From assembly GCA_034231615.1 (NCBI GenBank), contig CM067298.1:61844387-61908386 (forward strand): DNA of 64,000 bases, read 5' to 3'. The position numbers and the translations under genes are program-made. The notes below the pieces were generated by a model. That model did not search any database. It was not told the origin of the DNA and saw only the letters and a program-made list of their open reading frames with translations. The DNA is from Meghimatium bilineatum. Taxonomy: Eukaryota > Mollusca > Gastropoda > Stylommatophora > Philomycidae. This document shows positions 1 to 64,000 of this stretch, one piece after another; the first letter of the stretch is position 1, and every line of letters starts with the position of its first letter.

Positions 1-697
1 GTGTATGTTATTATGTGTATTTCCAGCGATATCATAACTTCACTACCCTGTTTCAAGTTTTGCCTTTTGGATTTCAATTTTATGCAATGAGTACATATTA
101 TTGATTTAGGAAAATAAAACACGGGATTTAACACTGCAAAACAAGCACAGCATTTATTTAACCATATCCTCGTCTTTTTTATTACGAAAAAGTGACTGAA
201 AATCAAGTATCGTGATTTTTTTCCTCCACAAAAAAAAAAATCAGAAAGGACTCACGATGTTTTCTATCATTGTAAGGAACTGCGCTCCCCCTCTTCACTC
301 TTTAGCAAAGCCTGTATCCAAGGTTCTTTTGTAACTCACTTAGCCTATCAAAAAAGGGTTCAAAAGTCGGATAGAATTGAATTCACTGTACTCGGTTTCC
401 CATACGTACACCGTCACTTTCAACGAAGCGGCACGGCACCTGCGTAGAGTATCACTCATAACACGTAATTCCGTTACGTGTAAATCTGCTAAGGAGATCC
501 CCACTTGTATGATTATTATTTTGGTGAGTACATCGTAAATATTTTAAAATCCTCAACAGCCACCAGGTCGACTCAGCCTAAGGCAATCGGTACAAGATAT
601 TATGGGAACTTAAAAATGTGGCTCATGACCGCATCTGGCATTGATATTCTGTTAGTCAATGAAAAATACCGTTCTAATACCATAATCTCCGGTATGC
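1..697. other. Unassigned left edge
   Basis: No supported exon. Two overlapping frames at 505-813 belong partly to the MITE that follows. Confidence 0.4.
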
Positions 698-705
698 CTA
701 TAGAG

Positions 706-849
706 CAGTGTTCCTCAACGCGGGGCACACGCCCAACAGGGGAGGGGCAATTTGATTGTTCAGGGAGGAAATTGGAAAAAATTTGCAGGGAACATTTCAA
801 TTTTGAATATTAGAAAAAAAATTGTAAACAAAAAAGTTGGGAAACACTG
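706..849. mobile_element. hAT MITE (144 bp)
   Basis: Ends CAGTGTTCCTCAACG and GTTGGGAAACACTG are inverted repeats. The flanks CTATAGAG (698-705) and CTCTAGAG (850-857) are an 8-bp target duplication with one mismatch, typical of hAT. The interior (GGGGCAATTTGATTGTTCAG) matches the right end of the 6.5-kb hAT element at 40587-47149. Confidence 0.75.
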
Positions 850-1369
850 CTCTAGAGTAGATAAGAGACACTTTACTTTACTTGCATTAACTAACTTACT
901 AACTTTGTAAGCCATCAGCTTAAAACGTCCACCGAATTTCTCTTGTAGCACAACAGTGATCCTTTTTGATTTGCAGTAGGATGAAGTTAAAAGAATTGAG
1001 ATAATTTGTGGTACCGTTTTATTTCCATAAATGGCTCAACACAACCAACTTCAGTAGTACCTAAGACTGTAAAAAAAACTGTCAAATACTGCATGTTTCC
1101 CGTTTAAGGAGTTGCAGGGTGAGATTTTTTGTAGCTTTGAGACCAGATGTGACAATGAGCATTTTTTGAGAGGCTGTATGTTTATCCCTCAACTTTCTTT
1201 AGTCGCCTCCTGCGAAAAAGGACAGTGGCCATATTCTTTTCACCCTGAACTAGAAATTCAGTCCCCGATTGTCACCCGGGTGATGGAATCTGATATCTTG
1301 GCCATTCACAGAAGCATTATGTAAATCTCTGCTACAGAGCCGTATCTTTCCAATATAAATAGTAAAAAT

Positions 1370-1460
1370 TCTTGAAGGACTACTTCAATTCCCGTTAGTC
1401 TCAGGAATTTTTAAAAATTGTCCTCTGGCTTCCTACTTAAAAATTTACTAATATAAATAG
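1370..1460 (+). repeat. 3' part of a tRNA-derived SINE
   Basis: TTCAATTCCCGTTAGTCTCA then TTGTCCTCTGGCTTCCTACT match the tail half of the reverse-oriented SINE at 41870-42020. Only the B-box side and tail are present. Confidence 0.5.
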
Positions 1461-1659
1461 TACTCCATTTCTTATTTGTTGCTGCGATGTTAAAGATGAT
1501 TGAAACAGACTTTCGAATGTGTTTGGTGATCCAATTATTCGAAGAATATACAAAGTTCATGTATAATAAAAATGGTATTTACTATATCTTAGGCTGTAGC
1601 TACGTCATCAACAAACCTTTTAGCAAGATGCAATATACAGTATTTTTTTCTTCTGCTTT

Positions 1660-1765
1660 GATAATAAATGTCCCGGAGAACGAAATGTATTGTGTCATGG
1701 TGTATAGTTTCACAACGATATCTGCGCATTATGGCTTGAAACATATGACTTGTACATTGATTTTG
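1660..1765 (+). repeat. Dispersed repeat R, copy
   Basis: The segment GAGAACGAAATGTATTGTGT to CTTGAAACATATGACTTG aligns with 54875-54955 and 9320-9400, members of an unclassified dispersed family. Confidence 0.5.
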
Positions 1766-1893
1766 TTCACTTTGACCTATGTGACAGCATTACGAACTGA
1801 AACCTCCTTAGTAGTTTCTTACAACATGCACGGCAGATCATGGGTTACTGAACTTTACTCTCTTTTCGAGCTACTGCAACAAATATATGTCAG

Positions 1894-2889
1894 TCAGTCA
1901 GTTCCTCTTTTGCCATAGTTTGGCACATACGGGGGGGGGGGGGGGAATGTCATAGTTCTCCATGCCTGTCGGTCAGTTTCTAGAGATTGTATGTCTTGTG
2001 CATTTATGCCTGTTGATTTTAATTCATATATAAATGTTCTTCTGAGCGTTGTTTTTGGTCTTCCATGTTTTCTTTCCCGTCTGGCGTCCATATGAAGACT
2101 TGCCGTGGAATTCTGTCTTCCTTCATTCTAAGTACGTGGCCGATGTATGTCCAGCGGTGTTTTATGATGATGTTCGTCACGTATTCTTGTTTGGTCTTCT
2201 CTCTTAGTATGTCGTTTGATTTGAAGTCTTTCCAATTAGTATTTGTGATTTTTCTGAGGCATCTATTCTCGAAGGCAACTAACTTCTTATCCATTATTGC
2301 GGTAAATTTCCAACTTTCACATCCATATGTCAATGATGGAATCATACTTGCATTGAATAGTCACAGTTTGATGTGTTTACTTGTGATCTTCGATCTCCAG
2401 ATGTTTGAGAGTTTGTTAAAGGCGTTGGAGGCGAGAACGATTCGAGTCTTGATTTCTGAGTTGGTATTCCAATCTGCTGTTATCTTACTTCCCAAATATA
2501 CAAAATTTAAAACGTTGTCTAGTATATTATCATCTAGTTTAATTGATTCTATGAGGCCGGTAAAGTTCATGATTTTTGTTTTATGTGTGTTTATTTGAAG
2601 GCTTATCTGTTGTGCAAAAAATTTGAGTCGTTCTGTTTTTTCTTGGAGATCTTGGTGTGTTGAACTCAGGAGAGCAATATCATCTGCGAAGGTTAGATCT
2701 TCCAGGGCCTTGTTGTTTACCCATTTGATTCCAAGCTGTTTTTGGTCTGTGAATTTCCTCATCACCCAGTCAATCGCGATGCAAAACAGTACTGGGGACA
2801 AAATACATCCTTGTTTTACTCCCGTTGTTACTGGGAACCAGCTGGAAAAGCCACTTTCTGTTCTTACACAGCAAGCCGTATCGGAGTAA
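1894..2889 (-). mobile_element. LINE reverse transcriptase fragment
   Basis: Minus-strand frames give V-T-T-G-V-K-Q-G-C, S-P-V-L-F, LTFADDIALLSS (the RT catalytic FADD), VYLGSKIT, SLTYGCESW, then the thumb/C-terminal ENRCLRKITN and IGHVLRMKEDRIPRQ. It is broken by at least one frameshift near 2350 and truncated at the 5' side. This is a non-LTR retrotransposon of RTE-like type. A poly-G run lies at its end (1931-1945). Confidence 0.85.
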
Positions 2890-3330
2890 AAAACTTTATG
2901 ATATTGATGTATTAATATATGTACAGAGTTAAATTATCAGCAGTATTTCCAAATCAAACATGACAACGACACAGACACCAGAATACATACTATGGGACTG
3001 TTGCAGCTTCCTTGTTCCCAAAACAAGCGTGGCATACAGAAACATCTCTGCAAAATAATCTGCATAGAACCCGCAACAACCTAAAACAAAACGCTCGATA
3101 CATTATTCATATCGGACTGGAAGTAAAATAATTGGTCGCAGAAGAGAAAACTTGAACGCTATTTGGCAAATAGTTCACTAGCTTTGTCAATAATACAAAT
3201 AAACGTATTCACATTTCACAAATTTCTTAATGATCTTTTCAGTTATCATTAGTTCTGGTCTGTGTATCTGTGCAATGGACGTCTTTTAAATACACACTGT
3301 GTCGAATTTGTTGTGGGGGGGGGGGGGGGT

Positions 3331-3450
3331 CATTGGCGCAAATAAAACGACGACATAACACATCTCCTTTCTCTGGACTACATCCTGTTAAACATCTAGT
3401 GGGTCCATTGTCCTGCTACAAGAGAGATCCAGTGGAGGTGTGAGAGAGAA
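3331..3450. repeat. Dispersed repeat R, copy
   Basis: GGCGCAAATAAAACGACGAC, GGACTACATCCTG and TCCTGCTACAAGAGAGATCC recur at 7255, 16395, 33860, 37440 and 54840. It is preceded by a poly-G run (3315-3329). Confidence 0.6.
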
Positions 3451-4082
3451 CACTAATAAAACATTATATGCTCTGCATATTACATCAGCATTATTTGTCA
3501 TAAAGATCAAATAAGTTAAAATTTGAATTTTTAAAATTGTTATTTTGTTAGTTTAGATGAACGCCAATTAATACCAAATATATTAGTCGCAGAAGCGACA
3601 TTGCTCCCTTCACTTAACATAGGCCTAGACTGACCGTACCTTTTTTCAATATCAGATATATATTTTTAAATATGGCGGGAAAACACATGAAACATTCATA
3701 GTACTTTTTTGCATATTTCAATGTTTCCCGTCACTAAAATATGATGTATATATTTAATATAAATTATCAAAAGCAAGTAAGGTACACTACCAGTTATGAG
3801 CAAACACGTTTCCTTTTGTTGACTTTCAATGCCGATCATTGAGTTTGTCAAATTCCAGTGTTGTTTACCATTAGTCACACAATAGTGCTTCCACTTTTCT
3901 TTTATACTATAGTATTGTTGTGTCTGGCCACCATTGCATGTTTGTTGTAGTTGCCTCTATATATATATATCTCATTGTGTGACAGTTCTTCAATAAATAT
4001 CTTCTTTATTTGACAGCTTTAAGCTACCTTTTCATTACTTTCTATATCCCACCATATGTGTATCTACTTTGTCATAAAAAAA

Positions 4083-4490
4083 ACATGCCGACTCCGCATA
4101 GAAGGTTGGCTGCTTCAGATATCCAACATCCAAAGGCTCTTACATGGTGGTGCACATTGCTAGACTGTAACATGTCCATTTTGTGATGTTATTCTCTCAC
4201 TTGTATCTCTGTCTATCCCTTTCATGTCTCCCTTCGACTTTACCCTCAGGTAAGGTCTTCAACAAGGTGTTACGTCTTTTAGTGAATCCAAAATACTTTA
4301 TGTGCTTGATCTTTAATTCCTTTAATAATCTTTTTTCCATATTAAGTGTTGTTAGAATCTCCTTGTTTGTTTTCTCTTTCCATGATCTTCTCACTTTTCT
4401 TCTATTTATCCACTCAAAGGTATCAATTCTGTCTACTGTTTCTGAGCCACACATTAAGATAGAATAGATGTAGCATTTTATATTTTTCAT
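4083..4490 (-). mobile_element. LINE family B 3' fragment
   Basis: Minus-strand translation gives YSILMCGSETVDRIDTFEW, WKEKTNKEILTTLNMEKR, LKTLPEGKVEG. It is the counterpart of the better preserved plus-strand copy at 42334-42745. Confidence 0.8.
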
Positions 4491-4877
4491 TTTTAACTTG
4501 TTTGTAATTTATTTAGATGTTAATATGTTAGTTGTATTCATGGCGGTTTCTCAATATGACTTTTGTTATGCAAGCAAGAAATAAGAAAATATATATTTCA
4601 CTATAAGGATTCATAAAAGAAAAACAAAAGAAAAATAGGGCCCCCAAGGAGAAAAAAAAATTAAATTAAAATAGCGTTAGCACTATTTACAAAATGTTGG
4701 CACTAAATGGCTAAAATGTAAAAAAGAAACTAAATCTTTTGAACATTACTAAAATGGCAACACTGCGGGGGATGAATTAAATGAATCGATACTTTTATAT
4801 TACAAGTAATCGAGCGAGTTGTTGGCTGTAATTCTCTTATTTGTTTGTATAGTAAGAAGATCACAGTGTGAAAATAA

Positions 4878-4990
4878 TAAACAGCCTGCGATATGCTGAT
4901 GATACTGTTTATTTTAGCAGAAAGTGAACAGGAACTACAAAGACTAATAGATCAAGTCGATAACTCAAGTTGAGAATATGGATAAAAAAT
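4878..4990 (+). mobile_element. RT fragment with YADD
   Basis: A short stretch encodes L-R-Y-A-D-D-T-V and, one base shifted, ILAESEQELQRLIDQVDN, the catalytic strand and following helix of a LINE RT. Confidence 0.65.
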
Positions 4991-5039
4991 TAAACATAAA
5001 AAAATTAAAGTTTTGTCTCCTGAATGAAACTCACTGACT

Positions 5040-6880
5040 TTTGTAGTGCACACAATGGCTCATAGAGTATTGATTCCAGAGTGTTGTTTACTCTGGCCAA
5101 TATGTCTGACTCAGGGTTTCCTACTAATAACACTCTTGAAGTATTTGTTTGGCACTCTGTTCTGCCCGCCCACATGTACACATGGCAGTTTTGTCAATCT
5201 TGATTTTTGTGTACATTTCACTGCTGAGACGGTTGTGTCTCGTTCTGAGGCGTAGAATTACAGCTTGTTCTGATCTATTCATAATATGATAGTCCTCTTG
5301 TGTTGGTGTTTGTGGCTTTCTTATTGACTTGATCATCTGTTTCTTCTGGTGGTAGGGGATCGGTACATCTGCATGGTCTTCGTCAGCACCTTCCTTAGCC
5401 AGTTGGTCTGCTTTTTCATTTCCTGGTATTCCACAGTTAGATGGTATTCACTGCATAGTTACCCTATACTGGTAAGACAATTCATTAAGTAGTTTTTGTA
5501 AATCTGTTAGTTTTCCATACTGGAGAGCTTGAAGCGCCGACATTGCATCTGTCAGGAATACCACGGGTTGTAGGCCGGAGTTGGAGTTCAGCAGTTTTTC
5601 AGTTGCCACCCTAATTGTCAAAAACGGTTGGGGTTTTGTTGCCTACAGAAACGGCGTGAAGTTGGTTGAGAAATCTTCAGCATATTCTACTGTCACATCG
5701 AGCATGAGGATGGAGATAGAGGGAGTTACATCAGCTCTTAATTGGTTAATAACTGATACATCAACACACTCGGTAATACTCACATACTCTCAAAGCATGT
5801 TGCGCAAGATAGAAAAGTTCATGCTATGAAAAGAATGGTGGGACTTATTGAACAACTCAGTTGTCCAGAGCATTACATGGTTATACTGCCCTAGTCATGC
5901 TGGGGTCAGCGGAAACGAGAGAGCCGGCTTATTGGCATGCAATGCGGTGATAGACGGCACATTGCTGGGAAGAGATAAAGCAGACTTAATGAAGGCAGTA
6001 ATAAATTCATTTCAAGATGCAGATGATGTCAATGAGGTTGAGAACGTACACATACAGAGAATGTTAGAAATGGGAGTATTCAGAGGTGAGGGGAGGAAAA
6101 GTAAATTTTTGGAAAGTGCCGAAGATCACACAATGAACACCTGACCGGAACTCTGAGTCTACATACACTGGGATGGCTGCTGGAGCGGAGGGCGGACCAC
6201 TTATGGGAATGTCCCGCGTGCTGTGAAGCCAGTTTCTAATCAAGAATCAAGAATTGTCTGGATTTTTGCATCATAATTATTGCAGAATTGCCCTGTTGGT
6301 GTTCTGATCGTATCTCTATGCTTGTGTGGATATTCTATATATACATCTGCACCTACATTCTGTGCTGACTCATATGTGTATACTCTGACCCATATGTCTT
6401 GTGGATATTCATCGTCCAGGAAAATGATGGTGACTATCCTTCGCTGCAGACTGTTCTGTTCGTCATCGCTTAGTATTTCTTTCACATATGTCTGAATGTA
6501 TATTGGTGTCATACCTGCGTCTGTACAGCTCGCCCCACTTCTGAAGCCAAATTGAGCGGGAATCAGCTGTGGTTCTGCAATTTATCGTAATCTCTGTTCG
6601 ATTATTTTTTTCGTATATTTCACAAGTATGACTTAACAAGGAAATGCATCTAAGTGATTCATTGTTACTACCCTATTTTTTACCATAATGGTATAATTAC
6701 TAATTTTTGTCAGTCGTCTGGTACGTTTATTTCTATCCGGGTTATTGTGAATAATCTGGCTAGTCACTGGACCCCTGTGTTTCTATATGCTTTTATTGTT
6801 TCGCTTGGTATACCGTCTTCTTCTGGTGATTTATTAATTGGGCTATGTTTTTAGGCTGTATCTATTTGCCTAAAGTTTAT
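5040..6880 (-). mobile_element. Internally deleted LINE with RNase H, interrupted by another LINE
   Basis: From high to low coordinates the minus strand encodes the RT start (6880-6650), AEPQLIPAQFGFRSGAS (about 6545-6600), RNase H start W-V-R-V-Y-T-Y-E-S-A (6440-6256, the catalytic D-G-S degraded) and the RNase H to C-terminal part (5611-5040). The central RT palm is missing. A close relative is at 57000-57715. An oppositely oriented RNase H fragment sits at 5612-6250. Confidence 0.75.
5612..6250 (+). mobile_element. Nested I-like LINE RNase H fragment
   Basis: Plus-strand frames encode WGFVAYRNGVKLVEKSSAYS, MRMEIEGVTSALNWLI, then W-L-Y-C-P-S-H-A-G-V-S-G-N-E-R-A, the classical RNase H C-terminal motif, and D-H-L-W-E-C-P. 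The bordering minus-strand LINE resumes on either side (compare the continuous copy at 57600-57650), so this piece was inserted there. Confidence 0.75.
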
Positions 6881-6904
6881 ATGGCTTCAAATCCACTGTT
6901 ATTA

Positions 6905-7140
6905 TGTGAGTTTAAATAAGTGTCATGGGTAGAAGAGTTTTCTGGAGATGGCCCTCATGTGTGTTGAGTATATTGTGGAATATGTCACCTCTTTTATTTC
7001 GGTGGTCCATCGTTTTCGTGGTCGGCCTCTAGGTGTGCCTTCAGTGTATATGTGTAGCATAGCTTGCTGTGGTATGCTGTCTGATTGTAGTCTGATGATG
7101 TGTGCAAATCATTTGATTTAAGTTGGTTATCATCGTGTAA
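6905..7140 (-). mobile_element. LINE 3' end fragment
   Basis: It encodes degraded G-R-P-R-K-R-W-type C-terminal sequence (minus strand G-R-P-R-K-R-W-T-T-E-I-K). Nucleotides such as AGAGTTTTCTGGAGATGGCC match the reverse complement of 36905-37025 and 60870-60965. Confidence 0.6.
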
Positions 7141-7256
7141 ATACTGGAGTCATTTCTCGGGTGAGGCTGGTTTACTAGCGACGTAGTTACAGACGTCCAT
7201 CGTTTAGTGGAAGTTGTAAAAACAATCAACTTATTGGTTAACACCTTCGCAATCGG

Positions 7257-7385
7257 ATGTGTTAGGCATTTGTCGCAAATAAAACGACAACACAACGTTT
7301 TCCCGTTATATGGACTATTCTTCTGCTGAAAATGTAAAATGCCCGTTGTCCTACAAGAGATACCAGGTAAGAGTTTTAGAATGAT
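7257..7385. repeat. Dispersed repeat R, copy
   Basis: CGCAAATAAAACGACAACAC and GTCCTACAAGAGATACCAG match the copy at 3331-3450. Confidence 0.55.
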
Positions 7386-7504
7386 TGCAAAACAAAACAA
7401 TACATATCTACAATATCAAACAAATAATACTTCATTGATTTAAAGATCTCTATTGGTATATTTGGCGTTTGTCAAAATTTAATGCAATCTTCTAGAGCAA
7501 TGTG

Positions 7505-7841
7505 TAATATGATATGACTGATCAAATATAGAAAATATAAATATGTTAACATGATACACTAAATATGATATGATTAATCAAATATAGAAAACATAAATAT
7601 GTTAACATGATACACTACATATGATATGACTGATCAAATATAGAAGACATAAAAATGTTAACATGATACACTAAATATGATATGATTAATTATAGAAAAC
7701 ATAAATATGTTAACATGATACACTAAATATGATATGATTAATCAAATATAGAATACATAAATATGTTAACATGATACACTAAATATTATATGATTAATCA
7801 AATATAGAATACATAAATATGTTAATATGATACACTCAATA
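7505..7841. repeat. 56-bp minisatellite, six units
   Basis: Tandem units of about 56 bp (ATATGATATGATTAATCAAA ... TTAACATGATACACTAA), one unit shortened to 52. Its last unit runs into the block shared with the gene A downstream flank, whose own text (ATACACTCAATATGAGC) looks like the seed of the unit. Confidence 0.9.
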
Positions 7842-7902
7842 TGAGCTACATCAATCAGTAACTTTCGTTTTCCGAACAGGAAAGATATTTTAAGTAGAAC
7901 TT
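7829..7902. other. Downstream block shared by genes A and B, copy B
   Basis: This stretch (GAGCTACATCAATCAG ... ACAGGAAAGATATTTTAAG) aligns, at roughly 80% by eye, with 26359-26440. The blocks lie about 0.9 kb and 0.5 kb past the stop codons of genes B and A. This suggests the duplication unit extended past the coding exons, or that these are conserved 3' UTR or regulatory segments. Confidence 0.6.
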
Positions 7903-8194
7903 CAATATTTGTGATTTAAAACAATAATAATTATATATGTAAATAATATTATACATGCATATAATCAAAGGGCATGGAGTAGTTACAAATTATTAACATA
8001 TATTTATTTAGCTTCAACCATGGCCGTCTATATTATACAACCCACTAGCCAATGGATAATGAAGCTTTCTTTACTGACTCATTTGACCATTCCCGTTATT
8101 TGTATTCGTCTACACGAATTATACTTTGTGTGACAGCTAATGAAATTCAAGGGAATAGTCATTCGAGTCATTTTGGAAGTCTAGATTTCCCATT

Positions 8195-8425
8195 AGCCAG
8201 TTACTATCTTTGTGTTTCCATAATGGTACAGTTAATGATTTTTGTCAGTCGTCTTGTACATTTTTTTCTGTCCAGGCTGTTTTCAATAATCTGGTTAGCC
8301 ACTGGACCCCAGTGTTTCTATACACTTTTATTACTTCGCTCGGTATGCCGTCCAATCCTCTTGATTTATTACTTGGGCTATGTTTTAAGGCTTTATCTAT
8401 TTACCTAAAGTTAGCATAGCTTCAA
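8195..8425 (-). mobile_element. LINE RT N-terminal fragment
   Basis: Minus-strand frame gives S-P-S-N-K-S-R-G-L-D-G-I-P-S-E-V-I-K, then T-G-V-Q-W-L-T-R-L. It is nearly the same segment as 6650-6880. Confidence 0.75.
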
Positions 8426-8489
8426 ATGAACTTTTAATATGTGAGTTTAAATAAGTGTTATTTGGTAGACACGTTGAAAGATTTAACTG

Positions 8490-8665
8490 AACTCGCTACC
8501 GAGATAGACATAATATTATCATTAAGTGCCGTCTTCGCAAAGAAGATTGGTTGCAATGAACCTCCAAAATCATCTGTCTCTTACTTTGATAGCGCACTCT
8601 GCTATTTATAACCTGTCTATCTCGTGGTGTTTCTCACTTGTATCTGCCTACTTCTTGCTCGCCTC
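8490..8665 (-). mobile_element. LINE family B 3' end
   Basis: AAGTGCCGTCTTCGCAAAGA and following text match the 3' ends at 25940-26040 and 52745-52870 and the reverse complement of 42690-42740. It lies just past the gene B stop codon. Confidence 0.55.
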
Positions 8666-8797
8666 CCCTTAAAAGTAATATTTATATAGGCCTAACTGTT
8701 AATATCTATTCATATAAAAAGCAAATTATCAAATATATTTTAAAAAATGGATTTCTTTAAAATTAACAATAAATTAATATCTTCCTTGATAGTTATT

Positions 8798-9118
8798 TTA
8801 TATAAAATGTACCCAGAGTGAAACGTGCTCAAGCATTGCCTCTAACATGCAGTAACTGACAGTTCGCTTGGTGCCTTGGTTTGCAGTTTGTAGATCTATC
8901 AAACCTCCGCTTAATGCTTCATTAATGTAAATTTTCATGGTGTCACATGTTACCATTGGCAGCAGCTCACCTAGTGTGACTATCATGTTGTTGACATGAC
9001 GACGTAGTCTTGTAAGTTGTGAAGCAATAATGCTGGAATAGGTTACAGTATCATTTTCTTGACTTTTCAGAAAGTGAACGTATGTCGACAGTAGTAGCAG
9101 ATTATATAGTCGTGAATT
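8798..9118 (-). CDS. Gene B exon 4 (C-terminal)
   Basis: The acceptor TTCTATCCCACAG is followed by 106 codons and a stop, 321 nt in all, exactly the length of gene A exon 4. By-eye identity is 60/106. Invariant blocks are [11 protein letters not shown] ([11 protein letters not shown] in A), [10 protein letters not shown], and LEAMLE near the C-terminus. Two of the four conserved cysteines are here (exon residues 58 and 90). Confidence 0.88.
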   Translation of the reverse strand, partial: NSRLYNLLLLSTYVHFLKSQENDTVTYSSIIASQLTRLRRHVNNMIVTLGELLPMVTCDTMKIYINEALSGGLIDLQTANQGTKRTVSYCMLEAMLEHVSLWVHFI

Positions 9119-12100
9119 CTGTGGGATAGAATAATGTAGATATTTTATTTTCTACATACATTTTGGGTAAAAATTGGACTATTGAAATTTTTATAAATAT
9201 TTTAAAAATCTTTTAGTGGCGGGCCTATCTGGTGTAGGATTTTATAAAACATATGCTAATGTATATTGAGCTTCTTTGTTTGTTATGTTTGTTCCTAAAC
9301 TCCTGTATGTTAACAGAATGTCGTCCAAAGAACGAAATAAGCGGGGTCGTAGTGTACAGCTTGGTTGCAATATCGCCGCTTTTCGACAAGACTCAGCCTT
9401 CTTCAACTAGCAGCTTCTGGATCACATTTGACCATTGTTGAGATGGTCAAACCAATACTCAAAATCTTCTTAATCGCCTATTCCAACGTGAGTGAAAAGT
9501 AACAGCTTCATCATTTTTATGCTCCATTCGAGCCTGACAGTGCTAGAAAGTGTGAAAGAGTTCTTCATCACCATAAAATCTGGATCTTTTGAAATTGTTT
9601 CTTTAAATAATCAAAAGAAAAATAATGTAAGCAGATAAGGCCAAAGGTAAGATCCTTTAAGTATGATTGCAGAGGAGTGGATGTTGTAAGCAGAATTCAA
9701 CAAGACAAACGTAAGGCTCAAGTAGTGGGAAATCAGGTGTGGGATAGGCCCCCCTGGTGGAACGAAGAGGTTCAAGGGGCATGGAGCGAGAAACGGAAAG
9801 CAGTATCACTATGGCAAAGGACAAGGAAACGTGTTGCTGCTCAACCCATGGAGGTCGCACAATGGAAACGCAAGAAAGATAAATTAGTCCAAACATTCAA
9901 AGATATTGCAAAGTCAGCAAAGGCGTCAAAATGGGACGAATTTTGCAAGGAGATCACACGACAAAAGTCACTAAAATTGTTCTGACGGTTACACAAGTCC
10001 ATGAATGGTCTGACAAGACGCGTGACTATTGCCGATTTCCAGAGCGACGATACCGTCTGGCAGAAGACGGACGAGACAAAAGGTGCGGCGTTGCTGGCAC
10101 ACTACACCGCACAAATTGGTCAGAGAAATGTGGAGGCATATCAAAAAATCAGGAAAACGATCACAGACACGTGTAAGAACTTGAGCATGGAAAACCATAT
10201 GCTAATCACAGTTGAATAAATCAGGAAGCCACTGAAAAGTACAAAAAACAGAGCACCAGGGCCAGATGGCATTAGATACGATGACATTAGTCGAAGAAAG
10301 GATGAAGAGTTGGGAGAGTTGGCGGACATGTTCAATAATAGCCTTCTAAAGGGCACAGAGAAAGAAGACTGGTTGCACAGCTATTTAGTTCCACTACCCA
10401 AACCTGTGAAGGACCACACCAGGATACAAGGCTACAGAATAATAACAATGCAGAATACGGTGGCAAGCTTTTGGAAAAAATTGTGGCCCGGAAGGTATCG
10501 TGTTATCTTGAAAGAAATAAGTGTTTACCAACATTGTTAGGAGGATATCGTCTAGGAAAGAAGACATGGCAGAATGCAGCCATATTTGCGCAGGATGTTT
10601 TTGAGGGGTTCGATTCACGCATGGAGACATGTGGGGTCGCAATAGACCTTGAGGATACGTACAATAGGGTGTCCTTGGATATCTTGATGCACCAGCTGTT
10701 AAATCTTGACGTTAATCCTTTTGTCGTGCGTTGGGTTGGCGCCGCCTTGATGCCCAGGGTTGTAGTTCTTAAGTGTGGTAACCGGATATCTACACCAACG
10801 GTTATTAGCCCTGGCCTGCCACAGGGATCGCATCTATCTCCTGTACTTTTGAATGTATACACAGTACATATCGCTGGCAATCAAATCACAGGTGTTGGCA
10901 GAACGATGTCATATGCCGATGATATCCTTATGTATAGACAGGGCAGAAATCGAGAAGAGTGCGTCGTGGAACTACAGAAGGAGCTGGACAGACTGACAAA
11001 TTGGTGTCGAGATACGGGAGCAGTGGTTAATCCGACTAAGGCATTCGTGACGTGGTTTTCCTTGAACAATCACATGGTAAAGACACCCATGCCACAAGTT
11101 TCGTTGTCCGAGAAAAGTTTAGAAAGAACTAGCACAATGAGATATCTTTGTGTGTTTTTTGACAGAAGCCTGAGTTTCAGGGAAAATATTGACCACATTA
11201 TTATAAGGGCAGGCAAAGGCTTAGCAGCAATGAAGGTTATGGCTGCTGCGCAGTGTGAGCAAAGATTGCTATTTCTTTTGTACCAGGGTTTGGTTGTGGC
11301 TGTGGTGGAATATGCACTGGCAATTCTGACTCTTAGCTAAACTCAGATCGAAAGACTGGATAGAGTCCAGAATGCAGCAATGCGTATCATTCTGGGATGC
11401 ACAAGAGACACATCGACAAGAGCTATGCGATACCTACTTGACTGCCCAACAGCTGAGCATAGATTACAGTATTGCCGTGCACGGGCGTACCTTTAAATAC
11501 ATGCAGATAAGGAACACCCGTTCCATTACCTCACATGATTTAATGATGATATACCCTGGTTACGTACGATTATGGTTGAAATTTTGTGAAATGAAAAGTA
11601 TCCCTTATGGTGATCTACGTTGATTTCAACCTCCGGCTTTTGTCCAATAGGCTATAGCAGAGCTTCAAACCATCAAAAATAGTGGATGGCGCATTTCTGG
11701 TAATCCAGTCACAATGGCCTCCGGAAATTATAAATTAATTGCTTTAAAGCCTTGAAAAATAATAATAAAACTAAAAATTAAATACTGAAATTGTAGTGAC
11801 TTGATTACATAAATAGCTGTTACCATTAATTGTGATTGTCTTGTGCTTCAATGAGTCTCTGAGTATGTATCGAGAATATATGTGCATCCGACATCAGTCA
11901 TCGCGACTGTAACAAATGTACTACATGTTTATCGGTCGCTGGTAAGCTAAATAAATGTACGATTAGATTAGTAATTTCATATTATTCGTCTGTCAGTGAC
12001 GTCACAGAAGTACACAATATTTGAGAAATTCCCAAAGATCACGCATCATACATACACTGAGATGGACACTCAACGGAGAACGGAGCACTTATGGGAGTGC

Positions 12101-15100
12101 CCATATTATGTGATGCTAGTTTCTAATCTAGAATCAAAAATCATTCTTATAAGGTGACTGAAACATTTTACTTGCTGCCTTTCGATAGGAATTATATCTA
12201 CTTTTTCCCCCAAATTTCTTAATTTCTAATTTATATAGTTTAGTAATTATTGCAGTTTTTCTCAGACACTTCATTTCATATGTAATAATTTTCCTTTGCT
12301 GCGATACTGTTAAAGACCACATTTGACATTAGTAGAAGAGTGTTGGTGTAAAATGCGTAGATATTATCTGTCTTTTGATTTCCAGATTGATCTTTGGATG
12401 GAGAAGTAATGGTGAAAGTTGATACGTCACTGTGTTTTATGACACCTTTTTTGGTCTTTTTTTCTGGTCTTATCTGGTCTTTTGTACGTTAATTTTAATT
12501 TTGTACGTTTTACATACTAATTCAATGCAGTAATGTGATTTTTCAGTATTCTGTAATATATCCGGATGCAGGCCGTTGATTTTCCGATGTTGATTTGGTG
12601 AAAGTATGCTTGTAGGCGGCAGTCAGGGCCGTGCCCTGATATGATGAAGATACGCGGCCGCAGCAGGCTACACCAATCAAAATGCATTGTAGGTTGCGGA
12701 ATTTCGAAGAAAAAACATTTAAATGGGGGGGGGGGGCATTGCGAAGACTTGCATCATTCTGAGGAAATCTATTGCACAGTCCTGATGGCATTTTCCCGTT
12801 CTCAGTCACAATATCTGACTTGTTCCTTTCTGTCCAATTTGTTGATGTTGCCTTGCTCAGGTGTATAGCTTCCGTTTAGCTCTCTCCACTGACGTAACAT
12901 AGATTGTTATAGCAGTTATTTAGCTTCCTTGAAACTTTACCGTTCTTACAACTCATATATGTGTACATATATATTTAGATAATAACATTTTATTTTAACT
13001 TTTGTTTCCTTCCAATCTTGTTTTTGTCATGTTTTATCCCGACAATTTTGTTTCCTTATTTTTAACTTTTTTCCAATGAATTTTGTAAACATTACAATAG
13101 TCGGAATCTAACCCACCTGTTGAGAATTCAATTCCTCAAGATTTACTGTTTTAATCTCCACGCTGAGTTTTAAACACAGTGTTGTCCTGGTTTCTGAAGA
13201 TAGTTCAATTACCTAGTCAAGTAGAATAGAAATTAGTCGTACAGATTAGTACAAATAAATATGAGTTTAAAAGAATAAGTGGGTTAAAATGCAACTTTAC
13301 CTTACACAGAAAAACAAAACCCATGTTTCGGCCTGCAAGTCTTTAACAAGATAGGGACAGACAATAACCGAAATATAGCATCAACGTATTATATTGTTTG
13401 TTGCAATCCACAGAAAGAACGAGTAATAAAGCTTTGATCTGTAATGCTCTGTGCTATGGAGAGGTTTCTCCGAAGTTTTATTACATACCTAGAAGATTAT
13501 AACTCTCAAAATGCTGTCTCCCTTTTACTCAATTTAATACTCATAAAACTTGTGTTTCTTTCAATCCATATTTTATGTACTTAAGATACGATACGTTTGT
13601 TGTTCAGCATATCACAATATGGTAGACCCTACTAAATGAAATACTATCAGCCCTTTAATTGACGATTTGTAGGCGTATATTTATGAAAATTAACTCATGA
13701 AACATCTGTGTGATCAGATTCCGAAAGAGGAATCAAGAATATCAATGACTACAATGCATGTCGTAAGAAGAGATCTAGGAAGTTTGGGGTATGGTTGATT
13801 TTCCCTTGACAGAATCACCCAAGGGGTCATGCTGAAGTCGAGTGTGTAGAATTGAATGACGCATACATCGCTGCCAAGTTGCAAACCATGACAAAGAGCA
13901 AAATATTCTCCAGATCACATTCTTCTAACCTGAAGGAGTTTGATAATGAAAGAAGCAGCATAGGAAGAAGAGCAATGCCATTTGTCATACATATAAGTAA
14001 GAAGAAGCTAGACGCGTGTCCTTTACCACACCCAGTGATAACCGCGATATTAGTCCGTCAGAATTGACGATGGCCAGTCATCAAAACTGGGATGATGATG
14101 TTTTATGCGGTGTGTACGCCTATGACTAATGAATCCTATGCGTACCTTGAATTTTCTACCGCACTATGAGGATCTGTGGGACATTGAGAAGCTCTTGCCT
14201 TTCTTTCAGTATGTTTTTGTTGCGCAGCATCGTGTCTAGTGGTCTCTGTAGGTGCAACACACCTTTTGATTCTGCAATCGGATATGTCTTGTGCACGGTT
14301 CTTCCCCGATTATTTGTATATTGATTATGAGTCAGTGATGTCTTAAGAGTGTCTTTAAAATGCTTCTTCTGTTCTTCGACCTTGGATAGGTCAAGTTTGT
14401 ATATAAAATACATACAGTCGAATGTATACCTACTAAAAAAAAACAAAAAACAACACACTGAGCTTTATTACTAAAAGAAATAAAGACTACAGTTCCACAA
14501 AATTGACAAATATGTAAACGTAAAAAGAAGAAAGATAAGGTGAGGTATAATAAGTGTTGGATTAACAAAATATCTTACCCATGACTCTGTTGCGGTTAGA
14601 GTTTGATTTAATTCATCCATTATTTCTAACATTCCATTTTGTAAAAACTTGAGTAATGCGCTTTCGTTTATTTGAATATCATCTGATGATAGACTGGATG
14701 TGTTGTTGTTATGGCATGACTGTGTTGCTATGGAAACAATGTCCTGGAGTTCAGGGTGGACTGATGGCATTGAAGACACACTTACTGTTGAAAATAATTG
14801 TTTAAAACTATTAGTGATCTAATTATTTGTAGAATTATTAAAATTATATGTTTATACAGTGCAGTTTTATATAACAGAAAAGACTTGACAGCAGATGTAA
14901 GAAATACAACATTTCATATATCACAGCAAAATATACAATACACTGATATTGCAAAATATAACTTAGGATTTCTGAAACTTAAACTCACATAAAATGATCA
15001 CGAAATTAGAAAGCGAAAGTATATATATATATTCCGGATACCACTGTCTGAGAGATCTGCTGTCCCTAGCCTTGACATTATTCTGATGAACACACATATT

Positions 15101-18100
15101 CGATGGACTGGTCATCTGGTACGTACGTCAGATCATAGCCTACCAAAGATACTTCTCTATGGTGAGTTACAGAAAGACATTCCATCGAAAGGTGCCCAAA
15201 AAAGCGCTACATAGACTCGTTAAATGCCTCACTGAAATTCCTTGAAATAAACCAGGATGCATGAGAAGAACTTGCACAAAAGAGAACTATACGTGGCTCT
15301 ACAGTAAAATAAAAGGCGAAGAATCTTGTGGAAAGAGGGTAAATGAGACAGCTCAACAGCGGAAAGTAGCTAGAAAGGGCTATGCCAAACACCATCTACA
15401 GTGGTCATCCCACGCACAAACTATCCAAGGACATTAACAGCCAGAATAGGGATTATTAGCATCAATGAACTCATAATCAAGGACATAACTCTTACTGAAT
15501 TTCAAAAGTGGAGGTAGCACATGGTCATCAATAATTGTGATAGAAACATAACAACTAGTATATGTAAATACGGAATATATGCGTATATATGTGTAAATAT
15601 GCATGACGGGGAACTGAACTACAACTGAATATCACCGTCGAAAAGTGGAGGTGGCGTAGTGTTGTAAGGTTTACCTCCACCCCCTTCCTTAAAAATATGA
15701 AAATATATCATAATATTCGCCGAAGTCAGATGTGCTGGACAATTGGTGAGGATAAAACTTGTATATAACTAGGGTTACCATATATCCGGTTTTCCCCGGA
15801 CACGTCCTCTTTTTATGCCCCTGTCCGGGTGTCCGGCCGGCTTTCCAGAAAAATGACTTGTGTCAGGGTTTATCTCCGTCCCCGACTGTCCGTCCGTCCC
15901 CGATCGATCGATACTTTTTACTTAACTTTCTGTGCTATATACTTTAAAATCTATTATGTATAGTGAAATAAACTATACTTTAATCTATTATGTATAGTGA
16001 AATAAACACGCGCGCCAGCTACATTTAGCTCAATATTAACATTAGCCATCAGAACTTCTGGTTCCGTTAGCCATGTTGAATTTTTCGTAAACATAACGCA
16101 TTTCGCATAGCAGACGGTAACGCGAGTTCGTTAGTGATAATTATTAATTAATAAATTTTTGAATTAAAGATTGAACTTACATTTTTTAAATAAGATTTTA
16201 AAAATGCCGAAACTCAGTTAACACAAGTTTATAATTAAATAAGAACAATATTTTATGTAATTTATCTTTAATTTTATTTGTGCAACACTTAATATTGGCC
16301 ATATTTGATGAAAATGTGGCGTATCCTTTTTTCCATCTGACAATTATGGTAACCCTATATATAACACGTCCCTGTTCTCTGCACTACAAACTGCTGAAAA
16401 CCTGTATCGGACCATTGTCCTGCTACAAGAGAGATCCAGCGAGAATCTGAGAACGAACGCACAGAAAACTAATAACATTTAGTACTTTTTCTTCTTCTTC
16501 TGCGTTCATTCTCAAACTCCAACTGGATCTAGCTGGATCATGGTCCTGCTAGATTTCCAGCAGGATGTAGTCCAGAAAATGGAAATGCGTTGTGTCGCCG
16601 TTTTATTTGCGCCAATGGCCCGACACATCCGTCTTCGGCGGAACATTTAGTACTAAGAAGCAAATAACCTTTAGCGGTTAGCCCAAAAATATATCACAAA
16701 CAAACTCCCCGCCGTGCTTTACCACTGTGCCAGACAATTCCAATAAAAACTCTTCAAACTCGTTGACAGCATATCACATTCAGTACTTGGCGATTACTTC
16801 AGCATATTTTGGTTGCAATGTTTTTCTAGACAATATTTAAGTTATAAAACTAAACATGAGAATTATAAAATGTTATACCAGACGTTCACAGACTGGTGCT
16901 CGCGATCACATTGGTGATCACGTGAGGATATGTGTTTGCGCTATATGAGTTACAAAAGTGCTCAATAACACTGTGGATTACGTGTTGGTGGTGCCCGACG
17001 TCTGAAAGGGTTGAGAACTCCAGTTCTGCACTAATCATAACTCAGAAACAAGGATAATGTACAAACAGCAAGAAGAATAAGTTTAGACATTTGAGATGTG
17101 GATATATTGAAATATATAGAAATATATTGAGATGTGGATATACAGAAAGATTGATAATCGACAAATAGATAGAAGACAGAATTGATGCATTTGAGATGTT
17201 GATATATAGAAAAAAGATAATGTAAGTTGGAAAGAAAGAAAACAGACAAGGGTGTTTTGACAACACTGCGTATGAAAAAGTATTGTTAAAGGAAAGAAAT
17301 ATCAAATAAAAACGATATTAAAAGACATGACACATTATTGAAGACCTTACATGATTGTAGAGTCAAGGGGTAGGCAGTGAAAGACATAGATGTACGTGTA
17401 AGGAAAACATGAGGTGGACAGGTTAAAGTCCAGCAGAGTGCACCACCAAGGCAAGAAAAAGAGGATGTTGGATGTCCCTTGCAGCCAACGTTTGATGCGA
17501 AGACTGCACCTAATGATAATTATTTATGTTCAGTAAGCTGCCGTTGCTTTCTGAAAATTGAATATTGAACCTGATATCTTGGTCGTCCAAGAAGTGCACT
17601 CTACCTCTTCGCCACAGAGCCAGTCATAAACCCTCTGATATAACCAAACTGAACTCAAGTCCGCAGTGAAAGGAGTGGACCTCACAATAATAAGTACAGT
17701 TTTCTTTAAACAAAAGTAATATTTGCTTTGTTAATTATAACTTTGTATGTATGCATGGTAAGTAAATACTGAACACAAATACTACTTTGTATGTATGTAT
17801 GGTAAGTAAATATTGAACACAAATATTACATTGTGTGTATGTGTGGTAAGTAAATATTGAACACAAATATTACATTGTATGTATGTATGGTAAGTAAATA
17901 TTGAACACAAATATTACATTGTGTGTATGTATGGTAAGCAAATATTGAACACAAATATTACATTGTGTGTATGTATGGTAAGCAAATATTGAACACAAAT
18001 ATTACAATGGTTAAATTGAAGCTTTACGTTGAACAATACACATGATTGACACGTAAATACAGTCTCGCGTACACTCTATTTTTGACTATGTACGTATGCT

Positions 18101-18228
18101 ACTATTAAGCACAAAATAAACGAACTAATATAATTATCAACATGCAAACAACTAAGCCAACTATTGATGAACAACAAATTACCAATAATTATAACAGCAA
18201 TTGATGAGATGAGACTGAATCCTTTCAT
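8798..18228 (-). CDS. Gene B: secreted helical, cytokine-like protein, four coding exons, 222 aa
   Basis: Joining 18228-18183, 14784-14579, 13212-13117 and 9118-8798 on the minus strand gives an uninterrupted 222-residue frame with canonical GT-AG introns in phases 1, 0, 0. Residues 1 to about 20 form a signal peptide (MKGFSLISSIAVIII then V-S-V-S-S). Cysteines fall at 39, 97, 174 and 206. N-glycosylation sequons include N42 and the conserved N-Q-T at 75. Probable amphipathic helices lie near residues 58-84, 117-137, 143-170 and 198-217. Every exon has a counterpart of matching size, phase and sequence in the paralogue at 26.9-35.2 kb. Introns hold LINEs, a MITE and minisatellites. No known family was recognised; secretion, cysteine pattern and exon phases suggest a helical cytokine or hormone, which is inference. 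Expression is not shown by the sequence. Confidence 0.85.
9300..9400 (+). repeat. Dispersed repeat R, copy
   Basis: AGAATGTCGTCCAAAGAACG then GTAGTGTACAGCTTGG match 54870-54960. It lies in intron 3 of gene B. Confidence 0.5.
9650..11640 (+). mobile_element. I/Jockey-like LINE, RT region
   Basis: Broken frames run WWNEEVQGAWSEKRKAVSLW, N-R-A-P-G-P-D-G-I-R-Y-D-D, DWLHSYLVPLPKP. A 289-codon stretch (10471-11340) then carries SPGLPQGSHLSPVLLNVYTV, S-Y-A-D-D-I-L-M-Y (catalytic YADD) and a thumb domain. Stops at about 9982 and 11338 and a shift near 10470-10540 disable it. It is the sister copy of 43660-46795 and is inserted in intron 3 of gene B. Confidence 0.92.
11650..12010. other. Unassigned, intron 3 of gene B
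   Basis: No gene or repeat family recognised. Confidence 0.4.
12015..12125 (+). mobile_element. Tail of I-like LINE
   Basis: It encodes M-D-T-Q-R-R-T-E-H-L-W-E-C-P-Y-Y, matching the zinc-ribbon-like end at 6170-6240. Confidence 0.55.
12134..12345 (-). mobile_element. LINE thumb-domain fragment
   Basis: Minus frame W-S-L-T-V-S-Q-Q-R-K-I-I-T-Y-E-M-K-C-L-R-K is typical of RTE-like LINE C-terminal domains; no more is preserved. Confidence 0.55.
13117..13212 (-). CDS. Gene B exon 3
   Basis: A 96-nt, 32-codon exon in frame 0, too short for a usual ORF cutoff. The acceptor TTCTACTTGACTAG precedes GTAATTGAAC, and the donor is GTGGGT. Translation starts VIELSSETRTTLCLK and ends E-E-L-N-S-Q-Q. It aligns without gaps to gene A exon 3 ([15 protein letters not shown]...), with the single Cys at the same position (residue 13 of the exon). 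Confidence 0.82.
14579..14784 (-). CDS. Gene B exon 2
   Basis: The acceptor is TTTTCAACAG at the high end and the donor GTAAGA at the low end. The exon is 206 nt: two bases complete a split Val codon, then 68 codons end in Trp. It matches gene A exon 2, with shared motifs I-A-T-Q-S-C (M-A-T-Q-T-C in A) and MDELNQTL, and Ser-Trp at the exon end. The conserved sequon N42 lies just after Cys39. Confidence 0.85.
15020..15560 (+). mobile_element. LINE family D 3' end
   Basis: CGATGGACTGGTCATCTGGT, then GCGCTACATAGACTCG and a degraded C2H2-like tail (CATTAACAGCCAGAATAGGG) align with the good copy at 27700-28140. It lies in intron 1 of gene B. Confidence 0.75.
15770..16357. mobile_element. 588-bp hAT-type MITE
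   Basis: Terminal inverted repeats TAGGGTTACCATA and TATGGTAACCCTA are flanked by perfect 8-bp duplications TATATAAC (15762-15769 and 16358-16365). The interior is rich in CCGG near the left end and has no coding capacity. It lies in intron 1 of gene B. Confidence 0.85.
16395..16640. repeat. Dispersed repeat R, inverted pair
   Basis: TCCTGCTACAAGAGAGATCC (16420-16440) faces the reverse-complement motif GCGTTCATTCTCAAACTCC (16502-16520), followed by CCAGCAGGATGTAGTCCAG and GCCGTTTTATTTGCGCCAAT. Two copies in head-to-head orientation could fold into a hairpin. Confidence 0.6.
17040..17525 (+). mobile_element. LINE family B 3' part, degraded
   Basis: R-H-D-T-L-L-K-T-L-H-D-C and C-P-L-Q-P-T-F-D-A-K-T-A match 42540-42735. 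Several short tandem duplications of TTGAGATGTGGATATA disrupt it. Confidence 0.7.
17555..17705 (-). repeat. tRNA-derived SINE
   Basis: Reverse complement reads TGGCGAAGAGGTAGAGTGC (A-box-like) and GGTTCAATATTC (B-box-like). The other end, CTCTGATATAACCAAACTGA, recurs at 63160-63190. It is a pol III promoter-bearing SINE, not a functional tRNA. Confidence 0.6.
17740..18006. repeat. 44-bp minisatellite, about six units
   Basis: Units of ATTGTGTGTATGTATGGTAA ... ATTGAACACAAATATTAC repeat with few changes. It lies in intron 1 of gene B, 180 bp from exon 1. Confidence 0.9.
18183..18228 (-). CDS. Gene B exon 1 (signal peptide)
   Basis: The ATG at 18228-18226 opens 15 codons plus one base, then a GTAATT donor. 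The hydrophobic stretch FSLISSIAVIII is a signal-peptide core. The paralogous exon at 35168-35123 has the same 46-nt length and the same phase-1 end (ATT G). Both ATGs are preceded by similar 5' UTR bases (GATCACACA versus GACCATAAA). Confidence 0.82.
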
Positions 18229-18349
18229 TGTGTGATCGCTGTATTTATCTATACTCCAACGCGAAAAATTGTTGACCACAAAACGTCTTAAATAAATGAT
18301 GTTTTAATTTAAAATATTCTTTATTGTAAGTTTTGTGCACCCATCTTTA

Positions 18350-18357
18350 CTTATATA
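18350..18357 (-). promoter_or_regulatory. TATA box candidate of gene B
   Basis: TATATAAG on the minus strand, 122 bp upstream of the gene B ATG. The paralogue has a TATA box at a similar distance (133 bp). A GAAAGTTTC motif on the plus strand (about 18416-18424) could be an interferon-regulatory-factor-like half-site, but this is weak. Confidence 0.45.
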
Positions 18358-18759
18358 GCTAATTGTGTGCGGTTTTGGTGAGTATTTTGGGTGTTTTTGG
18401 AGTTTTTCACGCAATGAAAGTTTCATTATCATTATCATCCACGGAAAAAGTGCAGGGCTGCCATATTCAAATTCTCATAATAGGTCAAACTATATTAGAA
18501 AAGAGCTAGAAAAAGTCAAAGATGAACAATATTTTTTTCCCCAAATAGCATGCTTATAGCAAATTTCAGCTTTTACTTGATTACTTTTGTATATAAGACA
18601 TATTGTTACGTTTACTTTATTTTCTTTATATTAGAGAAAGTTTTCATAGTGTATTTTGTCTTCTGTGGATTTTCCAAGTTAAATGTCATTAATTGTAATA
18701 GTGCAATGAAACACTTCAAAGCATGTGCGAGTAGGAGTTATAAGGTGTTATATGATATC

Positions 18760-19235
18760 AACTGACATTATTCTGATCTGATAGTCACATATTCGTTGGG
18801 CAGCTCATCTGGTACGTAAGTCATTCATAGCCTATCTATACTCTATGGTTAATTACAGAAGGGCATACGAGCTCAAGATGGACAAAAGAAGAACTATAAT
18901 GCGTTAGATACATCACTGAAAGCCTTTGACATAAAGCATGCTACATGGGAAGAAGTCTCACGAAAAAGAGCTACATGAAGCTTTACATTTTTTGTTTCAT
19001 GGCGCATCATCTTGGGAAAAAAATGAGAAATGCAACAGCTCAAGAGCGAAGACCTACTAGAAAGACCTGCACCGATCATATACCATCTTAATTAATCACA
19101 CTATATTCGACTTGTCCAATGACCTTTGCAGCAATAATATGACTTATTAGCTATCTACAAACTCATTGTTAAGGACATAAGTAAATTTCATAAAGTGGAT
19201 GTAACAAAGGGCCATCATCACTTGAGATAGAGAAA
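18760..19235 (+). mobile_element. LINE family D 3' end
   Basis: ATTCGTTGGGCAGCTCATCT and the following degraded frame match 27715-28140. The first base lies just upstream of gene B. Confidence 0.7.
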
Positions 19236-19405
19236 CAACATCATCACTTGCGATAGACAAACAACATCATCACTTGCGATAGACAAAACAACATCATTAC
19301 TTTCAATAGGCAAACAACATCATCACTTGCGATAGACAAAACAACATTATCACTTGCGATAGACAAAACAACATCATTACTTGCGATAGAAAAAGAACAT
19401 CATAT
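19205..19405. repeat. 26-27 bp minisatellite from a LINE 3' tail
   Basis: About seven units of ACATCATCACTTGCGATAGA-CAAACA. A single copy of the same text (CATCATCACTTGTGATGG) ends the family D LINE at 28148-28165, so the array grew from that LINE's terminal sequence. Confidence 0.85.
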
Positions 19406-20999
19406 CAAACTAGTTTATTTCTACGGATGGTGAAAAAAAAAAAACTCTGAGTGAACTAGAGAATACTGAAAAGTGAATTTTTGAGAAGAGTTATGCAGAT
19501 TTTTAAAACAAACGGTTAGGGGGGTCCTCAAAATTGCTGGAGTAAAAAGACAACGTATGGAAAAAAAATTTGGAGGTGCATATTTATCCGCCTGTCTTAA
19601 TAGTATGAATCTTTTATATTTCTTTATTTACATTATTATTATTATTTATAATAAATTTTTACAACGACGCCCTATACTATACTTTCAAAGACTGGGGTTT
19701 GTGGGTTTAATAAGAAACAGTTTACATATCTCTAGATATGGGGAGTGGATGTGTTGAAAGATTTAACCTCTCCACAGTGAAAAATAACAAATGACAATGA
19801 GCAAATAAGTAAAATTGCTGGTAAAAAACTCCTACATAAACTTTTTTTTAAAGTTAAATGCAAGCGCAATGTGGATCTGTTGGTTTTTTTTTTTACATAA
19901 TCTCCGCTCCCACTTCCCGGTAATCCGTAGCGAATTCGTATGTACGGTCCTATGGGAATAATTTTTCTCAAGACAATGACATTACATTACAGAATTAAGC
20001 TGGACAATTTGCTCAGTTATAAAAAAGAAGCGGAATACCCCACGAAAGTGGAAGACTGACCCTTCTTAGGGTAAATTGCACGTTCCCTTTACTGAAGACA
20101 TACCCGCGACCCTGATATATATAAGAACATCAGGGTTTTTTTTGTCTTCGAAACTGGGGTCGTTTAAAAAATAAAATTTGAATGGTAACGCTGATCAGTA
20201 CTTCAGATAAATATCCTACGTCCGTAACGGATGCTCACCGATACAACGGGTACTCCACGCTATATTAAGAAATGTAGTCCCTATACTTATTAATAAAGAT
20301 ATAATCTATATATCATTCGCAAGTGAGAGCATCGCCGACTGCACATTGATAAAATGATATCCAATCACGTACATTATACTTTCAATAAGTAGGCCAATTA
20401 AATACATGTTCTAAACTTCATTCATGTTTTTTCATTTATCAGTTAAAATACCGATACGGTTAAATGTATACATCTATCGGATCTATCCCATTGAGACGAA
20501 AATGGACATGGAGATTGGTAATGGGTAAAATTCATACAGTGGCGCCCTAAGGGTGATGACATTACTAGGAGAGTACATACCTCGCCTCTTTAACATATTT
20601 GTATCTTCGAGATTGGTTGCAACTGCAATTGTCGATGAGTTGAAGATTTATTTTAACCATAATAAATTTCCGTTCATGGACTGACGAATAATGATTCAAT
20701 TCAGGTAATCACGAGAAATTAGTGACCAGGTAGACACAGTCGATAGGTTACAGATGTCCAATCAGCGAATATCTTTTATAAAAGTAACTCTAAAAAAGTT
20801 TTTTTTTTTTTTTTTTTTTTTAACAGTATAGAAAGAATGCCAAGGCTGAAAGCAATGGGAAAATAATAAACAATCAACGATATGTAGATTACACATTCCA
20901 CTTTGGAGAAAATTAATTGCATCTACGATAAGTATTATACATAGCAGACATATCAAAGATTATCAACTAAATAATAACAGAAAGAAAACAAACCATAAT
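19406..20999. other. Unassigned spacer between genes A and B
   Basis: No gene recognised. It contains poly-A/T runs (20799-20822, about 24 T) and a less AT-rich block at about 20030-20290. Within that block, ACCCTGAT (20109-20116) and ATCAGGGT (20129-20136) form a perfect 8-bp stem followed directly by eight T. Confidence 0.5.
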
Positions 21000-21310
21000 T
21001 ATCTGCAAGATTGAAGAGGAGCGAACACTAAGCATAAAAATACACGAAGATATACTGCAACAAGTAGATCGTTGCCTTATCTTGGACACATTATCACAAA
21101 TGATGGTAGATATGAAACAGAGATGAAAAGGATATTTTATGGAGTTGCTGTCCTATCCCGTAATTCACAAAAACATCATGTTGTGAAATATGTGTTAAAC
21201 ACAACATAGCTCTAACAGCGAGTCCGTTGTCAAAGTTCCCGATATGTAAAAGAATGGTGCAGAAGAGTTCTCTTAGGTATCCCACTAAAATGACCTTGAT
21301 GAAGGCAGCT
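21000..21310 (+). mobile_element. LINE RT fragment
   Basis: Shifted frames give V-D-R then TYLGHIITNDGRYETEM-like sequence typical of the RT thumb region (L-G-x-I-I-T-N-D-G-R). Confidence 0.55.
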
Positions 21311-22059
21311 GACTATCAGTGAGTGGATTTTTCTCGAGTACAATTCTTAGAGATAGCAAATATTAGCAATAATGGGGCCAATCGTTTATTTCTCAAAGAA
21401 AAAGTTACTGTTTTTTACCGTAAATATTCTCATGTGATCACATCAAATATGATCTTTGTTCTTTTAAACAACAAAAAGTTCTCAGCCGCCTAGCTGCAAC
21501 TGACTCCACTAAGAGTCAGACTTTTCAATACACACACACAAACCTAGAATTAGTGCCTTCTTGGTATGAAAATAAAGCTTTGATGACATTGCAAACTAAA
21601 ACCAAGGTATTGGGAAAATGCGGCGGAATATTTTAATATTCCGAGGCGCGGCAGGTTATGGTCCTTATGGACAAGCTGTAACACGACAGTACCAGCGACA
21701 AACTAGTTTATTTGTTTCTAAGTATAGACCTCTTGAGTAGATTTCTCCTCAAATCTTAGCAAAACGCAGAGATGAGTTCTAGACACGCAAAATAGTTGTG
21801 ACATACAGAAGTTTACATATTGAAGTCATGTAGGCTAATCATATTCACTGTCTTGTCAAAAGTGATCACATTGAAGTCATGCAACCATAATGTGTGATCA
21901 AAACTGGCTATATTGAAGACTGCAATAATATTGACTGTGTCGCCAAACGTGGCTAATATTAACACCTACAAATCGTTGTAGGCTTTTACGATTATGTGTC
22001 TGAAATATGGAAAATGCATTCTACATACACAAATAAAACAAATTTGAATATAAGGCTTC

Positions 22060-23780
22060 TCAAAGAATTGCATATGGTGAGAGTTGGAGCTTGATGAAAA
22101 TATTCTTCTCTGATCACGAACTATTGGTAATTAAATTCGAACAAAAACTTTAAAATGTCAAAGGTAAAGCTACATTCAACTTCGACTGCTCAAAAATTCC
22201 AACAGAATGCAACATAAAAATTACAAACAGATTCGAAGCCTTATTAGAGGAACAAGAGAAATTACCAGTAGAAGAGTTAACCAACAAGATTAAAGAGATT
22301 TACATACAGGGTGCACAAAAATATAAACCTAAGAAAACACAGAAGAGACAAATATATATAGCGGACATTACCATGAAGCTAGTGGAAGAAAGAAGGAAAG
22401 TTAAGCCCAATAACAATAACAACAGCCATGCATTATACAAACAACTCATGAGGGAAATAAAAAGACAAATAAGAAAGGATAAAAAACAATTTATCAAGGA
22501 CTCCTGCAAAAAAACATAGAGAACCTGTATACTTCTGCACATTATAATGAAAAGAATATATAACAAGATGGAAGATGATATCCACGAAGCGCAAGCAGGA
22601 TTCAGAACTGATAGGGGCACGAGAAATCATATATTCAACATGAGGATGATCATAGAGAAATTTAGAGAATATAACATCGAATTACACACATGCTTCATAG
22701 ACTACACTAAAGCATTCGACTGTGTCAATCACCAGCAATTATGGGAAGTAATGAACGATGTGGGCTTCCTTAATAACATTACACGACTAATAGCAGAGCT
22801 TTATAAAGATAAAGAAGCAGCGGTAAAAGTGAATAGTGTAAGATCCTAGTGATTCAATGTACAGAAAGGGGTACGACAAGGCTGTACCATTTCTCCATAC
22901 TTTTCCATACTTACATAGATTTTCAACATCTATGCGGAAAATATAATGAGAAACGTGAGACAAGAAACAATGAAGACTGATTTAAGACACATAAATATAG
23001 GAGGGCTGCAGATACCAGAAATTAGATATACAGACGACACAATGATATTACCAACAAACGAAAACGACCTACTGAATTAAGTCAACTCATAAGCTCAGCG
23101 AAGAGCAAAATTTGTTCTTAAATATGAACAACACAAAAATAATGGCAACTGACAAAACTAAATCAAAGTCCAAAATTAATATTAGTGAGAACTGCCATCT
23201 AGAAGAAGTGACACATTTTGATTATTTAGGAACAAATATAAATAATGCGGGAGACTGTGAAGTTGAGATCGAGAGAAGAACAGCAATGGCGCTGTCAAAA
23301 TTAAAACAGCTGAAGAAACTATGGCAGGGTACTAACATAAGAACCAAATTGTGTTTACTACGAACGTGTGTGTTTCCTGTGGCGACATATGGATGTGACG
23401 CATGGATACTAAATAAAACAATAGCCAAGAGAACAACATCATTTGAATTAAATTGCCATAGAAGAATTTTGAGAATACCATGGACAAAAATGAAAAAAAA
23501 AACAAATGAGATGTTATGAACAATTAACTCCAGGAAAGCTTGCTTCTGAACACCATGTTAAATAAAAAGCTAGATTATTTTCGGTCTCAGTAAGAGACAC
23601 GACGGCATGGATAGAGTGTTACTGGAGGGATGATAGAAGGCAACAGGGGCAAAGGCCGCCCAAGACGCCGTTGTACAAAAGACATTCAGGAATGCCTGCG
23701 CATGTCACTGGAAGCGGCAGATCAACTTGCTCAAGACCGCGGAAAATTCAAGAGATCTATAGGAAAGACTACGTTCTGAA
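22060..23780 (+). mobile_element. LINE, RTE-like, near-complete RT
   Basis: In order: S-D-H-E-L-L-V-I-K-F-E (end of the endonuclease), H-E-A-Q-A-G-F-R-T-D-R-G-T, HTCFIDYTKAFDCVNHQQLW, Q-K-G-V-R-Q-G-C-T-I-S-P, I-R-Y-T-D-D-T-M-I-L (catalytic), FDYLGTNINNAG, VFPVATYGCDAWILNK and R-R-I-L-R-I-P-W-T. At least five stops or shifts. The 3' tail encodes K-G-R-P-R-R-R-C. Confidence 0.9.
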
Positions 23781-23999
23781 AATAATATGTCACCTGATGA
23801 TGAGAGTTGGAGTTTTCTGGGTATAAAAGAAAGTTCTTGAAAGAATTACACATCTGCACCCCCTCCAAATTCACATTGGAAGATTTTGCATCAGCTATCG
23901 TAATTTCTGATGATCCAAACAAACTATATTTTTTTTTTTACAATTTAAGAAACTATACAATTTAATTTTCACGATTTAGGAACTGTTTGATCATGCGTT

Positions 24000-24580
24000 A
24001 GTAAAGTGCGAAATTCACACACGAGTTCTGCGTTATCTCAGCCCATGGTCTATCGAAGCTGGAAGTATACTGAAAATATTTGGAAGTATATGGAGATATT
24101 TCTTTCTTTCTTCGCTATTGCCATTATTTCTGTCTTTTCAATATTGATCTTCATGTTGAATTTTTGGCATGTTTTTTTTTTGGTCTTTTCATATGTTCTT
24201 ACAATTGTTCTTCTGATGCCGCTATTAGCACTTGGTCGTCAGCAAAGAGTAGGTCATTTAATTTATTGTTCATGTTATCTTCTTCGTTGACACTTGTTTG
24301 TTTACAGATGTGGTCGATATATGTTATAAAAAGAAGAGGGAATATGACACACCCCTGTCGTACTCCTGATTGGATTTGAAACTTATTGGACACTGCTGCA
24401 TTTGTTTTTACTTCACATTGGCTATTAATATAAATGCCCTTGCATATATTGATTAAATGTTCTGGTACTCCGTATACTGCTAGTGTTTTTCCATAGTTGT
24501 TATCTGTCCACTCTATCGAAGACTTTTTATTGGTAGACGAATGCAATGTATAATTCTTTGTTGTTTTCTGTGTCACTAGA
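24000..24580 (-). mobile_element. LINE family C RT fragment
   Basis: Minus strand encodes YGVPEHLINICKGIY, S-G-V-R-Q-G-C, LLFITYIDHICKQTS and L-L-F-A-D-D-Q-V-L-I-A-A (FADD). Related to 53130-53885 and 60050-60650. Confidence 0.85.
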
Positions 24581-24714
24581 GAAACATTTGTATCCTCTTT
24601 TGTACTTGATTTTTAGTACTAAGTGCTCCATTTCTATTTCTCTAATATAAAGAAGGGGAGGTGGTAGATAATTTAAACCCACTACTCTTATCTACTTGCT
24701 TACATGTGTATGAA

Positions 24715-24985
24715 AGGGGCCACGTAACGCAGTGGTTAGCGCACTGGCTTCACATATGAGTGGTACTGAGGATGTTCAATCCCTAATTGAGGCGGAAATG
24801 TTTTTCAGATCGTAACGGCTCCCGGGCCCACCCAGCCTTAATTGTGTACCAGATTAGTTTGGGAAGTAGACTGCGAAGGAGAGAGAATGGTTACCGCCCT
24901 CATATAACAGAGCCATTGAAATCTGAGATCTCTAATATCTCATATCCCTACGGCGTTAATAAATGATATGGGTTAACTTTACTTT
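24715..24985 (+). repeat. tRNA-derived SINE
   Basis: GCAGTGGTTAGCGCACTGG is a clear A-box region and GATGTTCAATCCC a B-box. The roughly 200-bp non-tRNA body ends in TAATAAATGATATGGG. No anticodon arm that would make a working tRNA is evident. Confidence 0.75.
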
Positions 24986-25339
24986 TTGCATGTGTTTCAT
25001 GGTATTGATTATATGGATGTTACACATTCACACATATTTGTGATCACAAATAGCAGACACACATACAGTTGTGTGTCGATAAATAAAATATTGGAAACAG
25101 TTCTAATGTGTTTCTCTCATTTTTATTTACATTAATCAGACACAGGAGACAATAAGTAATTAAATAGTTTTATATCACAACCAACTAAGCATATACAAGA
25201 TGATTGGGTAAAAGAACATGAGCCGAAGGTTTATTAGCTCACTTCGAACAGAACATATACAAGATGACGGCACAGTTTCTCTGGCATTGTTCATTGAGAG
25301 AGAAACTTTCCCAACATGCAGTAATACACGTATATCAAA

Positions 25340-25445
25340 TTATGAGTTGTCCGACTCAGTGGCGACGATGCATAGGGCACGTATGTCACTGTGAAGGTAT
25401 CTGTTTCAAATTCCGACGCAGGCAAATCTGCATCAGGACCGTTTA
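25340..25445 (+). repeat. Possible tRNA-like SINE head
   Basis: CTCAGTGGCGACGATGCATA and GTTTCAAATTCCGACGC resemble A and B boxes at plausible spacing. No second copy was found in the window. Confidence 0.3.
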
Positions 25446-25934
25446 GAAAGCAATGGCAAATACTGAACGCACATATATTTCCTTTAAAAGATCAATATTT
25501 CCAACACATTCTTAATTGATGACTAGATCCTGAATAGGATATGTTACCTTGTTTAAAACTAATAATTCAAATATAACTAGAGTCCTGGTTTAACAAATTG
25601 TCCCGGATTGAAAGGACTGTTCCTGGCTTCTCGGCCCATTTGAGCTCTGTCCCATTTGTTATCACAATCTCCTTAATGTTAATTGTTTAAGTGCATTTGT
25701 TTTTGTTAGAATCAATGCACATAATAATTGCATGTACAGCCGCTACTGCCAACTAAGAGGGATTTGAGCACATTCAATATATTTATATTGATAGATCAGT
25801 GGTAAGTGAGCATTTGTGTGATTGTCACGATTTTGCAGTCAAGAAGCTTTAGATGACTTGTTATTGTTTTATTTTTACTAAATAATTATTCCATTTTACG
25901 TGACCCGAAAAGCATTTAGATCTGATATTGATCA

Positions 25935-26035
25935 TCATAAAGTGCCGTCTTCGCATTGGCGGTTGACTGAAACATTACTCCAGCAGCCTCCTTCTCTTGT
26001 CTGGATGGTGCACTATTCAAAGCTGAACACTGTAA
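25935..26035 (-). mobile_element. LINE family B 3' end
   Basis: AAGTGCCGTCTTCGCATTGG and text to TGGATGGTGCACTATTCAAA correspond to the reverse complement of 42650-42740. Confidence 0.6.
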
Positions 26036-26358
26036 AGCTCATGATGTATTGAAGCGTTTATTTAAAATCATATAGATCTTCATTTATATATAGTAAAATA
26101 GATATTAGTTTACAATAGCCAGACAACACTCGATCGAAAAATGTAACTTTTGATGTAAAGTAGCTACAATTGTTTGTCCAGCTTTGTCTCGCTCTCCACC
26201 ACAAATGATGATACTATTGGTCCAGATTACAACTCAGAAAATTATGATCAGCTTAATTGTAATGTTCAAATTATATGTAACATAAAGAATAAATAAATAT
26301 TACATATATACGTGAATGGATTTAAATACAAATGTAGTAACTATAAATGAACAGTTAT

Positions 26359-26440
26359 ATTATACGCTCAACATGAGCTACGTCATTTTAATATATTGTT
26401 TAGTTTTCCATACAGGAAAGATATTTCAAGTATAACTTTT
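26359..26440. other. Downstream block shared by genes A and B, copy A
   Basis: Counterpart of 7829-7902, with GAGCTACGTCATTTTAATA then TACAGGAAAGATATTTCAAG. It lies just before a hAT MITE (26464-26710), which separates it from the final exon of gene A. Confidence 0.6.
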
Positions 26441-26463
26441 TACAACCGCTGATATATGCAGAG

Positions 26464-26710
26464 CAGTGTTTCCCAACGTGGACCAACGCGATACGGAGGT
26501 GGGAGGATTTGATTGTTCATGGGGCAATGTGATTGTTCAGGGGGGGGGGGGATGTAATTGTTCAGAGGGCAAGTCAGGGGGGGGGGATAATACTTTTTTA
26601 ATATAAAATATGTATATGTTAAATGGGAAGGGGACAACAGAATTTTAGAAAGACTTAGGCGGGGGCATTGTAAAAAAAAGTTTGGGAAACACTAGTGTAG
26701 GGGAAACACT
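26464..26710. mobile_element. hAT MITE
   Basis: Ends CAGTGTTTCCCAACG and GGGGAAACACTG are inverted. Flanks ATGCAGAG and GTGTAGAG are a degraded 8-bp duplication (6/8). The interior repeats GATTTGATTGTTCATGGGG, as in the MITE at 706-849. Poly-G runs occur inside. It lies just downstream of gene A. Confidence 0.65.
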
Positions 26711-26894
26711 GGTGTAGAGGATCCACATCTACTATCGGTTGTAAACAAATACATGGCTTATTAAAGTAAGTGTTTGATTAACAATTCAAATACTATTTAC
26801 ACGTTTAAGAAATATTGTATGTACATCAAATTTAAGTAATTTATATGAATGTTATAAATTACTATATAAGAATTCACGCCTTCTTTGACTTGCT

Positions 26895-27215
26895 TCAAAT
26901 TAGATTTACATCGCTTGAAATTTCCTCAAGCATTGCTTCTAAGACACAGTAACAAGCCAATCTTTTGGCAGCTGGTACGAAATTTTGTAGATTTATCAAA
27001 TTTCCAGTGACAGCTTCGTTCGCGTAGATTTTCATATCGTTGCATGTCACCATGGGCAACAATTCTCCTAGACTGAAAACATTTTGGCTCATATGATGAC
27101 GAAGATTCTTTAGATGATCAGTAATACGGCTGGAGTAGGAGGTCTCATCATTTTCTTGGCTCTTCAAGAAGTGAATGTAAGACGACATGAGCAGAAGTTT
27201 CTGCAGTAGTGAGTT
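26895..27215 (-). CDS. Gene A exon 4 (C-terminal)
   Basis: The strong acceptor TTGTTGTCTCTCACAG precedes 106 codons and a stop. The exon holds three probable helices and the blocks [21 protein letters not shown] and [10 protein letters not shown] Cys-Tyr-Cys pair replaces the Ser-Tyr-Cys of gene B. The open frame upstream of the acceptor is intron read-through and is not part of the protein. Confidence 0.88.
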   Translation of the reverse strand, partial: NSLLQKLLLMSSYIHFLKSQENDETSYSSRITDHLKNLRHHMSQNVFSLGELLPMVTCNDMKIYANEAVTGNLINLQNFVPAAKRLACYCVLEAMLEEISSDVNLI

Positions 27216-30200
27216 CTGTGAGAGACAACAAAAGTGTATTATAATTACAAAACACACATTTAGGAAGAAATCTCAAAACGTGTTATATAATGTTTAGAGC
27301 TTAAGTCATGTTACAACCAGCACTTGGCAAAAGCTACCTCGAGCCCTGCATAAAGGTAAATGGTGTAGCACTGAAAGTTGTGAATAGATTCACATATCTA
27401 GGCAGTACGTTATCACAAAATGCCAACGTTTATGATGAAGTGTAAACAAGGATCGCCAAAGCAAGCAGTACTTTCGGCAGATTGTACGCAAATGTTTGGC
27501 GTAGAAATGGCATTAACCTACAGACTAAGCTGAAAGTTTACAGAGCAGTGGTACTTCCAGTGCTGCTATACGCTAGTGAAACATAAACTCAATCACGTTT
27601 ATACAAATTGTCTCAGAAAAGTTATGAACATCAGATGGTAAGACAAGATTCCAGATACCACTGTCCTTGATAGAGCTGGTATCCCAAGCATTGACACGAT
27701 CCTGATGCAGAGACAGATTCGTTGGGCAGGTCATTTGGTGCGCATGCCAGACCATCGTCTGCCAAAGATACTTCTCTATGGTGAGCTAGAGAAGGATATA
27801 CGATCTCAAGGTGGCCAAAGGAAGCGCTACAAGGACTCGTTAAAGGACTCACTGAAAGCCTTTGAAATAGACCACGATACATGGGAAGAACTTGCACAAA
27901 ATAGATCTACATGGCGTTCTAAAATGAAAAAGTGCGCATCATCTTGTGAAAAGAAGAGAAATGCAGCAGCTCAACAGCGGAAAGCAGCTAGAAAGTCACG
28001 GATAGCCCAAGATCCGTCTACAGTCGTTATTCCATGTCCAAACTGTCCAAGGACATTTACAGCTCGAATAGGGCTCATTAGCCATCTACGAACTCATAAT
28101 CAAGGACATAACTAAAATTGAATTTTCAAAAGTGGATGTAACAAATGGTCATCATCACTTGTGATGGACGAACAACACAACACAGAACACAAACACAGAG
28201 CTTAAGAACATGTCCACCAAAAATAAAATAGATAGGCCTATATATGCAAGGGTACAACAAGCACTATTTTTATTAATAAAAAGATACAAACGTGCATGTT
28301 AAGCTGACGCGATTTACGAACATCTAGAAATACTAACTACGAGCGCTATAGTATGGAGAGGTTGTCAACAATCGTTTCTGGAATTTATGAAAATTATTTT
28401 ATTTTCCAGCGTACCATTCTGTTCGACTACACCATATATTAGATAAGTAGTATTTTTTCTTTAATATTATTTAGATTTGTCTTCTTTTTTCATACTTTCC
28501 CTGATGTTTTTCCTTTAACTCTCTCTTCTATTCATGCCGTATTTATCTTTTTTTCTTTCTCTTATCTTATCTCTTTTATCACAGTTTTGTGCTCCTCTCT
28601 TACATCATGATTCTCTGTTTGTAATATTCATTTATGTTTTAATTTTCTTTGGGTCTCGATACAGACTTTTTTAGTTGAAACGTCGTTTTTTTCTATTGAA
28701 GTCGTTGGTGTGTATTGTTGCAACACTATTCCACGTATCTCTGATACGTATCTCTGGCACGTATCACGTATCCCTCCTCCCTCTCATTACTCTGTGTTGC
28801 ATCAGCCTTCACCTCTTTAGTGGTTAGGGTTTTCCTTGAGGATTTATCCTTTTATGATGAGATATAAGCCGAGAGATATCATTGTGTAAGAATAAGATCG
28901 TTGCATAAAGGTTATCAACGGAAAGAATCCTGTGGATAAATCTAATACAAACAGACGTAAGAACTGGCTGATTCTTTTATCTTTTATCTTTTACTCATAA
29001 GATTCGTTTCTCACATATAAATGTTAGTATTGAATTTACCTGTGCATCATCAAGTTCTACGCGATTCACGTTGTTGATCTTAATCCTCCATGTTAAACAC
29101 ATCCTGTTCTTATCGGCGGTTGATAGCACATTTACCTGTGAACGATTCAAACAAAACATGAAATACATTATTGTACTACATTGAAAGAAATATAATTATG
29201 AAGTTGATGAATCCCTTTAACAGGTAGCTCTCGGCAGTTCAAAGATTTTCTGCAAGAAGCCGTTCTGCTCAGTTGAGTAATCAAGATGACACCCGAACTC
29301 CCATAATATTTGCTGTCTCAAAGTATGGAGTTTATGGATGCATGTTTAGTTCCCGAATGGAGGCATTCCATTGCGGCAGAGTATGTCTCAGAGTCATTAC
29401 GTCTTGCTAGGATCGCAGAAATACACCAGGGCCAATATCTTCATCATTATGCTATCAGATTTGTTGACGTATCTGAATTGACGACATACCTCTGTATTTC
29501 CAGCCACATAGGAGTCTATCACAAAAGGAATACGGGGCAATATCCTCTGTTCTGAATCTCTTCATCATCCATGAGGATTTCCTTATAGAAAACAAAAGTA
29601 AGAAATTGAGACAAGACATGAGTGACAATGATGTTTTTAACAGGTAACACATTGTCAGCTTATCCCTCTACTTTCATTAGTCTCTTTCTACAACATACCT
29701 GGATATAAACCAGTTGCCATATTATCTACACCTTGAACAGTCCGGAGTCCTGAATTCTGAATTAATTAGGCCTTAATTTATTCCTTTTATTAATTATTTC
29801 CATGGTTTCCGTTGGTCAATATTTATATACTTGGAATCGACCACTAAAAATAGCCAACGCTGCTCTTCTTCTTCTTCTTCTTCTTTCTGTCCTCATGTAC
29901 CTTTCGGTGTTGAGGGGAGAGTGAGTGTACGGTCTTTTGCCCTTCTATTTGCCTCCTCTGCTGTTATATTTCCGAGTGTCTCTAATACACTATCTATCCA
30001 CCTTTTACGAGGGCGTCCAATAGGTCTCCTGTTTTCGTATCGTTTGTTAAGTGTCTTTTGGATAATACTTAGGCTGCTCAAAGTATATAAATAGTAACCA
30101 ATGGAAAGCGTGAGAACAATCAAAAGCGTACCGAATGAAGACCTGTTTACTTTTTGCGTTTACGTATTACGTCTTAAGTACTATCTATGGTCAAGGCACA

Positions 30201-33200
30201 GGTCAAGGCACATGTCATGCTGAAGGGAGTTTTTCTTCGAGATTTCCCGTCGTTTTGAACCAATTGTCGCTCGTATAGCTAGAAAACAAAGTACCACTCC
30301 AAGAAAATTTTGAGAATTCTCATGCAGCGTCATTTATCTTGGGATTATACCACTTTCCGTGCTTTTAATTGGCTGACGACATGAAGTATATGCAAAGGGT
30401 CAAATTATCTGTAGTATTATCCAAGATGAGTGACAAAGTACGAGATTAGCATGCAGGACTTTCTTGGAGAAGACTTGGTAAAAAAATGTACTTGGAATCT
30501 CGACTATTTGGCGACAATTACACTTTCTATGACGTTCGTGCGTTGTCATATTATGTATCTAGATGGCTATGAAAACACATAAGTGGCATTGCTTCTCTAC
30601 AACAGATTGGTAAACACAATTGCAACAGTACAACAATAACATAAGCTTACAATATGTGAAAACAGAAGTCACAAAATAATTTTGTTTTCTATTCACAATA
30701 AAGACTGAACTATACTAAATACTTTAATGTGCAGTTCACAGAATAGATATGATCTACGTTTCTACCTAAAGATCGTTGTATAGCTTTGTTGCAACGCAAT
30801 CTATTGTTGGATAATGTAGCAGTATGCCCTACTATCAGACATTTTATAATGTTTTTATTTTATAAAATACTATCACAAATGGTTTCTAATTCAATGTCAG
30901 TCACAGTTCCTGCTGTAACTATATCACAAATGATTTTACAATAAATAATGCAACTCAGATGCCTGAGAGATAAATACTTGTCTTCCAATCGTCGCATGAT
31001 CCCACAAAAGGAAGCAAAGAGAAATATTCGAAGGAATAAATAACTTACCCATGACTTTATCAAGGCTAGAGTCTGGTTTAATTCATCCATTGTTTCTAGT
31101 ATCTCGATGTGTAAAATAGCGCGTGTTATGTTCTCGTGATTTTGTGGAATATATTCTGCTGGTATTTGAATTGAGTTGTTGTACTGACATGTCTGTGTAG
31201 CCATATCAAGGATGTCCAGTGCATCAATATCGACTATTGGCATTGATGTCACATTTACTGTAAAACAAGAATTGTTGAAGAATACGTTAGTTACATTAGT
31301 TACATAATTATTCTTAGAATAATTGTTTCATTTCTAAAAAAAAACCACTGGATATAATAAACACTGTAATCGCCCCAGAAACTCTATATTCGTGGTCAGT
31401 CAATTTATATGTCAATGAGAGTGTCGGTTTTTGAAGAAATCTACATCAGCTTCAACAATTAAATTATATTGCACAACAAATATTGTAGGATAACAAACCG
31501 AATGTGGGATAGAAAACCTAATGTAGGATAGCAAACCTAATGTAGGATAACAAATTTAATGTGGGATAGCAAATCTAATGTAGGATATCAAATATAATGT
31601 AGGATAACAATCAAATGTTTGGTAGTTTTAATAATCGACAAAACCTGGAAGTTAACAAATATGCAGCTGGTGTACACGCCGAAGTGTAGACGCTATTATC
31701 TTTATGTAATGTCAATTCTCCAGACATTTCCATTTTCAATACCCATTTTTTGCTGGTCAAGTCTCAATGACTTTGTTCGAGTCCATATATAACTCCTGTA
31801 TCTGAGGACTCACAAACACCAAGCTTATTTGAATTGTTTGATTATCAATACTCGCCGTTGTTTGTGAAGAAGGAACACCATCATGATCGTCATTACTTCA
31901 AATCTCATACCTCCACAAGGTTTAAACTCGTATCCTAAATACCTATACCATTTTCTTAATCAACAGTACATACTTCCCCCACCCTCCCCCTCAATCGGCT
32001 ATCAGAATTACTTATAATTTATATTGTCTATCTCCAGGTGGATAATGTTAAGAATATCCACTCTTGTCGCTAAGTGAAGGGTAATGACTAGAACTTTAGT
32101 TGTCTAAGGCCAGATGTGTTGCCTTGGTTGTGTAGAATCCATATTTGTTCAGAGCTCTTTTGATATATACATCCTTCTTTTCCTATGTCTTCCTCTGGCT
32201 TTGTATCCTGATCTTCTCAAATTATATGTTCTTGTTGGTAGATGATTATGGTTCATTCTCATAAGATGTCTAAACCATCTTATATGTGGGGGTTTTTTCT
32301 TGATAATTTATAGGTAGTAAATATCTATTCTTAATATCAAAATATAACAATTATTTTTCTACGTATTTAAGTATTTTTAAACACATTGGGACAACTGACA
32401 AAATCAAAACAAAACAAGACAGAGGACGGCAGAAATAAACAATGTTAGATAGTTTTGATCTATCTTCATGTGACATTCTTTACAGTGCGTAGTCTTCTTT
32501 GTGGATGTTCTGAGCTCCTAACGACTCTGAGCGAGTTGACGTGCCGCAACAAGAGTGTTGAAACCATCTGAAAAGTCTCTTATTCATCGCCGTCTTGGAC
32601 GACGCTTACCGATGTTAACAGAAAATATTATTAATTTTTCCATTTTGCTCTGTCTCTTTATATGGCAAAAAACTAAGCTGTCTTGTATAATGTTGTTTAG
32701 GAGCCAACCTTTTCGACGTTCACTGTTCTTAACTCTTCTTGGTTTCTTTTCTGTTCAAGGCATTCTCTAAATATTTCTGTAGCATCTATTTTCGAAATTC
32801 TCTTTGCCACTTATTTATCACAAATCGCCTGAACTGTTTACGTTTCATTAAATATTCAAAATGAATGGCATCTTCAAGTTCTTGATTATCAATTATGACT
32901 CTTTATTTTTTATGATTTTTATTTTCTGTGTATTTAAGTTCCTGTTGTCTTATTTTTTTAATTTTTTTTTATAGTTTAAAATATTTTATATTGTTGTACA
33001 GAGAATTATTTATATGAAACCTTCCTCGTGAATTGTTAAAAGAACTGTGTTATATGTACATCTAATTTCTGGGATCTACGGTTCTCCGATGTTCAGATTA
33101 AACTCTGTATTGGTATAATCATAGTTTACGTCTATCGTTATGTTTGCTGCGTAGATGTTTAAGAAAATGGGGAGAGGGATCATTGTCTTACTCCTTTCTA

Positions 33201-35168
33201 AAGATTAAACCAATCCGATGTTTCCCCATCGACTTTTACCGCTGCGTCTTGTTCGTAAAACAGCACCGCTATAAGGTGTATGTGGTGTTTTGTGGATCCC
33301 GTGCATAAGTGTCCACAACCAAGGATATATTGAAAAAATGTATGAACCCAATGTATAAGAATCTACAGACTGTGATGTTGTACACAGTCATAGGCTTTGG
33401 TGTAATCAATGACACAAGCATGCACATCTATTTGAAAGGATTCATTACTGGATAATATGTCCACACACGTTCCAACTTTTTAATATTAGGCTTGATTGCA
33501 TGCAGCTTCCGTGACACGGAGATTAAAAAAACATACAGCGTCTGCTACCGATTATTCGATCTGCGCGCAACGCATTCAGCGCACTCCTCCCCCAATGATC
33601 TTCCAGGGAACGGGAAAGGGGGACTCTCAGTGCGTTGCGCGAAGATCGATGGATGATGTGTTATATGTGCCTTTAGCGAAAGTACGTTTCATGAAATAAT
33701 GTATATTTTGTTTCGTTAAAAGCATGAACGCATAATTCCGTAAAGTACCTTTTAAAGTACAGTCTTCTATGATATTTCTCACATTGAAAATTTGGTGTCT
33801 TGTACCACTATCAGATGCAGGCTGTACTTAATTCATAGATCTCTGCTTTAATTTCTCTTATAAATGTTCGTTCTGAAACTCCCGCCGAATCTTTCCTATA
33901 GCACGACACCTGGCATACTATATTTCCAACAGGATGTAGTTCAGAGAACAGAAATACGTTGTTCCGTCCCTTTGATGTGCCGCCCCTTTATTTGCGTTAA
34001 TGGCTGGGCACATCAAAATTCATCATTCGTTACTAATACGTTCAGTGCTTTTGTGCATTTCCACTAAACTGTAACCATATCACTAGTATAGCTAGCCAGC
34101 TGTACGAGAGAACTGGTTCTCGTGCTTACACGTCGGTCACCAAACTTAGCAATAGTCACGCATTCTGAATCTATTTACCGTTGACTTGCTTCGCTATCGA
34201 CATAGCCACAGACGCCCACAGCGTGTAGTTTATTCTCCGATCTCCTCATTATAATATGTAATATTTTTTTTTTTCAGAATGGCTTATCACAACGAGTTCT
34301 CTAGTTGGTGTACATTTGTAGGTCGCCATTTTTGAGTAAAGGAGTGTATGCTGATCTTTTTCAGTCTTTAGCCATATATCTGCTTTCCATATCTAGCAAC
34401 ATAGACTATGCTATATAAGTACACTGGCAAATCCTCCTGCCTGGATCATGTTTAGCTTTATAGAACACGTTAATACGTATCAAAATTTGAACTTAAATCT
34501 GCACTTAAGACAAGTGCTTTGAAAAAACAAGCAACAGATCTATATAGATGACTGCTACACAAACAATAACTTAATAGATTAATACTTTCATGGAAATATA
34601 TTTGTGATGACAAACATTATTATATTTACTATTATTATTACAACAATAACAATATTGATAATAAATACTTATTATTACTGCTGTTATTATTATTGATATA
34701 ATACTAATACTACTACTAATTAATATCATTATTGCAATTATTATTATAGAATTTGTTTTAATACTACATTATCATTTGTACTTTCATAAAAAGGGGACAT
34801 AATGTTTTACACACCATCCTAATTTCTAAAAGTATGTGATCGAGAGAATAACGAATCTCTAAAGACAATAAAAATTCGACATTTCCACCAATCTGTCTTT
34901 ATCGAATACAAAAGACAAGATACAACAGCTTGAGAAAAATACATGAACACAAAACTAAACGACTGTAAGAAATATTGTAGGAAAATGTAACTTTAGCACT
35001 TCGTGCATGCAAAATTAAATTAATTGTCAGTTTTAAAATAAACCATAAATGTTACAATTAATTTTAATTAATTGTAGTAAATGAAAAATGACGACAATAT
35101 ATTAAACGAACTACAAATTTACCAATCAACACAACAGATATTGCTGTAATAAGAACGAAGGATTCCAT
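26895..35168 (-). CDS. Gene A: secreted helical, cytokine-like protein, four coding exons, 223 aa
   Basis: Joining 35168-35123, 31257-31049, 29135-29040 and 27215-26895 on the minus strand gives an intact 223-residue frame with intron phases 1, 0, 0. The signal peptide is [15 protein letters not shown] followed by V-N-V-T-S. Conserved cysteines are at 39, 98, 175 and 207, with an extra Cys at 205 absent from gene B. Sequons include N42, N58 and N76. Predicted amphipathic helices are near 56-85, 118-138, 144-170 and 199-218, with Cys98 and Cys175 in or near the long connecting segments. Coding exons are conserved against gene B while introns have diverged and gained repeats, which suggests purifying selection. 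The gene lies upstream of gene B in the same orientation, as a tandem duplicate. Family unknown; a helical cytokine or hormone is the best structural guess. Confidence 0.87.
27300..28190 (+). mobile_element. LINE family D, RT thumb to C2H2-like tail
   Basis: Frames encode [37 protein letters not shown], then an intact 136-codon stretch (27705-28115) with [17 protein letters not shown]. Its C-terminal C2H2-like finger is [11 protein letters not shown] followed by H-L-R-T-H. It lies in intron 3 of gene A, on the opposite strand. Confidence 0.88.
28191..29039. other. Intron 3 of gene A, unassigned part
   Basis: T/C-rich tracts at 28440-28680 and a triplicated motif around CACGTATC (28728-28770). 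No coding or repeat family recognised. Confidence 0.4.
29040..29135 (-). CDS. Gene A exon 3
   Basis: A 96-nt exon in frame 0, with acceptor GAATCGTTCACAG and donor GTAAAT. It encodes [19 protein letters not shown] through V-E-L-D-D-A-Q. It was found because it must link exons 2 and 4 in frame, and is confirmed by the same-length exon in gene B with the Cys at the same place. Confidence 0.84.
29890..30095 (-). mobile_element. LINE family C 3' end
   Basis: Minus frame [19 protein letters not shown], then [19 protein letters not shown], nearly identical to the tail of 57905-59390. A TTC run (29864-29886) marks its 3' terminus. Confidence 0.85.
30290..30475. mobile_element. Inverted-repeat MITE
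   Basis: The left arm CTCCAAGAAAATTTTGAG ... TCATTTATCTTGG is imperfectly complementary to the right arm CCAAGATGAGTGACAAAG ... GACTTTCTTGGAG. A similar structure is at 37585-37790. Confidence 0.5.
31049..31257 (-). CDS. Gene A exon 2
   Basis: The acceptor CTTGTTTTACAG and donor GTAAGT bound a 209-nt exon (two bases plus 69 codons, ending in Trp). Motifs shared with gene B exon 2 are M-A-T-Q-T-C, a sequon after the Cys, and MDELNQTLA. The segment from about residue 56 to 85 looks like one long amphipathic helix. Adjacent intron bases upstream of the acceptor are also alignable with gene B, as expected for a segmental duplicate. Confidence 0.86.
31495..31612. repeat. 20-21 bp minisatellite
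   Basis: Six to seven units of AACCTAATGTAGGATAGCAA with drift, in intron 1 of gene A. Confidence 0.85.
32080..33500 (-). mobile_element. Decayed RTE-like LINE
   Basis: Minus-strand pieces include [17 protein letters not shown] (33440-33380, RT motif), a V-K-V-D-G-E-T-S-D region (33240-33200), I-Y-A-A-N-I-T-I-D (33160-33120) and a C-terminal H-L-M-R-M-N-H-N region (32290-32240). The catalytic region is not preserved. It lies in intron 1 of gene A. Confidence 0.65.
33858..34020 (+). repeat. Dispersed repeat R, copy
   Basis: GTTCGTTCTGAAACTCC, TTTCCAACAGGATGTAGTTC and TTTATTTGCGTTAATGGC match 16500-16630. Confidence 0.6.
34600..34765. repeat. ATT/ACT-rich microsatellite
   Basis: Imperfect ATTATT and ACTACT runs; intron 1 of gene A. 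Confidence 0.75.
35123..35168 (-). CDS. Gene A exon 1 (signal peptide)
   Basis: The ATG at 35168-35166 opens 15 codons plus one base, then a GTAAAT donor. It encodes [15 protein letters not shown], a typical signal-peptide core. Length and phase are identical to gene B exon 1. A TATAAATA motif lies about 133 bp upstream. Confidence 0.83.
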
Positions 35169-35300
35169 TTTATGGTCACTAGATCTGTGTTGCGATGCGA
35201 ACAAGTGTTGAGCTTTCTCAGCTTTGCATGTAAGTGTTGCTTGTAACAGAAAAATCGTCCTATTTAAGGTTTTGCATGCTTTCTGTTTACATAGCATCTA

Positions 35301-35308
35301 TATTTATA
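35301..35308 (-). promoter_or_regulatory. TATA box candidate of gene A
   Basis: TATAAATA on the minus strand, 133 bp upstream of the gene A ATG, implying a 5' UTR of roughly 100 nt. The comparable position in gene B supports it. Confidence 0.5.
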
Positions 35309-35330
35309 TGGAAACCTTTCACTAGGTAAT

Positions 35331-35340
35331 GGGAAATTTC
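35331..35340 (+). promoter_or_regulatory. kappaB/Rel-like site upstream of gene A
   Basis: GGGAAATTTC lies 23 bp upstream of the TATA motif and is close to the Rel/NF-kappaB consensus. A weaker GGAGTTTTTC lies 42 bp upstream of the gene B TATA (18399-18408). In AT-rich DNA a single match can be chance, but the promoter-proximal position fits an immune-inducible secreted gene. Confidence 0.35.
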
Positions 35341-35814
35341 TAATCCATTATTATAATATAATTATATTTGCATGCAGCAGAAACAACCAAAAATGTTTTA
35401 AATCAATGAACACTTCAGTTCCGTTTTTGTACTTGAATATGAATTTCCATCTTTCGCTAGGGAAGACATCAGTATTTGTGATAGCGACCCAGTATCCTAA
35501 ATTTGGAACGGATACTGACTGACTGTTTTAATTAGGCGCAGGTCAATTTTGTGATATATCGATGACATGAGGTTAATTATGCTGATAACCAATCACTTGT
35601 AGTATCAATCAAATTACTTTCGGTTTCAACAAAACTTGTAAGTGATCAGTGAAGTACGTGCACAGTTATCACACATTCATTTATCTCTAGGGGCGGCGGG
35701 GGGGGGGGGGGTTCGGACGAAAGTACTGGAGAAATCTTGATACGGACGTTTGCTATTTTGCTTTACTACCATTGCTGACTTGTAGTATTTAATTTTTGCA
35801 GTGTTTTGATTCCT

Positions 35815-35992
35815 TGGTGATGCAATCACCTGAGGTTTGAGAGGAGTACGGAGAAAACAGAAAATTCTGGACTGACAACATCACTGGTCTGTCATGGTTT
35901 TCTACTCTCATCCAAATGACTGAGAACTGAGGTACTTGGATGACTTTGTGTGCTTATGTCTCCAACATGGCATCCTACAATACTGACGGGTT
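35815..35992 (+). mobile_element. LINE 3' end
   Basis: GACTGACAACATCACTGGTC encodes the D-N-I-T-G-L motif seen near the C-terminus of RTE-like pol proteins. It ends at a growing TTA microsatellite. Confidence 0.55.
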
Positions 35993-36016
35993 ATGATTAT
36001 GATTATTATTGTTATG

Positions 36017-36086
<70 letters not shown>
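35993..36086. repeat. (ATT)n then (AGT)n microsatellite
   Basis: About 14 ATT units followed by about 11 AGT units directly after a LINE 3' end. Confidence 0.95.
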
Positions 36087-36737
36087 CATTGTGGATAGAG
36101 GTGCCTACATTAAATAACGGAATACGAAATAATATTATATTAAAAAGTTGGAATGTGGCGAAATACGAAATAAGGGCAGATAAGCAGTGTTAATATAAAT
36201 TTCGATAAAATATTGCAGTACGCATGTTACAGTCATTATGACTGTTGCCAGATGCATCGATCTGAGCGCTATACACTGAGAGCTACCCCCCCCCCCCAAT
36301 TTGGTAGCATATCGATGTATCCAACAGCAGTCCTAGCGACTGTAAAATACGTACTGAAAATCTTTATTTATAGATGACATGCTCAGTAAACAGACATCTT
36401 TCATTAAAACGAGCCATTTTTTTACAACACGGTCTGCTAGTAACGTGATTTAAGTGACGACACGAAAGCTGCACATACTATATCAAAGTTGAAATGAAAC
36501 TGGGCATGATCTTCAAAAGCTGGAATGTAGGTACTCCTTCCGTATTAAACCTTACTATGATTATGATGTTCATTTGTAAACAAATTTACCAGCTTTTTAT
36601 TGGTATTTTAAAATGTTTTTGACGTCAATTTTGGTCAAATCTTACCCTGGTCAACAACTGTCAAATGTTTTCAAACTATTCCCAATTTTTTAATGTAATT
36701 TATGGACATCATTGTCATTACTGTAGCAGTACAAATG

Positions 36738-36845
36738 TGAGTAGTAGTAGTAGTACTATTAGTAGTAATATTACTAGTAGTAGCAGCAGAAGTAATAGTA
36801 GTAGTATTAGTAGTAGGAGTAGTAGATTATCAGCAGCAGTGGTGT
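36738..36845. repeat. Imperfect (AGT)n microsatellite
   Basis: AGTAGTAGT runs with interruptions. The Ser-rich open frame over it is an artefact of the repeat. Confidence 0.9.
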
Positions 36846-36894
36846 CAGTAATGGTAATGTATGTCAAATATATGATGTACGTTCAAAGTAATAT

Positions 36895-37070
36895 AACGGT
36901 CATTGATGTAGCATACCTAGAGGCCGACCACGAAAACGATGGACCACTCAAATAAAAGAGGCGACAAACTCCACAATATACTCAACACACACGAGGGCCA
37001 TCTCTAGAAAACTCTTCTATCCCTGACGCTGAAAAGAAACAAAGGGTTTAGCGAATAGATAGACTGATGT
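36895..37070 (+). mobile_element. LINE 3' end fragment
   Basis: CTAGAGGCCGACCACGAAAA encodes R-G-R-P-R-K-R-W-T. The terminal text GAATAGATAGACTGA matches 60985-61005. Confidence 0.65.
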
Positions 37071-37214
37071 AGCAACCTCTTTAGTAAGTAGTAAATGCAG
37101 TATTAGTAGTAGTACCAATAGTTGCATGTTTATTTGTTATAATTATTTTTTTTTTGTCGTCACAAGAACTGCATAACTTTTAGTATCGGCAGCAACAACA
37201 TCTGTAGCAATCAG

Positions 37215-37219
37215 TATTG

Positions 37220-37269
<50 letters not shown>

Positions 37270-37345
37270 AGTGGTAGTAGTAGTAGTGGTGGTGGTGGTG
37301 GTGATAGTAGTAGTAGTAGTAATAGTAGTGGTGGTAGTAATTAGT
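37215..37345. repeat. (AGT)n/(GGT)n microsatellite
   Basis: A run of about 40 near-perfect AGT/GGT triplets, the third such array within 1.4 kb. Confidence 0.95.
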
Positions 37346-37439
37346 TATTAGTAATCTTAGCAAGTATCAGTGACAGTATTTATAGCGAAAAAAGTAGTAG
37401 TAGATGTAGATGTAGTGCATCAAAAGACACAGATATCGC

Positions 37440-37505
37440 AGCTAAGGTGCAAACCCCTACGCAACGAATATCATTCTCCGGACTACGTCTAGCAAAATAG
37501 CATGA
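37440..37505. repeat. Dispersed repeat R, short copy
   Basis: TATCATTCTCCGGACTACG and the flanking bases resemble the middle of the copy at 3331-3450. Confidence 0.35.
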
Positions 37506-37584
37506 GAAACAACACAGAAAAAGGAGAGGAAAACATGGTATTAATTTTTGTTGCTGTTTTCTTTATTATCGTTACGTACCGCTA

Positions 37585-37790
37585 GACAAAGTCCTTCTTC
37601 AGAATAGTCTTGCGTGCTGATCCTAAACAGTGCCATTTATCTTGGCTAATTTGGCTAATGTGATGGATCATTGGTCACTCTACGTATACTTTATGCCGCT
37701 AGCCAATGAAAACCACGGAAAAATTCATCCAGAATAAATGGCATTACGTTCAAGCGCATGCTTATTCTGAAAGACTTGACTAGATATATA
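37585..37790. mobile_element. Inverted-repeat MITE
   Basis: The left arm TCTTCAGAATAGTCTTGCGT ... GTGCCATTTATCTTGG pairs with the right arm CCAGAATAAATGGCAT ... GCATGCTTATTCTGAAAGA. It is related to 30290-30475. Confidence 0.55.
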
Positions 37791-37799
37791 AAATTGGTT

Positions 37800-38980
37800 T
37801 TCCCCAAAAAGGATAATGTATTACACGTGTAAAGAATACAAGTACTCTAAACTTACCAGACACTGATGACATACTAATAATGCTCTTAATCTCTTAATCT
37901 CTTCAATATGATAAAGATGTCTCCCGCGTCAAGCCATCCACTATGGGCATTCCCAAAGTTAAATCCTCAATAGGGTAATCACCGTGTGTGAAGTACTAGA
38001 ATTGTGAAGGTTTGCAGTCCTTTTTGGACAGCGATTGGTTTCGATAACGATAACGGAACTGAAAACGTTGGAGTAGATCCGCAGCTACAATTTCTCAAAA
38101 ATAAAGGAAATGAGGAAGGGGAATCTATGTACTTTCTAAAATGTTCTTTATTACATTTCGGCACAATGTTTTTTTGTTGTAAAAATTGTTATTTCCTTAA
38201 TCGTAAATCTTAGTCGTAATAAAAAAGTAGGATGGTTACGGGTGGCGGACATTTTCCAGACTTATTTTGTTTTACTTACATAAGTAGGGTTTTAACCCAC
38301 CACGTTCCCTTTTCCTTAACTACGACCAAGTGTTTGAAGGAATATTTAGAGCAAAATTTGTGCCGAAAAAGAACATTTTCACTATTTTAAAAGTATTTTG
38401 GGGATATATTTGCTAAAAATTGTCAAGAAAGGATGAAATTTTTGTTTCATAAACTTAGTCACTCCGGATATTAGTTAAAGTCGTTTTAGATTTCATAATG
38501 TGGTTTTCATAATAATACGATGGTCATAATGTGGAAAAGAGATTATGCTTTCATGTCATTCCTTTTTAGTAGCAAAAATATACATACAATAAGCAGCAAA
38601 CACCGCTACCCCTTTATTTTTATGACCACATTACTAACAACCATTTTTTTTTCAAAAGCAAAGGTCATTTGAAAGTTGGTTTTACAAGAAATGTTGTCCA
38701 AACAAGTGGAGAACTTCCCCTCCCCTCGTACATTATCTATAGAAATTTCTCACATCACATCGTGGATCAGGCGACGGTCTGAGAAGCTATAAAACGACAT
38801 GCGCAAATTACCTAAAAGCAGTGTCTGGAAACTAATTTTTAGATCTGGAATTCTAGATTTCACACTCAAAGTGTTAAATTATGTGTGAGGAACTGTTTTT
38901 AATGAAGTACACGCAGCTTCGAAGGAGCAATACCCCTCCCCCTCATATCTTCGTTAAATCGTATCTACGATTATGCATAC
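37800..38980. other. Unassigned intergenic DNA
   Basis: No coding exon or repeat family recognised; short open frames only. Confidence 0.4.
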
Positions 38981-38984
38981 AAAT

Positions 38985-39590
38985 TTACTATCCCCTGTTC
39001 TCGGCAGCACAATGGGACTCAGAGAAAGCATGGCATGTTAACTTATTATTCTGTGCTAGATTTGTTCGGATCCCTTCGGGACCCGGTGTCCCGTCCGGAC
39101 GAAATTTATTGGGTTGTTTACCCTGATGTGCCTCACATTGCAAATGTGTTTGCCAATCCGGCTCACCGTATGGGAACAAAATCGAGTATGACATCATACA
39201 GTCCATAACCAATTCATCAAATACAGTCCATAACCAATATTTTATGAATGAATAAATGTGAATGTCGCAGTGAAAGGGTTGTTCGCCATCTTCGTTGACG
39301 AAAACAGTTGATGTTGGTTCATTATAGCGACGTCGATCAGATTGCCGATCGTGCTTCACAATAACATGTGTATACAACAATGGCGTCATCTAGTGATATC
39401 TGGTTTATTTTCTCTTTGCGCTGGTGTTTCTAGCTTAGCTCGACGCCGATGCAAATCACCATCCGTAGTTAGTCGTGTTTGTCTTTGTTGCGGCACGAAT
39501 TCGAGCGAGTGCTTCTTGACTTCGACGAGTCAACCATCTAGCTTTTTGCTCTTTTGTTTTTTGACGCTTTCTTGCGATTGAATCATCCAT
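38985..39590 (-). mobile_element. Helitron N-terminal fragment
   Basis: Minus-strand pieces give S-I-A-R-K-R-Q-K-T-K-E-Q-K-A-R (39580-39530), R-R-R-Y-N-E-P-T-S-T (39330-39300) with G-E-Q-P-F-H-C-D-I-H-I-Y, and S-I-L-F-P-Y-G-E-P-D-W (39190-39150). These are hallmarks of the region preceding the helitron-like HUH domain. Rep and helicase domains are absent. Confidence 0.7.
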
Positions 39591-41869
39591 AATTTAAAGC
39601 AAATTATATATATATAATGTATTTTAGATAACTTTAACCACAAGCCGATACAGAAATGTAAATGTTATCTCATCAATAACATTTGTATACAAAAATGTCG
39701 TCTGCTTTAAATAACGTCATGACACCAATCGTTTTGCTTGAATGTCGCACGGAATACCGTAACGTAATTTCACTATTTATATAGCGTTCCGGAGAGACTG
39801 ATAGAACACGGCTATTATATTTAAGATCAGGAAAGAGTAAAATAATATGCATAGGTCTATATTATGTTTTAGTAAAGTAGCTGTTTTCGCGCTATTAAAT
39901 TATTAAGTTTGTTCTCAAATCAGTATCATGACACTCCGGACGCGCCCGTGTGTGCTCATGATATAATTAAATAACTCCGAGATATATTGTACTAATTGGT
40001 ATGGAAAAAAAAACAACTAAAGAAGAGTTTAAGTTTGATAGAATTAGAAAAAATATGGAAAATATAACTGTTCCTAGAATATTCAAAGAGGAAAATTGTT
40101 AGTAAGATAGCATCTGTATTTCTACTAGGAGACCACCAGGTTGTATTCTGATCACAGGAACTGAATAGCACTTTTACATAGAATGTTAGTCTTTGAAGTT
40201 GAGTTACAACTACAAGGGTACTAGTTGGGCACAGTTTGCTGGATTTATTGTGGGAACCTGTTTTTGTGTTACAATATCTGGAGCAGCAATTTATATTCAG
40301 TTACTGATCAGATATAAAGATTATCTGTCATTTATCTATATATCTGTCTTAATCTATATATTTACCGCTGATATACCCACAATAAAAGGTGACCATGGAT
40401 TTTAAGCCGTGATCTGATACATCTGAAAGAGATGCGAGAGTAGGGACTGATAGAGAATACAAAGACATTGCGGCATTGATAGAATTCGAAATACTTTAAG
40501 AGACACGTGCGGTAGCGGTGATCACCTCTATTCTGATAGACGACAAACTAATAAATTAGTTATTTAATTAGTTTGTTAGTGCAGATCAGTGTTTCCCACC
40601 TTTTTGTACTACGCCTCACCAAAGTATTCCTAAAAGTCTAATGTTCCCCCTCTCCTAAGTGGCATATACATATTTTTTTTAGATTAATAAATTGAATTAT
40701 TACCTACATGAAGCATAATTACAACTTGTTCAGGACACAAGACTTGGGTTTTAGTAAGAAATCACTAGGAAATCATTAAAAAATGATGATCTGAATAAAT
40801 TTTCAAACATATGCACAAAATAGGCAACTAAAATATTCAATGTGAGGTCGAGTCTAGATGAATGTACTACAGTTTAGTGAGACACTTTGTGTTTGATGCT
40901 TGCTACACAGCGCTTTTACATTGGGCTTCAATTTAGTCAGCTTCAGTCTCAAGTCTCCACGTTCTGTGATATTCAGTCGATTTCTGTTCTTTAGTAACAA
41001 ATCATTTACAGCACTAAACCCACATTCAGCTAAATATGAAGATGGAAACGGTAATAATAGCTCTCTTGCAAAGTTGGTTGAATTTTGGTATTTAATTTTG
41101 ATTTCATCACAAAGCCATGCCATAGCTCCTTTTATATTGGATCGAGTTTCAATAGATTCATAATTTTGTATTTCTGAGAGTTTTTCTTGGTATTGCATTG
41201 AAACATCAGACAAATCCATTAACATTGGCTGCATCATCCAGGTTAGAAAATCAATTTGTCTTAAATCAGAAAATCTTTCTTTTTAAATAAGTAGACATAA
41301 TTTTCAAATGATCGACAATAACAAGTACATCAGTATCAGACACTTCACATTTTTACAGCAATAAAACTGTTCAAAAGTATTGTTACAAATATATTTTTGA
41401 CATAATTCAATAAATGTAATAAAACCAAATATCTTCGCTTTGGCATCGACGAGTTTTATTTGTTCCTTGAAGTTGTTGATTTAATATATTTAGTTTGTCA
41501 AAGATATCGTTAAATAACACACAAATACTTTACCATCGATCGTTAACAGATTCTTCATTTCAAGAAAAGGTGAAATATTTTTAATAACCCAGTTTTTCCT
41601 ATGAATAACACAATGTACAAGAAGCATTTCTGCATTCTCATCTTTCATAATTTTAAGCAGCCATTTTTCTTGCCCATCATATTGGGATCACCATCTGCAG
41701 CACACGATGTCATATTGTTAATTGGTATATTATTGACATCTAAGTAAATTTTTAGCTTATTATATATATCTTTGGAGGTAGTGGTGCTCTCTAATGATTT
41801 ACAGAATAACATTTCTTCAGCAAAATCAACTTTATCAATATTTCTTACGTAAGTTATCAGTAAATTTAA

Positions 41870-42020
41870 GTAGGAAGCCAGAGGACAATAAAAAAAAATT
41901 CTTGAGACTAACGGGAACTGAACCAGTCCGTTCTACGGCACAAAATCGCATAGCGACAATTGCACGCGCATTCTTCCGTAGTTGACTAACCGCATCTCCA
42001 AAAAAGGTGCGATTTCATCA
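41870..42020 (-). repeat. tRNA-derived SINE
   Basis: The reverse complement holds GCGGTTAGTCAACTACGG (A-box-like) and ACTGGTTCAGTTCCCG (B-box-like), then a tail with TTGTCCTCTGGCTTCCTAC shared with 1370-1460. It sits inside the hAT element. Confidence 0.55.
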
Positions 42021-42329
42021 AGCCATTCAAACCGTGCACACAATGTCACCCGAACGGACCAATCGAGACAAGGACTATTACAACAACAACAAACATCCTG
42101 TACAGGTATTGAAATATCCTCAGTAACAAGAAACACATAACATAATATCCGTATTAGTTATACAAGGGCCGATAGGTCTTCTTGTAAACATGGATAACAT
42201 ATATAGACAATACAATTTTGCTTCAAGTAAGTTATCAGTACGGACTCACTGTCTCCCCAAGTGGATTCATCCATATGCAGTGAGAATTTTCTTGTTTTCA
42301 GCTTTCTGAGAAGTTGTCATTTATTCCAT

Positions 42330-42745
42330 ATTAATGTATGGCTCAGAAACATGGACACTAAATAAACAATTAGAAGAAAAAATTGATGCCTTTGAGATGT
42401 GGGTATATAGAAGAATAGGGAGAACATCATGGAAAGAGAAGAAAACAAATAAAGAGGTGCTAAAGACACTTAATATGAAGAAAGAACTACTAAGAGAAAT
42501 AAAGATCAGGCAAATAAAATACTTTGGTCACATTAAAAGACATGACACCCTATTGAAGACCTTACTTGAGGGTAAAGTCAAAGGGAAACGAGCAAGAGGT
42601 AGGCAGAGATACACGTGGGAGAGTAACATTACACGATGGACAGGTTACAGTCTAGCAGAGTGCACCACCAAGACAAGAGACAGGAGATGTTGGAGATACG
42701 TTGCAGCCAACCTTCGTTGCGGAGACGGCACTTGATGATGATGAT
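42330..42745 (+). mobile_element. LINE family B 3' part nested in hAT
   Basis: An intact 133-codon frame encodes YGSETWTLNKQLEEKIDAFE, W-V-Y-R-R-I-G-R-T-S-W-K-E-K, QIKYFGHIKRHDTLLKTLL and ARGRQRYTWESNITRWTGYS, the C-terminal part of an RTE-like pol. It is the best copy of family B and ends in a GAT run (42737-42748). Confidence 0.88.
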
Positions 42746-43659
42746 GAGAAGTTGTATTTCAATATCTTCACTCATTTCATCTATTCTTCTGTTAACAGTA
42801 TTGTTACTGAGTGGCATAACTTTCACGTCTTTGTCATATTTTTCCAGAACTGTTTTAAGAAACGCAGATATTGATGGTTTGATTTCATTCTCTCATATAG
42901 TATGATTTTCCCCAGATTTAGAAATGAGTAAACAAATTTCATAACTAGCCTTAAGAGTACGAATGACAGTTGCCGTATGAGCAATACACTTTAATGTTGC
43001 TCTTTTTTCAAAATGTCCTTCAAAGTTTGAAAGTAATTTACATCTGAATTGACATAATCATTATCTTTTGCCTTCAAATGTGCCCAAGACCACCTTGCAT
43101 CATTGATTCGTTGGTCAAGCATTGTTGGCATAACAGACAAAAAGATGACATTTGATCGTGGACAGTCGGTATGAACCCAAATTTTAAGTATTCCTAAGCA
43201 TACTGACGAACTTTTTTTTGCTTGCACTACTCATTTTACTGTGCAACGGAAAGTAATAAATACAAGATAAATCAAAAAGTAAAATAAACTTTGTATTAAT
43301 GTTAATTTAATGTTAATATATCAAAATTAATTATTAGTATGCTTTTTAGTGCATAAATCACAAAAATTACTTCTCGGTCGAAGTTTGACATGTATACACA
43401 ACAAGTCCAGTTTTCTTAATGAATCCTGCTGTATCTTAAAGCTCTTCAGTGCTCCCATACAGCTTTCCGTGGATATCCCTCTTCTGTGGACCAGTGTTCC
43501 TTACTGCCGTAGCTGGTTTAGTGAACTGTAATACAGTCTTGCAGGACTTCCAGTCAAAATGGCGTACATAGCAACTTGTGTTTTTTGTGTGATACCTTTA
43601 ACATCACTTGAAAGATTTATTATTTCATTATTTCGTCTAGGATGTGGTGTTAGTTATTT

Positions 43660-46600
43660 TGACAGGGGGTCCACTCATCAAGATTTTCGCCGGTGCGACG
43701 GAGTACGTACATCAGAAATGACATTTTCATGAGTGTAACCGTTATTTCACATAATTGCAAGGCTTAGTACACAGAAAATGGCTGGCAATCGTAAACGTCC
43801 TAAACGTGGCGGGGCCAAACGACAAGGTCATCGCCCTGGAGCCAGGCGTCACAGATCTAAAGTCGTTCGCATGTCTTTGAAATCGTTACGTGTGTTCTGG
43901 AATGTCGCTAGTGTTGAAAGAAGACGCCCAGAACTGGATAGGTAAATCAACAGTGCAGATATTATGGCTCTACAGGAATCGCATTTGGGAAGGGGAAACT
44001 GTCTCCAATTCACCGGCTTTCATAGTTTCTACAATGGGCGACACTTTGGGCAAGTAATTCTTGTACGAGAGAGCTTTGATTTGATCGAGATAGATATGTC
44101 TGAATGGGATAATGATGACACTCAGCTGCAAGCTTTCAGGATACAAAACGCACAGCACCCTTTCGTGCTCGTCAACGTGTATGCGTGCAACGCCAGCATG
44201 AACGTGCAGGACTGGAAATCTCTAGGTGAGATAGTAAAGGAAGAAAAAGATGTCATTTTCTGCGGGGATTTTAATGCCAAAGGTAGATCTTGGGGCAATA
44301 CTGCCTCTAATCAACAGGGAAGGGATTTCGAGAAGGCTCTGATTGATATGAATTTAGTATATATAAACAAAGGGCCAATGACAAGGTTGGTTGCTAGGGA
44401 TGGCGATGACGACATTGCAATTGATTTGGGCTTAGTGACAGCTGATATTGCACCCAGATGTAGATGGGATTTGCTGGGACCATTTGTCATGTGTCTTGTT
44501 AGTGGATAAAGGAAAAAGTAAACAACAGAAAGCTAAAGTTAAGTCCTTCCAGTATGATCGCACAGGGTCGTCTATCGTAAGCAGAATTAGGAAGGACAAA
44601 CGTAGGACACACGCCACCAGGGCACGAAATACAAGTGCTTTCCAGAGGGACAAAAAGCAAGAAAAAATGTGACAGCACAACCAGATCTTGTTCTGCAATT
44701 AAAACAGACCAAAGACGACAGGGTTCAACAGTTTAAAGATATCGCCAAATCTGCAAAGGACAAAAAATGGGAAGACTTTTGTTATGAGATTGCAAACGAA
44801 AAATCGCTAAAACTGTTCTGGCGACTGCATAAATCAATGAACGACCCAAGGAAGCGTATAACAATCCCTAATTTCCAAAGTATATACTTAATATGGCAGA
44901 AGACAGATAAGAATAAGGGTGCAGCACTGCTGGTTCATTATAAGGCACACATTGGTCAGATGAACTTAGGAAATTATAATGATATCATGAAAACAGTCAC
45001 ACATGTGTGCAATAAGCAAGTTATCGAAAGCGATACTGCTAATACTCTTGAAGATATTACAGCCACACTGAAAAGATCAAGAAACACAGAGCCAGGACCT
45101 GATAACATTAGGTACGACGATCTCAGAGGCAGGCCAGACGAGGAACTTAAGGAGCTGGCAATGTTGTTTAACAAGAGCCTAGCGACTGGCACAGTAGAAG
45201 AAGACTGGTTACATAGTTATTTAAACCCACTACCCAAGCCTGGCCAGAGTCATGCGATGATACAGGGTTTCAGGCTCATAACCATGCAGAATACGATCGG
45301 CAAGTTGTTAGAAAAGATTGTTGCATGGAAAATTGTCCCTGCATCTAGAGAGAAATAACAGCCTGCCCTCAACTTTGGGAGGCTATCGTCCAGGTAAGCA
45401 GACTTCGCACAACATCGCCGAATTCGAAATTCGATGTGTTCGAAAGTTTTGATGAACGAATGGAGACATGCGCGGCTGCAATAGACTTCGAAGATGCTTA
45501 TAACAGAGTTCCCTTGGCTTTCTTGATGACCATAATGCTGCAATTCCAAGTTAGTCCTGTCATTGTCAGATGGATTATCTCGGCACATTTTCAGAGACAG
45601 GTTGTTCTTAAGTGTGGGAGTTGGTCTTCGGCACCAACAGTCATAAACCCAGGACTACCACAGGGGTCACCTCTGTCCCCATTATTATTTAATGTGTATA
45701 CAGTTCAAATTACAATCTGTCAGATTGCAGGAACGGGGAGAACTATGTCCTATGCTGATGACATCTTGGTATATAGGCAGGGCAGAGATAGAAAAGCGAT
45801 CGCCAGGAATTAGCAGAGGGAGCTTGATCGTACAGGGGATTGGTGCAGTAATTCTGGAGCTTTTGTTAATCCATCAAAGGCATCGATAACATGGTTTTCC
45901 CTAAATAATCACATATTAAACACGCATACGCCATCGGTTACTTTGAGAGGGGATGTGCTCGAGAGAACCGGCACAATGAAATACTTATGGGTTATGTTGG
46001 ACCGCAGTCTGAGTTTCAAAGATCATGTTGACCACATCATTGTAAAGGTTTATAAAGGCCTTGCGGCAGTGAAAATTATGGCTGCTGCTCAACGTGAACA
46101 GAGGCTGCTATTTCTGCTGTATCAGGGATTGGTGGTCGCAGTGGTAGATTACGCACTGGCGGTTCTAATACTGAGTCAGACTCAAATAGAAAGATTAGAT
46201 AGAATCCAGAATGAGGCAATGCGAATCATTTTGGGGTGTACGAGAGATACGTCGGCACGAGCTATGCGATAGATACTGGATTGCCCAACTGCAGAGCAAA
46301 GAATACAAATGTGCAGGGCGCGGGATTTACCTACAAATCACCGCTGATAAAGAACATCTACACCCTGAAATTCTCAAAGTGAAAGGCAGTCGACTTAAGA
46401 GAGGAAAATCGTGGATGGGCGCACAGAAGATATTACACAGAGTTGGAGGTCGTGCGTCCTTAGATTGTCCGACAGCCTTCAAAGTAATAATAACACTCAG
46501 TAGAGAATGCAGAGAATGGTGTCCGACAGTGGTGGAGTCGGGGTACTCGCTCTAATCGATGAAAATTCCAGGGAAGGTGATATGATTGTATATACAGATG

Positions 46601-46795
46601 GGTCGGTTGAGAAACACATCAGAAGTGCCTGGGCCTTCACGGCTCACAGGTGGGGAGAAACTATCAGCGAGGAAAGTGGTGCTTTCGCTCAGTCACTCAG
46701 ACGACAAGCAGCATGACAATGAAGGTTTTGGCACTAACCAAAGCTTTGCAATGAGTCTGCTCGCAGACCCATTCGCTGAGATCACAGAAATATAC
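43660..46795 (+). mobile_element. I/Jockey-like LINE nested in hAT: endonuclease, RT, RNase H
   Basis: The pol frame opens at ATG 43778 with a basic N-terminus (NRKRPKRGGAKRQGHRPG). The AP-endonuclease is next (MALQESHLG, VNVYACNAS, D-V-I-F-C-G-D-F-N-A-K). RT follows with GPDNIRYDD, LPQGSPLSPLLFNVYTV and S-Y-A-D-D-I-L-V-Y, then RNase H with M-I-V-Y-T-D-G-S-V, truncated near 46795. About six stops or shifts inactivate it. It is sister to 9650-11640. Confidence 0.92.
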
Positions 46796-47149
46796 ATATG
46801 CACCACATACATACCTTTGTGTATCATAGTTTTCCATGGATAATAATTCTGTTCGCAAACATTATTATAACCAAAATATGTCCACCAAAATATACTGACG
46901 CAATTAGAGTTACCGCTCCTATAGCGAGAAATCAACATCTGGCCCTAGTAGGACATTCCTTAAGAAGCAAGCTGTTTTGAGAAAATTTACTACCCCCCTC
47001 CTTACTTCTTTGCTGGATTAACGAATGCTTATTTTATATTGAGAACCAAAAATCCCTTTTTTGAAAAAAATAACCTTGGCTTTTAAACTCTAGACGAACA
47101 ATCAAATTTCCCTCCTGTGGGGCATTGCGCCCCACGTAAGGAAACACTG

Positions 47150-47335
47150 GTGTAGATAGTTTAGTTTAGTTTTGTTATTTTAGTTTAACTAGTTCAGTAA
47201 GTTATGTTTAGTTAAATTGTTAGATAGTCAATTAAATAGATAGTTTGTTAGATAGATAGTTTAGATAGACAGTTGGTTTAAATATTTAATATAGATAGTT
47301 TAGATAGTTAACGAAAATAATAGGTTGGACACTAC
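47150..47335. repeat. Low-complexity TAGATAGTT tract
   Basis: Imperfect runs of TAGATAGTTTAG and related units directly after the hAT right end. Confidence 0.7.
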
Positions 47336-47339
47336 TTCA

Positions 47340-48040
47340 ACAGCGGTGGATCTTAGTTGAAATTGGTCGTGAAACGTTTCGAGATGTTTGCCTGACATAC
47401 AATTGTCATTTCTGATCAGTGCAGAGCCCACAATTCTATCGCGCAACTACTTGAATTTGCGCATGCAATTGAAAACCATTCACTAAATTTCGTAGAACCA
47501 AATACAGGGGCATATACAAAAAATATGTGTATCTTGCTTCATTGTTTGCTACTGCAGGCAACTTTATAAATAGTCTACAACCACACACAAGGTCAAAACT
47601 GTTTATCAGTTCCCTATTATAGTGGTCATGGATAAGTTCCAAGTCAATATACATTTTAGACCACAGATGATGCCCGGGTTGAACCAACATTAGAAAATTG
47701 GGTTCATGTTTGCATAACGAATCATGATGGCCAGAAAGATGCTTGACCACATCTCATTTAGAGTTTCATTTGTCACATACTAATGTGGGTCTAACACCAT
47801 ACCCCCCCCCCTCCAAGGGAACCAGAGTGAAAAACTAGTTATCACTAGTTCTATATATTTCATTCACTGCCTGGCACATACAAAGTTATATTCATTTAGA
47901 TCAGACTCTGTGGTTACATAACTACCCATTTACACACAACAAGAAAACTATGGCCATCTGAAACAGCTCTGATGAATAAACTTTACTGCCATGCCTCAGG
48001 GCTGGTGACCACAGTACAATTAATTGATAAAATCCATATT
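47340..48040. other. Unassigned segment
   Basis: A 104-codon minus-strand frame (47750-47436) resembles nothing I know and has no clear splice context. A poly-C run is at 47804-47813. Confidence 0.3.
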
Positions 48041-48049
48041 AGCATCTGA

Positions 48050-48290
48050 CTTCAACGGGAGAACAAGAATATTTGACTTTATTATAATAATAATAAAATA
48101 CAAAAGCAGTCAGGGTCGTAGGGGTGTCACATTGATGATTGAGACATTTGATGCAGAAAGATCTCCACACATCACTATCCTCTACCATCCTGATGAGTTT
48201 GGAAACTTCACACCCTGTCCAGTCCTTGATATTATCTAGCCATGTCATCTTCTGGCCACCTCCAAATGTAACACTTGTATTCCAAGTCAT
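48050..48290 (-). mobile_element. LINE 3' end
   Basis: Minus frame M-T-W-L-D-N-I-K-D-W-T-G, LIRMVEDSDVWRSF and C-D-T-P-T-T-L-T-A, an RTE-like C-terminus ending in an ATA/ATT run. Confidence 0.75.
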
Positions 48291-48394
48291 GTACTCGTAT
48301 ATAACACTTGTATTCGTAGGCCTATATTAGTTTTTTCACATCTGTAGTAAGTTCCCAGCTCCGAGCTCTCACAACCATACACCATAATTTAATA

Positions 48395-49205
48395 AAAAAA
48401 ACAGAACCAATGATATATCATTGATATATCATAATGAACTGCTTTTTGCAGATGACCAGGTTTTATTTCACAACAGCATTAAAAACCTGCAAGACCACCT
48501 AAACATAATAGACACAACAGGCAAGCAATTTGGAATTAAAATCAACATAGACAAAACAGAAATAATGAATATTGCAAAAGGAAAGGAGAACATCAACATA
48601 CAGATAAACAATAAACAACTAAAACAAGTAGATTAATTCAAATATCTGGGCAGCACATTGAGATATGACGGCAGAAAAGAGGCGGAGATAAACACAAGAT
48701 GTAATAAGGCCTGTCAGGTCATTGGTCAATTAACACCTTTACTAAGAAACAAAGATATTACACTAGAAACATAGAAAGCGCTTTTCAACACCATTTTTTT
48801 ATCAACATTGTGTTATCAGTGTCAAACTTGGACATTAGATTCTAGAACAATACATAAGATTAACACCACTGAAATCAAATGTGTGAGACGTATGATTGGA
48901 GTTAACTTGAGACAAAATCAGGAATGAAGCACTAAGGAAACAATTAGGGATCAAGTCAGCAATAGAATACATCCAGAAACAACAAGTTAAATGGTACGGC
49001 CACATAATCAGACAAAAAGAGCAAAGTATTATCCAAAAAACACTTAACAAGCAATACAAAAACAGTCAAACTATTTGACGCCTTCGTAAAAGGTGGATAG
49101 ATAGTGTATTAGAGACACTCAGAAATATAACAGCAGAAGAGGCAAATAGAAGGGCAAAAGACCGTTCACTCACTCTCCCTCAATACTGAAAGGTACATGA
49201 GGACA
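48395..49205 (+). mobile_element. LINE family C, RT palm to 3' end
   Basis: Frames encode E-L-L-F-A-D-D-Q-V-L-F-H-N-S-I-K (catalytic FADD), INIDKTEIMNIAKGKENI, YLGSTLRYDGRKEAEI and W-Y-G-H-I-I-R-Q-K-E-Q-S, ending in G-R-x-R-K-R-W. Stops at 48634 and 48771 and shifts near 48900 disable it. It is a sister of 57905-59390. Confidence 0.88.
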
Positions 49206-49691
49206 GAAAGAAGAAGAAAGAAGAATGATATATCATAATGCTACCTATTTAAGTTTATGAACCAGGTTACCAATCTACTACCAAACAAGTTTCTACAAGT
49301 GTAAGCTAAAACATTATGGACCTGGCCAAGTGTTGGAGTACAACCTGGACATGCATCAAACAAAACATTAGTAATGGGCATAACTTACAAATGTGTTATT
49401 TCTGTTTGTCTTACACGTGAAAAATTTCTGTGTCCGAACTTAATTCTTCTCCTGACTCTCCATTGCGTGTGATGTCATATCTCAAAATCTGTTTTGTCGC
49501 AGTAGAGTGTTAAATCTGACCAGCTCGACACCTTGGTTACAATTACTTCCGAAATCCTGGTAACTGTAGTCGCAGTGGTTATGGTTATGGTGACGAGTGT
49601 CATGGTTATCCTCAGGGGTCGCTAGATTGAGGGATTTAATTCCTAACCAACTCTTCATCGATTGAACAGTCTTCCACTTTTGAATGGCTAG

Positions 49692-50532
49692 TCAGACATT
49701 ACTGTTGTCATCGGTAATTTGGTTTGCGTGCCTGAAGAGTGGCTTGTTTCTGTAATGGTTCCACAGATGCAGGATCAGCTCCGAAACGAGAACAACATTT
49801 GCGTTCTTACCAACCAGTCGGAGCACAAAGATACCGTCCTATCGTAGGTACTGCTTGCAAAATTTCACAGCCATCTTTTTTTCTAACTGATTTGCAGCAG
49901 TCGTTGATTCGAAGAAATTTCTTGAGGTAGCGGAGGCGATGCTGCCTAAAGATCATTGTGTAAAGCCAGATAAGGAAGCTGAAGGCGCTGAGGCTGGCTA
50001 CAAAGATCAACCAGAACCAGATGAAATTGAATATCTTTTCGTTAAAAAGATTGATTGGCAATACACATTGGACAGTGTAGTCATGCACGTTGGTCATTTG
50101 ACAGATTTTAAAGAAACATTGCGTGATTCTTTGGAATCAGGGACTTTCTGCCCAGCTCTCACGGCAAGCCAAATGGTCCATAACCTCAAATCCATACACA
50201 TTAAACTTTGTACCCAAAAATTTGTTTAGTATAAAAAGTTGACCAATAGCATTGGCCAGGTAAAGTAGTTTGATGATCATGTAGAGTGTGACCAGGTAGT
50301 TGCCGTAACGTTTTTCCCAAACGATACAGCAATATTTGGATACTTGTTGCCGTAATAGAATAAAACAGCCAGAACTGTACTCCCTGGCATTTTCTATCCA
50401 CCGGACTATGTGTTTGATGGTTCTGTCTCGATTGTCTGGGGCCACATACGCTGTTTCCGCTGCTAGAATCACTATCCTGTCCAAATTTACACCAGCAGAA
50501 GCTGTCAAGATTCGCCATAATATACACAGCAT
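49692..50532 (-). pseudogene. Innexin exon, cytoplasmic loop to C-terminus
   Basis: The acceptor TTTCATTCTAG precedes MLCILWRIL. The frame stays open for 131 codons to TGA (50139-50137), then continues in the same frame through YTVQCVLPINLFNEK and TM4 to R-Q-H-R-L-R-Y-L-K-K-F-L-R-I. A frameshift follows, then K-F-C-K-Q-Y-L-R, a TAG, and DGIFVLRLVGKNANVV down to L-W-N-H-Y-R-N-K, ending at TGA 49694-49692. Residues after the first stop look degraded (F-Q-R-I-T-Q-C-F-F where the family has F-P-R-V-T-x-C-D-F). Confidence 0.87.
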
Positions 50533-50539
50533 CTAGAAT

Positions 50540-52740
50540 GAAAGTAAAAGATACTGATTCTTAGAAAATCATTTCAAATTTAAGAGTAACTGGCTATGTT
50601 ACTTTAGAATAGCATTAAAGCAAACAGTAACAAATAAATACATCGTTCAAAAGTCTTAGTAGATAGACTTTATAGAAACCAGCACACTGCAAACCAAGAG
50701 TACAATCACAACACGCAACTTTGTACTTTCATCCGTGAGATCAAGGAACATGAGTTAACTTCTACTAAAGAGAAGTATGCTTAAGAAAGGGGTTAGATGT
50801 ACCAAGACAAAAAAAAAATCACCTCTCAATCCTTACCAAAATAAGTTACATTTTCATAAATCTTATAGTAACTATTTTCTTACACAACTTACATTTTGTG
50901 TTTATTGGCTAAGGTTTTTGTGTTACAGCAACCTAAAATTGAAATTGGGGTATCAGTAGAAATAACTGTTAGTATTAGTATAGTCTTAATTTTTTCGTGT
51001 GCGATTTCCGTAAAAAAAATGATATATATGTTTGATTTTAAACATCATATCTTCCATATTTTGTAAGATAATCCCATTAATCTGCTAATCTTCATATGTT
51101 ATATAGCTGAAACATGACCCATTTTTACTGTGCTTATGTTTAATTAAAAACGTTGAGGCAAACATATTGGCCAGAGCAAACAACCCTGGAATCAAAGCTC
51201 TATGGGCAACTGTATGAACTACAAAAGAGTGAGTTTTATATAGACATGTTTCAAGTGAACGAAAGAAGAAGAATATTTAATAAAAACAATTAATAACACT
51301 ATGCATTTGCAGAAATCTATACGTTTGGTACACTCAGTATACTTTTTGAGGAAAGCTTATTACATACAATTTTTTCCAAGGTTCAAGATCCATATAAGGG
51401 AGATATAAACCTAATTACTTGATTTTGAAACTAGACACTTAAAATTGATTAATTCAGAATGTAAAAACCAGCATTATCAATAATATTCGGAAATGTACAA
51501 TTGTCTTAATTACATAATTCATTATTTGAACTAAATTGTCCATGATTTTTCAGCCAGCAATAATTTCTACCAAATACCCAGTATATCTACTATGAGGCAA
51601 AGTTTTATTTGAATCTATGCAGAATTGACTGTTTTACAAAAAATAAACATAGTAACCCCTCCGTTGGTTAGGTCTAGCCCTTATATTAAAGTCTGTCTTC
51701 AAAGTCATGCCATCAATCTGTGAATGTATGCATGTAGTCTTAGATGACCAATGACCAAGAATAATGAAATATATAATTGCATAAGTAATTTTAATTGAGT
51801 GAAATCGCGAACTGGTGTGATGTTACATGCAATATATTGTCCGTAATACTACATTTCAAATCATTTGTGTACAAATTAGTGTTGAAGGTGTATATTGTCC
51901 ATAATACTACATTTCAAATCATTTGTGTACAAATTAGTGTTGAAGGTGTAACATTAATCTGTATGACTAAATATTATTTACAAGTAAAATATTGCCTAGA
52001 AAATTGTCTGTCTTTTGCAGAACGTTCATGGAATGCATGAACCTTATGTGTTTCATAGTTGAATTTATGCACGAAATATGTGTTTCATAGTTGAATTTAT
52101 GCACGAATCATGTGCTTTATAGATGAATTAATGCGCGAAACCTGTTTTATAGTTGAATTTATGCACGAAATATGTTTTTTATAGATGAATGTATCTTCTT
52201 CCAGTTCATTTTGTTCTACGCTGCTAAAGTCTAGAACAATCGACGTCAAGCGTGACTTTCGTTAAAAGAAGCAGTAGTGTAGCGCCAATAGACGCAAACA
52301 TTCTCGTTGTCCTTTCCCATGATTAAACAGCTTAAATAGTGCACACAAATTTAGTTATTTAATATAAACATTACAGAAAGATAATCGCAGGATCATTCTT
52401 GTTTTCAAAGATATCTGTCCTTGAAGCTGAAACGATTCCGCATGCAATTTCATTTACATCAGCAACTTTCATTGACTCTTGAGGATCTGACTTTTTAATA
52501 ACGATTCCCTCGTTCATTGAAATGCTTGCTTCAAATCAATCATGTGCTTTTAAACAATTTATGATGATTATTTCTCAGAGCTGAAAATTCCCTATGTATT
52601 ACAATGTGACGTGGATATGACAACATGGCACTGTATTGTTTTTTTCTGTGGTGTAGGGAACTGATATTTAGTGACTAATAGTGCATTAGTGAGTAAGCCA
52701 ATGCGTTTTGGATAATATCTAGAAGGTTTTCTGTGGACGG
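50540..52740. other. Innexin pseudogene intron, unassigned part
   Basis: No gene recognised. It holds a direct duplication of about 60 bp (about 51836-51950, text TACTACATTTCAAATCATTT) and a repeat at 52045-52190. Confidence 0.5.
52045..52190. repeat. About 35-bp minisatellite, four units
   Basis: Units of TGTTTCATAGTTGAATTTAT-GCACGAAATA with drift. Confidence 0.85.
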
Positions 52741-53110
52741 ATTCAACGATAATCATCACTAAGTACCGTCTCCGCGATGAAGATTGGCTACAGCAGACCA
52801 CCAACATCCCATGTCTTGGTGGTACACTCTGTTGGGCTGCAATCTCGTGATCTCCCACTTGAATCTCTGCCTACCTCTTGATCACCTCCCCTAAACTTTA
52901 CACTCATGTAGGGTATTCAACCAAGTATTTTAATATGTTAAAAATACTTCATTTGTTTGATCTTTATTTCATTTAATAATTCTTTATTCATGTGAAGTGT
53001 TGTTAAAACCTATTTGTTTGTTTTCTTCTCTTTCCATGAAGTTCTCCAAATTCTTCTATATATCCACATCTCAAAGGCATCAATTATGTCTTCTAGTTTG
53101 TGTATTGTTC
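52740..53110 (-). mobile_element. LINE family B 3' part
   Basis: The 3' end AGTACCGTCTCCGCGATGAA and minus-strand coding to the thumb match 42334-42740. A (TATC)n microsatellite follows (53120-53145). Confidence 0.75.
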
Positions 53111-53129
53111 ATGAGCCATATCTATCTAT

Positions 53130-53885
53130 CTATCTATCTATCTATACGCTGTGGCCCTTGTTTGCCATGTGGCGTCAGGGGTGGAAGATTTGTCTGGAGA
53201 TGGCCTTCTTGTGCGCTGTTTGTAATCTTGTTCCTGTGGCTTCTTTGATTTCTGTGATCCATCTTTTACATGGTCTGCCTCTGGTTTTATAACCGTTATG
53301 TCTATGTGTCATTTGTGGCATGCTATCTGTTGGTTGTCTGGAAGCGTGTGAAAACCACTTGATCTGTTGTCTTTTGATGTGTTCCAATATTGGTAATTTT
53401 TTGGTTATCTGTCTGATGTTATCGTTTCTAATTCTATCTCTTAATGACACTCTGAGTATTCTTCATAGACATGTCATGTCTGTTGTCACTATTTTTCTTT
53501 TGTCTTTTGCTGTCCTTGTCCAGGTTTCGCACTGGTAGCATATTGATGGAATAATAATAGTCTTGTATAATGCAACTTTAGTGTCTATGTTTACATTTTT
53601 GTTCTTGAAAATATGTGTCATCTGTCCTAGGATCTGGTATGTTTTGTTGCATCTATTGTGTATCTCTTTATTGGTTTTCCCTTCACTCGATATAATGCTT
53701 CCTAAGTAAGTGTACTCATTTACCTGTTTAATGTGTTTATCATCGATGGAGATAGTGATATTTCTTTCTTTCTTTGCTATTGCCATTATTTCGGTCTTTT
53801 CAATATTGATCTTCATGTTGAATTTTTGACATGTTGTGTGGAGTTTGTTCATATGTTCTTGCAATTGTTCTTCTGATGTCAATCA
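53130..53885 (-). mobile_element. LINE family C relative, RT to 3' end
   Basis: A 139-codon frame (53882-53463) encodes NMKINIEKTEIMAIAKKERN, YLGSIISSEGKTNKEI and SICYQCETWTRTAKDK. A second frame has LPILEHIKRQQIKWFSHASR and T-R-G-R-P-C-K-R-W-I. Related to 24000-24580 and 60050-60650. Confidence 0.88.
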
Positions 53886-54499
53886 GAATAATATATGATA
53901 ATATTATAATATATAATATTATCAATAATATATGAGCCATATATAATAGATTTAGCAATTTATAACTCTCATTGTTCGCTTGTTTATAATTTGATTAGAT
54001 GTCAATTTTTCTTACTGCTGAAGCACCATTAAGCGCCAAATAAGACCTAACGGGAGAATGAAAACAAAGGATAATCTACATTATTACGTGATGTTCTTAT
54101 TTATTGCTGGTTTTTCATTGGTATTATGCTATGTGTCACTCGGGTGTCACTTGCTAACGCCACCAACAAATTGCACAGAATAATTAAAAACATGTAAAAT
54201 AAATGTAAAGTAACACCAGAGATATTCTCAATTCATTGTCATTCACCATGTTTTATACTATTTACAGACTTAAAATATACAATCGAAAGCTGTTTTTCTT
54301 AGAAGTATAGAACAACTAAGATCATTCATTCCTTGGTACCATGTCTTCCAGCGTAGGTGATCATGTCTCTCCACAGTCCTCTGTTTGTTATTCATTTAAA
54401 TATATTTTCTGATGATTCTGAATCATTCCAGGCTTTCAAGCCATCCAACACGTTATCTTCATGTTATGGGGTTAGATGTACCAAGACTTAACTAAAAAT

Positions 54500-54835
54500 A
54501 TCATGGACAGCTAAAAAGAGTAATGCTATAATTTTACAACTGGTCAACTCAAATGGAGAACTTACTATCCGTATTAGAAGATACCTCCTACCCTCGATCT
54601 TCGCAGTTGTTACGATGTTCTCCAACCCACCTTTTCTCATGACATGATCCAGAAACTGCGATTTCGTCCATGATATTTTCAACATTCTTCTATAAAACCA
54701 CATCTCTGTGGTCTCCAGATGTTTTCTTGCAATATTGTAAATTGTCCATGCTTTACTACCATATAGCAGTATGGAGTCTATATAACATTTTAGTATGTTC
54801 TTTCTTATTTTTATTTCTTCTTCTTTTTCTTCTGC
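54500..54835 (-). mobile_element. LINE thumb fragment
   Basis: Minus frame ILKCYIDSILLYGSKAWTIY, M-W-F-Y-R-R-M-L-K-I-S-W-T-K-S and FLDHVMRKGGLENIVTTAKI are typical of an RTE-like LINE C-terminal region. Confidence 0.75.
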
Positions 54836-54970
54836 GTTCATTCTCAAACTCCTGCAGATCAGCAGGATGTAGTCCGAAGAACGGAATGCGTGGTGTCATG
54901 GTTTACAGCATTGCTGTGATATTTGCGCCTTTCGGCTTGACACATCCGACTTCAGCATGGCTTTGGGTCA
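54836..54970 (+). repeat. Dispersed repeat R, copy
   Basis: GCGTTCATTCTCAAACTCC, CAGCAGGATGTAGTCCG and TGATATTTGCGCCTTTCGGC define this family; it abuts a LINE fragment. Confidence 0.6.
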
Positions 54971-55544
54971 CTGACCCTATATGGGATGGTGTAGCCAACT
55001 CCAATACATAACCTCCTCAGTCATCTCGTACGACATGTATGGAAGGTAAACAGTGTTGCTATTCTTTGCTCCCCTTTCGGACCCTGACAACACACGGGCG
55101 TTACTTCTATTGATTACAATTATTACTATTATTGCACAAGATGTTCCTATTCTTCTGGAATGCTGCTTTTGCCTGTGCTATTCGACTTTTTATTTCAGTG
55201 ACACATCTACCATCTGAAGTAATAATTATGCCCAAATTATCTAAGTTAAATTATCCAATAAACAATTTACCTGTGCTTAGAATAATACAACGTTAAGGTT
55301 AAATTATCACATAAATAATTACTAGAACATTAATTATAATTATATAGTAATGGTTATAATTATATAATTATAGAACATACTTATAATTACTAGAACATGC
55401 ACCAAAGTTTATATCACTATTAGAAGTGAACAAGTATAAACAGGAACATACAACATCAATACAATAACGTTATAAAATGGCAACAGTCTTAAACATTAAA
55501 ACAACATAATGTGTTAGGTGACAGCACGATATGTATGAGCCAGC

Positions 55545-55640
55545 ACGACCTACAAGAGTTGGTGAAGTACGACCTAGAAGGGTTGGTGAAGTATGATCTA
55601 GAAGGGTTGGTGAAGCACGATCTACAAGGGTTCTAAGAAC
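55545..55640. repeat. 27-bp minisatellite
   Basis: Three to four units of GTACGACCTAGAAGGGTTGG-TGAA. Confidence 0.85.
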
Positions 55641-55959
55641 AGTTATAATAAGAACAAACGTAGTTACAGAATTATGAAAACTAGGGCTTCCAATGCTTGC
55701 ACGGCCACATTCGCTTCGATATAACTAAAATCTATCCAAGTTAAAAGATCAAAGTTCCACAATCACACATCACAATAAAAATATTATATATATTTGTCAA
55801 ACATATGAACAACGTAGAGGATGAAATGTAGTGAATTATCATCATTACTGTTGGTGTCGTGGTAGAGAATTGTGTCAAAAGTGAGTGTTTCTAAAGAGAA
55901 ATTTATGAATAATAATATCGGGGTAGAGATACTTGTCAACAGTCGCATAATGTTGTTGA

Positions 55960-56290
55960 AGTAAGGACAGAGACTTGTTTGAAGTGTGAGTCCATAATGT
56001 TGCTGAAGTCAGGGCAGTGACTTGCTTGAAGTTTGGTCCATAATGTTGCTGAAGTCAGGGCAGTGACTTGCTTGAAGTTTGAGTCCACAATGTTGCTAAA
56101 GTCAGGGCAGAGACTTGCTTGAAGTTCGAGTCCATAATGTTGCTGAAGTCAGGGCAGAGACTTGCTTGAAGTTTGAGTACATAATGTTGCTGAAGTCCAG
56201 GGCAGAGACATGTTTGAAGTGTGAGTCCATAATGTTGCTGAAGTCAGGGCAGAGACTTGCTTGAAGTGTGAGTCCATAATGTTGTTTGAT
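55960..56290. repeat. 46-48 bp minisatellite, about seven units
   Basis: Units of GTCCATAATGTTGCTGAAGT-CAGGGCAGAGACTTGCTTGA. Confidence 0.9.
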
Positions 56291-56999
56291 TGCATGAACA
56301 GTGATTAGATGATTTTCTCGATTGAGTACAGAGAAATGTGTGAACAGTGAGTGGATAATGTTGCTGAAGTTGTTGAATCATGTTAGAAAGCACTGCTGTT
56401 TGTGCTAATTGATATTGGGTTCTTGTGTCAATAATAGCATGGTCAAACTAGACCGCAACATCGGAATCAACATTGTTTATCCTTTATCTCTAGTAATATT
56501 TTCCAATGAGAATCTTGGGACTTCTTTAATAACTTTGTTTAATTTTCCATGCAAACGTTTTATTTCATCAGGGATATTTTGTTATATCTTCTACGTATAT
56601 TATGCCATTTAGGTTTTGTGTGCTGTTGCTTATGTTTCTTATTATTCTAACTTCATTCTCAAACTACTGCTGGTTAGCCAATGTAGTTTGATGAACGATT
56701 TCCTGTGTATTATACTTTATAGATTGGATAAGAGATCACCACGGCAAGTATGAAATGCATACTTGTCACAAGTAATGAAAAATGAAGTGCAGAAATACAA
56801 TTATTTGTGTAAACAAAGCAATATAAAATTAACAGTCACATGAATGTGAAATACAAATGTGAATGCACGTTTTTCTTTTTAGAATATTAGAAATGCAAGT
56901 ATGAATCCAAGCAGTATTTTTAAAATATATGAAATTATATTAACAGCAAGTCAATTCTAATATATTATTTATAATTCTTCTTCTTTTGTTCACTTGAAA

Positions 57000-57715
57000 C
57001 ATGTCTATATCTGTAATTCTATCTCCTGAATAAAACTCACTGCTATTTGTAGTTCATACAGTGGCCCATAGAGCTTTGATTCCAGTGTTGTTTCCTCTGG
57101 CCAATATGTCTGCCTCAGCGTTTCATGCTCAGAACACTCTTGAAGTATATGTTAGGCACTCTGTGCTGCCTATCCACATGTACACATGGCTGTGTTGCCA
57201 ATTTTGAACTTTGTATGCATGTGACTGCTGAGTCGGTTGTGTCCTGTTCTGAGGCGTATAATTATAACTTGTTCTGATCTGTTCATAATGTGATAGTCAT
57301 CTTGTGTTGGTGTTTGTGGCTTTCTTATTGACTTGATCATCTGTTTTTTCTGATGGTAGGAGATTGGTATATCTGGTTGGTCTTCGGCAGCACCTTCCTT
57401 AGCCAGTTGGTTTGCTTTTTCATTTCCTGGCACTCCACAGTGAGAGGGTATCCACTGCATGGTTACCCTATACTGGTAAGACAATTCACTAAGTAGTTTT
57501 TGCAAGTCTGTCAGTTTTCCAGACTGGAGAGCTTGAAGCACTGACCTTGCATCTGTCAGGAATACCAAAGGCTGTAGGTCAGAATTGGAGTTCTGCAGTT
57601 TTTTAGTTGCCACACTAAATGCCTGGAGTTCTGCATCATAATTATTGCAGAATTTCCCTGTCTGTGTTCTGATTGTATCTCTAGGCTTGTGTGGATATTC
57701 TATATATTATTTATA
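57000..57715 (-). mobile_element. LINE RNase H domain
   Basis: A 147-codon frame (57613-57170) encodes V-F-L-T-D-A-R-S-V-L-Q-A-L and QWIPSHCGVPGNEKANQLAK (RNase H C-terminal His and Asp motif), then HIMNRSEQVIIIRLRTGHNR and C-T-C-G. It is the uninterrupted sister of the 5040-6880 copy. Confidence 0.88.
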
Positions 57716-57904
57716 ATAATGAAACGACTAGTCTCTTCCTTAAGTGCACACAATTTAACTAAACACAGTGAAAAGCGTGTACATAAAATGTGGACACATA
57801 CGCATGAAATTCTAGAGTGTTTAAATTTGCAGTACAATAACAATTTGAGTGATTTTTACCACAACTTTGCAAATAATAGTTTTCTCTTGTCACATACGCT
57901 GTTC

Positions 57905-59390
57905 TTCTTTTTCTTCTTTCTGTCCTCATGTACCTTTCGGTGTTGAGGGGAGAGTCAGTGTACAGTCTTTTGCCCTTCTATTTGCCTCTTCTGCTGTTAT
58001 ATTTCCGAGTGTCTCTAATACAATATCTATTCACCTTTTACGAAGGCGCCCAATAGGTCTCCTGTTTTCGTATTGTTTGTTAAGTGTTTTTTGGATAATA
58101 CTTTGCTCTTTCTGTCTGGTTATGTGGCCGTACCATTTAACTTGTTGTTTCTGTATGTATTCTATTGTTGGCTTGATCCCTAATTGTTTCCTTGGTGCTT
58201 CATTCCTGATTTTGTCGCTCAAGCTAACTCCAATCATACGTCTCACACATTTCATTTCAATGGTGTTAATCTTATGTATTGTTCTAGAATCTAATGTCCA
58301 AGTTTGACACTGATAACACAATGTTGGTAAGAAAATGGTGTTGAAAAGCGCTTTCTTTGTTTCTAGTGTAATATCTTTGTTTCTTAGTAAAGGTGTTAAT
58401 TGACCAATGATCTGACAGGCCTTATTACATCTTGCGTTTATTTCTGCTTCTTGTTTATTATCATATCTCAATGTGCTGCCCAGATATTTGAATTCATCTA
58501 CTTGTTTTAGTTGTTTATTGTTTATCTGTATGTTGATGTTCTCCTTTTCTCTTGCAACATTCATTACTTCTGTTTTGTCTATGTTGATTTTCATTCCAAA
58601 TTGCTTGCCTGCTGTGTCTATTATGCTTAGGTGGTCTTGCAGGTTTTTAATGCTGTTGTGGAATAAAACCTGGTCATCTGCAAAAAGCAGTTCATTTGCT
58701 TCATTGGAATTTGCTGTTTTGTTTATATGGTCCATGTATGTAATAAAAAGTAGTGGGGATAATACACATCCCTGCTTTACTCCTGTGCTAATCACAAAGT
58801 CCTCTGTGTAGCCTGCAGCTGTTCTTATAGTGCAACTGCTGTTGTTATAGAGACTTCTACAAACGTTAATTCAATGTTGGCATACTCCATAAATTTTTAA
58901 TGTTTCCCATAGTTTTTCTCTGTTTACTCGGTCAAATGCTTTCTCTTGATCTATGAAGGATATGTATAAATTTTGGTTGTATTCTATTGACTTCTCTGCC
59001 AACTGTTTAAGAATAAATATTGCTTCAGTACATCCTCTGTTTAATGCTCATTATTCTTTCTGAAGTATAGCTTATTTCTATAATGTTTTTGGCAGTTTTT
59101 TCTTTCACTATAAACCCTACACCATGTTTCACGTTGTCATTCTCGTTTACACCTGAATGTGTAATTGTAAAGTTGTTGTGTGCCCTCTTCACACCTCTAC
59201 CTTTTGTTGTTGTATCTGCAATTCCTAAAATTTTTATTTTCCTTTTAATCATTTCTTCTATGAGTTGTTCTTCCTTATCTTTAATGCCGCAGATGTTGAT
59301 AGTTGCTATTTTTGTTGTTATTGCTGATCTCTTTTGCGTGTGATGTGCCTTCCTCTCCATTTAAGTTTCTTTTTGAGCACTTTGTGTATC
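57905..59390 (-). mobile_element. LINE family C, most complete copy
   Basis: Starts with the AP-endonuclease N-terminus (TKIATINICGIKDKEEQLIE, 59360-59025), then the RT region (E-K-A-F-D-R-V-N-R-E-K-L-W at about 58950). A 254-codon frame (58795-58031) carries G-V-K-Q-G-C-V-L-S-P-L-L, E-L-L-F-A-D-D-Q-V-L-F, YLGSTLRYDNKQEAEI and K-W-Y-G-H-I-T-R-Q, ending at R-K-R. Much of the endonuclease is deleted. Confidence 0.9.
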
Positions 59391-59739
59391 CCCTGTCGAC
59401 GTGCTAGGTCAGTCACAGGTTAAGGGTTGTGTAGTAAGTTTACTCGGGATTGCCCATTTCCCCTCGCTAGCCACTAGCTGTTCATGGCCATACTTGTTGT
59501 TATCTTCTCCACCGTTGTTTACATATTCACTTATTCACATACGCTGTGCCATCTTATTATTATATTGTTATTTTCGCAATAACACTGCAATTTCATGTCC
59601 ATATATCTAATGTCTTAGTCTTTATTTGACGGCATCACAATAGCAATATTCATATTCAATCATGTTAATTATTTATTTATTTTTGAAAATGATTGCTTTC
59701 TATGGGAAATGCGATAAAATATAAATTCAATTTGAAATT

Positions 59740-59915
59740 GGGACAGCAATTTACGTCTATCTTTATTTGAGGAAAACAATTTAGATGTATTATTATTTGA
59801 GAAAAACTTTTTAGATTTATTATTTGAGTAAAGATTTTTAGATGTATAATTACTTAAGGAAAGCAATGTAGATGTATCTTTATGTAAGAAAAACAATTTA
59901 GATGTATCATTCATT
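59740..59915. repeat. About 30-bp minisatellite, left part
   Basis: Units of TTATTTGAGGAAAACAATTT-AGATGTATTA. The array resumes at 61010 and again at 62045, the gaps being LINE insertions. Confidence 0.85.
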
Positions 59916-60049
59916 TGTTTCTATTCGCATGGAATATGTGGTTTCTTTCTGTATGTGTTAGTAAGAGATCGTGGTGTAACAATGGGAATTGCCTGATACA
60001 ACACTGAGACAGGATTAGCAAACCATCAGTGAGAACACAATATCTTGTA

Positions 60050-60239
60050 GTAAAATGAAGAGTATTCTGGAGACAACTACTAGTAATATTAATCACAATT
60101 TGAAGGATAGCTTAAATGAATTGCTATTTGCAGACGACAAAGTACTTGTAGAATCATCAGAAGAGCAACTACAAAGACAAATAGATAGATTACATCAAAC
60201 ATGCCAAACCTTTAACATGAAGATAAATATAGAGAAGAC

Positions 60240-60272
<33 letters not shown>

Positions 60273-61008
60273 AATATAGAGAAATGATGAAGATAAGAAG
60301 ATGAGAAACATCAACATATATATTGGAAACAACCGACTTAAACAAGTGACAGAATTCACATACCTAGGAAGCAATATAACAACAGACGGCAGGAGCAGCA
60401 TAGAAATACAAAATAGATGTAGTAAAGCATACCAAGCCCTAGGACAAATGACACCAACCTACAGAAACAAAAATGTAGATATAAACACCAAAATAACACT
60501 ATTCAAAACAATTATTATACCAACGATGTGTTACCAATGCCAAACATGGACAACGATAGCACAAGACATGCGTAAACTTGTGACAGCTGAAATGGCATGC
60601 TTACGCAGAATCATAGAAATATCGCTAAGAGACAGAGTGAAGAAATGAGGACATTAGACAAAGAACAGGTACCATTCCAATCTTGGAATATCTTAAGAGA
60701 CAACCAATAAAATGGTTTTCACACATCAGCAGACCATAATGACAGATCAAAATTGTTTATCCTTTATCACTAGAAATATTTTCCAATGATAATCTTGAGA
60801 CTTCTTCATAAACTTCATTAACAGCAGACAGCATACCACAGCAGGCTATGCTGCACAGATACGATGAAGGCAGACCTAGACGCCGACCATGGAAACGATG
60901 GATATACTCCACAATATACTCAACACACGTGAGGGCCATCTCCAGAAAACTCTTCTACCCCTGACGCTGAAAGGCAACAAATGGTTTAGCGAATAGATAG
61001 ATAGATTC
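60050..61008 (+). mobile_element. LINE family C relative, inserted in minisatellite
   Basis: Encodes N-E-L-L-F-A-D-D-K-V-L-V-E-S-S, NMKINIEKT, a (TA)n expansion (60240-60275), TYLGSNITTDGRSSIEIQNR, IPTMCYQCQTWTTIAQDM and an R-P-R-R-R-P-W-K-R-W tail. Confidence 0.85.
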
Positions 61009-61009
61009 A

Positions 61010-61115
61010 TTCATTTTTAGGAAAATAACTTAGATGTATCATTATATGAGGCAAGTAATATAGATGTATTATTATTTCAGGAAAGCAAACTTAGATGTAT
61101 CATTATTTGAGGAAA
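61010..61115. repeat. Minisatellite, middle part
   Basis: Same AGATGTATTATTATTTCAGG-type units as 59740-59915. Confidence 0.85.
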
Positions 61116-61149
61116 ACAGTGTTGAAAAAGTTGTGAGTAAAATAGTGAC

Positions 61150-62035
61150 ATGTTTATTTATTATGGATGGGTCGGGCCAAGGATACCGTTAAACATATCT
61201 GCGCCCCAGAAGACATAGCTCCTGGTGAGGAATGGATACCTATTCCTACGTTCTTTTAAGAGGCAGTCAAGACCGTTGTTACACTCAACAGAGAGTGCAA
61301 GAAACACAGCCACGTAAGCGTGGATGCTGAGGTCAAGGCACTAATATGTGAGAATGCAGATGATTCAGATGTTGTAATTTGCACGGACGGGTCGGTCATC
61401 CGTCACCAGTGATGCGCATGGGCCTTTGCTGTCAGATCAAAAGGGGAAACAGTACACGAAGCTAGTGGTGCCTTTACCGCAACAACGAGCGGTCTAACTA
61501 TGGAAGTATTTGCTGTAACGCAGGCACTTTACTGGCTGGAGTCACAAACCTATTCCCATGCTTGCATACTAAGTGATTCACTGAATAAGATTCAGAAAGT
61601 CCAAATAGGTGATGTATGTAGGAAATGGGCGGAGACATTGGACAGAGCTAAAATGCGGGCATCACCATGAAAACTCATGCTTATTTTTGTCCCCGGACAT
61701 GCGAGTGTCAACAAATTAGCTGAAAAATTAGCTAGTCTCGCCACCACAGCAGACGGTCAGCCTATGGACTGAGCAGACATACTCACTGCTCTTCGTGAGA
61801 CCTCACAATCAGAGGATTTTGAGATGAATAAGCATAAGTCAATATCAAGAATGCAAGAATTGGGAGTGAGGATAGGCGTGGCCCGAAGAGAACCCTTAAC
61901 AAAGATTTCAAAAAGAGTAGTGAACCAACATAAAACCAGAACCATCAGCCGTTATACCCTGAGAGATTTACTGAAGTTGAGATTGGAGTACTTATGGATG
62001 TGTCCGGTGTGTGAAGATGATAATCAACATACCTA
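61150..62035 (+). mobile_element. I-like LINE RNase H end, inserted in minisatellite
   Basis: Frames encode V-V-I-C-T-D-G-S-V, TMEVFAVTQALYWLESQTYS, V-P-G-H-A-S-V-N-K-L-A-E, then KHKSISRMQELGVRIGVARR and L-E-Y-L-W-M-C-P-V-C. It is the 3' part of the family at 43660-46795 (frame broken by stops). Confidence 0.85.
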
Positions 62036-62039
62036 ATAC

Positions 62040-62105
62040 CTAATAATGTTTATTTATTTCAGGAAATCAATGTTGATGCATATTTATTTGAAGAAAGACA
62101 CTATT
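62040..62105. repeat. Minisatellite, right part
   Basis: TATTTCAGGAAATCAATGTTGA and TTTGAAGAAAGACAC continue the split array. Confidence 0.65.
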
Positions 62106-62372
62106 GTAGTAACTCAGTTAATTTCTTTGAAGTGTGAGCTGAAGTATTTTGTTTAAGCATATATGGTACTATAACTCTTCATCTGTGAAATCATACACAC
62201 ACAAAATAGATTATTGTTATATTAACTCGTGGAACAAACATGAACATATACGAGTAACCAGTTGCTTGATGACACATGATTTGATCACACAGAAGTATCT
62301 AACATGACAGCATGTATGACATCTAGTGCCAATATTTATAATCAGACTTGTCATAAAAGTGTAGATGATTAC

Positions 62373-62526
62373 CTTGATGAGAAGTGCCTGGAATGAGAAT
62401 CGTGGGAACCCATTGATAATACTCGACCTCTGCATGTAGGGGTTTCTCGGGTGCATGCGGTACAGGAGCGTCAAAAGGAACGTAATGTGTGTTGGAGACC
62501 CAACATACGTTATTGGTATAGTCAAC
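62373..62526 (-). pseudogene. Innexin exon, loop 1 to TM2
   Basis: Acceptor CATCTTCTGTAG and donor GTAATC. The exon is 154 nt, where 153 would keep frame. The extra base lies in the ATTCTCATTCCAG stretch, after which F-Q-A-L-L-I-K is read in the shifted frame and joins in phase 0 to the next exon. Confidence 0.82.
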
Positions 62527-62639
62527 CTACAGAAGATGAAGGATGATCAGAAGGTAAGTGATGTATGATGACAATTGTAATGATATTGATGTGTTGGTAA
62601 ACGTTCATATTGCTAGTTCATTTCTTGATCAATGTTTTA

Positions 62640-63115
62640 GTGATTCATGAAATTTTAAGTGACACCTGGTAACAGGTGTCACTTCTTGAAACACATTATA
62701 TAATTTGGAAATAAATCATCAAATGTTATATGGGTTGCATCCGGTGACGTGTCATTTCTTGAAACAACTTATTGTCTATTGTCTTTCCCCAGGTCAATGA
62801 TTGTTGATCGCATTCACACTTGCCGTTCTGCGTAGGGGTGGTTCTTAAGCTGTCATTTCGAGGCCAGATGTGTTGCCAAGGGTATGAATGAATATTAGCA
62901 CACAGATTCTCCTATCGAATTGCTAGGTTTGTCATAGAAGCTGACGCGGCAGGAGCACGAAAGTTACACCATCAAGCCCACCATGTTGGCCAGGTTTTTT
63001 CTTGAAACAACTTATACAATTTGGAAATAATTCATCAAACGGTATATGGGTTGCAGCTGGTGACAGGTGTCACTTCTTGGAACACCTTATACAATTTGGA
63101 AAGAAGACTGACTGA
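62640..63115. repeat. Diverged direct repeats
   Basis: TATGGGTTGCATCCGGTGAC, TATGGGTTGCAGCTGGTGAC and CAGGTGTCACTTCTTG recur at about 62670, 62730 and 63050, each near AATTTGGAAATAA. Unclassified. Confidence 0.55.
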
Positions 63116-63149
63116 ATAAAAAAAATTCACGACCTCCATTATTTCTATG

Positions 63150-63240
63150 TAATAACTCTGATATAACCAAATTGCACTAACGTCCACGGTTGAAAAGAGT
63201 GTACTTCACCACAAGAATTACAGTTTACTCAATCTAACCA
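63150..63240 (-). repeat. SINE tail
   Basis: CTCTGATATAACCAAATTGC to ACAGTTT matches 17630-17705, the non-tRNA end of that SINE. Confidence 0.5.
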
Positions 63241-63452
63241 CAGAAATATAACTGTTGATGTGTAGGAACGGTTTGATTAGTGAAATTAATAATAGGTATG
63301 ATTGCTGGTTATTATCATCCCACGAGTTCATAGGTGCTCCGATTCCAGTTTCAACAAATCCATCAGAGTGTAGAGGCTGACAGTTCCAGTTATGTACGAG
63401 CTGGTCCAATCTTTACAGCAATCTCATGCTCAGAGTAATTCAGTGTAGATTA

Positions 63453-63674
63453 TTACACAATTTCTGTTGTGTTATTGTAAATGAGTGTCCTGGCTTCAGC
63501 AGTGTTATTGTCAATGAGTGCCCTGTCTTCTGCATTCATTAGTACTGGATTTTTTCCTCTGCAGCTTCGTCCGAGTGTGATCACTGCAGAGAAGGCACCA
63601 TGTAATGCAAGCGGAGTGGATACCCACTCCTCCAGGATCAATGTAATTATGATAACATACTTAAAAGATGTCAT
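63453..63674 (-). CDS. Small secreted-type ORF, unknown family
   Basis: A 73-codon ATG frame starts MTSFKYVIIITLILEEW, a plausible signal peptide cleaved near V-S-T-P-L-A. The mature part has one Cys (G-R-S-C-R-G-K-N), then a degenerate internal duplication, D-R-A-L-I-D-N-N-T-A-E-A followed by R-T-L-I-Y-N-N-T-T-E-I, with N-N-T sequons. It lies 0.9 kb upstream of the innexin exon on the same strand and could be a first exon, a standalone peptide gene, or a chance frame. Confidence 0.35.
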   Translation of the reverse strand: MTSFKYVIIITLILEEWVSTPLALHGAFSAVITLGRSCRGKNPVLMNAEDRALIDNNTAEARTLIYNNTTEIV

Positions 63675-64000
63675 CTTCTGCCTGATCTGCCTCTTTTAAG
63701 AAGGAAGCCTTTCATCTTACTGAGGTAAAAGCCAGGGGCAGATCTTATCATCACTTTTTTTTTAAAATGCTCTCGAGCTCGTTCTGTTAGCTACAGTTGA
63801 GGGAATCAAGGAGATATCTTATCTCTACACTTGGTGTATCCTTTGTACATCTGAAGATGATGCGAATGTCATCGTTCTGAATCTTGTCCAGCGTATTAAT
63901 AATTGTGAGTATGGTACAAACATATTCTATATTAAGGAAAAGTTAACATGATTAAATTAGGGATAAAAATTCATCATTGCATCATGGGCAAAAACTATGT

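Follow-up and report, generated by a model that had tools for sequence, protein, structure and literature searches.

A tandem gene pair in the slug Meghimatium bilineatum belongs to a family of predicted secreted proteins that may act as divergent helical cytokine-like ligands

Introduction

The first intron of the EPO, IL-6 and GH genes lies within the signal peptide and has phase 1, and in the EPO protein a disulfide bond (C7-C161) connects the N-terminal Cys to a Cys of the last helix. Exon 3 of human EPO is described as an 87-nt cassette (nt 160-246), and a protein lacking it loses the AB loop (PMC5473850); if the start codon is nt 1, these positions give phase 0 at both ends. EPO and G-CSF are each encoded by five exons (PMC5473850, PMC6389648). 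Among invertebrate ligands, Drosophila Unpaired (Upd) acts on a gp130-like receptor (Domeless). IL-17 has a cystine-knot beta fold. IL-17 proteins are small secreted immune proteins that have expanded in molluscs (PMC8353272), and the oyster protein CgIFNLP is reported as a helical cytokine with an IFN domain, a class II-like structure and little sequence identity to vertebrate cytokines (PMC9756803).

On the receptor side, a 2026 survey reports that IL6R, JAK and STAT co-occur in Mollusca and finds IL6 in vertebrates only, using cut-offs of BLAST E<=1e-5 and identity >=30% (PMC13203501), so that a family as divergent as the one described below would be missed. JAK-STAT components are reported from the transcriptome of the slug Incilaria (= Meghimatium) fruhstorferi (PMC6390351), and for CRLF3, an ancient receptor, the endogenous ligand is reported as unknown (PMC6797617).

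An earlier note on 64,000 nucleotides of the Meghimatium bilineatum genome (contig C1:61844387-61908386, hereafter the window) had proposed a tandem pair of secreted proteins, each encoded by four exons. This two-gene observation is extended here to a family with five or more members and to a resemblance to cytokine genes. The top-ranked matches of a search over mainly open-access journal papers contained no account of this gene family.

Results

Genes A and B are minus-strand neighbours of four exons each (Table 1). Their coordinates and phases were re-derived and the exon sizes are those that the earlier note had given; GT/AG borders flank all six introns, the phases are 1, 0 and 0, and recomputation of frames and splice sites left both frames intact, which bears out the tandem paralogue pair that the note had claimed. 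The proteins comprise 222 (A) and 223 (B) residues and are identical at 108 of 222 aligned positions (49%). Exon 2 of A matches that of B at a tblastn E of 2e-12, and the reported identity of the last exon was reproduced (60/106 residues, 56.6%).

The match of the short exons exceeds chance. When 23,717 open 96-nt stretches from the two strands of the window were scored against exon 3 of B, exon 3 of A came first after B itself (score 46, next 27), which bears out the 96-nt third exons of the earlier note; of the 81 stretches bordered by AG/GT, only it and B's own exon score above zero. A candidate for exon 3 of A at ~9260-9325, which has no donor, was dropped and the stretch in Table 1 taken instead. 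Exon 1 of A likewise ranks first against exon 1 of B among 67 open ATG-46nt-GT stretches (score 38, next 22; B aside). The introns are mostly unalignable, again as described before: at E<=1e-3, A and B share a 63-nt patch in intron 1 and an inverted 27-nt patch in intron 2, and no patch of intron 3 could be aligned. No convincing similarity was found in the 1.2 kb upstream of the two genes. A GAS-like and an ISRE-like site lie upstream of B; neither is present upstream of A.

Table 1. Positions of the genes, their exons and other features (window positions unless a contig is named)
Feature	Position	Strand	Description
Gene A	8798..18228	minus	four exons
A exon 1	18183..18228	minus	46 nt; start codon, hydrophobic signal-peptide-like core; intron 1 phase 1
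A exon 2	14579..14784	minus	206 nt; Q-x-C in the predicted mature N-terminus, then a variable spacer and a helix whose end carries N-x-T and W
A exon 3	13117..13212	minus	96 nt; phase 0 at both ends; proposed AB crossover, Cys97
A exon 4	8798..9118	minus	321 nt including stop; proposed helices B, C, D and CD loop
Gene B	26895..35168	minus	four exons
B exon 1	35123..35168	minus	46 nt
B exon 2	31049..31257	minus	209 nt
B exon 3	29040..29135	minus	96 nt; phase 0 at both ends; Cys98
B exon 4	26895..27215	minus	321 nt including stop
Gene C	C2:75280059-75287878	minus	exons 49/221/114/336 nt
Gene D	C2:75252270-75262620	minus	exons 46/224/114/327 nt
Gene E	C1:62510596-62516038	minus	exons 49/233/111/363 nt
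Non-LTR retrotransposon fragment	10471..11340	plus	within A intron 3
Non-LTR retrotransposon fragments	43964..44509, 44669..46272	plus	
Non-LTR retrotransposon fragments	58031..58795, 2361..2801	minus	
Repeat pair	9892..11516, 44727..46356		copies 68% alike
Repeated element	27705..28115	plus	frame ending in C2H2 zinc finger; within B intron 3
Relatives of this element	15031..15555, 18763..19240		copies 68-78% alike; in an A intron or just upstream of A
Repeat, three copies	48433..49225, 57902..58696, 29869..30070		copies 92-95% alike; third within B intron 2
Tandem array	7506..7844		offset 56 nt; copies ~90% alike
Tandem array	17733..18009		offset 88 nt; copies ~90% alike; within A intron 1
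Innexin-like coding stretch	50140..50532	minus	Pfam E 4.9e-16

The window also holds several repeats (Table 1), of which the one with copies 92-95% alike has been recently active, to judge by their likeness. The non-LTR retrotransposon fragments were recognised by matches to reverse transcriptase and endonuclease. The innexin-like stretch has no counterpart within the C2 and E regions examined, and Rfam and tRNA scans gave zero matches.

Selection was estimated after Nei-Gojobori. Over the whole protein, A compared with B gives a dN/dS of 0.45 (bootstrap 0.29-0.65), clearly below 1. The value is 0.29 (0.12-0.50) for exon 4, a marginal 0.44 (0.08-0.99) for exon 3 and 0.76 (0.37-1.53), indistinguishable from 1, for exon 2, for which three other estimators gave 0.87-1.0; exon 1, with 16 codons, is too short for such an estimate. 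The purifying selection claimed earlier therefore holds for the protein as a whole and for exon 4, is marginal in exon 3 and does not extend to exon 2. The protein of A and B is constrained, most of all in exon 4, and exon 2 is almost free to change. When neutral substitution was simulated to the divergence of A and B, both frames stayed open in none of 2000 runs.

Relatives were sought in the whole assembly (1,612,235,226 bases, 32 contigs, contig C1 having 135,710,302 bases), which is described as 1.61 Gb in 25 pseudo-chromosomes and seven unanchored scaffolds, the largest of 135.71 Mb (PMC10770140). B, C (minus exon 1), D and E served as queries, and the best candidates were scored and then scanned for exons; since only these candidates were scored and A was not among the queries, five is a lower bound for the size of the family. 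Three further genes, C, D and E, were obtained, all on the minus strand and with phases 1-0-0; C and D are neighbours in tandem, as are A and B. Of 152 x 190 possible pairings of candidates, the 114-nt third exons of C and D score highest (113), ahead of 38, which overlaps exon 4, and 24. The gene models are least secure at the first exons of C, D and E, which were picked on hydrophobicity and donor quality out of 4, 2 and 5 filtered candidates; similarity played no part in the choice. Exon 3 of E may end at 111 or 108 nt. In a tree, A and B stand apart from the other three genes (100/100), among which no firm branching order emerged. The pN/pS ratio of the C-D pair is 0.67 (0.54-0.83). Two of nine genome matches (C2:102992201 and C1:109236524) have internal stops and no supporting exons and were rejected; weaker matches (2 of 12; 5 of 14, E 0.024-8.2; 1 of 7) were left uncounted. 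Viral and bacterial/archaeal contigs, searched with two short patterns each, yielded 159 and 142 stretches, none of which was confirmed, and all relatives seen lie in the slug genome. Taken together, A, B and their relatives almost certainly constitute a real gene family.

The surroundings of these genes bear on their origin. In all three GPCR gene pairs compared between contigs C1 and C2 the DNA is 71-76% identical, and an ancestral genome duplication is described for Stylommatophora (PMC12328838), from which C1 and C2 are probably homoeologous. Gene E lies ~0.28 Mb from one member of a GPCR pair and C ~0.30 Mb from the other, so that E and C/D are probably counterparts that arose in this duplication. 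The proteins of that pair are 81% identical, C and E at only 75 of 236 residues; as judged from these identities, the slug family diverges much faster than this GPCR neighbour. A further observation concerns contig C7, which at ~3.1-5.2 Mb carries at least 19 rhodopsin-type GPCR matches in ~2 Mb, none with an internal stop, and which perhaps harbours a chemoreceptor array there.

Residues kept in all five members are, in B numbering, M1, Q37, C39, L64, E70, N76-x-T78 and W85 in the N-terminal part and S119, L121, S128, Y130, F133-L134, E138, L155, L166, L169, P171, K201-R202 and M212 in the part encoded by exon 4. Common to the family are thus a Q-x-C motif, a W, an N-x-T site for N-glycosylation and, in the last predicted helix, a Cys. 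The N-terminal Cys occurs in five of five members and so does the last-helix Cys, provided that a shift of two residues is allowed: B, C, D and E have it in one column, A and B in a second column two residues later. Cys98 and Cys175 (B numbering) are found in A and B only, and this joint occurrence suggests that they would pair with each other. The two cysteines left over, N-terminal and last-helix, would then be a family-wide disulfide pair, as we infer from the alignment. A Cys in helix C is confined to C, D and E; D and E have three Cys each, which leaves one unpaired or bonded between chains.

The signal-peptide-like starts noted before were found again as hydrophobic N-termini in A and B, where the probable cleavage site has an S, and no second hydrophobic stretch in these proteins is strong enough to span a membrane. 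The predicted mature protein of A and B has a pI of 4.9, a mass of 23 kDa and several N-x-S/T sites, one of which is present in all five members. The family is very probably secreted, as predicted from its sequences. AlphaFold2, given single exons with two alignment rows each, placed helices at residues 28-41 and 56-84 of B exon 2 (mean pLDDT 62) and at 119-136, 146-161, 166-172 and 198-222 of B exon 4 (mean pLDDT 46); at this low confidence the helices follow the order of an up-up-down-down four-helix bundle. A beta-strand reading of exon 3 was given up, since the strand-like alternation of A and B is absent from the five-member mean.

Searches of Pfam, NCBIfam and PDB sequences gave no match above chance, in line with the earlier statement that no named family could be recognised. 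A, B, C and D, the four members scanned against Pfam, matched no cytokine profile above chance; this includes IL17, from which the Cys spacing differs too, as well as interferon and IL-10. A match of B to IL5 (E 0.044) was rejected because shuffled controls equalled it: of ten controls (two reversed, eight shuffled) six matched some Pfam family, the best at E 0.043 and 0.05, and none a helical cytokine; one of these matches was to a neurotrophin-3 N-terminus at E 0.89. The IL5 match presumably also pairs the helices out of register relative to IL-5. PDB sequence matches at E 0.21-2.4 (BibA, a trichohyalin-plectin-homology protein, an ARL2-binding protein, a dioxygenase) and a single Foldseek match of the low-confidence exon 4 model (E 4.1) were discarded, and a profile of all five members found nothing in the PDB. 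The missing cytokine profile lowers the case for class I membership and does not settle it, as known class I members often share little sequence.

Discussion

We propose that the family works as a divergent four-helix cytokine-like ligand, a reading to which we assign a probability of about 0.45. It is suggested by the predicted order of helix A, AB loop, helices B and C, CD loop and helix D, the introns falling where helix A ends and helix B begins. All five genes, with first exons less well supported in C, D and E, share a phase-1 intron in the signal-like region, later introns of phase 0 and an exon 3 that is a cassette of its own, 96-114 nt long and located between predicted helices. The 1-0-0 pattern is not rare, being expected at ~6% from general phase frequencies, and this counts against the weight of the match. 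Also counted against the proposal are the lack of profile matches, the low confidence of the exon models, the odd Cys of D and E and the GAS-like and ISRE-like sites that B has and A lacks. Tandem duplication and fast divergence are counted in favour, as are the reported occurrence of IL6R, JAK and STAT in molluscs, for which no IL6-type ligand is reported, and the JAK-STAT components of a slug of the same genus. As no curated profile recognises the family and its fold is only predicted, we do not file it as a class I member; the proposal concerns a mode of action.

A and B would be paralogous secreted glycoproteins of ~200 residues once the signal is removed. The N-terminal segment would be tethered through its Cys to the Cys of the last helix; a long helix A would close exon 2, exon 3 would form the AB crossover, and exon 4 would hold helices B and C, the CD crossover and helix D. 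Once secreted into tissue or haemolymph, the ligand may join two cytokine receptor chains (gp130/IL6R/Domeless-like or CRLF3-like) and so activate JAK-STAT, and the paralogues may have specialised through coevolution with their receptors.

Like EPO and the long-chain class I cytokines (IL-6, G-CSF, GH), the slug proteins are small predicted secreted glycoproteins. With EPO they share the phase-0 cassette between predicted helices A and B as well as an N-terminal and a last-helix Cys, and with EPO, IL-6 and GH the phase-1 first intron in a signal-like region. They differ in showing no detectable sequence similarity to long-chain class I members, in having an extra N-terminal segment before helix A and in encoding helices B, C and D in one exon, unlike the five-exon genes of EPO and G-CSF. 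Upd can be likened by role alone, which the slug proteins would share as invertebrate ligands of a gp130-like receptor. Molluscan IL-17 is similar in small size and predicted secretion; the slug proteins, however, are predicted to be mainly helical.

It is unlikely that the family instead serves reproduction or mucus as a fast-evolving, secreted helical protein that activates no receptor, whether in gamete recognition, the albumen gland, courtship or slime. Such proteins are common in pulmonates, and predicted secretion, N-glycosylation sites, tandem copies, fast divergence and a nearly free exon 2 would all suit one, but the four-exon plan with its cassette between helices is kept in all five genes, and the slug proteins are acidic whereas abalone lysins are basic. 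We consider a helical secreted protein without signalling function, either a small-molecule carrier or a structural slime component, distinctly unlikely: the signalling role rests on inference, yet the sequence is free of low complexity, the copies (at least five) are counted as few, the paralogues are divergent and no carrier family was recognised.

If the family bound receptor tyrosine kinases, as CSF-1, SCF and IL-34 do, it would combine the same four-helix bundle with another receptor class. Short-chain bundles have paired AB and CD strands, which the strand-like exon 3 and the Cys98 and Cys175 of A and B would suit, as does the general topology; the strand signal is missing from the family mean, however, and no profile matched, which makes this improbable. 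Interferon-type genes have phase-0 introns, in contrast to the phase-1 first intron of all five slug genes, and the four slug members scanned differ from CgIFNLP in lacking an interferon profile match. A class II-like cytokine is therefore quite improbable, although CgIFNLP is a mollusc precedent (PMC9756803), is likewise a helical cytokine candidate of low identity to vertebrate ones, and B has five predicted helices. That A and B are not genes at all, but pseudogene debris or transposon-derived frames, is barely credible: LINE fragments abound in the window and the gene models are known from DNA alone, but the neutral simulations, the whole-protein dN/dS and one plan in five genes contradict it.

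Beyond the cytokine-like mode of action that we prefer, the stronger claim that the family are class I helical cytokines in the true sense, retained in a protostome with the gene plan known from vertebrate EPO and IL-6, is rather doubtful. If it were correct, the ligand family would predate the protostome-deuterostome split, its members, masked so far by rapid divergence, would be ligands yet to be discovered for the IL6R/gp130-like or CRLF3 receptors of molluscs, and gene architecture, not sequence similarity, could reveal overlooked invertebrate cytokines. Five intact genes with one plan are in any case named candidates for the missing ligands of mollusc cytokine receptors.
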